Assembly (NCBI GenBank): GCA_025024175.1 | Contig: QCXZ01000064.1 | Location: 47,327,325-47,391,324, forward strand | Direction of reading: 5' to 3' | DNA length: 64,000 nucleotides | From: Rhyzopertha dominica | Taxonomy: Eukaryota; Arthropoda; Insecta; Coleoptera; Bostrichidae | In this document: in pieces, positions 1-64,000 of the stretch | Layout of the letters: every line of letters starts with the position of its first letter | Numbering within the stretch: the stretch's first letter is position 1 | Notes under the pieces: model-generated | Told to the model about the DNA's origin: nothing | Databases searched by the model: none | What the model saw: the letters and a program-made list of their open reading frames with translations, nothing else | Translations under genes and position numbers: made by a program

Positions 1-249
1 CAAAATGGCTAGAAACCATATTTCTCCTACTACAGCAGCTGGCCAATTTGTCTAACATGCTTTGATGACTGAAAACTTTTTCTCCCTGCTCCAGAAAAAT
101 GTAGTGCATGCTGGCCACGTGCATTTCTGATTTATACTGATGGTAATGTAACCAAATTTCCAATAGCGAACATATTGATCCTGATTCCTGCGGTGCATAA
201 ATGAATANACCCTAAGCNGCGTTTGNCTAATGTTTTGAGTAACCCGTAC

Positions 250-780
250 CCGGACCGCAATTCCAGAAAGCACAGTAAGGGCCAAGATCACAAAGTGGCT
301 TGGTCGTCAGTTTTATTCGTATTGGGAAGACGCGCCGGAACTTTGGCTATCTAGGGCCTTCATCACTGAACCTACGCATGCTCAGGAGCGCAAATGGCTT
401 TTAAGCCTGAGTCGTTCTCAATTGCGATTAATGGTGGGTTTCCTTACGGGACACTGCCAGCTCAACAAACACCTATATAATATGGGTGTAGTATCACCTG
501 TAGGTTCTGGTCAGAAGAGGAGGAAACTCCGATTCACCTCCTTAGCAACTGCGGACAACTGGGAGGCTTTGGAGGTTTGGAGATTTTGACTCTCAATTTA
601 TTGAGATTAAAGATCTTTACAGGGTACCTTGGAGAGAGACGCCGCACTTCTTTGAGAAGGCAGGACTCTTCTAAGCTACCGTGCGGGCACAATGGATCGA
701 AAGGTCTCAGTGCAGCGCCCCGACCCATCTGCGGGGTCGCACCGCAGAAGATAGAATAGAACATAATAGACCGGTAGATA
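250..780 (+). pseudogene. Non-LTR retrotransposon 3' end (RNase H tail), decayed
   Basis: Reading from about 258 the frame runs through a tryptophan-rich stretch (KWLGRQFYSYWEDAPELWLS), then SRSQLRLMVGFLTGHCQLN. The latter is the block at the C-terminal RNase H end of Jockey-type insect LINEs. A frameshift near 502 moves the frame; the sequence then resumes as CRFWSEEEETPIHLLSNCGQ, which matches the Cys-rich segment (EEETPIHLL-CxC) that follows in the family. The tail after 660 looks like the short 3' UTR of such elements. Single Ns at about 208-226 obscure the upstream part, and the window edge cuts off any reverse transcriptase domain. It is a dead 5'-truncated copy. The family assignment is from recognised motifs only; the clade is less certain. 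Confidence 0.75.
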
Positions 781-1609
781 CAACATTGTATTTGACAAAT
801 GCTATTGAAGCTAGTTGTACATAATGTAGCAACTAAATTTCAGCAATACCTAGTATATCAAAAACATTGTACTTTTGTTGTAAGAAGCTAACCTGTTATC
901 CTTTAAATTGTCTTTTAGTTTTATATTCATTGAAGAGAAATGCTGGATTTGTGTAGGGCTACATTATCTTTTGCGTAAGGAATTGGTGGTACTTAAAAAT
1001 CACATTAAGGCTGTTTATACGTACTAGTCTACATGGTTTATGCAGGATAAAATCCGTATTTTTCATCATATCGATTTGAGACTTTTTATCTGAGCGCTTA
1101 AATTATTCCTCTCGGGAGTTGTCATCGTACTTTTTCGAAATTCACACTGACTTGCCGAAAAAAATAAAAGGTGCAAGAAAAAAAAATAAGATTAAAACAA
1201 ACAAAAAATAAGACGACAGCACCAGAGAAAATTTAATTTTGATACGCAAAACATTTGTTATTTTCTTTATCGCAGCAAAAATAATGAATTTTTGTTGCAT
1301 CAAATTTGAATAATTTTAGCACCGAGGGAGTTAACCTTTAATGCTTTGCGGGGCGGAGCTTCGCGCTCGTAAACTATGCAGATGTACCCCTTGTTGCAAT
1401 CCTTTTATAATTTGCAGATGGATCATTGTGGTCGTAAATTATCTGTCTTTATTGTCTCTTCTTAAAACTGTCACCACTTTTGTTTTATCACTAGGGAAAT
1501 CTTTGATGCTACTCGAAGGTTTTAGTTTTGAATACACACGCAGAAAGAGTACTTTTGGGGGTTAAAACAGGAAAATTGCTACACGTAGGTGTGTGAAATA
1601 AATTTTGCA
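781..1609. other. Spacer with no recognised gene
   Basis: AT-rich sequence between two transposon relics. Poly-A-rich patches lie at 1160-1210. The short open frames here (for example 1341-1565) have no recognisable domain and lack a coding look. Confidence 0.5.
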
Positions 1610-2800
1610 TCAATTGTGCAAAGGCAGAGAAGGCTCCCAGTGCAGAGCACAGATGCACAAGAATTGGAAAGGAATATCTACTTGAATGGAATCCGATATA
1701 ATTGCTGAAAGTTTCAAAGTATTGATATGCACGGAATGAAGTATGTAAAACTGGTAGGTGACGGCGACAGACTTCTGACCGTAAATCCTTACGGACCACA
1801 ACTAGTTCGCCAAATGCACAAACCATCTGCTGAGAAACTGTCTCAGAATTGCATCAAATGGCAAAAAGTCGTTTAAGTTCGACAAAAAATAAGGTTTACC
1901 TGTGAAGCTGTGGAAAAGTTTGAAAACTAACATAGAGCGAATGAGAGGAGCAATAAAGAAAGCACTAAATTTCAGGAAAACAGAGGATGTTTCGTTTGAT
2001 GAACAATTGGCAGGATTATCTACAGACACTGAAAATTGCCCAAGGCATGTATTTGGTGATCATAAAAATTGTGAAAATTACTTTTGCACAGAACCAAAAC
2101 CAAACAAAGAGAATTTCATTTCTGAAATGGACGAATGTGGTTTGCTTGGCGATTAACGGACATGCTCTAAAAGATTAGTACAAAATGTTCATAACCTTTT
2201 ACTAAATATGACTAGCAACGCAACAGGGACAAATAATTCATCGAAAAATTGCCAAACGAACCCCCGGAAAATTTACAAAAAAAAGGTATGAGCCGTATTC
2301 CTAAGCGGAAACGAGATAAAGCTTGTAGAATACTTTTCGCAGGTGATCAACCACAAACAAAAGAAAAACAAGTCTGTTGGTCCCGATTCAGATCATGGCC
2401 AAGTCAACAGTGAATCTGATGAAGAAGATGTCATCGATGATGACTATAAAGAGCAGCAAACGAAATAGAAAACGATAGCATAGGTCAGTCTACTAATCCG
2501 AGGTGGTTCCAAGAACGATTATATAGATTAACTGCTTCCAATGTTGGTCGTGTTGTATTTCGCCGGAATCGCAATACCTATGACATTCTTGCTAAAAGTA
2601 TTTTTCATTCTCCCTCCAAAGGCAATAAATATATACGTTGGGGCAGTGATAATGAAGACTTGGCAAAAAAATTGAAACTCTAACTGGATTTAAAATTAAA
2701 AACTCTGGTTTATTTGTGCACAGCAATCACCAGTTTCTTGCTGTCAGTCCAATCAATGACACTGCCATTATAGAAATTAAATATCCTAGCTCCATAATAG
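1610..2800 (+). pseudogene. Mutator-like transposase / YqaJ exonuclease gene, decayed
   Basis: Fragments in several frames line up in the order expected for the insect Mutator-like transposase domain fused to a YqaJ-type nuclease. At 1656-1790 there is a stretch with MESDIIAESFK and, one frame over, MKYVKLVGDGD, which is the transposase core signature. At 1987-2156 an open frame reads DVSFDEQLAGL, then HVFGDHKNCENYFC with its Cys/His pairs, and ends ISEMDECGLLGD. At 2497-2690 the reading is PRWFQERLYRLTASNVGRVV, the start of the YqaJ fold. An A-run frameshift near 2670 leads into ETLTGFKIKNSGLF and IIEIKYPSS (about 2680-2795), the YqaJ metal-site region with E-x-K. At least three frameshifts, stops and an internal deletion make it a pseudogene. 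No terminal repeats or target duplication were found. It is probably a fossil of a large DNA element; the domain calls rest on motif memory. Confidence 0.7.
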
Positions 2801-3974
2801 TTATCAAACATTACTGTATAAATATATTAACGGTAATTGTTATTTTTATACATTACTTTACAGAAACAAAAATATTTTTTTTTAGATTGTGAGTTTACAT
2901 GTTTTATTAGTATTATTAATAGTAAAAATTCACGTTTCTGAGTTTTTCAAATATATTCACAAACAAAATCCATCTTGCTTCACTTTTTTTAAATTTTGAT
3001 TAAAGTATTTATTCGTCAAAAAAGTTTCACTTGGGGCTAAAGGGTGCAAGTCAGAGTTGTAGGAATGTAATTAATTTACTTGGTGTAAAATTAATTACAC
3101 ATAATTCAACTAAATTAAAGAAAAAGTTTCAACAGAAAAAGTAACTTTTGCGCAAATGACAAGTTACCGTGCTCATAAACGGTTGGTCCGTGTGCAATAT
3201 GCTGTCAGTACTGGAGTGACAGGTTAGGGGGTCATAACTTATCTTGCAGACCAATAGTGCAGCTGCAATATAGTGACAGGCTTTGTCACGTCCACGTTGA
3301 CTAATTATGTTACAAAAAAAATTTACTTGGCCCAAAACGTATGAACAGCCTTAAGTTAAACTTCCCATTCCACAAACAAAAGATATCGTGATTACAATAA
3401 GATATTTACTCTAATTTATATTTATATAGGGGCACGAGCATCGTTCTGCTGGACCACTTATTCCTTTCACCGCCAATACTGCAGGCATTTATCCACCGCA
3501 CTATATTTTTATTTCACACGCTACCCTTGCACAAAAGCAGGTCCTCGAAAAACGATTGACACAGCCATTCAACGTGCAGCACAGTGGCTTTTGAGCATTG
3601 TCATTTTCAGTCTATAAAAGAAAATTACATCAACAAGCATCCATTGTACGGGCGGCGAACAATGAAGAGAGCTCGCGCAAATAAACCTCGTGGGCATAGT
3701 TGGCACTATAAAAATGGAAAGCACCGCTCACGTCGATATCAGCCAGCCATCATCGTGAAAACAGGTTTTTTACCGATGAAAAACAAAAGTATGTGCTTAA
3801 TTTGTTATGCTGTGGTGCTGTAGCACTCAGTGGCGGCACATCTCAATGCGTAGTTTTTAAAAGATTCTTAATTCACATTAATACTTTTTTTGTCAATGAT
3901 TTATTCTGCCCGTTTACTTCTTGAAGAAAGTTCAATGGGCCTGTTGCCTCCTTTTCTTTTATTGCAGAATATGA
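2801..3974. other. Spacer, one unrecognised small ORF
   Basis: Mostly AT-rich. A 79-codon frame at 3584-3823 is basic and Arg/Lys-rich, with no known domain. The stretch 3430-3730 is less AT-rich and may be another transposon fragment, but I cannot place it. Confidence 0.4.
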
Positions 3975-4100
3975 ATCTACATGAAAAAAAATAGACCCCT
4001 GTTTTCTTTATTTTTCGCAAAGCGCTTAGTTAATGTTTAAAAAAATTGTTTATGTTTAAAGTTTGAATCTCTGACGTCACTGTTCTCTGGCGCGCCTAGT
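3975..4100 (+). repeat. Dispersed repeat, copy 1 (inverted match at 49.5 kb)
   Basis: The segment containing TTTTTCGCAAAGCGCTTAGT and ending in CTGACGTCACTGTTCTCTGG is found again, reverse-complemented, at about 49505-49620 with few changes over more than 90 bases. It has no coding content. It is probably part of a non-autonomous element. Confidence 0.65.
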
Positions 4101-7100
4101 GCGGTGTAACTGTGTGATGTTGCCACGCCATTTTCTGATCCTGGCATTCCTGTCGGCCGAGATGAGGTTTCTAAAACCGAAGTCGCAGCAGCATTGCCAT
4201 TTTATTCCAAACTCGCAACCGTAATTATAAATTATAAAAACCTACACGCGAATGGATGTGTTAAACGCGATTCGTTGTTAGACGTTTTTACTGTAAATAT
4301 TAAAACGTAAAATATATTAAATTAAAATATTATCGCAAACAGAATTCATTTTATGGCAGCCGCAGGATAAGTCCATATTTCAAGTGATATTAAAACTGGA
4401 ACAACTATTTATTAAGTAGGTAAACTCGTTTAAACCTAGGTAACAGCGTGTCTAGCTGTCATTCAACGATTTACTGTCAAGGGCAACAACCCCATTGTTC
4501 AAATTTAAATTGATTTTAATACACAATTTATAAGGGATTGACAAGTTTTTGTACTAAGAAATGTAAATAAAAATTTTGACCAAGAAATGTAGTATTTGGC
4601 GTTTGTTTTCGAGTTGAAACTGGATCAACAAATTTTGACCTTATTTGTCAAAGTAAGTATTAATCGAAGTAATAACACTATTGCTTAGATTCAATCGGAA
4701 CACTATTGACTGAAAGCGACAAGATTCAAATATTGATACTGAAGTAATTAATTTATTCAGAGAGAAATAGCCTATTAAAAAATTGTGAGGTAGTGCTTTT
4801 GGGCAAAATATAATCCACAGCCGATGAGAAAACACTGTCCAGAAAAAGTAAATGATTCAACATGGACTGTTGATGATTGAAATAGTGGGATTAATATTAT
4901 TCCTTGAAGAAATTTGCACTTAAGAGCACTATTTGGGATCATTCCAGGAAGTTCAAAAACTCGCTGTTTCTTTATCCTTTAGAAGGTGATGTCCCGAATA
5001 TAAACATCTTCTGATGCCAATAAAATGGTGCGATACCTATTTTGCAAAACCTGTCGGTAAATTTCTGCATGGATAGGTATTATATTATAGATGGAAATCG
5101 ATCCTTTGAATTCCCACCCAAATAGACAGACTAATTTTCACGATGATACTTGAAATGCAAGTTTTAGAGATGAAACTTGTAAATGTTGAGTGAGCTAAAA
5201 GAACGAATGCGGTAAGAGTAACGACATTTGTAAAAGTAAATGGTATGCACTTCAATCGATTACGTCATATTTCTAATTTGGACCGCACAAATTTTTAAAT
5301 TACGTCCTGTCCAGTTGTAGTGGATGCAAATTTTTATACCTGTATGCGTTATTTCCAAATTCTACTTCAGATTCTAAACTTCAGTCACATATAACATACC
5401 ATCGCTGGTGTATTAGTATGTCTTAGGTCCTTGTACTAGAAGTGTGCTTTAATACTGAAAATAATATGGCTTATTTCGTGAACCGTCATAAATAACAATA
5501 AAACAAGAAATCTTTGAACGAGCTTTAAATATTGTGTGATTCTTAATAATGTTGCCATTGCTCGAAAACGAGCCTAATTCAAACGCTAAAAAAGTGAGTA
5601 TTATAATATATATAATTTAGCTGCCTGGTATTTCTAATAATAAACTACATATCTTTAAGGTGCTCTTGTTACTGAGAGATTCAATACTGTATTAAATGCT
5701 TAAAAAACTATGCTACAGGAACTCATAATACTTTTATGGGACGTGTGTAATTATATTTTGTTTTTCATTTCTACAAAGGTTGTACATTATATAATATTTT
5801 AGTGTAATGACAATCATGTGTTGAATTCAGCACGTCACATTCCTGCATTTGCTGTATCGCATTACGTTCATCTACCATGCACCTACAAAATACTTTGCTT
5901 CACATCTCTATCAAATTATGAATATTACGAGATTGCCTGATAAGTGTATTAATCACGTTAATGCTCACTTATCCAACTCCAACATGCAATAAATGGTAAT
6001 GGTCGGAGCATGCTGTTATACGCGGTCACGTAAATAGTATTAATAATTTAAACTGCCATTTGCTCCGTAAATATGCCTCCCAACGATAGTGAATTGAATA
6101 TTGTGGCAAATCAGCTCTCTGCTTTGATTTTATCGATTTGAATTTTAGTTAGTAAACTGCATACGTTTGCAAACACATTCTACTAGTAAAAACTAACAAG
6201 AAAGTTTCTCAGTAAATTATTTTCACATGGAGATAATATGATCCCTAGCTCTAGAAAACCTAGAATTAGGTCACAAAGGCCACTTAAACCATGTGGTTTA
6301 CCAATACAAGGTAATCTCTACTATGCAAAGTCGGACTTTATTATCCAAATAAAATATAACTTTTAATTTCTAATAATAATATGCTAATATGCTTGACCCT
6401 AGTGACAAACTTGAATTTATAGTTCCACTCTCTCTTCATAACAAGGCTAAGAAGTTAAGGATGATTCAGTGTTACATGAGATTGGTTATCGTATTCATTT
6501 ATTATTTTCTAATGACATATTCAAAGTAGTTAAAGTATAACCTACCTATATAATCGACGTTATAGTAAACGGATAGTCTAGCAAGCTGATAACTCATTAC
6601 CAACAATATCTATACATCAACGGTTTTCTGCAATTAACAGATGACAATCAGAATGGTGCCGGATTACACGTTGCAAGTATAATATTAAAATGTGGAACAA
6701 GAACTATCTACTGTAGGGGCAAAAATCGATCAACAAATCTATCTTAAGGTAATTCATAAGCTTAAGAAGTAAGCATATATTCAAAATAAGATCTGATTGT
6801 AGAGCATGTCTGGTGTTACAATCCACACTCTGTATCTATACATAATGAGAGACATTCTTGGCACAAATATCAATCCTCAGTTACATACTCAGTATATGTA
6901 TTCATACGAGGGAAATACATGAAAGAACGAAATAAGGTAGTGCTACGTGCATGCAAAAAGGTGTTACTTTTATAGCCTGACCTAAATCGCAGCCGATCAT
7001 AGTACATCGTTCATAATTTCGCTCAAGGTAGAACATTAGGATTACGGTTAAGAATACTGAAAATGCCTGTCAGACGCGTGTACTGAAAAACCGAATAGTG

Positions 7101-8395
7101 TGTTATATTAAAAATCAAGCAAATTTGTCTAAAATGGGTAGACACATTAAAGAATGTTATTAAAGACAATTCATGTTTCCCACTAACGGTAGAAATCCGC
7201 GTAACCAATACTATTAACCTTATTTTGTCATGAACTACTCAAATAACGCGTCGTTAATAGAAAGCTTGTTGTTTTACCCTAAAAATTGATCAATACAATT
7301 TACAAATCAAACTTTTTGGCAGATTACAATACGCCTGCTGAATTGCCGAAGGTCCTGCAGACGTCACATCTCGTATCATGTGATTCGCGCGGCAATGGCC
7401 ATACATAACTACGGCGACCAGCGCTATACAGTGCTGATGGTACACCTTCGATTTGATTCTTTTTTTCACTGTTTTCATTCATTCATTCACTATATTTCTT
7501 TGGTACGGATAGTTTTTTGGCGCTTGTCTTTCATACTTATATGATTTGCATTAGTTGCGTTTATTACGGATGTATGTACCTAGGTTCGAGCATGCACGAG
7601 CACGACAGGATTTACAAAAGTCACGTCGAACAATTTTTGAGTGAACGATTCAATACAGATAAAAAATATCTGGCCCGAGCAATTTTTTACGTAACCATAA
7701 GAGCAAATGGCCTTTATACTAGGGTTTGGGATATTGTAGTGTAAGAGGGATACTGATCGAGAGCGGACCGTTTTAGTGTTTTCATGTGCATTTATATATG
7801 TATATCATATCGAAACATGTTACTGCTGGTCGGAGCATATATAATATAATAATATAAGTTACTATAACTCAAAAAATGTTTTTTGGAACTTTTAAATAAG
7901 AGACATGGCGCTAAACTTGTGACGTCACAAGTGCTGGAATTTCCGCTGAAGGAGGATAAAATGTGCACATGTTGGCAACTATGTTACTGTGCATGAAAGC
8001 GTTGCTGTCAGATGTTCGATGTTTGTGTGCTGTCTGTGCGCTTTGGCGAAAGGTTTTTTTTTTGTATTTATTTTTAATAATAATGCGGAAAGTTACAAAA
8101 GGTAAATTCAACAGACACAAGGTTTACCTCTTGACAGCTGACTCGCGCCTCTCTTGCGACGTATAACGTTGGCACACTTTCGGTTTTGCAGACCCGCCAA
8201 TTTTAAAATCTATTCAGTCTTTGAAGTGTCTTTTCTTAAGTATAAATATTTTTGTTATGCTTTAATTTACATAATACGTTTATATGACAAGTCTCTTATT
8301 AGCATTTTTTTTAATCCCCAACACAGGCGCGATCCCCATTCCTTCACGTAAAGTGAAGTTAAACTAGCCTTGTAGATTACAAATTGTGGTACCAT
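4101..8395. other. Long AT-rich stretch without recognised genes
   Basis: No domain-bearing reading frame was seen on either strand; all open frames are under 80 codons and look random. The block at 4085-4215 is GC-richer. A perfect TGACGTCA lies at 7920-7927 inside a 14-base palindrome (ACTTGTGACGTCACAAGT with its flanks). Confidence 0.5.
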
Positions 8396-8760
8396 ATATA
8401 TTTGCAACTTGGTCAAAGCATTATCTCACGTAATCATTGGAATGAACTACGCTTATTCTTAGAGGTTGGAGTATTCATTTGTCAGCGAGATACTCAGTAT
8501 AACCATTAGAGTTACTGTGTGCATTTCCAGCTTGGTCGAAGTGAACGTTTCGATTCTTGGGACAATATCCCTACGTAGTCATAAGAGTAAGCTGCACCAA
8601 TACTAGGGGCTGTGGGTTGTGGCGCTCGTGTGCAAGTTTNACGAGTAGTGGTATTATATGCATTTCTAGCTAAATCTTAAATTTCACCATAAGAGTTACA
8701 TTAGATGTTGGTGCGTTCTTCTGCAAGTCAGGTGCTATAGATGAATAGCTATTTCACAAT
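8396..8760. repeat. Diverged tandem repeat of about 125 bp
   Basis: Three stretches starting near 8396, 8520 and 8652 share the order GCA-ACTTGGTCaAAG or a variant, then about 60 bases, then a CATAAGAGTTA-like block. Similarity is low, so the repeat is old. It may be a degenerate satellite or the edge of a decayed element. Confidence 0.35.
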
Positions 8761-9339
8761 ATGTATTTGCATTTTGTGGGTTGTTGCATCTTGTTTGTTA
8801 TAATAAATCAGTACTATCTTTTAAAGTACGTTTACTAAAACTAACCTTTAAGGGATAGTTACATTAAAATATTCGTCTTGCTAGAACACTACTGTTTTGG
8901 AAAATAATAATATGACCACTCAGTACGACAATTGGCAGAATTTGTGTATTTTAGCAAATTAAAGCGAAATCTCGTGTATACTAAGGTGTATAAACTATCA
9001 AAGCACTGACGTCAGAGATGAGTGTGAAAAAATGGGCGTCGCTGCGAACGTTTATATTATAAGTTATTTTGTATTTCTGAGACTTGCGCTATTAGAAGGC
9101 AACAGATTTTTCAATTAATTTCCATAAAGCAGCTCACGTTTTTAACGTTTTCAAAAAATTGGAAAACACCGAATTAGGTAAGTGCCAAATAACATTAAAA
9201 AGTTGATCACTCTGTTTGTTTGTATTTCCGATGAAAAAATAAATTTATCATCCATGAAACAGTATCTATAACCCAATCACTAGGAAGCTGTGTCCATTTA
9301 GAATTACATTTTGAATGGCATTTTACCTTACTGACCGAA

Positions 9340-9610
9340 CTTCTGCGGTCTTGCATTAGCTAATTTTCCGCGCCAGTCCCTATCGCAAATGCATTCTGGC
9401 CCTTCGAATTAATTATTTGATCTGTGATTAAAACGTCGGTATGTGCACACGCTGGAAACAATGCAAATGACGTTTGATAAATATCGCGCCGTTAATTATC
9501 CATGATCTGAACAAATTACGTAATTTGTGTGCCGGGATGCGGTCCACGGCGCTTATTAATTTATATATACGTTGCAGGAATTTCACACATGAAATTTCCT
9601 GATGACAGGT
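9340..9610. promoter_or_regulatory. Candidate conserved regulatory element (homeodomain/POU-site rich)
   Basis: The block is GC-richer than its surroundings and dense in developmental transcription-factor words: TTAGCTAATT, GAATTAATTATTTG, GTGATTAAAA, an octamer ATGCAAAT at about 9461, GTTAATTATCC, and TTATTAATTT. This texture is typical of conserved non-coding elements in introns and flanks of insect neural and developmental genes, which would suit a Sidestep-family locus. It is inferred from composition only; no alignment was possible. Confidence 0.35.
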
Positions 9611-10877
9611 GAGTGGCTACCCGTAAAACTAGTTGTACTTTATTGAACTGTACAAGGCATGACTCTTACTCCTCTGTCGGTGCCTAGAAGTGGAGAGCAG
9701 GAGGCATTTCCCGTGTGATAGCGACGTATGAGGGTTGCATGTTAATACAAAGAACCTCTATTTAACACTAACACAGAAGATAGAGGAAAATGGAAAAGGG
9801 TGTGTACATGAAGGCATGTTGAAGATACAATCACATCTGTTAGCGCAACGATTATGCAGGAGTAAGTGGAAGTCATGAATAATTTTGTCTTTTTGGTGTA
9901 TGTTTACATCGGAAGGGGTGTTAGCCCTTTTTAGAAGCGAAACACACTAAACTTGAAGGTTATTGGAAATGACTGGGAATGTCAATTTGAAATGTCTGGA
10001 CAATTTCGCCTATAAGAATGACCCATGCTTTGTCTAAGGAAGATCATAGAAACAGAGAGGCATGAACGAACATGTTTCTGGAACAAATTATATACATAAA
10101 TCACAATGCTTGGATTGAAAGGGATTATGCTCTCACAGCAGTTTGCGACGAATGGGGAATAAAGGATATTTCAATATTCAAGACAAGGGTTGCATTCAAG
10201 GAAGCTCATGGTAAACATCCTTTCAGAAACCAAGAAAGTCGAAGCTACGTTAAAAAGTAATTGAATTTACTATTATATATTCTAGATGTGTAAAGAGCAG
10301 ATCGTAAGTTGTCGTAAGGTGAAGCTCAAAATGTTATTATTGGTACGATTAGGAAGGAAGCATTTAGAATCCAAATCAGGAGCCTTGATAGACAATTTGA
10401 GGTTTATGATAACGGCACATCTTTGTCGTTCTGGACTTCTTTGAGTCTCATATAAGGACGAAATTGAACCAGCAAAAACAAGTTTCAAAAATTGAACAAA
10501 AATTTTGGAAACAAAGTTAATGGCAGTAAAACCTGTTTTGAACAAGCTCATTAACAGCTTTATAAGAAGCAGCCACAAAAGCTGATGGATAGGATGTTAC
10601 TGAAGAAGCGAAGGAACTATACAAGCAGGTTGCAATCGTGTTAGTAGGAATTGGTGGAGTACTAAATTTCATGGACGACATATTAGATTTTGAAGGTAAT
10701 CAAATCACAGGAAATGCATCTGCAACAAGCTTTACGGATTCTTAGAGAAAATAGTGTATTATTAAATAAAAATTGATGTATTATTAAAATGACAATGATT
10801 GAACCCCTACGACGTGCTCCTGTGAAGGGTTAGAAGCGTTCTGAAGCTATGATGCAGTTATAAAAACCTTAAAACCT
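9611..10877. other. Spacer with an unrecognised 62-codon ORF
   Basis: A frame at 10072-10260 encodes a mildly basic 62-residue peptide that looks more protein-like than its neighbours (AWIERDYALTAVCDEWGI). It has no domain I can name. It could be a transposon scrap. Nothing else was recognised. Confidence 0.3.
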
Positions 10878-11018
10878 GTTGCACAAACGTAGATTAAAGT
10901 TAATCCGAGTTTAATCCGTGGTCGCTGCCTAGCAACGTCATGAATCCGGTATTCTGATTGGTGTTGCTATAGCAACGACCGCGGATTAAACTCGGATGAA
11001 ACTAATCGCATGTGCAAC
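10878..11018. mobile_element. Small inverted-repeat element (141 bp, MITE-like)
   Basis: Starts GTTGCACAAACG and ends with the near complement CGCATGTGCAAC. The arms continue inward for about 55 bases and share ATCCGAGTTTAATCCG and its complement. There is no coding capacity. A target duplication is not clear. It is a hairpin-forming non-autonomous DNA element. Confidence 0.75.
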
Positions 11019-12070
11019 GTCAAATGGTTTGTATAGGTTTTAATACAATTGGCCTTTTTGGCCAAATGTGTATACGGTATTGGCAAACCGAAAATGTCTA
11101 TAGGGAGAGCACGTATAAAGCTTCAGGGCATATAAAGTCCCGGAACATTAAATATGGCGAATTCTTGTAAAAACTATGTTAACAAGGTGCTCTTTTGGAA
11201 CTATTCAGCAGGAACTATTCGTGCTATATCATTTCATATGCTCGTCTAGTAGCTGTAACTGTAACAGTAGCAGATGAGAAGTACTGTGCACAGACTAAAG
11301 AAGAACTCCTTAAATGAAAAACTAACTTGAACACCAATCAGTAGGTCCAGTGGGGACTACAATGATATTGTTCTAAACATAAACAAAATCTCAACAATAA
11401 TTCAACAAAAGCTGGAAGCTCTCCACGAATAGCATCCTGAAGTGTTTCAGCATCTGCAATATTCGTGTGCGGGTAAGAAGGCATAATATAGGTGTAGTCC
11501 ATTATACTGGTTTTCATGGATTCGCAATAACAAATAAATAAAATAAAGCCCCTGTTTAATTCCCCCAAGGAAAAGTTCTTCATCGAATGTGAGATCAACT
11601 AGCCCTTCATTGTTGTGGATTAAAGATGCAGTATGGGAGCTAATCTAGCGTTAAATACAAGTCAGTGTTTTTGAAGTCTCGATTCTCTATTTTTATTTTT
11701 AGATTGCCTATTAATAGCTATTTCATCTTATTACTATAGTAATATGGCTGAACCCTAATTATTGAATAAAAATATATCGTTTTTGTGCAGTAATATCGTT
11801 CTTGCCCGAAAACTTCGTCTAAAGTGTCAACTAATCTATGTGTCTCCTCCAACTTTCTGGGAAAAGTCAATTCTGCTACTTCCAGTGGAATTTAGATTTT
11901 TTTTTGAAATATATAGGACAAACTTAATAATTTGTGGCGATAAAACGTGCTAGAAAAAATACATTAGGTATGCAATTTACAATTGTAGCCCTGCAATCGC
12001 TTATACACCATCAAAGGAATCCAAACAGGTATTGCATGCTTCTTACATCGAGTTTTTTTTTAATTTTTTT
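11019..12070. other. Spacer, nothing recognised
   Basis: AT-rich DNA. The longest frames (86 codons minus at 11338-11598, 63 codons plus at 11762-11953) carry no motif and are probably chance. Confidence 0.45.
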
Positions 12071-12088
12071 GATAATAATAATAATAGT

Positions 12089-12121
<33 letters not shown>

Positions 12122-12139
12122 GATAATAATAATAATAAC
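12071..12139. repeat. (TAA)n microsatellite
   Basis: An interrupted run of TAA/ATA triplets of about 69 bp. It creates spurious poly-Asn and poly-Ile reading frames on the two strands. Confidence 0.95.
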
Positions 12140-13055
12140 ATCTATATGGTTCCTAATCTTTCTGCAATGAATCCTAATTTCCTTCTGCTGCATGTTATTT
12201 TTGGAAAGGGTGTTCATTCCAGTACAATAGACGCTTGTTTGTTGGAAACCTCAAGAACACGATGCAGCTCAAAATGTATGTACGCCACAGTTCGGAACAC
12301 ATTTCTTTTTCATCATGAAAAATGTATTAATATGGGAATGAGACAACACTAAACTAATAAATAAATAAACTAATCTTGGGAATGATTAGTCTACGTTTAT
12401 GTTGGGGAGTGAGGCAAATTGACTATATTGCGGTTATTGGTCAAAGGAGAATCCACGCCGGATGAGCAAAGGCAGCACACAATGTGTATAAAAGCTCAAT
12501 GACTTAGACTGACGATTAGAATCAATATGCTTTGAAAAAAATCTCAATGAAACGCGTTATTTGGAATTCTCGCAAGAAAAAGCAGTTGACGAATTCCGAT
12601 ATTGTGTTTCCTTTCAACGTAGAACGTGATGACTAAAAAGATTATACGTCTCCCTGTTTTGTAACGTCTGCCACGATTACCTTGATGCAGTATTTGTAGG
12701 CTGGTGCATTGGTAGAAAAGAAGTTATTTAATGTGTACGCCGATATTCAGGCCTTACACCCCTTTGGGCTATTTTTTTGTAGAAATACCTAAAAAAAAAG
12801 CAAGACTAATACGAAACATGCACAAATCGAGAGCCGAAAAGAAGAATAGGTTACCAGTGTTAGGATAATTTCCCTTGAAGTAATTGGAAATGTTCAAAAC
12901 CATCTTCTTTTACGTTTAGTGTAATGGATGGACACATTGAACATTTGTTGAGATAAAAGTATTAAGTTGTGTTGCTTTAATTTCTAGTAAACGCTTTTGT
13001 TTAACATATTGTAAATTATACCAAATATGAAGCCATACAAGATTGCAAAGTGTTT
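12140..13055. other. Spacer, nothing recognised
   Basis: AT-rich sequence without a supported gene, RNA or repeat on either strand. Confidence 0.4.
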
Positions 13056-13430
13056 GCTATTAACACGTTCGTTCTCGATACGGCACCGAAGCACGGTTTC
13101 CATTTCTCGGGCAACGGCGAGAACCGCCGCGTCGGCTAATGAATGCAAAATAAAAGATTAAGGGTTCGAGGACGATTTATTGTTTTTCACGTTAGCCGTG
13201 CGTGCTAGGGCGTGGCATTGTGCGGAGGGCAAATTTTGGTTTGCTCGAATATCTTGATCGCTAATAATTGCACCATAAATATTTCTATACCTGTGATTGA
13301 GATAACATCTAATTTATATGGGGAATTGAATATGAGCCCCGCCCCCTTTGCGAGGGTAAGTAAAATGCATGTGGAGTAGCATAATAAGAATTTTAAATAT
13401 TTATCTAGCAGTAACATGAAGTCGCCTATA
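13056..13430. promoter_or_regulatory. Candidate conserved non-coding block
   Basis: GC-rich segments alternate with homeodomain-like cores (GGCTAATGAATGC, AAAATAAAAGATTAAGGG, ACGATTTATTG, TCGCTAATAATTGCACC, CATAAATATTT). It lies in a desert with no coding signal. The composition suggests a constrained element such as an enhancer, by inference only. Confidence 0.3.
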
Positions 13431-15008
13431 TTTTATGCTGCGCGATGTTGGCTTTGCGTTGGATTATCCATATTTACTTAATATAAATCGATTTTCCTTT
13501 AAAATTACATAAACTGTTTATTATTCTTATTAACTACTTTATCAAAAGTTCACTTTACAATGTCGTTCCCTCGTTTCCAGTTTGTTTTTGACTGTTACAG
13601 GGGTATGACTTCTTTGGAGCTTTGCTGTCTGTGTTCATGTCATTTTAAAATGTTCAGCAAACTAAAATGGTTGATACATATTCCATTTACGATCACTACG
13701 ATTTAGAAAAACTGTTTAGGCAATTATTGACACCTACAATGGCTTGTATATGATATCCCATTTTCGTTGTGATTGCAGGGTACCTCGGTAGCTATTAATG
13801 TTAAAGAATTGCGATTCACACATTACTATCATACTTTTTCCTAATGAGTTGTCCAGCACCATCACCATATATATATCGTCTTCTGCTTGACAGCTGCAAC
13901 TAACTGAATAGCTTTTCCTCAGTTCTCGATATCTCTCTTAGGTATGTAGATACAAGTAAACAAAAAAGGGCTGTAAGAATAATAAATAATTTGAAACCAC
14001 TTGATTCATGTAGAGGAATTTTTAGAAAACATAAACTTCTTACTATTATAAGTATGTACATATATGAGTGCATTTGCTTTGTACAACAACACAAAAACAT
14101 GTTCAAAAATTTTGAAACTAAAAAGTTTAAGGTAACACGTAATGTAGATACCTATAGGTACTTACCCTTTACACAGAATGTTTTTATCCGTATCCTAGAT
14201 TTGACAACTCTTTGCTATTTAAATATAAAGAAATGCCACCTATATTTGTATATTTATTAAAAAACCGCCACTATATTTCGCTCGTTAAGGCTGTGGCCCG
14301 GCACCGCGCTATTCGACACGGCCAGTTTTTGCCTTGTCAAAAAGGTTCATTTTTATTCTCATACAAGGCATTGGTTTACCGATGCGACTGAAGTGGACGT
14401 GTGGTGTGATCTGCGGCAATACAACATTGTGTTGTTGTTTCTAGTGTACTTGTCTGTTTTAGGTAAGGTATATAGGTAATTAGGCATATTTAGTGTGTTA
14501 GCTTGCACCTATTGTTTTAGTCGTGCCGAAATAACCCTTATAGAGCTGTTAATAAACGGATTCCGTGATACCAGGAGTTTTTTGTTTCCCCATCGTTCTG
14601 CAACCCACACCCACCAAGAAAGAGCCTCTTAACAGTAGACACAGAACTTTATTCACTAAACGAGTTTTGTTTTTGTGTAATTTTAATATGTTTTTTGACT
14701 GTTTTGTAATATTATGAGTACAAATTATGTATATTGTTATGTATATCATACATTATGACATTATAAAGACATTTTTAATAGCTATAGTACTTTTTAATCC
14801 AGTGGCGTATACAGACTGTTTTAAAGGTTCACATTTTTAGTTATTATACAAACCTGCATTTTTAATGGAAACTATAGTTGGCTTTGCTATGATCGAAAAG
14901 AAATATTTTTTGCCAATTAAGAAGACCTACATTGTTAAGTTTAATTATAATATATTTGCTATTATTCCATTTTTTGCAAAATTATATATATAAATGTATA
15001 AAAAGCCC
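13431..15008. other. Spacer, nothing recognised
   Basis: AT-rich. An 89-codon plus-strand frame at 13991-14260 is Lys/Tyr/Ile-rich with no domain. Low-complexity AT tracts are common near 14700-15000. Confidence 0.4.
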
Positions 15009-15108
15009 GTTTCATAGGGCTCTTAGTCGCACTCATCCATTACAAAACGAGCCGAAGGCACGTTTTGTAAACGATTGATGCGTGTGACAAAATGGCGTCT
15101 TATGAAAC
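15009..15108. mobile_element. Small hairpin element (100 bp)
   Basis: The left arm begins GTTTCATAGGGC and runs to TTACAAAACG. The right arm begins CGTTTTGTAAACG and ends TCTTATGAAAC. The arms are about 40 bases, imperfectly complementary, with a loop of about 12. It is a MITE-like fold-back without coding capacity. Confidence 0.65.
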
Positions 15109-16600
15109 CAGTTTTTTAATATACGAATATGTTCGAAATGATAAGACATTAAAGATGGAGACAGAAAAGACAACACAATATTTTCTACAGATGTTAAAGC
15201 TGTTCAGTATTGTTATAGCAAGTAAAGATGGGTCAGTCTTAAGGGAGTATGTAACATGCATAAATTGCTTCCCTCTTCAGATTATATCTAAATTGTTTCT
15301 TCTCTTGCACATAATACTTCTCTAAAAATTAGTTAAAAGCTTTTCAAGCAAGTTCGTTGTTACAGGTCAACGCCATCTCCTTTATTAAATAGGTATTTGC
15401 CACATATATAACAGCCATGCTTTCGTTTTGCCTTTAAAGCTGTTGGGGTGACAGCCCACAGAACCGACCGCTGAATACATCTAAACAAAAGAACCATATC
15501 ACGTTGACAATTATTATTCATGAGCCACTTTGATGTTTGCTTTCATCCTCTGAACGGATTTCATTTGGCTTCGTTACGCGGAGGGTCGTAGATGATTAAA
15601 CAGCACGCGAAAGCTTGTGACGTAATAAACTTTCGCGCGTTTGTCTACCCCGGAGAACAGACAATTGAGGGGTTGACTGTACCTACCAATAACGGAGGCT
15701 GGATATAATATTTAAACGCGGAACAAGAGTGTTGTTGCGTTGGATATTAAATTCACCGACTGGCAGGATGTATATGAAATGAGTACATTAGGTTGTGCAT
15801 GTTTTAAATATGTAAATTTTAAATTTTTGTCTGGGTCATATAACAATATTAGCAAAAACAATGGATTCTCAACATCAAACAACACAATACCATTATATTC
15901 TGACAACATTGGCATTTGAACTGCTTTTTATTACATGAAGACTACATAACATGGTTCCTACAACTAGATTTGCATTTAGTCAGCAGTCTAACATAATAGT
16001 AACTGAAAAATGCCCATACTCTTGATTATTTGGCTTAGAAGAAGTTCATAGCTTCTTGTATTCCATAGTTGCTATTCTACAGGAGAAGTTCTGTTGCCTT
16101 CATGAAATTTTAAGTTCGCCATAGCTTTGTAGACCATAGGTGCTACTGGTTTAGCTTTTCTGTGGCTGATCTGGTTTTCCTACTGCCAACAAGTGATCCA
16201 CGATGTTATCTACTGCATCGTTGTAATAAAGACAGCACTCGTAACCATTTAGAGATCCTGGAAATCCTTAAATTTTCTGTGATCTTTCAGTGATGTGTTC
16301 TTATGATCAAATACAGTATAATGCTCCCATAATTTCTTCCCTTTTCCCTTTCACAGTTACCAAACACAATTAGTTCTATTGTTTTTTTTTTATTTTAGTA
16401 GCCTCAATCTTGGACACCGATGTTTCTGTTTATAATTGCGACTGACTTTGACGCTGACACCTGGTGATTTGCGGTTTTCTCACTCATTGACAGCATTGAA
16501 AAATTTTAAATGTATTGAAATTTAACTTAACAGCTTTAAATTTTAAGACCCATTTTGGACAAGTCTGCTAGTCTAATTTTTTGTCATCAAGCTGCCCTCT
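15109..16600. other. Spacer; possible regulatory block at 15500-15660
   Basis: The 15500-15660 stretch has GACAATTATTATTCATGAG, GATGATTAAACAG and a pair of GCGCGAAAG/CTTTCGCGCG words about 30 bases apart, and is GC-richer than its flanks. A minus-strand open stretch near 16140-16280 (YYNDAVDNIVDHLLAVGKP) looks protein-like but was not recognised. Confidence 0.3.
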
Positions 16601-16680
16601 TTTATGTTACGTTGACGATGGCAATCGATTGCCGAAACATGTTCGATGACTAAAATAAACATATTATGGAGTCGGCTTTG
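16601..16680 (+). repeat. Penelope-like tail motif (hammerhead-like remnant)
   Basis: The order TTGACGA, then a perfect stem GGCAATC/GATTGCC, then GAAACATGTT resembles the CTGANGA-stem-GAAA arrangement found in Penelope-like element tails. The first core base is changed (C to T) and the outer stem is weak, so it is probably a decayed motif rather than an active ribozyme. Confidence 0.4.
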
Positions 16681-16744
16681 TAGTTCCCTATCACATCGCA
16701 CTACATAATAGCTAATTTATTATCCATGAGCGTATGATCTGTAA

Positions 16745-17850
16745 TTAATATTTTGGTCGTTTTCGGTTAGACCGCATCAGTTACAGAAATAGAACCGACG
16801 TTTCGCCCATCCTTGTGAATGCGCATCATAACATAAATATGGAATAAGGCACAAACTTGATGTCAGAATCACTTCAGAGTTTAATCAAATCCTAAAGAAG
16901 ACAGGGAGATCGCTCCTGGTTTTATGCTGGCGAAGGGGACGCTTGGACGGNGAGTGAAATANATTGTGAGCGTGGGGATGGCCGTTGTATGATTGGATAC
17001 CAAATACCGGAGAGGTAACAGCCATGTTCACGATTCAGGTTGTTCAGGTGTTTACAAGTCCCAATGCCTTCTTGGAATTTTCGAGTAGTATAGAAAGAGA
17101 CTTTCCCTATAACTGGGATGTTATCAAATCAGGTATTGTGGCCAGCTTGTTGTTGATACGGATGAAGAAATCTGATAAAATGCAGCGTTTGTGTTTCACC
17201 CACGCAGACGGCGCCGCATGAGCACGGAATGCTGTCAATACCTCTAGATGACATGAGGTTTATTTGGTCCTTCTGGTACAAAGAACTTGTGACAATTTCG
17301 AAGGGAGCTGAAACGAGTTCGAATAAATTGTTTCTTAAGAATTCTCCCAAATCTGTCTACGACACTTGAACTTTAGGATGTAATAGAGCCTCTCTGTAAC
17401 TCGAAGGTTCGAGAGTTGGTTTTGTTTTCCGATGAAGGTGACGATTAAGGGTAGATCCCGTTTCACGGTTGTTACAACCGTTCCTGGTCAGACTGATACG
17501 TAAGTGTTGCAGTTGCCTTTAAAGTTCAGAACTTGACAATGCACGGTGAGCAAGAGAATTCAGCACTCAACATTTCTGTAACAGATCGTCATTAGGAGAC
17601 GCAAGTAAGTACCGATCTGTGTGTATCGGTTTACGATAGACGACCATCTAGTGTACGAACGACAAGAATTGCTGATTTTGATTTCCGTATTGAATTTTAT
17701 ATCAGAATGTTGGTAACTAAGGCAATTTAAGAAGGTTACCAAAGTGTCAGAGACGTGAGATCAAATAATAAACGTGCCAACGACATAACGATTGGATCTA
17801 ACCCAAAAAGACCAAGACTTAAATCTCACTCGGGCCGCGAAAGCTTATTT
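16745..17850 (-). pseudogene. Penelope-like retroelement, truncated copy A
   Basis: Read on the minus strand from 17742 down, the frame shows YTQIGTYLRLL, the equivalent of the KPTHTDRYL block that closes Penelope-like reverse transcriptases. At about 17190-17245 it shows GIDSIPCSCGAVCVGETQ, the GIY-YIG endonuclease start with its CxC insertion. Below 17130 the frame is interrupted by stops, and VNMAVTSPVFGIQ near 17000 matches the end of the endonuclease. From 16955 to 16745 comes the element tail with GGATGGGCGAAACGTCGG. At 17795-17850 the far end of the same tail reappears in the opposite orientation (GGCCGCGAAAG), capping the 5' truncation. The reverse transcriptase core is missing. Two Ns lie at 16951-16962. 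The copy is dead. Confidence 0.75.
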
Positions 17851-18064
17851 CCTACATTCTATTACTAATTTAATTTTTAAATAACAATTTCCAAGGGATT
17901 GCCTGAAAACATGTATGGTTTCCACAGTTGGTTTATAAATCAACATGCACTATCGCTACTATATTTTCTTATTGTTGAATTGCACCTAAGATTCTTCTGG
18001 CTGCCATTATTGTTATGCTTCATATTGTACCGTGAAGTAAATCAGGTATCTACAAGTAGTACAA

Positions 18065-18346
18065 TAAGTAAGAATTTAGGATGGCAATGCCATCTGTCAG
18101 CATTACACTGACATGATGACAAAGCCACCTAGCTGCCTTAACGGGTACTACTTCTGCTACAACTGTTAGCGGGCAAAAAGTGCCGTGGGGACCTGCTGTC
18201 AAATTGAAGAATGCAATTGCATGCCAATTTGTCAGGCTACAGGTCACTTCCTTTAGGAAGTAGTACCCGTTAAGGCAGCTAGGTGGCTTTGTCATCATGT
18301 CAGTGTAATGCTGACAGATGGCATTGCCATCTTAAATTCTTACTTA
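18065..18346. mobile_element. Fold-back element with 90-bp arms
   Basis: The left arm (18065-18154) and right arm (18257-18346) are reverse complements with about one mismatch over 90 bases, around a 102-bp loop. The near-identity of the arms implies recent formation or gene conversion. There is no coding capacity. A target duplication is not evident. A hammerhead element starts 38 bp further on. Confidence 0.9.
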
Positions 18347-18383
18347 CATCATACCATTGCTTTGGTATATAAGCAAAACCAAT

Positions 18384-18489
18384 TCTATGCCGTGCTGTCT
18401 ACACTAGACCTAAACTGCACTGATGAGCTGTAATGACAGCGAAATAGATCTATCTGCAGTTGGTTGAGGTGTAGACAGCACAGGACAGA
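18384..18489 (+). ncRNA. Hammerhead ribozyme element, copy A (all core bases present)
   Basis: Type I hammerhead. Stem I inner 7 bp: AACTGCA 18413-18419 with TGCAGTT 18455-18461. Core CTGATGA 18420-18426. Stem II: GCTGT 18427-18431 with ACAGC 18436-18440, loop AATG. GAAA 18441-18444. Stem III: ATAG 18444-18447 with CTAT 18450-18453. C17 is at 18454, so cleavage is predicted between 18454 and 18455. The terminal inverted repeats (GTGCTGTCTACAC 18392-18404 with its exact complement 18469-18481) continue stem I across an internal loop of 8 and 7 nt. Such a loop could make the tertiary contact with loop II that natural fast hammerheads use. Homology with copy B extends beyond the element to about 18373 and 18502. 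Activity is predicted, not shown. Confidence 0.9.
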
Positions 18490-18502
18490 CATGCATTTTA
18501 AG

Positions 18503-20004
18503 TAGTACAATAGTTGACCTGCGTTGACTTACCTACTACACAAAGTGTAAAAATAAAATTTGTACGGGTTTTAATTTGTGGTTTTACAGTGGCACTGTCT
18601 AGAAATATACTAGATAAAAATGATTCAACCTTGACGATGAGTTTATTTATCAAATCAGTTTTTGATAGCCTTGATTGTTTTAAAGCTAAATGTAAAAGTC
18701 CAGATTTTGACTTCATTCAAGAACGGCAGTAATATACCATTCTTTTCTAGATACATTATTTGCACTATATTTTGGAAAAATATGTATGAGGTGCACAGGG
18801 TATAACCTATTTGAGATTTTTGAAATCCACTGGTTTTCGTGACTCATGAGTCATGGCTCAAACGGGAACAGGAAAATATGTAAAGCCCCTCGCAAATTAA
18901 ATTATATTTAAATCTAATGCGCCGTGTTATTTTTAAGAGTACCTAAACAACTATCAATAATAGCGCATACCTAGTGCTTGCACTTCTAACATAAATAATG
19001 GTCAACTATAGCTCGAAGTAAATGAGAAGGCAGGGACACGTAGGCAAACACTAAACGGTAATCCATCAAACATTTGGATCAACATTTTCCGTCTAGCGAT
19101 AATGATTACAAAGGATATTAGAAGAACTAGTTTATTATTACCATCAGTTTCCTTTCAGATCATTTTCGTGCCATCCATTTACTTCTCCATTAACCTGTCA
19201 GACGTCCGTGAAAGCCGAATCGTCATATCGATCCCACCCTGGATTTATGTTTATTATGAGAAAAGTGCTTTCGGTATTTACGGATGAGTATGTTTTGAAT
19301 ACACGCCCATCGATCAGAATGTTTCCTTGTACTATAGTGGAAAATCTCATGTCTTTACAATTGCTACTACCTAATAGTACTGGAGTGGCGGTATGTAGTG
19401 CGTATGTGTATAGTGTGTATAGGTATGCTTTATACATGTATGAATACAAAACTACCATTCATAACATGCTTTGAGTAAGAAGACATTGATGTTTATACTG
19501 CATTCTTGGCATTTAAAGGAATTATTGAATGAACATTTCGATTTTGCACAACACTGATAGTAAAGTATCTGATATTTGAATGAGGATTATTGGAAGTGAA
19601 TATGTATGAAAAAATTTTTTGCTTTTACTTAATTATACTGTTTGTTATTATGAGAATGGTGAAGTAAGTATTCACTGTATTACCACAGCTTATTCAAATA
19701 CTGGCTACTTCACTCTCGGCGTTGTGCATGATATTTATCTTATGTCCATGGTCGAAATGTCACCTAACGTCTATGTTGCTGTTCATCTGTTCGGAAGGAA
19801 CTGGGGACAATGCGCAGTCTAGCATTCTCGTATGTGCGAAACCGACTTACGCTTAGTTTCATATAAACTATAGTGCTGATTGGAAATAGCTTTTCTTTTA
19901 AATTAGGACATCTAGGAAGAATAACCTACTGGTAATATAAAATAACGCATTTAAGAAATAATGTAGAAGATAATTTCTTAATCCCCTTGACATAAGATTG
20001 TTTA
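18503..20004. other. Spacer, nothing recognised
   Basis: AT-rich. Short frames at 18514-18732 (plus) and 19198-19474 (both strands) have no domain. Confidence 0.4.
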
Positions 20005-20400
20005 TCTTGCAATCTATACTACGCTGCAATGCGATCGTGTTCTGAAATGTACTAAACTACGCACCGATTCGAACGCATCATTTCAACTACCAATCTTAAC
20101 TACCGTTTCATTCTAGAAACGAGCGCTGAAACTTCACAATTATTCGTGTCCCTACATATTTCAATTTCAATAATCAGATTAAATGCGCAACATTTTAGAA
20201 CTTTATTAATAGTAAATAAAAATAATAATGTAATACATATGTATTAAAATTACGAATGTGCGTGTAAGTACAAGCTTATGATTAAGTGCATCCAAAGCGA
20301 AACAGTTCACATTGTATAATTCAAAAAGTTTTAGAATGGAAATAAGGAATCTTTAACTCCAGCTGAGCTATGGACGAATTACGCTAATTTTGCACACCTT

Positions 20401-21444
20401 ATATACAGGGTCCGCCACCTAAAACCCCCAGGCTCGTATTTTCTTTATTTTTTTTTTAGGTACAACCTTAAATTATATGTCAAATTGTAGGTCTTCTTCA
20501 ACTCTTTAAAAATAGAATATCGGGTGTCCAAATTTTTTTTGCAGATTATCATATTTTGCAAATAAAGCTAATTTTTGTAAATATTCTTTAACCTTACTCC
20601 CTATAATAAATATTGCTTTATAGTTGGATGCCGGCTTTTATTTTCTTCATTTTGTGTCTTTACCATGTATGCGTAATTTTTACTCCTTCTTAGTAAAAAA
20701 CAAGAAAAACTAGTCGCCGCCGTTTTTGTTAATAGGGTTATTCAGAATTTTTTAAGTGTTACTTTAGTAGCTTATTACGGTACAAATTAAGCCTACATAC
20801 CCATCGCTGCACACAAAACTCCAAAATTTGAAGTAACTTTTAAATAAATAAAGTACAAAGTTTGTTCTACAGAGAGAGAGGCTAGGAAACGAAACCCTGC
20901 GATGAGGCTAGAGCGTGATGTAGAAAACCAAACTAGCCTCATCGCAGGGTTTCGTTTTCTAGCCCCTCTCTCTCTGTAGAACGAACTTTGTACTTTATTT
21001 ATTAAAAAGTTACTCCAAATTTTGAGGTTTTGTGTGCAGCGATGGGTATGTAGGCATAATTTGTACCGTAATAAGCTATAACGTAACACTTAAAAAATTC
21101 TGAACAACCCTGTTAAATAAAATGGCGGCGAATAGTTTTTCTTGTTTTTCACTAAGAAGGAGTAAAAATTACGCATACATAGTAAAGACACAAATTGAAG
21201 AAAATAGAAGGCGGTATTCAACTATAAAGTAATATTTTTATACGGGGTAAGGTTAAAGAATATTTACAAAAATTAGGTTTATTTGCAAAATATGATAATT
21301 AACAAAAAAATTTTTTGATCCCCAATATTCTATTTTTAAAGAGCTTAAAAAGACCTACAATTTCATATATAACTTAAGGTTGTACCTAAAAAAAAATAAA
21401 GAAAATACGAGCCTGAGGAGTTTTAAGTGGCGGACCCTGTATAT
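20401..21444. mobile_element. 1.04-kb palindromic transposon (511-bp arms, 21-bp loop)
   Basis: The left arm 20401-20911 and right arm 20933-21444 are reverse complements at high identity, separated by only 21 bp. The ends read ATATACAGGGTCCGCCAC and its complement, and a TA repeat at each border fits a Tc1/mariner-type TA target. There is no transposase. The arms differ at scattered positions and short indels, so the two halves have been separate for some time. A related end is visible at 25314-25335. Confidence 0.9.
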
Positions 21445-21559
21445 TTAAGAACCTAACCGTTGAAACATAAAATGTGAATATGTATGTACATTTATTGGAA
21501 TTTAGGCTAGCACCTTACGAGTACATACCTACATATGTCATATTAATGCTTAAACCTGG

Positions 21560-21850
21560 CGTTCAGTTAGATTTATTTGGGCATTAATTAAAGCCAGATT
21601 TGCTCTATCACCATCATGACCGTTCTCTAATATAATTTCTTAATAATTCCTTGCAGTAGCGCTGGCTATTCTTTCAGCAAACTACTGAAGGAATGTTTCC
21701 CGAATTTCTGGAGCAATTCTTAGGTAGCTATAAGCATTAGCAAGATTTCATAACGCTTGGTATAGAACGCGCATACTAAATTGTAGTAAAGATTGGTGGT
21801 TGAAACGATGCGTTCGAATCGGTCCATACTTTACTACATTACAGAACACA
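21560..21850 (-). pseudogene. Degenerate unrecognised reading frame
   Basis: One minus-strand frame is open apart from three or four stops and has protein-like composition, including LANAYSYLRIAPEIRETFLQ, FAERIASATARNY and, further on, NGHDGDRANLALINAQINLT. I do not recognise a family. Its position inside an inverted-repeat element suggests it is part of that element's coding region. Confidence 0.35.
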
Positions 21851-21885
21851 ATCACTCCGCAACAAAGTAAGAAATGCCAATACAC

Positions 21886-23400
21886 GAAAGGGGTCATCAG
21901 GGTTTGATAGTCGTGTAACCGAATGTGATAGTGGTTGGTGAACTTTAGGGCAATAAATTACTCTGTAGCCTGATCAAAGAGGTTTGAAAGTGAGAGGCAG
22001 TACTTAGTAGTCACGTTTCTTTAATTATATGAATTCATCTATATATGAGCTCAGATTAGCTTGGGGGAGACTGATATTCCTCCCAGGTGTATTACTGTTG
22101 GATTGTTTGTGGAATGATGTACCTGGGAGGTAAGCATGGGGGAGGGGTACGGGGCTTAACATTAACATTTTTATTTAAAGAAATTTATTCTTAAAAACTT
22201 AAATAAAAAAATCTATGAATGATTTCTGATTTTCTTTGTAAATTAGGTATATTAGTAGAATAGGAAAGTGTAAACCCATAATTCCTTCATTCAAGTATTG
22301 GAACCGCTTTCGGATCGTTAACAATCCTTCTTCATTAAATTCATTAAATTAATATAATACTTAGTATATATTATATACAATATGATATAAAACTATTGGC
22401 TAGAAGGAAAAATAACGGCAATGAAGTGGGGTACATCAGGCTCATTCAATTAATCAAAATTTGGAATATTCACATTCAAAGCGTTCTAGATGAAATAATT
22501 TAGGGCGATGCTGCATCTAACCCAACTAGGTAAAAGAAAATGCCATGTTGACAAGTAGACCAAAATCACGAAATACGTGGTTTCTGCATATGACCGACTT
22601 CCTATTCAAAAGAGTATAAGTAAACCATATTTTATACACAATATTATCATAAATAATGGCGGCAAATGTGATACACCTACTCCAACAACTTCGAACCCAT
22701 GATTTAAAAATTAATTATTATAAAAATTGTTAAAATAATGTACTTTTACCAAATCGCACATCAATATGCCTCACTTAGCAGTTACGTTTACATTTTTTTA
22801 TTATCCCCACTCCCTAGTTGCTACCTCGTGTTTTTCACTTCGCTGATCCAAGCTTACAATATAACACAGAACAGAAACTGCTTATATGTATATGTAAGAT
22901 TGAAAATAGTGACGTGGACGGAAAATTGATTTGCTCGTTGAGGGTGGTTACATTACCATTCTTAATCATCTTATAAGTCTCTAGACTTCTTTGAAATCTA
23001 ACAGTCTGCCTTTCTTTTCTATGTGTAATATTTTGTAGTGATTCAAAGAGAACAAGTTACCTGTATAAATAAAATGTTTAACAAAATTTGAGTTTTCCTT
23101 TAGGAATTCGAAAGATCTAATGCGCTCGTTAAATCTAATAAAAAACTGTCCTCCGGTCTGTCTCACATATGCCGTTCCACAAATCCCACCTCACTGTAGT
23201 GGTGCCTCCTAGCCAATAGTTTTATATCATATTGTAAGTAACATAAGCTAAAGATATAATAATCTAATGTATACCATGTAGCCCTAGCTGAAGAGATTCG
23301 AAACCAATTCGATTATTTAAATAAAGAAATTGTGGATTAAGATCTTCTTATTAAACTGAACAAAAATTCCGTTTACATATCAATTTTGTGACCTATCCAG
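21886..23400. other. Spacer; small palindrome at 22075-22135
   Basis: CCTCCCAGGT at about 22081 and ACCTGGGAGG at about 22122 form a 10-bp stem with a loop of about 30. At 22299-22336, on the minus strand, TGAAGAAGGAT-TGTTAACG-ATCCGAAAGCGG resembles a Penelope-like tail or hammerhead remnant. No gene was recognised. Confidence 0.45.
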
Positions 23401-23419
23401 AGTAAAATTATTCCACATA

Positions 23420-23842
23420 ACCTCTCCCAGTCGCAATGGCCGCCTCGACCCTTGCCTGAAGCGCTCGCACGCCACCTTTAAAGCAGGGCTGTCCATTTCG
23501 GCAAATGCTACTTCGATTGCGGTACATAAAGAAGCCACATTGAGAGTGAGGACTCGTTAGTAACTCTTTTGATTACGCTCCGAACATAGTAGTCGACGTT
23601 ATCCAATAACTAGTTTTGGAGTCAATGGCTTGTGTGTACCTGTTTTCATCACCATCACAATCTACAATTACACAACATTCGTAAAAACACAAAAATTTCT
23701 TTCGTAACAACTGATGCGGCGTTATGACGTCACCTTCACTGAAGGTCACAACCATAGCCACCTTTAAGAAGGGCGCGGCCGCATCAATTTGGCAACATCG
23801 CTCACAAGGCCGATTCTGTTTAAATTGAATGGACTGATACAT
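23420..23842 (-). pseudogene. Mariner-like (DDE) transposase relic
   Basis: The minus-strand frame from 23842 contains VAMVVTFSEGDVITPHQL, matching the block after the second catalytic Asp in the insect mariner-like family (VMVxGVVSxEGDVxPPHF). After an internal deletion and a frameshift it resumes as DYYVRSVIKRVTNES (family: DYYVWGVVERxTNxx). Another shift leads to NVASLCTAIEVAFAEMDS, then VACERFRQ, the C-terminal helices. The DQDSAPxH catalytic segment is missing and several frames are broken, so it is inactive. The catalytic Asp residues are not visible in the retained pieces. The family is assigned from motif order. Confidence 0.7.
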
Positions 23843-25310
23843 AACATACTCCTTGCGCTAGTGCAGTATTTAGACCCATAACTTGGAATCTAGATTACGC
23901 TGTTACTGGCAAATGGTCGGCAGAAATTTTGAAATAATCGCTAATGAAATTTTCGAGTCAGAACCAAAACTGCGGATTGATAATAATAATAATATATATT
24001 TGCATTACAATTTACTCAATAATGAATTTACAACTTCCTACTTCGTGCTTTGAGAAAGTCTGTGAAGCACTACCAAAAGGCCAATCATTGTTTTGTCAAA
24101 TTCAGAAGATACTACACCAGCTGCTATTTATTTTGTGACATTTAACTGCAACTACCTAGACGTCTGACGAATCAGGTATATTTTATATTAGCGATCCTGT
24201 TGCATTTAAATTTGGTCGAAAGTTTAATTGCTTTTAAATGCATTAAATTTACATTAATGAAAGGCAATGATCATTGACCAGGTCCTTATTACAATTTAAT
24301 AAACTGTAGAGTGCCATATAAAATTGTTGTTGAACTTGTGCGTGATGCAGATGTGATGATGTGAATATCTGAAAAATTTGAGATTGTTTATGTCGGCAAG
24401 TACCTACAAAACAGAACGTTATTTTAAGTGTTGTATACGAACGAATCGGATTTTCTTTTTTGAGAATCAACTATATTGCTACTTACGCAATAATGGTGTA
24501 AAATGTACAATAAAATCTCTCGTGTCAATTAAATAATTTCAAGGCACGTTCAAATAAATTGTAGCCTTAGATTTAAATATAAAAAACGTTAAATACTATA
24601 TTTTTAGAAATACTCTTCCAAATATATTAATTTACAGCTTCTTTCTTGTTACGTATGCATGTCTTAACATTTCAGGAAATCTTACCAAACTGTTTGGCAT
24701 ATCAGGTTCATTTATTGTTACCTCAGAGATGATGTATCATATATTTAAACATACCAAATAAATTGTTTCAATAGAAATAATGTAAGTACATAAGATTTTT
24801 TTGTAAGGTACGTGGTCGTCGTAATGCTTATAAAATATCATTTGTCTCAGTATTTTAGTTGATTTATAAAAAAAGCAGATCTCGATGTAATAAGTAAGTC
24901 TACGGCCGCTGCCTTATTAGGGGTGACCATGATGCCACACAACGCCTGAGATCTTTCTGCCCGACTGCTGGAGTCCGGCTGGCCGGTTCTTGCTTATTAC
25001 TCTTCCTTGGCACGTTAGCTGAATCTTCTTCGGATTTCTCGGAAACATTATATACAGCAACAATATCGTACACAGTTGACTTCGCGTGCCCAAAAAACAT
25101 CTAATTATTTACGCCGAAAGCCCAGCGAGAAGACCTTCGATTATTGCGGCTCTTTAGTTGTTATTTTGTACTTAGCATTTGTTCGTAACGTCTTGATCAT
25201 TTTTAGGTTTACTATACGTGTGTGGCTTTCACACAACAAAGACAGTAATAAAGATCTATAGCGGAACAATTTAATTATACGGCGGGAAATTCAAATCTAA
25301 ATTTGTCCAG
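23843..25310. other. Spacer; unrecognised GC-richer block at 24895-25100
   Basis: A 66-codon minus-strand frame at 24900-25100 lies in GC-richer DNA, but no domain is seen. The rest is AT-rich. Confidence 0.35.
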
Positions 25311-25313
25311 ATT

Positions 25314-25340
25314 TAAGTGCCGCATCCTGTATACGAATGC
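25314..25340. repeat. Solo end of the palindromic element family
   Basis: TTTAAGTGCCGCATCCTGTA here matches TTTTAAGTGGCGGACCCTGT, the right end of the palindrome at 21421-21440, with a few changes. Only this one end is found. Confidence 0.5.
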
Positions 25341-25357
25341 CTATAATCGCTCGTAGC

Positions 25358-25606
25358 TCAGACTTCTAGGTAGCGCGATAGAGGTGACCAGTCCAGGTAA
25401 GAAGACGCGTTGTTTCCAACCTGGTGTCGCATACCTTCCAGTGAGTAATTACTTACTGCCGGCAAGGTAGTGTTCGTTTGAAACACCTTGTCAATGGAGT
25501 TCCCTTCTAGACGCACTAGCGATCCCAGACGTTTCGTTGGGGCGGCGCTCATCGGCTTGCCGGTGGATGTTGCTCCCTGAGAGTGTTTGGCTTTGCCTAC
25601 TGACAT
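25358..25606 (-). CDS. Unrecognised 82-codon ORF
   Basis: An open frame with Met start and normal amino-acid variety (TKRLGSLVRLEGNSIDKVFQ) in a GC-rich block that stands out from the flanks. I recognise no domain, signal peptide or membrane segment. It lies between a transposon end and a hammerhead element, so it may be a fragment of mobile DNA. A host exon is possible but lacks supporting splice sites. Confidence 0.25.
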   Translation of the reverse strand: MSVGKAKHSQGATSTGKPMSAAPTKRLGSLVRLEGNSIDKVFQTNTTLPAVSNYSLEGMRHQVGNNASSYLDWSPLSRYLEV

Positions 25607-25642
25607 TATGTCGTTGACCTCCTACTTATGGAGTAAAACTTC

Positions 25643-25743
25643 TGTGCTGTGTTGTCTACACTGGGACTATAGCCGAGCTGAAGAGATCTAATAGATCGAA
25701 ACGGCTGTCCTCGGATTGTTTCTAGTGTAGACAACACAGCGCA
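25643..25743 (+). ncRNA. Hammerhead ribozyme element, copy C (all core bases present)
   Basis: Type I hammerhead. Inner stem I: CCGAG 25673-25677 with CTCGG 25710-25714. Core CTGAAGA 25678-25684 (position 7 is A, a variable site). Stem II: GATCT 25685-25689 with AGATC 25693-25697, loop AAT. GAAA 25698-25701. Stem III: AC/GT around GGCT. C17 is at 25709, with cleavage predicted after it. The outer stem I is made by inverted repeats GTGTTGTCTACACT 25649-25662 and its complement 25724-25737. The internal loop strand GGGACTATAG (25663-25672) is identical to that of copy D. The stems differ in sequence from copy A but all pair. Confidence 0.9.
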
Positions 25744-25745
25744 CA

Positions 25746-26748
25746 CCTTTGTTATTTATAAATAGTTCAGACGGAGGTATTTTCGTAAATTAACAATTTC
25801 TTCATAATTAGGATGCCGTTTTTTAACAGCAGCTATTTTTTGAACAATAATACAAGTAATTGCTACTTAATATTATTTTAATTCTAAATTATTTCGATAT
25901 ATTGTGAAATAAATTCATCGATGCGCACAGATCACAATTCTCGAATAATACTGTAGATGGTAACTTTATGCGTTATTGATATTGCAACAGAACAGTGGTA
26001 TTTTCTCGGTTTTTAAAATCCAGTTACAAGATTTATTTTTTTGTCATAGCGGTTTAGTTGTACCACTTGTTAGCGGTCCGTTTTAGCCGCTGATCAATCA
26101 GCCTTATGGCGTATACGAATGGTTTAATGACTTTTGCTGATGGTTCAGGTAGGTTTTTCTTATGTTCATCATTTAAACTGATTCCACCTAATTGTTGTAT
26201 CGCATATTATTGTCAAATGTCATGTAGCTTATTGTGAAAATTAAAATGTACAAACGTAATATCGCCATATTTTTTCAGAAAAGAATAAACCTCAAAAATG
26301 TACTATTGATCCGGTACGGTATTATATTTTGTTAATTTCATCTAACCAGTGTTTTTTTTACTAAATTTTATTGTTTTAAAGTTCTAAGAGGTTCAGTATA
26401 TTAAATACTAGCTCAATGATTTAACCCTTGACCGAATTAATGTTAAACTTGACCCTTCATATTGTAGACTAGGATTAATTATTACTGGGAAGTAATTTCA
26501 AACACAACGCTTTAACGACTACGCTGACCTATAAGCGACCACTGGGCCCACACGCCATATCTTTCTAATCAAATCGGCAAATGTGAGACGGAACTTTTCA
26601 ATATGCCGACCTTAACGGGATGTAGAATATAACGTGCTCAACGGCCTTTGTTAAAGGTCATATGCTAAAGGATATGGGTTCGCATTTAACACACCTGCAG
26701 CGCGAAAATAACAGGTTATGCCCTGGTAAGCTCCATTAACTAACTCAC
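25746..26748. other. Presumed intron or flank of the Ig exon
   Basis: AT-rich; no further exon of the Ig gene was found in the downstream (lower-coordinate) direction. The following exon, which should finish the first Ig domain, was not seen in the window. Confidence 0.35.
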
Positions 26749-26881
26749 CTGTAAATGGGGTAACCGGAACCGTGATGGAACCAGAAAACCATGTAGACTT
26801 TGTCGTGGCCTGGGGGAGTCACGTTGCAGGGTAGGCTGACNCTTTTGCCCTCGACTGCTTGTACGTCTTGGGGAATCACCA
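26749..26881 (-). CDS. Sidestep-family immunoglobulin protein, one internal exon
   Basis: Minus-strand exon of 133 bp bounded by a polypyrimidine-rich acceptor (TTTGTTTACAG before 26881) and a donor (GTGAGTTAG from 26748). It begins with two bases that finish a split codon and ends with two bases (AG) that begin the next. It encodes VIPQDVQAVEGKxVSLPCNV, then TPPGHDKVYMVFWFHHGSGYPIY. This is the N-terminal half of the first V-type Ig domain of Sidestep-like proteins: the EGK-x-x-x-LPC strand with the first Ig cysteine, then the TPP-DxVYxVxWF segment with the core Trp. These are single-pass neuronal surface proteins; Drosophila Sidestep is the ligand of Beaten path and guides motor axons. One N falls in the codon after EGK. 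Which paralogue this is cannot be told. The gene would run toward lower coordinates with very large introns. Confidence 0.75.
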
Positions 26882-29600
26882 CTGTAAACAAAAGCGCATA
26901 CGTCAGTCGATGTTCGGTAGAGGAAAAGCTCACACATCATTATGTATTTATTTTATTTACTTTAATTCATCTTACATGATTAATGAATGCTAGACGTATC
27001 ATAATATTGTCATATAAAACATAAGAAAAGGGCAGATCACTCCCACTATAAAGGATGTTTCATTCCGGCGTATTTCTTCTGGTACTCCTCTTCCGTTTAA
27101 AACAAAAATTGGCTTAACTTTAACTTATCCGGGTTGTTCAGATACACAATATAAATATATTTTGAAATAGGTATGGCGCAGTTGCGGCTATATCGAAAAT
27201 ATAGAAGTTTCATCCTTTTACAGTATTTTGTATTTTTTATTCGTTGTTAATGTTCCTATATTGACTATATGGTGTTCTACCCTCTGCCGTAGATGTGATA
27301 TTCGCAATAGACAGGACGCAGTTTTATAAAAGAAATAAAGTTCTCGTAGCAATTCAGCAGCGTAGCAGCCCAGGTTGCTTTGAAAATGGGACTTTAGTCT
27401 CAGCTTACGAAGTTCAGACATAAATAATTACTTACCAAATGTGTCATGATTGAGTTCATAAAGATAAAAAAAAATAAATCAAAAAAGACCTTTCTTTAAA
27501 ATTCACCCTAATGTAAACAAGCCGCTTGTACATTTTCAACCTTTCGCCTTTCATAATTTACATATATTTACGAAAAACTAGTTTTTCTAATAAACAACTT
27601 AAACTTTTAGATCAAGGTTTAAAATGTGTTCCACAGGCATTCATTTGATGGTAGCTGATAATGAAGCAACTATAGATATCTTACACCCATAAATTAAAAT
27701 ATCTTTCATTTCAGACAAATTCATTTTTATAAGAATCTGCTAGTTGCATTTTCTCTCAAATCAACAAAAATATTATTTGCGTTATAACCTACTTGGTTAT
27801 ACAGAGCGTACGGCGGCTCGTGTGGTTGTCCGGAGATAGGGGTGGGCTCATCGTTCGAATAGATAAAAATTAGTGGCCAATTGATTGTTAAACAAAAATT
27901 GCATGCACACACTGACTAATCAATAAATCCAAAAAAACTGTATGGTAAAGTTATATATTGAAAATAAATTTGACAGATGTATAATTAATGTTGTACAAAA
28001 CGGAGTTAGAAAAAACAATCCCGATTTTTATATAGATATTCAATGTGAAAATAGCTTTAACTTGATATTTTAAACAAAAAAAGTACGATAATAGTACACT
28101 CCCAAAGTGTTTCCAATAATGCTGAATTTTGAGTTTGGCCCAATTTCGTAGTCGACATCAGCTCGGTCCTGACTTTGATTTGAGTAGAGTTCGAGTTGAG
28201 GCCTGTGTTAAGTGTGTACAGCACGCAAGCGTTAGAAATGCGAAATTTTAAGTTACAGTAAAAAAAAGATACGTATATACCTGTGTTGGTGCGCGCCCTC
28301 GTTACTGCTCTGGCTGTGGCTAATACACTTGTAATGATTTAGAGATTGTAAATTTGCCGATATACTTTGACGTTTTCAACTCAATTTGTAACAATTTAGC
28401 AAGGTGGTCAAAGAAACTTGTGAAACGCACGTAGCCACTTGTATCATTATCCAACTAGTCCCGAATCAAAATTGTCACAAAAAAGTTATAAGAAATATGT
28501 GGAGAGTTCTGTGAACAGATGGCGTGTGCTGATACTTTAAAGAATATTACTAGCGCCGGTAAAAGTGCACGCTACAGCGTTCAGATACCAACCCTGTTAT
28601 TTAAAACCATTGGTTCTAAAAGAGCAAACGAAATATTATTTTTTCCAAAAGACGACAAAGGTGATGGAGAGTTAGGACAATTTTCAGAAATATGCTAGCT
28701 CAAAAAAGCATCAAATTTTGGGAAACATGTCCAAAGAAGGAATTATATCTGCCCCCAAGTAAGGGCAAAATATGAATTAGAAATTTCAATGAAGGCCACG
28801 CCCCTCAGGTCAGGTCAGGTCATGTCTGACGTCGTACGCGTACGGTGCGTATTTTGGGTGCAGATAAACAGTGTCCGTCTATCAGTTTCCGTTTTTAAGC
28901 AAAATGGACGAGTGCAAGAAAGGATTAGATATTGTGTCGTGACAATGGGCAGGAATATACAACGTATACGACGCTCAACGAGCATTGCTGATATGGCAAA
29001 TACTAGATTAGACATGGGATATAAAAATACTAGAAAAAATACAATGCACAAATGCTTAGCTAGAGCACAAACCAAAACAACAATAGTAGCGACCGAAAAC
29101 GGCAGAACGCTGTAGATAACGGTATATTCAGTCACAAATGAATAGCACGATTGATCTTTTTCCAACTAACTGATTTTATAAATATGTTAATTATTGATTA
29201 CTTTTTTTGAAGAAGTTATTTTATTTTGTACTGATAGGCCGGGCCGTATCGGATATTTATAACAACCGTTTATTATGATTTCACATTCATGTAACTTCTC
29301 CACAGTGTAGTTAGCTTGGACAGAAATGATTACGTAAATAAAGGGTTTAATTTCTTAAGCACTGTAATATTTAAAATGGTTCAGACTGACTTCTTCTAAA
29401 TAAAGTTAAATCAACTTAAATAAGTTAACTGTACCAAATTAAATCTTTTATCTATGATTTAGTTTCGTTAATGTAACTTGCACTATGTAAATAAATTTAT
29501 TTTCCGTTTCAATAATAAAAATTTTATACCAAAGTTACATTTGGCTGAACTCTTTGTGAATCTGATTTATAAAATAGATTTTCGAAAGCAATTGTTTCTC
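26882..29600. other. Spacer or intron upstream of the Ig exon
   Basis: AT-rich, without a convincing exon. A 61-codon minus frame at 27727-27912 has a proline-rich start (DEPTPISGQPHEPPYALYNQ) and a possible donor (GTAGGT), but no good acceptor. Overlapping frames at 28789-29165 on both strands have no domain. A short GGTCA tandem lies at 28809-28821. Confidence 0.35.
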
Positions 29601-29609
29601 CCCATTCGT

Positions 29610-30180
29610 TGGCGCACTGTTATGTAGATGATGTTTTGTACCTTTCTATGTGGAACATTTACAGGCGCACTGTTTCTTACTTTTTTTAACACCCTAATTA
29701 GTATATACAAACTGGGCTTTTTATTCTGAAGTCTTGATCATTTTGGGTTAGACTTCACTAGGATAAGGTACATTCTTAAGGCGAAAAAAAAACTGAGTCA
29801 GATGCCACCTGATGTATGCCAGCGGGGGGGGGGGGGTGCCTAAATGGAGAAGGGAAGAGACTGTAAAGTCTTTATGTGATTGTATTCCAGATACTGAGGA
29901 GGTGATGGCGATTTTAGCAGTTCTGGTTGTCCAGTTCCAATTGCTTTTCTTCGCTTTCGTCCAAGCATCGCATCCGCCTACATAAAAACCAGGCGTAATC
30001 TAACTCTCTCTTTCTTCTTCGGGATTTGGTTCAGTTTGTGCGGTATTCCATATTCCTGTCCTGATGAAGCCCTTCACAAGAGTGGGCGAAACGTCGACCC
30101 TATTTCCAAAACCATCGCGGTTTAACCCTAAACAACCGAAATTTTCATTTGACTCTGGCCGCGAAAGGTTTTTTACGTTC
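29610..30180 (+). pseudogene. Penelope-like retroelement, fragment copy B with tail
   Basis: TATGTAGATGAT at 29621-29632 encodes YVDD, the reverse transcriptase catalytic box, in the context HCYVDDVLYLSMW. It is followed, with frameshifts, by FFNTLISIYKLGFLF, fitting the FxxxLNSIHxxIxFT segment of Penelope-like enzymes. The rest of the coding region is deleted. The tail at about 29940-30170 matches the tail of copy A in reverse complement, including ACCAGGCG and GGGCGAAACGTCGACC. The tail contains a hammerhead-like core: CTGATGA 30061-30067, GCCC/GGGC stem, GAAA 30088-30091, then CGTC. A 13-G run (29824-29836) interrupts it. It is a dead element. Confidence 0.6.
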
Positions 30181-33100
30181 TTACGTATTTTGAAATACGT
30201 TGTTTCCTAAACCCTTTTGAAAAAGATCTAAATGTAGTTCTTGAAGTTGCCTTTAATAAGAATTTTATAAATAATTTAATATAAAAATGATGCTTTAAAT
30301 ATTTGACAAAATTTAAATTTTATTTTAACATCACCCATGACATGAAAATTGACATATTGCTAGTCCAGTTTGAATAACTTTATTTAACTTTATCAATTAT
30401 TTTCCTCGCGTAAATTTAATGCTGCTTCTTGTAGCGTAAATAGAGTGTTTTCTTTCTTATTCTGCAATAAAACAAAATTCCAGTTTTGATTATAGTCTTG
30501 TTCGAAGATATTATGTGAAAGATGACTGCAGCTGAATATCTACACGTTTAACTGAACAGCATTTTAATTTTTACAGACAATAACTGTGTGACATTCTCCG
30601 TCTTCAGAGAGCTCCCTATAATTAGTTCATCATATTTTCAACTGAACCTGCACGACTCCACCATTCATAAGCCTTCGCCCAAGCCCACGCTTTCGTTCTT
30701 CCACTTGGAATATAACTACAACCCCAATTAGAATATCAATCGGGTACAACGCAAAAAAAGCGATGCAGCTCGCGTGCTTGGAATGGCAAATGGAGTATTG
30801 CAGACACCGCTATCGCATCAAATGTCTTCTGAATATAAATTGTTTGCATGCAGTTTCGCTTGGCGCACATTTCCTTTCCGATGTAAGAGATTTATGTGTC
30901 AAACGGTCCGCATTTTGTCGGTTACCTCATCCGATATGTATAACCTGCCGAGCTGTCAAAAGTCTATTACGATTGGAGTAAACCAAAACATTCTAGCCAG
31001 GGTTGGATCCAGGTAGGATCTGGGAGGTATGGGGATAACTAACGAAAAAGTTCAATAACTTAAATTTTGCATTAAAACATCGTTTTTTTTTTATTAAGAA
31101 AGGTATTTACTTAATAGATAATAGTAGATAATTAATGCTCAGAAATGGTAGTGCAAGACTTCAAGAGCACCGTATCGTAAGTGAGAGCACCTACACTAAT
31201 TGTTAGAGGCACTTCTTGAAATCTGCAACCGCGTGGTGCTTAGTAGAAAAATATATATTAACCAATTACTTTATTATTACAAGACAATTTAACTATAGTA
31301 CTGAGTAATAAATAAAGTTAAACTTTAACGTTGGTTACCGATATACTCCACTTCTGTCTTTCTTATATCCTTATAACAGACATGAACCAATACTATAGAG
31401 TTACTTTACATCTCAACCTTTTTTCTCACTACACACCTTGCAACGAGATAATATTGAACTTGTCTCTATTCTGAAGGGATCCTATCCGCGAAACCCTTCT
31501 TTCCTTTATTGTTGGAACCAATAAATTTTTATACGTTGTTAGGCCTCATTTCCTTTTGTTTCCACTTTCCAGGACATTATTTTTTTTCTATTCTCTCTTT
31601 TAAATAATGTCTATTTCGGGATTTCATACGTTTTTAGCAGGTTATTTATCCGCCAACTGCATTATACATTCTATATCTATATCTATACGAACATCGTATG
31701 TTCTTCGGAATCAATTAGCTAACAATACTTACGACGTGGGTCATTTATTCCTTTATTTAAGTGCATTAAGTATGCGGCGAAATTCCAGTCACATTCCTTC
31801 AGCATCTTTGTAGTGTTACTCTTCAATTTATTTCGTCACGTTTTCTCTATTTTCCCAGCTTATATTGGGTATGATCCCCCTGATACAAATCGCATGTTCT
31901 GTATACTCGTTTCTTTCCTTCACCATACTTCAATTATTTGATTATTTATTTCCCCCTTAGTCCTTGTACTGCACTCTTCTGCTACAGCTCTCTTATTTAC
32001 TATGAGATCTATCGGTATTGAGTTTCCTATAGCCTAAAAGCGTTACGATTGATGTACCTAGTGCACGTGTCTTACGAAGATCACCAAGTCTTTCTGGTGC
32101 CAGTGTTAGCCCATGTTCCCCGTGACCTGACCTGACCTGACTATCTATTCTTCCTCTCTTGCAATCGTTATCGGGACAACATCATCAACATCACTTGTAT
32201 ATGTACCGGTCGGTATTTCCATGCTTAACAGGCCAGCATAGCACAAAGGGTGCCTTAAGTGAACTTTTGCGTCACCCCCTGTGTATTTTAACCTTTATGT
32301 TGTTCTCAATCTCCAGTCATCGACCTATGAAACCTTTATGCTTCTTCTTTTCATCTCGCCAATTATGCTACTTTATGGAGCCATACTGATGAAAGCGTTT
32401 TTAATGTACAACATTGTCAACACATATAACTTTCATTATCTGGATAGTCCTTTTCTAAAGTCAAATTAATTGTGTGCAAGATCTTCTCTTCTTTTTAATT
32501 CTTCATTAACTTTTTCTGGTACAATGTGTCCATACAGTAGGTACTAATGATGTTTTCAGTAGGCATATAGGCCTAATTCCAACAATTTTGGCTTTGTTAT
32601 CAATACCGGTCTAGGATTTTCAATATATCTGGACAAGCTTTGCTTCTTATTGGTCCTGGCAATATTTAATTGTGTTACGAGTGTGTGGCTTCTGGTGGGA
32701 CTTTGTCTGTTTCAGGCACATTTCTTCTTCTAAGCAGGTTTCTCTAATTTTTTTGTTCTATTAGGTTTTATCGTTCGGTCTAGCATATTTCAACCACAGT
32801 TCCCGATTAAGTTCTTTATCTCTGGAAAGGAGCTTTTCAGCTTTTTATTTTATCAGGCGAGCCCACTGTTAATTTTAAGGGTTTATAAACATTTTCATCC
32901 CGACCTGCGCTAACGCGTTGGTTTAACGTGCGCCCAAAATAATTATATACAGGATTAAACACACAGTAATCAGAAAGTAGACGGTAAATCTTAAAAGCAC
33001 GTGGCTTTGCACGCTCTCAAAAGCATAACGTTTTTGATCCGCTTTACTTGATAATACCTCAAACAATTCGCTTTGTGAGACTGCTTGAGACGAACCACTG

Positions 33101-34060
33101 AACTTTATTTCTGGCACTTAAATACTTGACATTTTTTGTACTTTTGGGAATGACTCGCATTATTCGTAATGCTTAGATGTCAAATTTTGATGCACTTACC
33201 TACAAAAGTAAACATATTTTTACCAACGCCACATCGCACAAACAATGCAAAATTGTGATTATCTTGCCTCTTCAAGAAGTTTATCCTCTTGAATTTCATA
33301 AAATTGTCCATCCAGCCTCTGTTACTCCGTGAACACCATACTGTATCTGATGCGGAGCTTCCGTTATAAAGAACCTATATTTTCCTATATTGTCATCTTC
33401 GTCAACTGTAAAACATTTAGTTCAAGTTATTCAATCTTCTTCGAATAATCAATTTTGTCTTCATTTTCCCATAGCCACATTGCTGCATTGTTGACCTAAA
33501 CACTTTTAATTGTTGTCTAAAGTCTTCCCATTCAAATAGATACCTAATAGGTGAAAAAGGGATTCGTTTGCAAGCACATCCAACGGATGGAAAGTACTGT
33601 ATCGTGAAAAAAACTCAAAAATTTTTTTATTTGCTCATTCGCTTTAAAATGGTTGAAAACGTAAAAATACAAAACTTGAGCAAAGAAAACTTCTTGCCTG
33701 TGTTCATGTGTGTCTGTGGATCTGTGTGTCTGTTATTTTGTGTGTGGACGCGATAACTTTTGAAATACTTAACATATGAACTTAAAATTTGGCATACATA
33801 TAAACTCGACTACCTACAGCGGGGAAATTGTATGTATTCAAAAAATGAAAATACCATCAGGTAGGGAATAAAATTTCTAATAAAAAGTGTATTAAAAGAT
33901 TTATCCCAAATTTTGACACTTTCGAAATATTTCCAAAAAAACGTATTTTGGACCCTGCTCATACGATTTCTTTAAATTTTAGTATTATATAGAAAATCAA
34001 ATTTCCGATCTGAAAGCACTGTTGCAATTTTTTGGTAAGTTAATAATTTTCGAGTTATTT
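30181..34060. other. Spacer, nothing secure
   Basis: AT-rich. The stretch 31400-32150 reads on the minus strand as broken protein-like pieces that might be an old retrotransposon, but no motif is firm. GACCTGACCTGACCTGAC at about 32125 is a short tandem, the complement of a similar one at 28809. A CTGTGTGTCTGT-rich stretch at 33700-33740 resembles low-complexity repeat edges. Confidence 0.35.
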
Positions 34061-34072
34061 GCAAAAAACAGT

Positions 34073-34178
34073 TCTATGCCGTGCGGTCTACACGCGACCT
34101 AAAATGCACTGATGAGCTGTAATGACAGCAAAATAGATCTATCTGCAGTTGGTTGAGGTGCAGACAGCACAGCATAGA
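34073..34178 (+). ncRNA. Hammerhead ribozyme element, copy B (core mutated)
   Basis: Homologous to copy A along its whole length and beyond (about 34061-34190). Core CTGATGA 34109-34115. Stem II: GCTGT 34116-34120 with ACAGC 34125-34129. Stem III: ATAG 34133-34136 with CTAT 34139-34142. C17 is at 34143. The conserved G12, the general base of the reaction, is A at 34130, so self-cleavage should be abolished or very slow. Inner stem I also has one weakened pair. The terminal repeats begin TCTATGCCGTGCGGTCTA and end with the near complement AGCATAGA. It is a decayed member of the family. Confidence 0.85.
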
Positions 34179-34190
34179 CATGCATTTTAA

Positions 34191-34719
34191 TTTATACTAA
34201 GATCACGAGAACTGTTTGTCTTAGAAAAAAATATGTAGAGAAAAAATGCTCAAAACCTGATTACTGATCGTATAGTGTAAGAAATAAAAGCGTAAATGTC
34301 ATTTTGATAATTGGATGTGGAAGTATTGATTCAATTTGCAGCGGTTTACTTCATTGTTAAAGGAAATACAGTAGTTTGCGTTATAGTATCTTGCCGTTCC
34401 AAGTATTATATACAGACCAACAATGAATAAGTTTACCGATCCAGGAGCGAAAAGCACATATTGTCTCTTTAAGGCATTCACATACAAGAAACTTGCCTAA
34501 TTATGAAGTTTCATCAATAAGCTACCGGCTAATGCTGCAAATGAATGAACGCAGCAACTTACCTTCTGTTTACACACATAAAGCCATCCACCAAATATCA
34601 GACCCGAGATTCCAATGAAGATTCAAAAACCTCGGCGAAGCGAATGAAAGGGCCCCGTATAAATTATATCCGTACCTACTACAAAGCTTACAGTCAAGGT
34701 TGTTGCTGAATATTAAAAA
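34191..34719. other. Spacer, nothing recognised
   Basis: AT-rich, with no supported feature. Confidence 0.4.
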
Positions 34720-35010
34720 AGCCCCGTGCTTTTATATTACTTTCCTTCGGACTCCGGTCAAGGCAAGGGCAGCGCTTTCAAGACACAGGAACTTTTTAAT
34801 AGCTTCGTACAAAGGGCTCGCTGCCATAATGCGAGCTTTGGTGGAAAAAATGAAAACACTCTCCTTCGCTTTCGGAAATGGTCGNAGGCAGATGTTCGTA
34901 GGTGCCGTTATTAGCCGTGAACGTAAGCATTGCCTTCCTAATTTCCCACGAGGGGCCGCTGAAGCTAAAAAGCCGAATCGACTGCAAAGGAAACGGGGCT
35001 CCATAATTTT
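34720..35010. promoter_or_regulatory. Candidate conserved non-coding block
   Basis: A GC-richer island whose frames are open on both strands, with no recognisable protein on either. Words such as CATAATGCGAGC, GCCGTTATTAGCCGTG and CCTAATTTCCCACGAGG look like constrained regulatory DNA. A short coding exon cannot be excluded (plus frame 34700-35017). One N at 34885. Confidence 0.3.
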
Positions 35011-36141
35011 GGAGTAGGAGATTTTAGCCCTAATGTTCTGATTTTAGCGGATCCAAGATAAAAGCGCTGTTGTTAAATAAGTTTTTCGTTTTGAATCGTA
35101 AAGTTATGAATGTTGCTACTGGTGAGTAGTTTAAAGCTGTGGAAAAACTCCACATTACTTATGGATTGATTTATTTCTAGTCAAAATCATTGTATGCCGA
35201 TGTTAACGACACTCTGGTTTGCCAGTAGGTCAAAAGTAGTGAAGAACAGTTTGCCGCAGTCAGCTATAATAATTATAATTACCATAGCGCAATAGTTATT
35301 TGAATTGGTTTTCAGTAGCTGTTTCATTAGGCTTTCCAGACTTCCTCACTTTAACAGTTACTTTGACAATGCTTTGGAGCAGACAGCACAGATGCACACT
35401 GTTAGATAAAATACGATATATTTTGACAAAAATTTTTACTAATTATGGCTAATTAACTTTCTAAAACTTATATTCCAGACAACTTGATTTTCTAATAGTA
35501 CGGATTATTTGTTTTTACTCCATCAGAAAAAGAATGTAACGCTCTTTCGTTTTTATTAAAAGGTTTAAGAAAATTTGAGACCATTCTTTTTTATAGCACT
35601 TTTACTACTTCTAATAATAAAACAAAGTATATAATCGGAAACCACAATAATAGTACTGACTAAAGTACCGAATCAATAAAATGAAAATAAAGGTGCATAA
35701 TATCAACAACAAAAAGAATAATACAGGAACAGAAGTGGTGAAAACAAGCCTATAGTAATTACAATAGCACAAAATATACAAACGAATTAATGAACTTAAT
35801 AAACGTTGAAACACGTCACTGTCTTGTTTAATACACTTTTCAATTCTCCTTAGAATTCTTAAATTGCTGAAAAGTGTAGCCAGAAGAATTGCTTGACAAT
35901 CTCTCTTACTCTGTACTCTTCAGATCGTATTTTGTGGCCACACAAGTACTCTTACATATCCTCAAATAAAATAGTCAATGGGTGTTGATGGAATTGGGTA
36001 TTTGCCATGTATTTATATTTTATTAAATTGCATATTAATAGGTAGCATCTAATCCACAAAACAAGTGTGACAACTTATAAATTCGATAAAATGGATCGTA
36101 AGGTGAATTTTTAATATTAAAAATGTGACTATTTAAAGGGC
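35011..36141. other. Spacer, nothing recognised
   Basis: AT-rich, with A- and T-rich low-complexity tracts around 35600-35770. Confidence 0.4.
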
Positions 36142-37020
36142 CCGCCAAAACGCGAACATATTGGCCGTGACGTCAGGTATCTTGTAAATGGCCGCTTGTT
36201 TACATCTGGGGTCAGCGCGTCACGCGTCAGCCTCAGCCCGTCAATTTATCAGTTTGTTGTTTGCGTTCATTTTGTGACAAGCAAATTAAAATACGCCAAG
36301 AAACAGTGAAATACTTATGAGTTACGACTCCAGAAGGCATGTTCATTGTNATGTAATTTGTGTACAGCGGCGAGCGGTTCAACGCGGCGGAGATGAGTAA
36401 CGTAAAAGCAACTGCATAAGTGAACTTTTTATCAAATTAACGTAGCATTGATAATTTGATCACAGTGGGTTGTAGGAAACATACTATTTGTAAACATAAC
36501 AGTCGAATGTATGGGGAACAACGTCGTTCTTTATTATAACATTTCCATCTATCAACTTAAAACGCATATAATTTTTCATATCCTCTTCAAGCTATAACAA
36601 AATGGAAACTGAATGGTAAACCCTTATAACCCAAAAAAATAATAAAACTTATAGTAAGAATTAAGATGATCTTAACAACAGAAAAACAAACATTGCAATT
36701 TCGACATATCACGTCTAGGGGCCATAAACAACATGTCGACGAACGGTTGCAAAAATTTTGTTAGCTGTACTGACTGAAGTACTTTTATAACCATGTACAA
36801 AACAACACTTGCTTTTGTTTCCATACATAATAGATGCTTGCAAAACTAAACAAATCACTTTTTGGTGCTACCTCTTACGCCGTCCTTTCAATAAACACCA
36901 CACAAAAGCTTTTCCAATACAAGAATGATACTACACCATTAAACAGCACGCTCCTCGATAATGTTTACATGTCACTTGACGTCACGAGTTGAATAACCTT
37001 GGATAGAAGCGTTTTGGCGG
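36142..37020. mobile_element. Non-autonomous TIR element (879 bp)
   Basis: Bounded by CCGCCAAAACGC (36142-36153) and its exact complement GCGTTTTGGCGG (37009-37020). The subterminal regions also correspond: each end carries GTGACGTCA (36167-36175 and, inverted, within 36977-36985) followed inward by GTAAA. There is no transposase. The target duplication is unclear and the superfamily was not identified. One N lies at 36350. Confidence 0.7.
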
Positions 37021-37146
37021 TGACTCCTAAGATTCGAATTTCAGACCTAAAATTCTCTACCTACAAGTATTTTTTTGTTTTTTTTAACATGGCGTACGAT
37101 ATATATGCACTTCAAGATTCATTTTACCTAATTAAAAAAAATTAAA

Positions 37147-37557
37147 ATGCCCAATCAATGCGGCATGAAACTACAATCTGCAAATTTTCATAGAAATATT
37201 GCCATTGGTTTGAATATTCTCGTAACGCAGGCATCCCCAAGGTATTTTAGGTGTTACACTGTTTATATAGCTGACACATCACCTATTACACTGAGCTTTA
37301 GTCACTTAGTAACGTTTATTTGTAATAGAATCAAGGCTATTTTTCTAATCAAGGTTTGGATTTTGTCTTTAGTGTCCAATCCACTTTTCGTGTTGTTCTT
37401 TTGTGGTTTATTGGATTGGATTATTCGTACTCGAAAGGCTAGATTGCAAAAAGGCAGCCAGATTTTAACGCCTACTCGGCCTAAGCATCCAAAATGTAGC
37501 AAAATTTTTCTACCAACTCATGAAAAATCACTTTGGTCTAATATAACCAAGAGCTAG
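37147..37557 (+). CDS. Unrecognised 136-codon ORF, doubtful
   Basis: The longest open frame outside mobile elements. The predicted peptide has one hydrophobic stretch around residues 73-95 (IFLIKVWILSLVSNPLFVLF) followed by a basic tail, so it could be read as a single-pass membrane protein. No domain is recognised. Its upstream region is AT-rich with no clear promoter, and chance frames of this length are expected in 64 kb. Confidence 0.2.
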   Translation: MPNQCGMKLQSANFHRNIAIGLNILVTQASPRYFRCYTVYIADTSPITLSFSHLVTFICNRIKAIFLIKVWILSLVSNPLFVLFFCGLLDWIIRTRKARLQKGSQILTPTRPKHPKCSKIFLPTHEKSLWSNITKS

Positions 37558-40500
37558 AAAGCAATTTCCATTAAAGAATGGGACCTGATTTTTGGATACT
37601 AGGGAAGATCACCGGTATTTCAAGGTATAATTTAGACAATTACTTTTTTTCTACAATACTTGCTCTTTCAAATTTCATAGAAATACTAAAGCTTAGAGCT
37701 TTTGAAATAAAGTAAATTACAACGTTGTAGTAATTGTATGTGCATTGCAAACACAGCAGCTACTAATTCATTTCATAGCCGGACGCCTTAGCTAAATTTG
37801 TCGCCTTTACGGTGCATCTCCAGCTGCAGACATTCAGAACTATTTCAGCTATCCGCAGTCCTCCCAACTCCCAGAAGTTCGGCCACTGCGGGCCCAAAAC
37901 CAACGTCACGAAATTTGTTTCATTAGATACGGTGGAAGCCGGAACGTTCGCGGAATGATTGCCACTGAATTAAGCTAAACGTTTGTCCAAACCGCAGCCG
38001 AGCACACTAAAACGAGGGATGAAGAGGGTCATCTTGACGCGGGGCCGGCAACACTCTTTAATAATTTATGTGCTCCGAATCACGCGTCGTGTTGTGCGGG
38101 ATGTGGGACAACAAGATACTAAGGGCAGTTTGTGGACTACGCACGTACGAGGGCCGGGTAACAAAGTTAATGATTTAAGCACTTACCGAAGCTAAGCAGC
38201 ATTAGTAGAAGAGATGTGACAGGTCTGCCAGGTTTTTTCTAGTATCAAACAATCTATCCCCAAGGCCTTACAAAAGCAACGTGGAACCACCTATCTACAG
38301 GGTGTCTCACCTAAGACGGAACGGAGTTTAGCTTTATCAATATTTAGTATAAAGCAAGAGTTTTAATAAAAGTTTTGCCAATTTAAGAGGTATCCTTACG
38401 TGTCCCTACCACGGCTTACGGCATTCTTTCCCCCACTGCAAGAAAGCAGAAATCACTGGCTTTTTTCACTCAAATTAGTAAATTTCGGGAGGGGCATTTA
38501 CTTGGAGCGATCGGGCAGAAATGTAAACTATGCAACCCGTATTACCAGCGGGACATGGGACGTAAGAGAGAGATCGTACGATCAACAGACGGGCTAAACT
38601 AATATTCGGAAAATTGCTGACTGTAGGGTGTGCATAAAAAAAATAAGCATGATATTAGTAACTTACTATGATATTATACCAGGTTATTCAAAATATGGAA
38701 TAACCCATTTATTTCTGTAAATATGAACTATATAACATTTCATTCTAACTGCATGTCGACTATGATTTCTGGAGGAACTTTTATAATAATTTTCCTTCCG
38801 CCTCCCCATTGCTTCGGCAGACAGTAAATTAATGTGAAAGAAATCCAGTCATATCGGAATAAATCGTATACCGCTCGATCATTCCCGACTGGATTGTATC
38901 TTATTCAGTGGATACCACGCGACGGACCTGGTGGGGATGGGCATTCCCATTCCGCTCTCATGACGGATTCGTGCGAAAGGGTTTGCGGTTTTAGATTTTT
39001 TTGATGTTTTTACTCATTTATCGTGCTCATGTTTTTGGTAGTGTACAAAGAAATATGTAGCTATGTCATTGCCATGTCGAAATTTCACTTCGAAAAAGTT
39101 TCGAATAACTCGGTAAAATGTAAAACGGTAGGTACTTAAAATGACCCGATTCGCTCTAGGCAAACGCCCCTCTTAAGAGGTTCCATCGGGGTCCGGAGCT
39201 GTGATTGGTTGCGATTCAATCGTCGTCAGTTTTGGCGGAAAAGTCACATGTTTTGGTTTTACACGGTTATACGGGGCTTTTTCGTTTTCAACAAAATCTG
39301 CTTAATGGAAAGGTGTGAATATGGTTAAGGTATATATTATTTATGTAAAAGACGGTACTAGAAAGCCTGCACTCGCTCTTATTATCGGTAATAAGTAACA
39401 AATGTTAGAGCACGTGTTCGAAAGATGACCTCATGCGAACATGTAAACATATTAGTGGCGTAGACGAGATATTTTTTTTCTTAATTCTCCACAATGCGTA
39501 GCGTGACTTCTTGATTTAATAAGATGAATTGCAGAAATTTTCACAGTAGACGATACGTATCTTACATAGTTACAGTTATGTCTTATGTAGATATTTTTGT
39601 ACCTTTTTATACCTATATTATGTTAACAATAATTGTTAATGGTTAATTATAAACTACTTAATTCATTTTAGAATATTGTTGTAAATTAGAATAAACTTTA
39701 TGATGTAGAATGTAAAATTGGGCTGTAGGTCAAAATAATAAATACCTAATACAAACATTTTAGTTCTGACAAGCTTTTGAAGATGTTACGCTGCTTCTTC
39801 AGTTACCATATAATTCAGTGATGTTCTTGTATGATTATTTTATAATTAAATAATCTTCCTGCGTTGCCCCCAGTTATATGTTATATGGTCCGTCACTATA
39901 ATGGTTGTGTGAATATTATATTTGCACTTATAAGTAAGTGTTGTGTATTTTTACAAATATTTTTAGCACCCGAAGGAGTGAAACAATTCCGAAAGCTGGA
40001 ATGTCTAATCGGATTGGTTCATTTATCATGTACCAACATTACAATTTTAATTATTAATTTTATTCTGCATTATCCTTCTACACTCTACACCACTGACACA
40101 AGTTCTTTGGTTGAATTCAAACAACCTTCCTACAAGCTGGACTGATGCCATATCTAGCCATATATATGATCGAAGAAACAAACGAATGCAGTTTCATAGG
40201 ACTATGCCGCGCAAACAGCTGGCAGTTGGCGGGNATGGTAGAAGACCACAAATATGCCAAAATTCGATGCAATGTTATGCACGATCTATTGTAACTCAAA
40301 TAATAATTATATACATACAGCAAAATTTTGCCAACAAGTAGATAGAGAATGAAACTGCAGGGTCTACTGCGGCCTCCAATCCTCGTAAACTTAATGCAAA
40401 GTTCAGCATTTTCTACGTATTATTAGATTTTTAAGTAGATTGGTAATCAAAATAAAGCTATTATTTTGAAATCAGTTCTTACTGAAAATTTGTGTTAAAT

Positions 40501-40985
40501 AGTCCATTGCAGTTGATACATTAAATACTGTTGTCAGCTGTGGCCAACATGTCGAAATAACCTCATATGTAGAAGAAGAATCAATGCACTGAAATGTTTG
40601 TTTCAAGGCGAAAGTAAAGGTATCTAACCTTCTAATTACCCCAAAACGTCACAAAATTCTATTACCTATAATGAAAAAGTGCAGATGAAAACAAGAAACG
40701 GAGCACAATAGAACTCTTGTGTTTAAAAAAAAATGAGTTATTTAGAAAGTATGCATGGTGTTGCATTAAAAAGTTGTTACCTACTACACCAAATGGGACA
40801 TTCTGCATAATGCAAAATTATTTTATAGCGCGCAGAGCTTCATTTGGTACAACTTTTACTTAAAACATCTTTCTAAAATTCTAATATAAACTGAGCTATA
40901 GTCCATTCCTGTCCTAGGCGACATCGTGTATAAACGAGAATTGTGTAATGACGCGACGCAGTTATTTGTATCAAGTGATCTAGAG
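37558..40985. other. Spacer with GC-richer patches
   Basis: GC-richer patches at 37790-38180 and 38880-38990 have no recognised genes. CTACAGGGTGTCTCACCTAAG at 38296-38316 resembles the terminus of the palindromic element family. The remainder is AT-rich. One N at 40234. Confidence 0.35.
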
Positions 40986-40989
40986 TTAA

Positions 40990-42858
40990 CCCTGGAATGC
41001 TTAGTGGGGTTATGAGTAACCCCAGGCAGTATTAGAATACTAGTTCCTTTTTTTGCGTTGTAGGTTGCAGTTTTGCGGCACTAAACATGTTCATTTGAGG
41101 TTATGTTTTAAAACACGCTTGTGTTAAGTCCTTGATCCAGTAATTGGTGAAGTGTAACTCCTAGTAAGCATAAATGATTTTATTGTTAAGACGGCTAAGA
41201 AACCAATCGGCACTAAATTTGAAGAAACCGTGTTACGTTGGTATGACGAATTTGAATCTGAGTATGATTGTAATGGTAGTGACTAAGAATTTGAGGACCA
41301 CGTATCCGAACAGTCTGATGTTGGAAGTGAGTTTGGAGTGCCGGGACGAAAATGAGGTTGCAAAGACCGCTGTTCAGAATGCAGATAAGTCTATCAAGGG
41401 AAAAAACGGATCCGCTTACTCGGAACCGGACACCCAAGAAAAATTTAGTTTTACGAATTCCTGGTCCAAAAGTTGAAGCAAAAAATATTTCCATTGAAAT
41501 GAAAGGTAAGAAATAGTTATGTTCTGATGAAATAACCAACAAGATAGTTTTGCACACCAGTTGGGAGATTAGAAGAAAAGGAAGTTACTATAGTGAAAAT
41601 TATAATTATATTTTATAATTTTTTTTATAATTATAATTATATAATTGGAATACTTGCTTTTTTTGGTCTACTTTATACATCAGGATGTAGGAAAGGTAAT
41701 CACCTTACAACGGCTGAAATGTGATCAAAATATTGTCCTGAAATATACCGCAGTATTATAAGTGAAACATGCTTCGCTTTTAGCTATCGTGTATAGAATT
41801 TGATCATAAAATCACAGAACTGTGAAAATAAAATATTCACCAATTTGTGACACATAGGAAGAACTTGAATCAAATTGTACAAATGCTACATTTAATGAGA
41901 AGCTCTTGGGTTTTCGAGGGCATTGTACTTTTAGAGCTTATGTATCATCGAAGCCAGACAGGGATTAAAAATAGTGACAGTGTGTGGTTCACGAACTTTC
42001 TATATTCCATATATTAGGAAAGAAACCAGACCACACCAAGAAGCTTTACCAAATTTTTATGTCAAGAGATTCTCAGAATGTATTCACGAAACAGGACGTA
42101 CTATTTGTATAACTATGGACGATTGGTGTACCAGTATTCCATTAGCAGACATCATGGTAAATCAGTTCAGATCACTACTTAATAACAAAAGAGAGGTTCC
42201 CCATCATTCCTTTCAAATAAAAATATATAAATGCTAAGTTCACAATTTGCTTTCGACCAAAATGAGGCATTAGTCTCGTTTGCTGCAAAAAATCCAAATG
42301 TGTGGACATCTTTGATCAAATGGTTCACACATATTCAGTCTGAGCAAAGACCAGAAGACGGTCAATGCGATTTTTTGTGGTATTCTGGTTCAAGCAGGTA
42401 TACATTCTGGAGTATGTTCCAAATGTTAAAATGTGATAGACAAAAATGCATTCGGCGACATCGGAATTCAGCTTGCAAGAGCGCACATGGATCGACGTTT
42501 AACGAAAGAAATTGTCTTCCGCTGTAAGAAATATTTTACGGACGGAGGAACAAAACATTGAAGGTACTGCACTTCCACCAAAACTTGCAAAACAAACCCT
42601 GTGTGCAATTTGCCCGAGTACTAGTGACAGGAAAACGGAAATGGCTTGTGCAAAATGTTCTAAATCTGTTTGTAATGCACATTGTGTTGGTGTGTGTGTA
42701 GAATGTAGTAAATAAATATTTTAATACATATTTTGTCTGTGCATTTTTATTATTATCGTTTATTCTTATTTTTTAATTACTTGAATTCGTTATTACTAAA
42801 AGGGGGCTACAAGTATGTAAGTAACAGTGAGAGCAACTTTTAACTTAGCTATCCGGGA
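40990..42858 (+). mobile_element. piggyBac-type DNA transposon, decayed, with TTAA duplications
   Basis: TTAA at 40986-40989 is followed by CCCTGGAATGCTTAG. At the other end GGGA is followed by TTAA at 42859-42862, and the last 15 bases are the complement of the first 15 at 10 positions. TTAA target sites with CCC/GGG-type ends are the signature of piggyBac elements. Inside lies a broken piggyBac transposase in the same orientation. The element is 1,869 bp, shorter than usual for a full copy, which fits internal deletion. Confidence 0.75.
41200..42715 (+). pseudogene. piggyBac transposase, broken
   Basis: Pieces in order: an acidic N-terminal region (YDEFESEYDCNGSD, then EDHVSEQSDVGSEFG) at about 41240-41340; LLGFRGHCTFRAYVSSKPDR at about 41905-41965; TVCGSRTFY; then ITMDDWCTSIPLADIMVNQF at about 42110-42165, which holds one of the catalytic Asp residues (family MDNWFTSIPLA); SSQFAFDQNEALVSF at 42237-42290; and the C-terminal Cys-rich domain at 42600-42715 (CAICPSTSDRK, CAKCSKSVCNAHC, CVEC), the zinc-binding ring that helps bind the ends. 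At least three frameshifts or stops and a missing central part (between about 41500 and 41900) make it inactive. Confidence 0.85.
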
Positions 42859-42862
42859 TTAA

Positions 42863-44123
42863 TGGTTTCTATAACTATGTTTATTAAATTAAAACCAAAA
42901 ACCTTGAACAGTATAAAGTAACAGTTTATAGCATTTTGCAGTATTTGCTAGATTGGGAAAAATAATATGTGAACATTTCATAACACTCACCCAATGGTGA
43001 AACGCATAATCGATTATCAAATACAGCTTATTATCATAACACGTGCTAAACGATTCGGAAATAATATTAAATTAAGCTTTCTTTGGAACGAGATTGATGT
43101 TAATATCCGCCTTTGCATGCCGGTACTTTTAATATGTTTCCAAACATCAATAGGGGGCAAAGCCCCAACGCAAGCGAATAATTGAAAGAAGAGCAAACAG
43201 TAGGGAGCGATCCGGAGATTTATGCAAATATCAACAAGTCTGGGGTTCGGGGGCATTAAAGGAAGAACTTGAAATGCTCCTCGAGAAGTTAGTGGAAACT
43301 GCTGCCAGGCGGCAGGTGTAGGTCACAAAGATGTTTTGTGCCGGCTCCCTTTTTATTGCTCAAGTTCAGGACTTCAGGCGTGTTCCCCCTTTGTTCCTTT
43401 TCATCAACTTCCACCCTTTTAGATGCTACTCCACAGGACCATTCACCAAGTTCAGCACCTTTTCGAGATGCGTGTTGTGTGCCTTCGTTCAGCATCCAGT
43501 CTAATACACTCGGGACTGCTTTTGTGCTACAGATGAATTATGTACCTGCGTGGGTAAGGCGGCTTTGGCAAACAGGAAAATCAACGATCAGAACACTGCT
43601 TCAGGTGGTCTAGGAAATGTTCGTAGTTGTCTCGCGAGTACGTCTAAAGATTTAAAGTTAGCGATAGGCTGATTAAAAAAGGATATATTTGTCAGTTTTA
43701 GGGTGCAATTATAAGTTTCATTTTTCGCTACCAGATACGAACACTCTTATTGGTTTTTAAACGCAAGCCATAGCTTATGATTAGATTCGAAAGCTTATAA
43801 TACATATCAACATACACACAATGCTTTCAGCAAATATTTATTGCTTCTTGATCGCATAGTAGCAATCTACTTTTAAACAAAAAGGTTCCTCGAACCTTGT
43901 TACCACCTCCAAGGGATCAAAGCATAATAAAAGGGCCGAAGGAAAGTAGTAAGTACGCTTTTTTATTTATTTTCACGTGGGCCAAAATCTATTTTCTTCT
44001 GATTGATGTCTAGCCCAGGCGCGAGAGACATAAAAAGGGAACAGATGAAATAATTGCTTACAAGCTGGAATTTAGCTTAAATTCTTCCCAATGTGGTAAA
44101 TAATAATCATTATACATAAAATC
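42863..44123. other. Spacer with a GC-richer block at 43140-43620
   Basis: The block has GGAGATTTATGCAAATATCA (an octamer site) and CAGGTG E-boxes, and frames open on both strands without a recognisable protein. It could be regulatory. The flanks are AT-rich. Confidence 0.3.
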
Positions 44124-45139
44124 AAAACATCGAGATTTTCGGCAATATATTGTTCAAACAACTTGTTTAATACATTTTAGTCTTTCGCAAATATCTCGGA
44201 CACTACAAGCCTAATCTAAAGATGATAGCGAGCAATTTTAGTTGTTACTAAATTTATAACAAAAAGAGTCTCTGTAATTCTTAATTTCCATCCCTTGACG
44301 AGTTATAAACATAAAATGTTACCCCTCTGTGTGTGCTGAGTGTAAAATGTGAATGGCTAACAAGCAATAAATTGCACATTGCCGAGGAAGGAAATATTAA
44401 GGAAATGATTTCATGACAACAAATTAGAAAACTGTCATGACCAACGGGTTTATTATTTATAAATTTACATCTAAGACCTTGCTCTTCCTTCTGGCTGAAG
44501 AAAGGTTGAAATCAGCTTCCTCGCCAAGTCATCTTCAGTATTGAAGGTCTCTTCATCTTCATCTAATACTTCGTCTATTTCCGCAAATTTCCCATACACA
44601 CACTCGTTCATATCTTCTGCCAAAATAATTTCANTCGAAATGATAATTAGTTCAAAATGGAAAACAATAAAGGCCCACTTGACGACAATAACTTATTATT
44701 ATCAATTGTTCTGTGGTGCTAGCTGCATTGTAGGTACTCGTAGTAAACATTCGGGTATTTATGCCCAACCTCAATTTCGTGGCAATGGATTCCCCAGCCA
44801 TCTTTGTACTTGGTGGTTAACTCTAAAGCAGTGTTGTCTGCGGTATACTGTCAAACAGAATTACGAATTATATATACACCAAATATTCTGCAGCATAGTG
44901 CAGTTTTGTGACAGCAAGAACGGATGAATTACTTTTCTTTGTTTATAACTCTGCAAATAAAGGGTGTGGGAAGAGGGGGGCGGGACTATACACATCTTTT
45001 GGGTCTCAAATTTTATAACAACTAAAATTACCATTTACCATTTTTGCGATTAGACCTGTAATTTCTGAGATATTCGCGAAAAACTAAAATTTGTTTACAC
45101 AAACTGTTTGAAAATGTGTTGCCGGAGCTCTAGATGTTT
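44124..45139. mobile_element. 1.0-kb inverted-repeat element
   Basis: The left arm 44124-44310 and right arm 44941-45139 are diverged reverse complements; shared words include TTTTAGT-TTTCGC-AATATCTC, AATTTTAGTTGTTA and GAGTTATAAAC. There is no transposase inside. The 128-codon frame at 44541-44927 is in the core but has no known domain. It is a non-autonomous DNA element of unidentified superfamily. One N at 44635. Confidence 0.65.
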
Positions 45140-46129
45140 CGATTTTATATTTATATATACAAATGTACATAACTATTATCAACCTCTTGGCATAAAACAT
45201 ATTTCAGCTTATACGCAATCATTTCATCTATTAGGTCTCTAGCGCCTGGTCCAGTTAAAAATAAGGGAAAAGGAACAGCTTTACCAATATTTTGCTAATT
45301 TTTGCATCGCACAATAACAAATTTTAGTCTGGCAGCTAGCAAATATCATCTTGACAGGACTTCCGTGAAGCAATTTTTCACGATTTACTTTTATGGAACC
45401 ATTCGGTTGGATTTATGTCTCTTCCAGTAATATGCCTATCACCTTGTAACTTCAATTATCGTTAATTATCTGCTTACATACTTGTGACGTCAGCAGGCGT
45501 TTTCGAGTAAGCATTTTCAGACTTAAATTGAATCTGCCGTAAGTTCAAAGCAAGTTATTTAAATTCAAAAAGTTTATGCAGCACCATCCTTGGAGTATAA
45601 AAGACATATTTCCAGTTGCATCTACTTTCAAGCAGGAATGCCAGTAGCTCTTTTGCTTAAAGAATATGCTTCAGTGGTACTACACGAAACACAATAAGAT
45701 ATAGCGAACCATTCAGTAAAACAGACACGATATAAAAACAAGGAATACATACAAACATCCAAGCGCCAAAAAGGATACCTAATACCTAGATAATAAAATT
45801 AACATACCACTCGTTGCGGTGAGAGAAAATCTTCATGACAACGACATTTAAAAGAATATATAAGAAATCAGAAAAAAACAGTAAGAAGTAACACTTCAAC
45901 AGACAGAGAAATAAAATACAAAAGGGACCTGAAGTGTCGGCGTCATTTCAGTAGCAGCCATTTTAATAGTAAATAGGTATATCGTACTATAAGTACTCGT
46001 GTGTACAGTCTAATTTTCAAAACCGACATAGTATAACTGAAAAGGACCAATTTCAATATTCTGTGGTAGTATGCAAACAATATATTGTATGTCAAAGTTT
46101 AAGCGTTCGTGGCCAGCGACAGATTGCAA
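45140..46129. other. Spacer, nothing recognised
   Basis: AT-rich. A perfect TGACGTCA lies at 45485-45492. Confidence 0.4.
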
Positions 46130-46570
46130 TTTTAGTGTATTTGGCATAGTTTAGAAAATGGCGTCGACGATTAGTCCGCTCTCATAAGGAACATCTCCTG
46201 AGCAGGAATATAGAATATGGCAGATCTTAACGGGAGAAACACGTCCAAGCTGAACTAAATCCTAAGGATAAAATGGAACTGCGCCTGGTATAATGCAGCG
46301 GATGGGGATACTTGGAGGGAGAGACTTTAAAGGTAGGGTTACCTACCTATCGCATGATAGGATTCCAGATATTGGAAGGTCGTATCCATCCTCGCAGTTA
46401 AGAATATTAGGGTATTTACAGATTTCTATAGCTTCACGGAATTTGCGGGTACTGCATTTTTTGTGGCATAATATTCCTGTCCGGAATATGGCCTTTCTAA
46501 GACGGCCAAATTGTCGACCCTATTTCCTAAACTGACGCAGTCGAGAGATTTGAAGCCTGTCTCACCAAGT
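46130..46570 (-). pseudogene. Penelope-like retroelement, fragment copy C
   Basis: On the minus strand (about 46330-46455) the frame reads KFREAIEICKYPNILNCEDG and YDLP, the C-terminal end of the Penelope GIY-YIG endonuclease. It continues toward lower coordinates into the element tail at 46130-46260, with ATTCCTG and TCGTCGACGCC. At 46470-46560 a second copy of the tail lies in the plus orientation (TTCCTGTCC to TTGTCGACCCTATTTCC), as at the truncated end of copy A. The hammerhead-like core in both tails is decayed. Confidence 0.65.
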
Positions 46571-47559
46571 AGCATCGCTCATGATTGAAGAATGACGTGA
46601 GTAATTAGATACGTATGTGCTCAGTGAGGCGCCGCAGCAAATAAGGCTGAAAACGATCTATAAGGGTAGCTTTCTGAATAGCAATATTAAGCATATGCCA
46701 TGTTGTCAGCGTGAGAACAATCTGTAGCCCTACACTGCAAGGTGGGCTAGAGTCCAGATTACAGATTCCTCACAGAGGCGGGTGGGTTGCGCCGCTAATT
46801 GCCAATATTTGTCCACATTATTATTCTAGCTTACTTTATTTCAGTAGTGCTAGCACAGGACATATCTATTAAACCTATATTTCCGTCACATTAGGTTTTA
46901 CGGATATTTAATAGATCCAAGGTAATTATCTGAATAACGGTAAGAATGCAATCCTGATTTGTAATTACTAAAATTTACATAAACATCTATTCCAAGTAAT
47001 GTAAGCAGCCGGAGCACAAGAAAGAGATATTTGTACCATTAGACAAAATATTGACCAACCTTCTCTGACCTGGTCCAAAATAAATAATACGGATGGCTCT
47101 GCTTGNATTGAAGCAAGCATAGCAGCTATAAACTACTAGTGTTTCAAGAACTTTGTGTTTAGTCTAGTCTACTAAGCGCAGTAAACAGCACAATAAATAG
47201 CTTATGCTTTTCTAGAGATATTTTTGTGNTTACTAATNGTTTCTNGAAAGGACTGCATTTTTTTTTGTTTTTCAAACATGCATTTTACAGCTATCTAACT
47301 TAGGTAAGTGATATATAGGACTTGGTTCTCCATACTCATCTTGGTCGCAATCCAAATACATATATGTATCTACTTATAACGTAACACTATTACTTTCAAA
47401 GGATGGTGCTATACTAGGTGAGAATTTACATAATTTNGTATATGTAACGGCACACAGCTTATTAGCATAATATCTCTATCGTAATTCCATTTANGCTCGC
47501 TACAGCCTACACAANTACTCCAATTCCACAGGCTCCTCCGTCATCCCTTATCCGTTCCA
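46571..47559. other. Spacer with clustered ambiguous bases
   Basis: AT-rich. Single Ns at 47106, 47229, 47238, 47245, 47437, 47494 and 47515 suggest low-quality or polymorphic assembly. Confidence 0.5.
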
Positions 47560-47990
47560 CCAGTTCAGCAGCTGAAATGAGGCTTAACTAAACTATTCTC
47601 CTTCCTTTTTTACCTCCTAGTCTGAAACTTTCCGCTTAATAGCAGCCATAATTACAATTCTTAATTAAAATGAGACTGCACCCGTATAATACTGCTACGT
47701 GCATAATCTTTGCGCGGATAATGCTCTTAAGCGATGAAAACTCCTAGTAACGGTCGCCGTAACGAGAGGGATGGCGACAATCTCGTGCAGCAAAAGCGAC
47801 CCCGCGAGAACAGATTCCTCAAGTCGTAACTTTGCATTAGGTTTAGCGTCGACGAGGGGTACGCTATGCATCTGCTGTCATAACTCGCTCGGGTGCTACT
47901 GCGGCTGGATTTTATTCCAAAGGACGAATTATCGTTTGCCGGATAGTTTGTTATGACTAATTTTTAGAAGGTGCATCTTTTTAAGTGGCC
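47560..47990. promoter_or_regulatory. Candidate conserved non-coding block
   Basis: Contains GCAGCCATAATTACAATTC followed by TTAATTAAAATGAG, then GATAATGCTC, CTTTGCATTAGG and CGAATTATCG within GC-richer DNA. A 61-codon plus frame has no domain. It resembles homeodomain-bound enhancer sequence, by inference only. Confidence 0.35.
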
Positions 47991-48642
47991 GCTTGAGATT
48001 AAAGAGCAATGCTATATACTGTTTCAGTTCCATAATGAGCGATATGTGAAACACTGCTATACAGGGTGATTATTTACAGTACATTTTAAGTGACTTAGAA
48101 CACAGGAGAATTTTATATAAAAAACAAGGAAACTTTGCGCGCGGGGGGGGGGGCAACCTTTGATATCTTCCATAAAATGCACTTAGTCAGCGGGGTACGC
48201 ATTCCTTCAAGAATTTTAAGTGGTACCATCCATCTTATGATACACGATTTGAAAGCTTATTTCACAAGAAGTCTCGCAGTTTGTAATGGGATTGTAGCTA
48301 TTGACAGCAAGTTGTTATTATAACATATGTGCAACTTTGCCTGGACCTAATTGAAAATTAATTTGTAATGTTTTAGTGTCTTATATTTATCTTTAAAGGT
48401 TTTCTGCAAAATTCAAATATTGTGTGATTCGTTACCACGTCTAGTGACGCATTCCGCTATTGCCCCGATGCGCCAGATGCTGTGCTGCATGTTTGACGCC
48501 TTCGCATTTGTCTAGTTTGGCAAGATCGTTCGATTTCTCGCAAATATTATCCTGCTGCGGGGATAAATTGAATTCTATTTGCTATATATCCACTACAAGT
48601 TAATATAATAATTTAATATATTTTAATAATAACATAATTACG
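47991..48642. other. Spacer with poly-G tract
   Basis: TATACAGGGTGATTATTTAC at 48060 resembles a mariner-type element end. An 11-G run lies at 48143-48153. The rest is AT-rich. Confidence 0.4.
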
Positions 48643-48746
48643 TCTATGCCATGTCGCCTGCGTCAAAACAACCTGTGAACAGCTGTTTCAGCTTATAGAG
48701 TCTCCTCGGCACAGCTATAGTCCCAACGCAGACAACACGGCATATA
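48643..48746 (-). ncRNA. Hammerhead ribozyme element, copy D (partly decayed)
   Basis: Minus-strand type I hammerhead. Inner stem I: CTGTG (48714-48710) with CACAG (48677-48673). Core CCGAGGA (48709-48703) has C for the conserved U4. Stem II, starting at 48702, has two mismatches and one wobble. GAA(A) is at 48689-48686. Stem III is ACA/TGT around GC. Position 17 is T at 48678. The terminal repeats TCTATGCCATGTCGCCTGCG and their near complement ending GGCATA extend stem I. The internal loop strand GGGACTATAG equals that of copy C. Probably weak or inactive. Confidence 0.75.
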
Positions 48747-48956
48747 TCTGGCTTCCCTTATATATGCCAAAGTAGGCGATGTGTATGCGAGAATTACAGT
48801 GTTGATGACACCATGCCATCTAGTGGCAATACGATATCATCCACTCGTCTCTGTAGAGAACTAATCTGAACGGCAGCCCACTATGTTGTGAGAGTTTAAA
48901 AGCCGGCAGACGTTCCCAACGAAAATTTCTGCAAAGAATGCAGTTCTCAAGCATAG

Positions 48957-49046
48957 TAATAACAACCCGTGGACACCTGTTTCGGCTTATAAAGCCTCCT
49001 CAGCACAGATATAGTACCAACGCAGACAACAGGGCTCACGGCATAG
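48957..49046 (-). ncRNA. Hammerhead ribozyme element, copy E (all core bases present)
   Basis: Minus-strand type I hammerhead. Inner stem I: CTGTG (49008-49004) with CACGG (48971-48967), including one G-U pair. Core CTGAGGA (49003-48997; position 7 is G, a variable site). Stem II: GGCTT (48996-48992) with AAGCC (48988-48984), loop TAT. GAAA 48983-48980. Stem III: ACA with TGT around GG. C17 is at 48972, with cleavage predicted between 48972 and 48971. The 5' terminal repeat is present (GTTGTCTGCG), but its partner on the 3' side is missing, so the outer part of stem I is lost. The core is the best on this strand. Confidence 0.85.
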
Positions 49047-49310
49047 ATCTGGCTTCCCTTATATACGCCAGGATAGGCGATGTGTATGCGAGAATTACAG
49101 TGTGGATGACACCATGCCATCTATTCGCAAAACGGCATCATCCACTCGTCTCTGTGGAGAACTGATCGTCGTTGGAAAACGTTTGGCGCCNTTTAAACGC
49201 CCACAACATAGTGGGCTGCCGTTCATATTAGTTCTCCACAGAGGTGAGTGGATGNTGCCGTACTGCCACTAGATGGCATGGTGTCATCCACACTGTAATT
49301 CTCGCTTAAT

Positions 49311-49504
49311 ATATATTATATTTTAATATTTACAGTATAAACGACTAAATCATCGCGGTATTAAACATATTTACATGTAGATTGTTATAAATCATAACTA
49401 TGGTTGTGAATTTGGGCAATAAAATTGGAACGGTTGTGCGACAAGTTTTAGAAACCTAATCTCGACTGACCGCACTAATAGCATAATGCGCGTGGCAACT
49501 TCAC
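49311..49504. other. Short AT-rich spacer
   Basis: No feature seen. Confidence 0.4.
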
Positions 49505-49620
49505 ATAGTTACACACCAGGGAACGGTGACATCACGGATTCAAACTCTAAACATAATTTTTTTAAGCATTAACTAAGCGTTTTGCGAAAAATAAAAAAGA
49601 CCGGTCTATTATTTTTGGTG
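49505..49620 (-). repeat. Dispersed repeat, copy 2 (inverted match of 3975-4100)
   Basis: Contains GGTGACATCACGGATTCAAA, TTAACTAAGCG and TTTGCGAAAAATAAA, the reverse complement of the copy at 4 kb with a few changes. Non-coding. Confidence 0.65.
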
Positions 49621-51099
49621 CAGATTAATCTATTATATAATGATATTCTGCAATAAAGAAATGGAGGCTGCAGGCCTATTATGTAAACATACTTCACTCA
49701 TGTGCGGGGTAGTAGATCAATAAGAGGGTACAATGTAGCAGGTGGCTTATTAAATTGAAAGGAACAAAATGTAATTTTTTGGAGCTTGATAAATTTTTCC
49801 TATCTAGATCCTAAAATTTAAAGAAAAGGATACTTGATGAAATAATGTTACACTTGGGTGGAACATCTACAACAAAAAGAATTTTTTTTACTGAATTCTC
49901 GACGAATACGACTTCGGCAGAATACCACAATTATGCGACGATTTGATGAAAAATATAATAAGTCAATGTCTAATGAAGAATATTTGATTCAATGATTAAT
50001 GTACACGCTCTTTCTGGACGGCTATCTGAATAAACATAATGTGCGCTACCGCGTCCTCATACTATATTCGAAAAGGTCAAGTTTCTCAGAGACTTAATTT
50101 AGGGGTTAAAACTTTTTGTAACACAATTGTAGGTCCATTATTTTGAACTGGTAATGGTAAAATGTATTTAGAAATGCTAGAAAGTTATTATTCTCTAATC
50201 AGAGAATAATTAGGAACCTAACGCGAAAGGAAATAAAATGTTGAACGAATACCTACGTGTCATTTTACAAACAGGATGGAGCCCCACCGAATTCGTTAAT
50301 GTGCGAAATTGGCTAAATCATAAAATTCCGATAATTGGATTAGTAGGCGTATAACAACTTCATTCCTGCCACGATCACCCGACCTGGATTTTTTTTCTAG
50401 ATTATAATTTAAAATCAGTAGTGTAGGCACAAGCTGTTACCTGTACAAGTCTAAAAGATTTACGGCAAATAACTATTTGCGATTCTAGGAAATTCCACGT
50501 AAAAGGTTCGAGAAAGTGCGGCATCAGGAGTTCAAAAACCCTCTGTAATGCTGATGTATGATAAAAGGTGTCATAGTCTTCCAATTTGTATGTGAGAGCC
50601 CACTAACAACAAGCGTGTAACCCAGCGTAAACAGCCGACTCGACAATATATATCAGGAGCGGCAGAAAAGCCTACCATACGCTGGTTCAAGCAATCAATC
50701 AAATAATTAGTCAAGTTTATTACCCGCTTCCATATCATTCAAAGCATCAACTGGAATTTGCAAGACCACGACAGTAACTTTCTCAGTTACACTCTTTTAA
50801 ATGACGATATAACTTCAAACGAGCGGATTATAAAGGGGCCCATATGCTGATATTCGGAGCGGTGAGCGATAAGTGTAGGTGTAAAATGTAGATGTGAAGC
50901 TAATACACTCGAGTATCGCACGTGAGGAAAGATTAATCCACCCATATAGTTCCATTCCCTCCCCATCCCCAGATTAGCAGGTACGAATCCCATCTGCAAA
51001 GCCATACGAATCCATTTGCGAAAGGAGCGGCAGAGACAGGAAAATAAAACAGAGGGACCTGTGCGACCGCGAATAAGGGCAATAATTATGAAATACGTT
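49621..51099. other. Spacer, nothing recognised
   Basis: AT-rich; 50580-51060 is somewhat GC-richer. No supported gene. Confidence 0.4.
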
Positions 51100-51360
51100 C
51101 GAACACAAAAAACCGCTTAAAACTCTCGGAAATTTCAACCCGAAAAATTGATTTATTATTATCCGTAAGCGCACTGGAAGCAGCAGTCGCAGATACTACA
51201 CTCTCATTAGCGCGAATATGTTCTCCGTTTGATATATGGGACTGCAAAGTTTTACCGTAGTAAAACGAATAATGTCGTCGCCTGGGGAGACCGCTATGCA
51301 TCGATTTGATGCGGTGTTGCACGATTATCCATCAATTTGGGAGCTCTCTAGGAGGTTCCA
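51100..51360. promoter_or_regulatory. Candidate conserved non-coding block
   Basis: Contains AAATTGATTTATTATTATCC, CTCTCATTAGCGCG, GTTTGATATATGGG and GCATCGATTTGATGCGG in a GC-richer setting. Frames are open on both strands without a recognisable product. Regulatory constraint is inferred. Confidence 0.3.
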
Positions 51361-53130
51361 CACAAATTATATTATATATTCACTTCATAACATGGGATGT
51401 TACAATGATATACTTACATTGGGACTGGTTCACACGTGATTTCAGAAAACAATCAGTCGTAACATAATGCGCTAGTTTTTATAAATATATTCATGCAGTT
51501 GTATAATGTCCCGAATAACCCAACCATAACAAAATCGTACTTTTTTTTATAAAGTATAAAACAAGGTATTCTTTCCAACCAATTTTGTAATTTCTGAAAT
51601 CTCTCATATTATCATATACAATTTGCTATCTAACACTATTTATTTGGTTCCTTCCGGTTTCCCAACTAAAAATGCCNTTAAAGTAAATATACCGCAAATA
51701 TACTTTAGAGGCTTTAATTTTTTACTAAGAAATGGCTTTCTGAAAGTACTGGAAATAATAGTGGATATTCTGTACACGAAGTTCACGCACATCTACAGGC
51801 AACATTTACAGATTCAGTCTGGTTAATTTTTTGCTGTTAATTGCAATAAATAGGCAATTTACATTGAAAAGTAACTAACCAAGTGTGCGAAATTTTAAGT
51901 ATTATAACTTTCAGAAATATTGCACGTCAGTATGCTACCTGCTATCTTCGGCGCGCATGGTACTTTGGTGCTGGGAGGGTGGTGCAGTCTTGCCCTTTGG
52001 CCCGGTGTTGTTTTCGATGAAGCCCAATTTAAGTCACTGCCCCGTGCGGGAATTCTATTCGAGGTAAATTCTTGGAGACAACTCATTTGCAAACCTAATT
52101 CGATAAATCGTCAGGGTCATTTCGTTACTTTACCCAAGGTGTTTTTGAAATTAGCACTCAGAATTGATAAAAATACATTGTCCCTAGAACAATTATACGT
52201 GTTGCCTATATTATAACGATGGTTACTGCAATAAATGATCCTTTATTGGTTCTCATGAATATCATATGCTCCCGATCGTTCAAAGGTGCCATTATTTCTA
52301 AATCAGTTAAGCCTTTTCTTCGCAGAAACTCTTTCTGTGGGCCAACGTTGTGTTCAACACATTTGGGTTTTGTAAGAATTTTATTGCAGTTTGTACTGTG
52401 TTCCTTTCTAATTGACCCAGAAGAAGTAATTAGATTATTCATACTGTTGTCACTTTGTTGGGACATTATATTACACCTGGTATACAAATTAACAGTTTTA
52501 AAATAGTATATTACGTAATAAGTGTCGTGAAAAGTATTTTACACACGAATTCTATGAGTAAGTACGTAATTCATTAACAACACGTATTACTTACTATAAT
52601 TTACCTACGACCACTCTAGCAAATACTTAAGAATACACCGTCTGCGATCAATGTAAGATACCTATTACGTACGGTAAAAAAATTGCACAGCTTGGTAAAA
52701 AATCGTACAGTTTTCCTAGCAACCGTCTAGCAACGGACCGTTGGAAACTACTAACAACGGTATTAGGAAACGTCTTAAGTACAGTTCGCAACAAAAATAT
52801 ACATGCCAAAATGCCTCGTTTGTAGAGTGTTCAAATTTCTTAATTTTACCCTTTCCTTAGTAGCATGAATATAATTTAAAATAAGAAGTCCGTATTTAGC
52901 TTTGGTCTTTATGTTGTCTAGAATCTCGTTACTAAATTTTATTTCAATCACGTGAAACTCTACTGAAGAAATAAAAAAAAAATTCTTAGGGCGTAAGAAG
53001 CATTGTGGTACCCATATACATAGAGTTCAAAGTGAAAATGTTGGGAGACTTATAAATATCTACATCCTTTCTAAATAACTATCTTTTCCAAAATATCACC
53101 ATTTATGCACTTCTGTTTCATTTTAGCCCA
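51361..53130. other. Spacer with unrecognised ORFs at 51920-52487
   Basis: The plus frame at 51920-52216 (98 codons) and the minus frame at 52206-52487 (93 codons) lie in GC-richer DNA. The minus frame has a charged, protein-like composition (KCVEHNVGPQKEFLRRKGLT), but I cannot name a family. Possibly mobile-element debris. One N at 51677. Confidence 0.3.
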
Positions 53131-53340
53131 TATTTCAAAGACGCTACTGTCTGCACTTTGTCCGTCTGGATGTCTGCCTCATAACTTAACGGCTTAACGG
53201 ATGAGGATCGTCGGATATGTCTTGGTCTATCGATGAATAACATGTATCTATATTTTTGGTTTCTAAATATAAGAAATGAAATGATATACGTCTGGGCGAT
53301 ACAAGTAAAATGTGCTAAATTTTCGTCGAAATAGCTTTTT
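53131..53340 (+). repeat. Dispersed repeat, similar to 56541-56760
   Basis: Shares CTTTGTCCGTCTG, a following CT-rich segment, CTTGG-CTA-CGATG and TTTCTA-ATAAGAAAT with the later copy in the same order. Similarity is moderate, so both copies are old. Confidence 0.45.
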
Positions 53341-55084
53341 TAATCTTGTTTAATATTACCAGTTACATTTTTGTGCTCTGCATTATATTTTTGTTTTCTT
53401 AAATGTCCGAGTTATTTTAAGTCTATTTATATGTACCTGTTTTTATTCAAAAAGTATATTTAATTATTGTATAAAAGTTTTTTTAAATTTTATTTGTCTG
53501 TTACATTATCTACATTGATCCGGTAATATAGGTATTTATGTACCATAATGTGTAATGTTACGTGCTTCCAAATTAAACAACTGATGGGTTGGATTCACTT
53601 TGACATACGACTTATGTCACTTAAGTCACTATTTCAGTACGAGCTCTTTAACCAATCAATCAAGAGTGGTACTATCCACTAAGGTCGAAGATTCGTAAGA
53701 TATTGATAAAAGTTTTTGCACTTGAGCATTTTAGCACGAGATCTTGGATTGTAACAGTACCTATCTATTTTATTTATTCATTTAAACATCTGTCCGAATA
53801 AAACACGGTTACTTTGAAGCAATCTCTATAATATTTGTTTTACGTGTGAGGAACATACACCGAATTTTAATTTTGGATTTGTAGATTCATGAATTACAGC
53901 GTTCTTTAAAATAGCCCCATTTGTTATGACGTAAGTAACTACAAATTATTTACAATTTCGCATCTGTATAACTATTATTATCAAGGATTTTGTGCGATCG
54001 GCAGCCACGTTTAAACGTTTCACATCATAACTAGATTCAAGTTTAGGCCTTATTTACTGATAACTAATGTTGGTAGTTTTGTGCTCTACAAAAAATTGAA
54101 TGCAAATTGCTATTACGTCCGTTTTTCGTCGTACGAGAAGAGAAAAGTCAAGTCATGTTTTTCTTGAAACCTTAAGCAATGTTACGTTTATATATTAAAT
54201 AGCTGCGTAAACAATCGTCCAGATGCTTCTTTTTAAGGAAATGCTAGACATACTATATAAGGGATTGCCTCGCTTAGTGAAGATAAGCTTGAATTCTTCG
54301 CAAATTGTATTTTAGGCAGAGCGAAGTACTGTCACTGCAGATAATGGGACCGGTCTTGTGACGTCACATTCACCGCCTGCCGGCCTGTAGATATGAACGG
54401 CCTAGGTAGCTAACAGCGTAACAGTCTACATGGCATATTTTACGCACCTATCACTGAATACAAGATGCGTGTATTTTGGTTCAGATTTAAAAGATATATG
54501 AACATCTTGCCGCAATAATTTTCGACAGCTAAGCTGCTATTTTCACTAGAAAAAGCGACTTATTGGCTGCCTTTAGCAGAACAATATTCTCCTTTCAGAC
54601 CGTTTACTTCAAAATGACTACTTATAACGATCCATTTCATTAATTCGTTTGCTCAATCACACTACAGAAGAGAAACTCTTTCTGCTGATACAAAGAGAAA
54701 TAAAAACATGTAGTACTGTTCTACAGTAAACGCAATGCATACTAGCAAAATACTCAAAGTCTTAAATCTGGGTCTCGACTTTATCTATGCTCATTTAAGA
54801 ATACGTTTTAAATCAGCGTAAGCACGAAGTTGTTTATTGACTATATTCATAATAAGCAGGTAATAAGCAGTAATCTTTAAGCGGAATACCTTCTTGTACA
54901 TTCCGGCTTTATGCAGTAATAGTATTAAATTCATTACTATCTTTTTCAGTGAATCATTGCGACAGTCAGACTAACATCCTTTTCTCAATTTAAGTTAATG
55001 AATATACCTATTTATGCAGTTATTTGAATGATGCCGTGCCAAAAAACATTCGCATGATCGTAATTAGACAGTTTCATATGAAAC
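53341..55084. other. Spacer, nothing recognised
   Basis: AT-rich. A perfect TGACGTCA lies at 54359-54366 in a short GC-rich patch. Confidence 0.4.
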
Positions 55085-55470
55085 GAAAAATCACATGCAT
55101 GCAGCATCCCAGCTCGCCAAAGTTTATCGGATTAAACTTCATGCATGGGCTACTCAGAAAAAGTTGATTACATTCGCATTTCATACGTTCGGTTAGGGAG
55201 TGCATCCAGCTTGGATGAGAGGAAAATTTCCACACAAAAAGGAGCCTCCACTTGATTGGCCGCATCTGGGGAATTTTATCGCCGGTTGAAGTAATAAAGA
55301 GCAATTAGTTAATTCGCTCATAACAAGTTTTAGTTCAATGGGTAGCGCGAAATGGCAAACAAGTTGGGAAGCTGCACTTAAAAATAAGCAGATTGTAGCT
55401 GTGTTAGAGGCAGCAATCGCGAATAAACAAATACGGAAATAACAAAAGCGGTGCAAAATTCTTCAAAAGG
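55085..55470. promoter_or_regulatory. Candidate conserved non-coding block
   Basis: About 385 bp of even composition with CTTGATTGGCCGC, GGGAATTTTATCGCC, GAGCAATTAGTTAATTCGC and GCGCGAAATGGC. The density of homeodomain (ATTA) and Hox/Cad-like (TTTATCG) sites in non-AT-rich DNA is typical of insect developmental enhancers. No protein is recognised in the open minus frames. Confidence 0.4.
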
Positions 55471-56540
55471 AACGTGAAACAAATTACCATAATATGCTTC
55501 TTTCGCACGTGCAAACCGTTAGCAATAGAAAAATGAAAAACCTTTCAGAACTTCATGTAAAATAATTTAAAACTATTTTCAGAAAATAGTCGATTCCGAT
55601 TGTACTGGAAAGCACCCTAACCTCGTTATTTAGAGTGAAATTTCAGATTTCTTGATTATTTCAACCATACTCCAATAAAAGTTTGCCAGACTATTCGAAA
55701 CGGTTACCGATTTTTGGCTATTTGAATCGTTTTTGGCAGTGATGGGCGTTTACGATTAAATTATAATCTTCTACGTTACACCCGTAGAAAATGGAGAAAA
55801 CACTTTTGCGTAGATTTTGAGAGGAAAATATAAGACGACTATATTATGACTAAAGTGCACGGCCACGTTGGGACACAAAAGACACAACATGTGTTTCTAA
55901 GTCTTTACTTCCATGACTATATTAGGTATACTCCTAAGAAGCCTATTTTTAACATGCTATCAAATTCGGAACCATATACTTCCCATACAAGTTTATCTTT
56001 TTGGAAAGAAAATACTTGTTCAGCAATGAGAACTTCTTAAATAATATCCTGTCAATATAGCACAATAAGATTGACCTGAGATTAAAAATAAAAAGGTTGT
56101 GATAACAAAACAAGTGTGGCATTTGCATTGCAGGAATTGAGCAATCCATTTGACTCATTGATGGCCCCAAAGTGTCTCTGACAGCACGCTTGTCCTGCTT
56201 ATTAGTGCCTTCTAGTCCTACACAAGTTATTGTTGTTGAAACATTTGTCTAGATAACTTAATTAGAAGGCAGTATTCTGTTTAGTAAACAAGAAATAAAA
56301 ATAATAATAAGACACATAATGCTATTATTGACGTTAGAGATGTTTTGAGCACTATTGATAATAAATACCATTAAAAAACTAAATATTTCTAGATTTCTAA
56401 TGTTTATCTAAACTTTGCCATGTTCTACAGTAGGCTTTCAAAGTAGAATTATATAGTCTACACGCATATAATAGCATAATCTACAGCGCGTACTCTACGC
56501 TCTCATCACTGGATTTAAGCGCATTTTGAATTTCGTTTGT
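55471..56540. other. Spacer, nothing recognised
   Basis: AT-rich, with no supported gene. Confidence 0.4.
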
Positions 56541-56760
56541 GAAGGAAAGGTGCTATTGCTCGCCCTTTGTCCGTCTGTTTGTCTAATGCCTGATGTCTGT
56601 CACACTCATACTCGTAGCTCGAGAACAGCTCGACGGTTCGGGCTGCGTTTGCTTATAGGATAGATCTTGGCCTAACGATGCTCATCATGTATTTTTTGCT
56701 TTCTATAAGAAATATGTATATATTGTATACTTAAGTTAAAAACATCTCGACAATATAATT
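56541..56760 (+). repeat. Dispersed repeat, similar to 53131-53340
   Basis: Contains CCTTTGTCCGTCTGTTTGTC, then TAACGATGCTCATCATGTA and TTTCTATAAGAAATATG, in the same order as the earlier copy. Confidence 0.45.
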
Positions 56761-57331
56761 CCCCGGAAAGGTTTTATTTCTTTATTAAGAAATATTAATG
56801 CAAGATTCACTTAATATAATCCTGTTTCTTCTATTTATTTCGAATAAGGAAATGGTAGGTAGGATTTTGGTATTGGTAGAATGTGATTAAACCCCAGCTT
56901 GACTACTGCAGTTTATGCAAGACATTTACTACACAGGCAACATCAACAGAAATCGGTATTTCATGAATTACTGTAAGAAGCAGACCTAGAGCGTTTATCA
57001 AATTGGCAATTGGCCATTCGCGTACACTAAAACGCCATTGCCACCGCATACGGAAACGAAAGAATTCTTTTTATGTCTATATAACAAAATGATAAAAAAA
57101 CACACTTCTGCACTTGTTAGTCTCGAACCTGCTATCTATTTTCAGGATTGCATACATTAGGATTTATTTAAAACAATATCACACACAAAATTCAAGACAC
57201 ATGGTGAAAACTCACCGAATTGAAAATATGAGATCAATTAGGCGAAAAAGATCTCTGTATTTATGGTTCTTTCAATTTTAAGTGAATTTATAGAGCCGTA
57301 GTTCTATTCTATATCTACAATTTTGAAGACT
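56761..57331. other. Spacer flanking the BEL/Pao insertion
   Basis: AT-rich target-site flank with no feature. Confidence 0.4.
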
Positions 57332-57336
57332 AATGG
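57332..57336. repeat. Target-site duplication, left (AATGG)
   Basis: AATGG immediately before the left LTR; the same five bases follow the right LTR at 63462-63466. Five-base duplications are usual for BEL/Pao integrases. Confidence 0.95.
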
Positions 57337-57603
57337 TGTAAAATGTTGTTTGTGTTCTTAATAAATAAGAACAATCGTCTTCGAAATAAACTGTATTTAT
57401 TTTGTAACTACACAAGATATAAAGAAAAGTAAATTTTTACATGCTTGCATGCTTGCTCGTACAATCGCGAATCTCGTCGTCATTCGTATATATCCGCTAT
57501 TCCTCGTCCACGCAAACGCACACACAATTTCAGCCGGGAGGTGCCGACATCTGATGGCCGGAAATGAAAGGCGCAACATTCGAATTTAAATAGGAACGCA
57601 ACA
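57337..57603 (-). repeat. 3' LTR of the BEL/Pao element
   Basis: 267 bp, beginning TGTAAAATG and ending GCAACA in plus orientation (TGTTGC to TTTACA on the element strand). On the element strand it carries TATTTAAAT near the start, a possible TATA-type box, and AATAAA, a possible polyadenylation signal, near 57397. It differs from the other LTR at two sites, near 57451 and 57466, both G/A or C/T transitions. Confidence 0.97.
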
Positions 57604-57613
57604 TGCCGCCCCC
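57604..57613 (-). other. Polypurine tract
   Basis: On the element strand GGGGGCGGCA lies directly before the 3' LTR. This form, with an internal C, is common in insect BEL/Pao elements and primes plus-strand DNA synthesis. Confidence 0.85.
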
Positions 57614-57710
57614 GTTGAAAGTGATGACTTTAAAAATAAATAAACACATGAAAAAATGAAAATGAATAATCGTGTTTTACAAAACAGTTAATGCAAAGAA
57701 TTGTTCAGGT

Positions 57711-60044
57711 TTAATCATTCTCACACGGTAACACGCATATTTTTTTTACCGCGCGACGCACTACACTACGGCTGGCAGTTTTTATGCTGACGACCCTGGT
57801 GATGCCGTCCGATCCTGGGTGTAGCTCGCTGATGCGACCAAGCTTCCAGTTAAGTGGAGAAGTGTTCTCGTCTCTAAGGATGACCAACAAATCTGGCTTT
57901 AGTTTGGTTGTGGTATCGTCAGTCCTCCATTTCGTACGTTGTTGGAGATTAACCAGATATTCTTCGGACCGACGAGTCCAAAAATGCTGGACTAATTTTT
58001 GAAGTACCTTATAATGTCGTAATCTGTTTTCTGGCACATGCCGAACGTCGTGTTGAGGCAGAGCAGTTAATGCCGTTCCAATAAGGAAATGGCCTGGTGT
58101 AAGGGCCGTGTAGTCATTGGGATCGCTTGATATGGGAGTCAAGGGACGGGAATTTAATGCGGCTTCAATTTGAGTAATGATCGTATATAGTCCCTCAAAA
58201 GTCAAATTGGCATTGCCTAGGATTCGTCGCAAATGAAATTTGGCTGATTTTATAACAGATTCCCAAAGTCCACCGAAGTGTGGGGATCGACTAGGAATAA
58301 AATGCCACTTAATGTAATTTTTATCAAGAAAATGTACAAATTCTGGTTGTTCACTTACTCGAGAAAATGAATCGTAAATTTGTTTTAGTTCTGACTGCGC
58401 ACCTACGAAATTTGTAGCATTGTCTGTATAGATCTCTCTGCACAACCCACGCCTAGAAACAAACCGTTTTAAAGAATTCAAAAATGCTTCTGTGCTTAAG
58501 TCGCCGACAATTTCTAGATGTACGGCTTTGGTGGAAAAACACACAAAAGCGCAGATGTATGCCTTCACCAAATTTCTGTTTCTTAGTTTTCCGTCTTTAA
58601 TATTTATTGGACCTGCGAAGTCGATTCCGATAACTTCAAATGGTCGTCTAGGCACAACTCGAGCCTTAGGCAAGTCGCCCATTTTATGAGACAAACTGGA
58701 AGGTTTAACCTTAAAACATGTAATGCATTTGCGCAGTACACTTCGCACCGTGCTTCTACCGTTCAATGGCCAAAAACGTAACCTTACGGCTGCTAAAATA
58801 GCTTGTGTACCAGCATGTAAATGTCGATGGTGCTCTTGTAAAATAATTAATTTTGTTAGAGGATGCTTGGAAGCCAACACAATAGGGAATTTTTTATCAG
58901 AAGAAATATTCGAGTTTCTTAACCGTCCTCCCACACGTATGATATTATGTGCGTCTAGAAATGGACTTAAACTTATTAATTTACTATCTTTGGGTACATT
59001 GTTACCTTTAATGAGCGCATCAAGTTCTCGACTAAAATCTTGTGTTTGAGCGACTCGTATTAGAATGCTTAAAGCGTGATCTAGTTCCTCAATAGTTAAA
59101 GGTCCGTGTTTTTTATCATTATGCAATGCTGAAGTATTTTTATAAAATCTCCAACAGTAGGCTACAACGCGTTGCAGCTTGAACAACGAAGAGTATCGAT
59201 TAAATAGTGACTGGTCTAAGATTTGTACCTTAAACGTTAATTTTGTTTTTCTGGCTTCTGGAATCGCCTTTGGAGGACTAAATTTCGATTCTGGCCACGA
59301 ACTTGTATCATTCTTGAGCCATGATGGGCCAAACCACCAAATGTCGAGGCTAAGCAGACTTGAAGGTTCCACCCCTCTTGAAATGACATCAGCGGGGTTA
59401 TCGCTGGACGCAATATGATGCCATTGAGAAACATCAGTTAACTCCTGGATCTCAGAAACCCTATTAGCGATAAAAGTTGTCCATGTTGAAGGTTGAGCTG
59501 ATATCCATGACAAAGTGATGGTAGAATCACACCAAAAGAATATCTCATTAACCTTAGCAAGAAGTGATTCAGAAACCTTGCGATAAAGTCTTGCTAGCAG
59601 AAGAGATCCGCATAATTCTAATCTAGGAAGTGAAATGCTCTTTAATGGAGCAACACGTGATTTCGCGCAGAGCAATTGTACAAGTACTTCGCCGTTAACA
59701 TTTACACTTCTTAGATAGATGCATGCCCCATAAACATTTTGTGAAGCGTCGCAGAAACCATGCAACTGGATATTGATCGCTTCAACAATTAAAGCATGTC
59801 TGGTAATAACAATCTTGTTTAAAGACACCAGTTGAGCATGATAACGTGTCCATTCGGTAAAAATATCCATGGGAACAGATTCGTCCCAGCTAGATTTAAG
59901 TTGCCACAAACGTTGCATGATCAGTTTCGCCTTAATTGTGGCAGCTCCAATCAGACCTAAAGGATCAAAGATCTGAGATAAGCTTGATAAGATTATTCGT
60001 TTTGTAACTCGTTTAGTATAAGGTGTTTTTACCTCAAACGTGTA
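57711..60044 (-). CDS. BEL/Pao polyprotein, part after the stop: RNase H, integrase
   Basis: Same frame as the upstream gag-pol part; separated from it only by a TAG at 60047-60045. The first Met is at 59918 (735 codons), but the frame is open from 60044. RNase H: FCDAS, LPRLELCG, FWCDST and SDNPAD supply the acidic residues (about residues 55-175 from the Met). Integrase: an HHCC-type zinc site (HRHLHAG, later CITC, about 360-400), then the catalytic triad in GIDFAGP (about 430), YTDNATNF (about 500) and GLWESVIKSAK (about 550). The C-terminal 120 residues (FWTRRSEEYL, LGRISELHPGSDG) are the DUF5641-type tail typical of BEL/Pao. All catalytic residues are present. Translated alone it would lack the fingers and palm of the reverse transcriptase. 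Confidence 0.93.
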   Translation of the reverse strand, partial: YTFEVKTPYTKRVTKRIILSSLSQIFDPLGLIGAATIKAKLIMQRLWQLKSSWDESVPMDIFTEWTRYHAQLVSLNKIVITRHALIVEAINIQLHGFCDASQNVYGACIYLRSVNVNGEVLVQLLCAKSRVAPLKSISLPRLELCGSLLLARLYRKVSESLLAKVNEIFFWCDSTITLSWISAQPSTWTTFIANRVSEIQELTDVSQWHHIASSDNPADVISRGVEPSSLLSLDIWWFGPSWLKNDTSSWPESKFSPPKAIPEARKTKLTFKVQILDQSLFNRYSSLFKLQRVVAYCWRFYKNTSALHNDKKHGPLTIEELDHALSILIRVAQTQDFSRELDALIKGNNVPKDSKLISLSPFLDAHNIIRVGGRLRNSNISSDKKFPIVLASKHPLTKLIILQEHHRHLHAGTQAILAAVRLRFWPLNGRSTVRSVLRKCITCFKVKPSSLSHKMGDLPKARVVPRRPFEVIGIDFAGPINIKDGKLRNRNLVKAYICAFVCFSTKAVHLEIVGDLSTEAFLNSLKRFVSRRGLCREIYTDNATNFVGAQSELKQIYDSFSRVSEQPEFVHFLDKNYIKWHFIPSRSPHFGGLWESVIKSAKFHLRRILGNANLTFEGLYTIITQIEAALNSRPLTPISSDPNDYTALTPGHFLIGTALTALPQHDVRHVPENRLRHYKVLQKLVQHFWTRRSEEYLVNLQQRTKWRTDDTTTKLKPDLLVILRDENTSPLNWKLGRISELHPGSDGITRVVSIKTASRSVVRRAVKKICVLPCEND

Positions 60045-62930
60045 CTAAAGACTATCAACTTTGGGATTCCACAGAAGACCTAATGTTTTAGTACCATTGT
60101 AATCGGAAATAGACAAATTCCGGAAATTTTCTTGATCTGAAATTTCGTTTTCTAAAATACTCACGTCGTTAGAAAGCCATTTACGCAAGTCAAATCCAGC
60201 ATCGCTGAGTATTTTCTTTAGATCATGTTTAAGCTGTATAGTTGCTTCTATGGTTCCAGCGCCCGTAAGGACATCGTCGACGTAGAAATCTCGGGTGATG
60301 ACTTGACTAGCTGCAGGATAAGATAGCTTGTGTTCAATTGCAACTTGGAACAAACACCTTATAGCCAGATATGCAGCAGGACTTGTGCCGTACGTCACTG
60401 TATTGAGCCTGTAATGTCTTAATGGTTGATTGGGATCGGAACGCCATACTATACGCTGAAGATCGCGCTGATGCTCTACAACTTTAACCTGGCGATACAT
60501 CTTTGCTATGTCACCAGTGATGACATAATTGTGCTCTCGAAATCGAATAAGAATAGAAAATAATTCCTGTTGAATTGTAGGACCTACCATGAGAATATCA
60601 TTTAAAGATATTCCTGTACTAGTTTTGGCAGACCCATCAAATACTACCCTTAATTTAGTTGTAGTACTCGATTCTTTCCTAACACAGTGATGAGGTAAAT
60701 AATGTATATGTTTGTCCTCTGAAGATTCAGCTTCGACGTCAACTTCAGTCATATGACCTAGACTTTGATATTCATCCATGAATTTCGTATACTCAATTCG
60801 CGTAATCTCATCCTTGGAAAGCTTACGCTCTAGTGAATGGAAACGATTAACAACATTCGTTAAAGAATCGCCAAGTTTTCCTACATTGTAACGAATTGGC
60901 AAATGAACTTCGAATCGACCACTTTCATCATGCTTAAAAGTACTTAGAAAAATGGATTCATACTCGGATTCTTCGCGAGAATACTGCTTTTTCACCTCAC
61001 ATTCTTCAAGTTTCCAAAAACGCTCGATCTGATCTTGAATCGATTGATTATTGATTACTAAATTGCAATTATATCGCTTGTCATGAGGTTTTGAGCTACT
61101 GTTTGTAGCTATCGGTCCAGACGCTATCCAACCCAGCTTGGATTTTTCAAGTGTTGGTTTACCTGTACCCAGTCTGATCTGACCAACGCACAATATGTCC
61201 CAGAAGATTTCAGCGCCAAGTAGTATATCTATTTCACTACTTACATGAAATTCTGGATCCGCTAATGAAACGTCATTAGGGATATTTAACTCGGAAACAT
61301 CTAAATGGAAGTTAGGAACATTTTCGGTTATCTTGTCTAAAATAAGAAACGATAATGTTGATCGAAAACCACTATACGATGACATTATGCTCGTTCGCAC
61401 TTGTGACGACACGTACATGGAGTTTTGGTTTATACCCGTTACTGGTAAATGAATTTTGTGAGTACGAAGACCCAAAATTTGCAATAGTCTTTTTGACATA
61501 AAATTAGATTGAGAGCCAGAGTCGAGAAGAGCTCTGCATTTATGGGAATTGCCTTGTGAATCCTTAATTAGGATTATCGCCGTGGAAAGTAAAATATCAA
61601 TGTTTCCATGATTGCGAACTGATTGAGCAACTATTGAAGATGATGCTTCCATCGTACGTTCATCTGTAGCAGGTTTATCAACAACTTGGTGTAATAATGA
61701 ATTATGATTAGCATCACAAACCTTGCAACCAGATGATTTACAATTTTGTGTTGTGTGATCTTTTCTCAAACAGTTATTGCACAATTTAAGCCGTTTGACT
61801 TCATTTAATCGATCGCTTATGTTTAATGACAAAAACTTCTTGCACTTGTAGATCGTGTGAGAAGCATTACAGTAATAACATGAAAACTTGCTTGAAGCAT
61901 ATGCGAAAATCTTACCTTCTGCATTTTTCCTANTAGTCGGTATCTTTGCGAAACCCTTTTCGGTAGAATCAAGTGATTCCAGTAATTGACATCGATTTGA
62001 CAAAAAATCTATAAAATCATTGTAAGTGGGCAAGGTTTTATCATTTTTGGAAATAGATGTCTCTTGCCACTTGCGCTTCGTTACATTGTCTAGCTTAGTT
62101 TTAAGCAAATGAACTAAAAGTCTGTCCCAACTATCTGTAGGTTCGCCAAGAACTTTCAATGATCGCAAATGTTTTTGAAAAGTATCAATTAAATTCCGTA
62201 TCGAGCTATGAGATTCTTTAGTCAAAGCCGGTAATTCAAAATGGGTCTGAACATGTTTTTCGATAATTACTCTTTTGTTTTCGTACCTGTTTTTTAAAAG
62301 TTCCCACGCTATAGGATAATTTTCGTTACAAATATCAAGTGACTGTAATATGTTACTAGCTTCACCTTTAAGACAACCTTGTAAATAATATAATTTTTGC
62401 ACGTCGCTTAATTGAGCGTTATTGTCAATCAGGGCTGAAAATATATCAGCAAACTGGAGCCATTTGTGATATTCTCCTCGAAATTCTGGTAGGTTAACTG
62501 CGGGAAGTTTTACATTGGCAACGCCGTGAACATTTTCCCAAGAAATAGGTGTGGCAACGGCCTGATTTTGAATTCCGTTACTGCCAACTGTCACGCTGTT
62601 GGCGTTTGAACTACAATCGTCGATTAGGCGTCTTGCCTCAGCTACACTACTGTAAAATAAATTTTCAAATGCATCGCGTTCTGGTGAAGACATTTCATCA
62701 GCCCTTATGATTTCTAGACGGGATTGCACAGCATCAAAATTATCGATAATTGACTGGATTTTATCGAAACGTATTTTTAATTCGACAAACTTGCTTTGTT
62801 CGTAATTTAACACGAAATCGTTAAATCGTTTTAGATTTGCCTTGATTTGATTACGTTTAGCAATCAACTGATTTTGTTCATCGTTTGAATTGTTACCGCT
62901 ACTAGAACTAGCCATCTTTGAGCGTCCCAT
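60045..62930 (-). CDS. BEL/Pao polyprotein, gag to reverse transcriptase, ends at premature stop
   Basis: 961 codons from Met 62930; a second Met follows five codons on. Order: coiled N-terminal gag (residues 1-110), DUF1759-type gag core (about 135-300; LPEFRGEYHKWLQF), three Cys/His knuckles (about 345-415; the first is CX2CX3HX4C, one residue shorter than usual, the second CNNCLRKDHTTQNC is regular), aspartic protease (ALLDSGSQSNFMS, about 467), and reverse transcriptase (LRVVFDGSAKT, GDIAKMYRQV, and catalytic YVDD at about 885). The frame stops at TAG (60047-60045) within the connecting region of the reverse transcriptase, and the downstream frame is otherwise open in register. One N at 61933 leaves residue 333 undefined. 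The stop may be a real inactivating mutation, an allele or a sequencing error. Confidence 0.95.
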   Translation of the reverse strand: MGRSKMASSSSGNNSNDEQNQLIAKRNQIKANLKRFNDFVLNYEQSKFVELKIRFDKIQSIIDNFDAVQSRLEIIRADEMSSPERDAFENLFYSSVAEARRLIDDCSSNANSVTVGSNGIQNQAVATPISWENVHGVANVKLPAVNLPEFRGEYHKWLQFADIFSALIDNNAQLSDVQKLYYLQGCLKGEASNILQSLDICNENYPIAWELLKNRYENKRVIIEKHVQTHFELPALTKESHSSIRNLIDTFQKHLRSLKVLGEPTDSWDRLLVHLLKTKLDNVTKRKWQETSISKNDKTLPTYNDFIDFLSNRCQLLESLDSTEKGFAKIPTXRKNAEGKIFAYASSKFSCYYCNASHTIYKCKKFLSLNISDRLNEVKRLKLCNNCLRKDHTTQNCKSSGCKVCDANHNSLLHQVVDKPATDERTMEASSSIVAQSVRNHGNIDILLSTAIILIKDSQGNSHKCRALLDSGSQSNFMSKRLLQILGLRTHKIHLPVTGINQNSMYVSSQVRTSIMSSYSGFRSTLSFLILDKITENVPNFHLDVSELNIPNDVSLADPEFHVSSEIDILLGAEIFWDILCVGQIRLGTGKPTLEKSKLGWIASGPIATNSSSKPHDKRYNCNLVINNQSIQDQIERFWKLEECEVKKQYSREESEYESIFLSTFKHDESGRFEVHLPIRYNVGKLGDSLTNVVNRFHSLERKLSKDEITRIEYTKFMDEYQSLGHMTEVDVEAESSEDKHIHYLPHHCVRKESSTTTKLRVVFDGSAKTSTGISLNDILMVGPTIQQELFSILIRFREHNYVITGDIAKMYRQVKVVEHQRDLQRIVWRSDPNQPLRHYRLNTVTYGTSPAAYLAIRCLFQVAIEHKLSYPAASQVITRDFYVDDVLTGAGTIEATIQLKHDLKKILSDAGFDLRKWLSNDVSILENEISDQENFRNLSISDYNGTKTLGLLWNPKVDSL

Positions 62931-63175
62931 AACACCCTGTACACGTGATCAAGAAATGATATCGAACTAGAACCGTTGGATCAGCGAAATTGACTCGGGG
63001 ACCCGTATACGACACTACACAAATCGCGGATAANTAGAAATGAAAGGATAACTTACAGGAAGGCTGCTTGAATTTCCTTGAACTTGCACGTTGAATGGTG
63101 AGCTGTTCTGCTTCCTAGTACTCCATTGCTTGCAAGCCGCCCGTTCTAGCCAAGAAATTCGTTCCCTCTGGTACA
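62931..63175 (-). other. BEL/Pao leader (untranslated) region
   Basis: Between the primer-binding site and the gag Met. No frame of note. One N at 63034. It presumably holds RNA packaging signals, though none can be identified. Confidence 0.6.
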
Positions 63176-63194
63176 TCCGATGCTCGAAGGACCA
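63176..63194 (-). other. Primer-binding site
   Basis: On the element strand TGGTCCTTCGAGC begins immediately after the 5' LTR with no spacer, so it is complementary to a tRNA 3' end of the form GCTCGAAGGACCA. The tRNA identity is not assigned here. Confidence 0.8.
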
Positions 63195-63461
63195 TGTAAA
63201 ATGTTGTTTGTGTTCTTAATAAATAAGAACAATCGTCTTCGAAATAAACTGTATTTATTTTGTAACTACACAAGATATAAAGAAAAGTAAATTTTTACAT
63301 GCTTGCATACTTGCTCGTACAATTGCGAATCTCGTCGTCATTCGTATATATCCGCTATTCCTCGTCCACGCAAACGCACACACAATTTCAGCCGGGAGGT
63401 GCCGACATCTGATGGCCGGAAATGAAAGGCGCAACATTCGAATTTAAATAGGAACGCAACA
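63195..63461 (-). repeat. 5' LTR of the BEL/Pao element
   Basis: 267 bp, the upstream LTR of the minus-strand element, containing the presumed promoter (TATTTAAAT on the element strand near its start) and the transcription start. Identical to the 3' LTR except at two positions. Confidence 0.97.
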
Positions 63462-63466
63462 AATGG
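63462..63466. repeat. Target-site duplication, right (AATGG)
   Basis: Matches the five bases before the left LTR exactly. Confidence 0.95.
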
Positions 63467-64000
63467 TTTGAGAAAGATCTCTATACACCACAGCTTTGAG
63501 ATAGCTTACATAATATGCTGCTTTATGTAAATTATCTGTTTGCCAAGTTGCAACTCATTAAATACTTCGGACTTTTTTTATTGATTTGATAAGAAAATTA
63601 AAGTAATATTAAATAAAAATATGTGGAATGTAAAGTGACAGCCACAAACCTTACATTATATGACTGATTGATTACAAATATAGGTACTTAAATAAAAAGT
63701 GAAATTAGCTAATAGCTAAAATAAAAATAATTAATTGTACAGAACGTATTTAGAACATAGGAACCAACACAAGTAATAAAGAAAAGAACTGAATTTAATT
63801 CGTAACAGGAAGCCCTTACAGAAACATAAATATTCTTGCAACTTGGTTTTGACTAAGTTCACTGTATTTCATAACAGTTCAAATGTTTAAGTGACAGGTT
63901 CATTTCGACACTAAAACCTATATTACCCTTTATGAATATTTATTTGCGCTCAACGTTTGAGCAGTGTGTGTTTGTCTACATAGTTTAAAGTAGGTACAGA
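63467..64000. other. Spacer to window end
   Basis: AT-rich, with no supported feature. Confidence 0.4.

Follow-up and report, generated by a model that had tools for sequence, protein, structure and literature searches.

In the window, i.e., the whole stretch of 64,000 nucleotides of genomic DNA from the beetle Rhyzopertha dominica that was analysed, 105-bp hammerhead hairpins form the ribozyme ends of larger monomers that are found in tandem and belong to three related families, termed A (353 bp), DE (328 bp) and B (346 bp). By their sequence, these elements are best explained as non-autonomous retroelements that belong to the metazoan non-LTR retrozymes. In about half of the copies examined, and in all three families, the layout is a target-site duplication (TSD), an inverted arm, a variable junction, a direct arm, and again the TSD. 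The two fixed, unequal ends in this head-to-head order are the less usual feature of the elements, and this feature was absent from the sequence-only reading of the same DNA. The explanation we favour, with a probability of roughly 75%, is that the retrozymes are moved by the machinery of Penelope-like elements (PLEs), which would prime cDNA from each strand of the target, at two fixed positions in the RNA; we infer cleavage, circularity and the PLE role from the DNA letters.

Hammerhead Hairpins

Direct reading of the letters confirmed all five hammerhead-like hairpins that had been proposed for the window:

18384..18489, plus strand: hairpin of copy A; the core begins at 18420, and cleavage is predicted after C17 (18454)
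25643..25743, plus strand: hairpin of copy B; cleavage is predicted after 25709
34073..34178, plus strand: hairpin of copy C; core change GAAA to AAAA
48643..48746, minus strand: hairpin D; core and stem II decayed
48957..49046, minus strand: hammerhead E; the tandem junction 48960/48961 has removed 3' stem I, and cleavage is predicted after 48972

A type I descriptor, composed of CTGANGA, stem II, GAA, a stem III closed by A15.1-U16.1, H17 and four paired stem I bases, was matched without core mismatch by A (C17 at 18454), B (25709) and E (48972) and by no others, in agreement with the earlier count of three complete cores; copy C has one core mismatch and copy D is missed. Thirty first-order Markov windows of equal size, searched on both strands, gave no perfect match and three matches at one mismatch or fewer. 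The proposed type I architecture stands, and so does the dispersed family. Likewise, stem I is continuous with the long inverted repeats, as had been claimed: the minimum free energy folds of A–D are each a single long hairpin, while E folds without the outer stem.

In the search against Rfam, nothing attained a gathering score. Nearest to its cut-off, which is 34 bits for Hammerhead_1, was copy B with 30.1 bits (E 0.0021). The other sub-threshold matches were those of copy A (HH9, 29.0 bits, cut-off 52, E 0.0037), copy E (Hammerhead_3, E 0.58) and copy C (HH9, E 0.69), and copy D had no Rfam match, even below threshold. By core and stems, hairpins A, B and E are type I hammerhead ribozymes, for which self-cleavage is predicted, and the majority sequences of families A and DE have the core intact.

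Among 12 sequences from the three families, aligned with MAFFT and with a misplaced stem II gap in A and C shifted by hand, 378 of 405 stem cells pair and double-sided changes are found in 13 of 34 stem pairs; either value was reached by none of 500 shuffles, and a slid-structure control gave 23–44% pairing. Conservation within families, which had been set beforehand as a refuting condition, counts at face value against the ribozyme, with hardly any excess for the core: it amounts to 0.984 in the core versus 0.982 in the rest for family A (61 units) and to 0.946 versus 0.914 for family DE (35 units). We regard this comparison as uninformative, since young neutral copies would yield such values as well.

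Upstream of the hairpin of copy A there is a candidate promoter, which is kept in families A and DE in the monomer alignment:

18366..18373, plus strand: TATATAAG

A U6-type Pol III promoter, with TTAAATTCT...TATATAAG as PSE and TATA and a 105-nt transcript, was rejected because the U6 upstream region shows no PSE likeness, as judged by eye from the one good U6 gene (L079) among three U6 matches in all.

Monomers and Insertions in the Window

The insertions to which the hairpins belong are as follows:

18054..18066, no strand: left copy of the TSD AAGTAGTACAATA of copy A; exact 13-bp repeat, the last base being common to the element end
18066..18499, plus strand: copy A, a family A insertion with both fixed ends; by BLAST against the monomer inverted 199-111, an 18-bp gap, direct 26-353
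18066..18154, minus strand: copy A, inverted arm, bounded on the outside by the fixed left terminus (monomer position 199)
18500..18512, no strand: right copy of the TSD AAGTAGTACAATA of copy A; exact 13-bp repeat
25455..25759, plus strand: copy B, family B, direct-only and 5'-truncated; positions 42-346 of the 346-bp monomer
34064..34188, plus strand: copy C, family A, direct-only and truncated; positions about 229-353
48634..49308, minus strand: copies D and E, one family DE insertion; inverted 178-24, direct 96-295, direct 1-328
about 49309-49331 and 48613-48628: imperfect AT-rich TSD of D and E

Copy E, as had been noted, keeps one arm only, because D and E are two tandem units of a single insertion. 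The hairpin of 105 bp had been regarded as the whole element and its repeats as terminal repeats of the MITE type, neither of which holds, since the ends and TSDs fall outside the hairpin (in copy A at 18066–18499, with the 13-bp TSD). A MITE-like DNA element, with terminal inverted repeats that make up stem I, is hardly credible: although matching inverted repeats do flank the hairpin, TSDs are located outside the larger insertions, none was seen at either end of the hairpin in copies B and C, and tandem units, 5' truncation and inversion are signs of a retroelement.

The family had been considered not to be a standard class; monomers of this sort are already described, as metazoan non-LTR retrozymes (PMC7229834). 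The hammerhead lies in tandem repeats of 353, 328 and 346 bp, i.e., within the range of about 150–450 bp that is used to recognise retrozymes; GC content is 0.445–0.486 and, thus, below 50%, TSDs exceed 4 bp, as judged from the score of at least 8 in 19/22 two-ended family A copies, and there is no coding region. The arrays consist of tandem units rather than LTRs, and there are no long open frames, the longest stop-free ones being 99, 74 and 71 aa in the three monomers read as tandem. A region coding for reverse transcriptase (RT) and GIY-YIG endonuclease is absent from the elements, with the mapped insertions containing monomer sequence only. The predicted circle of the family A monomer is highly paired (z −4.0, 60 shuffles).

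Two Fixed Ends in Head-to-Head Order

In family A copies with both ends, the direct arm stops at one fixed site, position 351–353, which lies just past the hammerhead and falls within a predicted hairpin loop; the start of the inverted arm is likewise fixed, at 196–202. Both ends are found in 22 of 43 clusters; nine are direct-only with the right end, and six each have another inverted start with the right end or are without the right end. Right-end counts are inflated, because the loci were chosen as the top matches of queries that included this end. The sample comprises 44 matches (30 loci, 10 other main places and 4 partial matches inside these), and the counts leave out L038 (the locus of L037) and L009 (the copy A window itself). 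They include, each as a pair, the split loci L021 and L023, both of which are one interrupted insertion that matching TSDs rejoin into a copy with both ends. L047, with flanks identical to those of L046, was kept in the end and TSD counts and left out of the flank, junction and unit comparisons.

The 40 clusters of family DE comprise 21 with both ends, 13 direct-only, three with another inverted start and three without the right end. This 21/40 is the unchosen count; with a narrower window and a single-unit reference, both ends were seen in only 9 of the 21. Twenty of the 40 clusters were examined in full sequence, and the fixed left end was present in 19/21, in a sample in which 18 of 20 loci had been picked for both ends in the table. 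In family B, both fixed ends occur in 3/3 relatives examined.

TSDs are mostly 8–15 bp long. A score of at least 8 was obtained for 19/22 two-ended family A copies versus 2/423 swapped-flank pairs; in family DE, TSDs are poorly preserved (3/9 with a score of at least 8, versus 0/153 swapped pairs, and 0/9 with a score of at least 10). The first right base in the family A flanks is A in 36/37 and the last left base is T in 18/22. At family A junctions, the arms overlap by a microhomology of three or more bases in 11/22 cases, as opposed to 5.7% expected, and in 6/22 there are 4–18 extra bases instead.

An inverted arm might also result from self-priming or fold-back of one cDNA, in which case the second strand of the target would prime nothing. 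In line with this, copy A and DE contain near-palindromic stretches, and for PLE palindromes an antisense-template idea has been offered (PMC3846280). However, fold-back alone would leave the outer start of the inverted arm unfixed and would mirror the arms at the junction, whereas the outer end observed does not vary and the monomer positions brought together at most junctions are unrelated, which renders this route quite unlikely.

That some arms comprise several units implies that the template was tandem or circular, or that template jumps took place. Units were compared within arms, between arms and between insertions. Family A units that share an arm resemble each other no more closely than those taken from separate insertions (median difference 3.2% in both; shared variants discordant in 16 of 156 versus 3621 of 23400 comparisons), so that repeated copying of a single circle gains no support. 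Direct-arm starts at 229–239 recur only in copy C, L011, L025 and L027 and, thus, do not amount to a fixed RNA 5' end.

Penelope-Like Elements in the Same Genome

Within the window, there is one PLE trace:

17003..17350, minus strand: remnant of a Penelope-like C-terminus, GIY-YIG-like and with a stop; tblastn 24% over 133 aa, E 1.7e-8

Elsewhere in the genome, GIY-YIG fragments are present in L056 (above the Pfam cut-off), L016 (weak) and L030 (by similarity), and among the loci recovered there is no PLE with intact RT and endonuclease. The full 178-aa frame of L016 has no Pfam match at E 0.01 and matches no solved structure, while its last 103 aa give a weak GIY-YIG match. Because its upstream extension (L082) did not lengthen the frame in any of the three forward frames, and because both strands are free of a [YFMV]xDD box, L016 is taken for a 5'-truncated PLE end. 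Positions 1990–2880 of L030, considered as a candidate RT, match laminin G and no RT in Pfam; L030 has a putative YVDD stretch.

Of five loci with a PLE repeat, two only (L001 and L006) have a clean head-to-head layout; these insertions have inverted and direct arms, ends 29 bases apart and TSDs of 13–14 bp. L033 is a direct copy whose terminus is the longer (tail) one, L016 extends no less far, and the repeat in L017 is decayed. By eye, no clear sequence is common to PLE ends and retrozyme ends.

A layout of this kind bears on whether LINEs, by target-primed reverse transcription with ordinary twin priming and no PLE, could have mobilised the retrozymes. Long, variable TSDs, 5' truncation and microhomology at junctions are signs of twin priming as well, and an RVT_1 fragment is present in L050. 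In L1 twin priming, the second cDNA starts at varied internal places. The second end of the retrozymes, in contrast, is a single site in the majority of inverted copies from the three families, and PLE-type insertions of the same genome have a similar two-ended layout; LINE mobilisation is, therefore, an unlikely account.

Proposed Insertion Route and Comparison with Known Systems

With PLE machinery as the favoured mover, tandem transcripts of units of about 330–350 bp would cut themselves via the type I hammerhead, and a Penelope-like reverse transcriptase/GIY-YIG endonuclease would use the resulting monomers as templates, perhaps after a host tRNA ligase had closed them into circles. Two 3' ends, provided by a staggered cut of both DNA strands, would each prime cDNA on the retrozyme RNA. 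Weighing against this explanation are the clusters, about half of the total, in which the two fixed ends are not both seen, the 6/22 junctions with extra bases, the PLE-repeat loci without the clean layout, and the lack, by eye, of clear common sequence between PLE and retrozyme ends. More tentatively, and at somewhat less than even odds, the RNA of animal retrozymes might have two dedicated RT start sites, one for each strand of the PLE-made cut; double priming would then be the normal insertion route of retrozymes and would also explain the inverted pLTR and the one-sided tail of Penelope.

PLEs are described with direct pLTRs plus an inverted pLTR, a TSD and a one-sided tail (PMC3846280), and for a PLE protein the cutting and extension of both strands and internal initiation have been reported (PMC11167929). 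The retrozymes resemble PLEs in that inverted and direct copies stand head-to-head, copies also occur in tandem, a tail makes one end the longer, and TSDs, AT-rich targets and a hammerhead motif are present (PMC3846280, PMC11167929). They differ in being without a coding region and in the spacing of the ends, which is about 199 bases on the retrozyme monomer versus 29 (here) or 31 (PMC3846280) in PLEs, the hammerheads of which are described as minimal variants (PMC7761336). In about half of their copies, the retrozymes behave like a PLE insertion, and they are not themselves PLEs.

With the metazoan non-LTR retrozymes (PMC7229834), they share the type I hammerhead with a short stem III, tandem units of about 170–400 nt, a GC content below 50%, TSDs of more than 4 bp, highly paired predicted circles and dispersal in animal genomes. 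They depart from these in about one half of the copies, which have the head-to-head order and two fixed ends that are unequal; "inverted", "head-to-head" and "twin" each have 0 occurrences in the main text of PMC7229834. Plant LTR retrozymes are alike in having a hammerhead, a non-autonomous nature and circular RNA (PMC4918200), and unlike in having a type III hammerhead, LTRs and a 4-bp TSD (PMC7229834, PMC7761336).

A link between PLEs and retrozyme movement in animals is stated as a hypothesis only in the main text of PMC7229834 and in the relevant passages of PMC7761336 and PMC8969392, and the origin of the Penelope inverted arm is left open where PMC3846280 discusses it. The elements described here, a young retrozyme family that is non-coding, numbers hundreds of copies or more and has ends from which both start sites can be read, make both questions testable in one genome and indicate the RNA positions to assay. 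Family A is star-like, its units being 1.8% from the majority sequence, and its 45-base catalytic domain has 580 exact copies in the 479-Mb genome, compared with 0 for the reversed control.

Hammerhead Motifs and the Elements That Carry Them

The hammerhead motif reported for the window by the sequence-only reading is real, since the core is complete in copies A, B and E (our own type I descriptor) and no perfect descriptor match arose in 30 first-order Markov windows modelled on this window. Of the other two copies proposed, C carries one core change and D is decayed; none of the five reached an Rfam cut-off. The cleavage positions named in that reading coincide with those predicted by our descriptor.

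The unit of about 105 bp, regarded as a MITE-like element, could not be upheld, as the copy A hairpin has no insertion ends of its own. It lies in a 434-bp insertion composed of an inverted and a direct piece of a 353-bp monomer (family A), with a 13-bp duplication at the flanks. Copy C is a truncated member of this family, D and E form a tandem pair of units within a single insertion of a second family (DE; 328-bp monomer), and B belongs to a third (346-bp monomer). The inverted repeats taken for terminal repeats are stem I of the hairpin and are not adjoined by the target-site duplications (TSDs). A long stem I within a highly paired monomer fits retrozyme circles as described and is, therefore, an ordinary feature. 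Retrozymes carrying type I hammerheads are already known.

A whole-genome search with copy A returned 44 matches (40 places scored), comprising the window itself and others at 96–98% identity, and a pattern search found 580 exact occurrences of the 45-base catalytic domain (reversed control: 0). At several loci, the family A sequence is tandemly arranged with a spacing of about 353 bp. Families A and DE look related, because their monomers can be aligned over the hammerhead, over a TATATAAG block and in the terminal regions at either end.

Decayed DE-family pieces are also present at 4928–5133 of L056, a retrieved locus near the window, and at window 46686–46725. A dispersed repeat at window 49306–49680 and 3934–4320 (73% identity, inverted orientation) starts no more than 3 bp from the DE insertion end. 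The DE monomer, as seen at window 48784–48922, contains GCCACTAGATGGCAT, which bears a putative likeness to the CTCF consensus.

Conservation of the Ribozyme

Among 12 hairpins from the three families, most core bases are kept while the stems change; on a hand-corrected alignment, double-sided changes occur in 13/34 pairs and 93% of cells are paired, both values lying beyond all 500 shuffles. CTGANGA...GAAA is intact in 51/61 family A and 23/35 DE units. Within families, the core is hardly more protected than the remainder; hence, individual copies look neutral. Stem III is short and palindromic (AUA-GAUC-UAU in family A, AC-AGCU-GU in DE), which may permit dimeric ribozymes by analogy with those described for amphibian retrozymes (PMC7229834).

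Insertions with Two Fixed Ends

In 22 of 43 family A clusters, an inverted arm starts at monomer positions 196–202 (fixed left end) and, after a variable junction, a direct arm runs to 351–353 (fixed right end). Nine clusters share this right end and consist of a direct arm only, six reach it but have an inverted arm that starts elsewhere, and six lack it; the left-type end alone also occurs (L012, L029). L021 and L023, each split by our script, have outer flanks matching over 13 bases; each is, thus, one insertion that was interrupted and carries both fixed ends, a slight gain in support for priming from two fixed starts (below). The 40 DE clusters comprise 21 with both fixed ends, 13 direct-only, three with another inverted start and three without the right end. 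In each of the three family B relatives retrieved, the left end falls at 192–202 and the right end at 345–346. All loci are best matches to the queries rather than a random sample. Arms can cover several monomers, as in L026 (inverted 199–1, 353–1, 353–207; direct 96–353).

In L021 (1944–2256), other sequence breaks the family A insertion precisely at position 199, the fixed left site, and monomer positions 166–199 lie on both sides; a nested insertion directed to this position may be the explanation.

Insertion probably proceeded by double priming, in which a staggered cut leaves two 3' ends and each of them starts reverse transcription on retrozyme RNA. This would yield two same-sense cDNAs, one per side; two fixed starts with a variable meeting point are the expected outcome. 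Multi-unit arms would imply a template that is circular or tandem, or else template-to-template jumps. Structure prediction for the family A circle places the right start in the loop of the hairpin that immediately follows the hammerhead, and the left start within a linker that is unpaired. For DE, the right start again falls in a predicted loop, and the left start is ambiguous.

TSD scores of at least 8 were obtained for 19/22 two-ended family A copies versus 2/423 swapped-flank pairs. The first base of the right flank is A in 36/37 cases and the last base of the left flank is T in 18/22; the surrounding sequence is AT-rich (A 0.33, T 0.34). The A/AA preference would be consistent with short primer-template pairing, because the monomer reads on with AATG past the right end. 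Head-to-head junctions overlap by at least 3 bases in 11/22 copies (5.7% expected; binomial 9e-9), whereas 6/22 contain 4–18 extra bases, which counts slightly against the double-priming reading.

In the open-access literature, we found no publication that connects retrozymes with twin priming, which does not prove absence. Excerpts of PMC11722881, PMC7761336 and PMC8969392 describe no inverted retrozyme insertions, and the main text of the metazoan retrozyme paper (PMC7229834) mentions neither inverted nor head-to-head copies.

A Penelope-Like Enzyme as Candidate Mover

Fragments of the Penelope-like element (PLE) type with GIY-YIG similarity are as follows:
L056, 8373–9068: over the Pfam cut-off
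L016, 525–1058: weak (E 0.0036, last 103 aa, below cut-off)
L030 and window 17003–17350: by similarity to L016

The whole L016 frame gave no GIY-YIG match at E 0.01; we take the fragment to be Penelope-type. The repeat downstream of it is also present in four others of the loci retrieved. In L006 and L001, it is arranged as an inverted plus a direct arm, flanked by TSDs of 13 and 14 bp, and the inverted arm extends about 29 bases beyond the direct one. L017 holds a decayed form. In L033, a direct copy stops at the further of the two ends, and L016 reads at least that far; such tail-bearing direct copies count slightly against the PLE reading. The L006/L001 layout resembles the PLE layout with optional tail in excerpts of PMC3846280.

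According to excerpts of PMC11167929, a PLE protein cuts and extends both target strands, with initiation inside its RNA, and PLE mobilisation of retrozymes has been proposed from shared features and co-occurrence (PMC7229834). Given this behaviour and the scars shared with PLE insertions, the retrozyme insertions look like PLE products. Comparison of PLE and retrozyme ends by eye gave no clear common sequence.

Other Features of the Window and Genome

A separate hammerhead set, mostly CTGANGAGTCC...GGACGAAAC, lies near position 1501 in G000, L001–L008 and L049–L052, with a common region of roughly 40–120 bp and 25 genome matches to RF00163, 22 above cut-off. The window further contains:
57711–62948, minus strand: BEL/Pao retrotransposon ORFs (Peptidase_A17, DUF1759, DUF5641, Integrase_H2C2), an element suggestive of an arthropod genome
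10905–10994 (minus) and 20886–20958 (plus): long hairpins, miRNA-family matches far below cut-off, probably fold-back repeats
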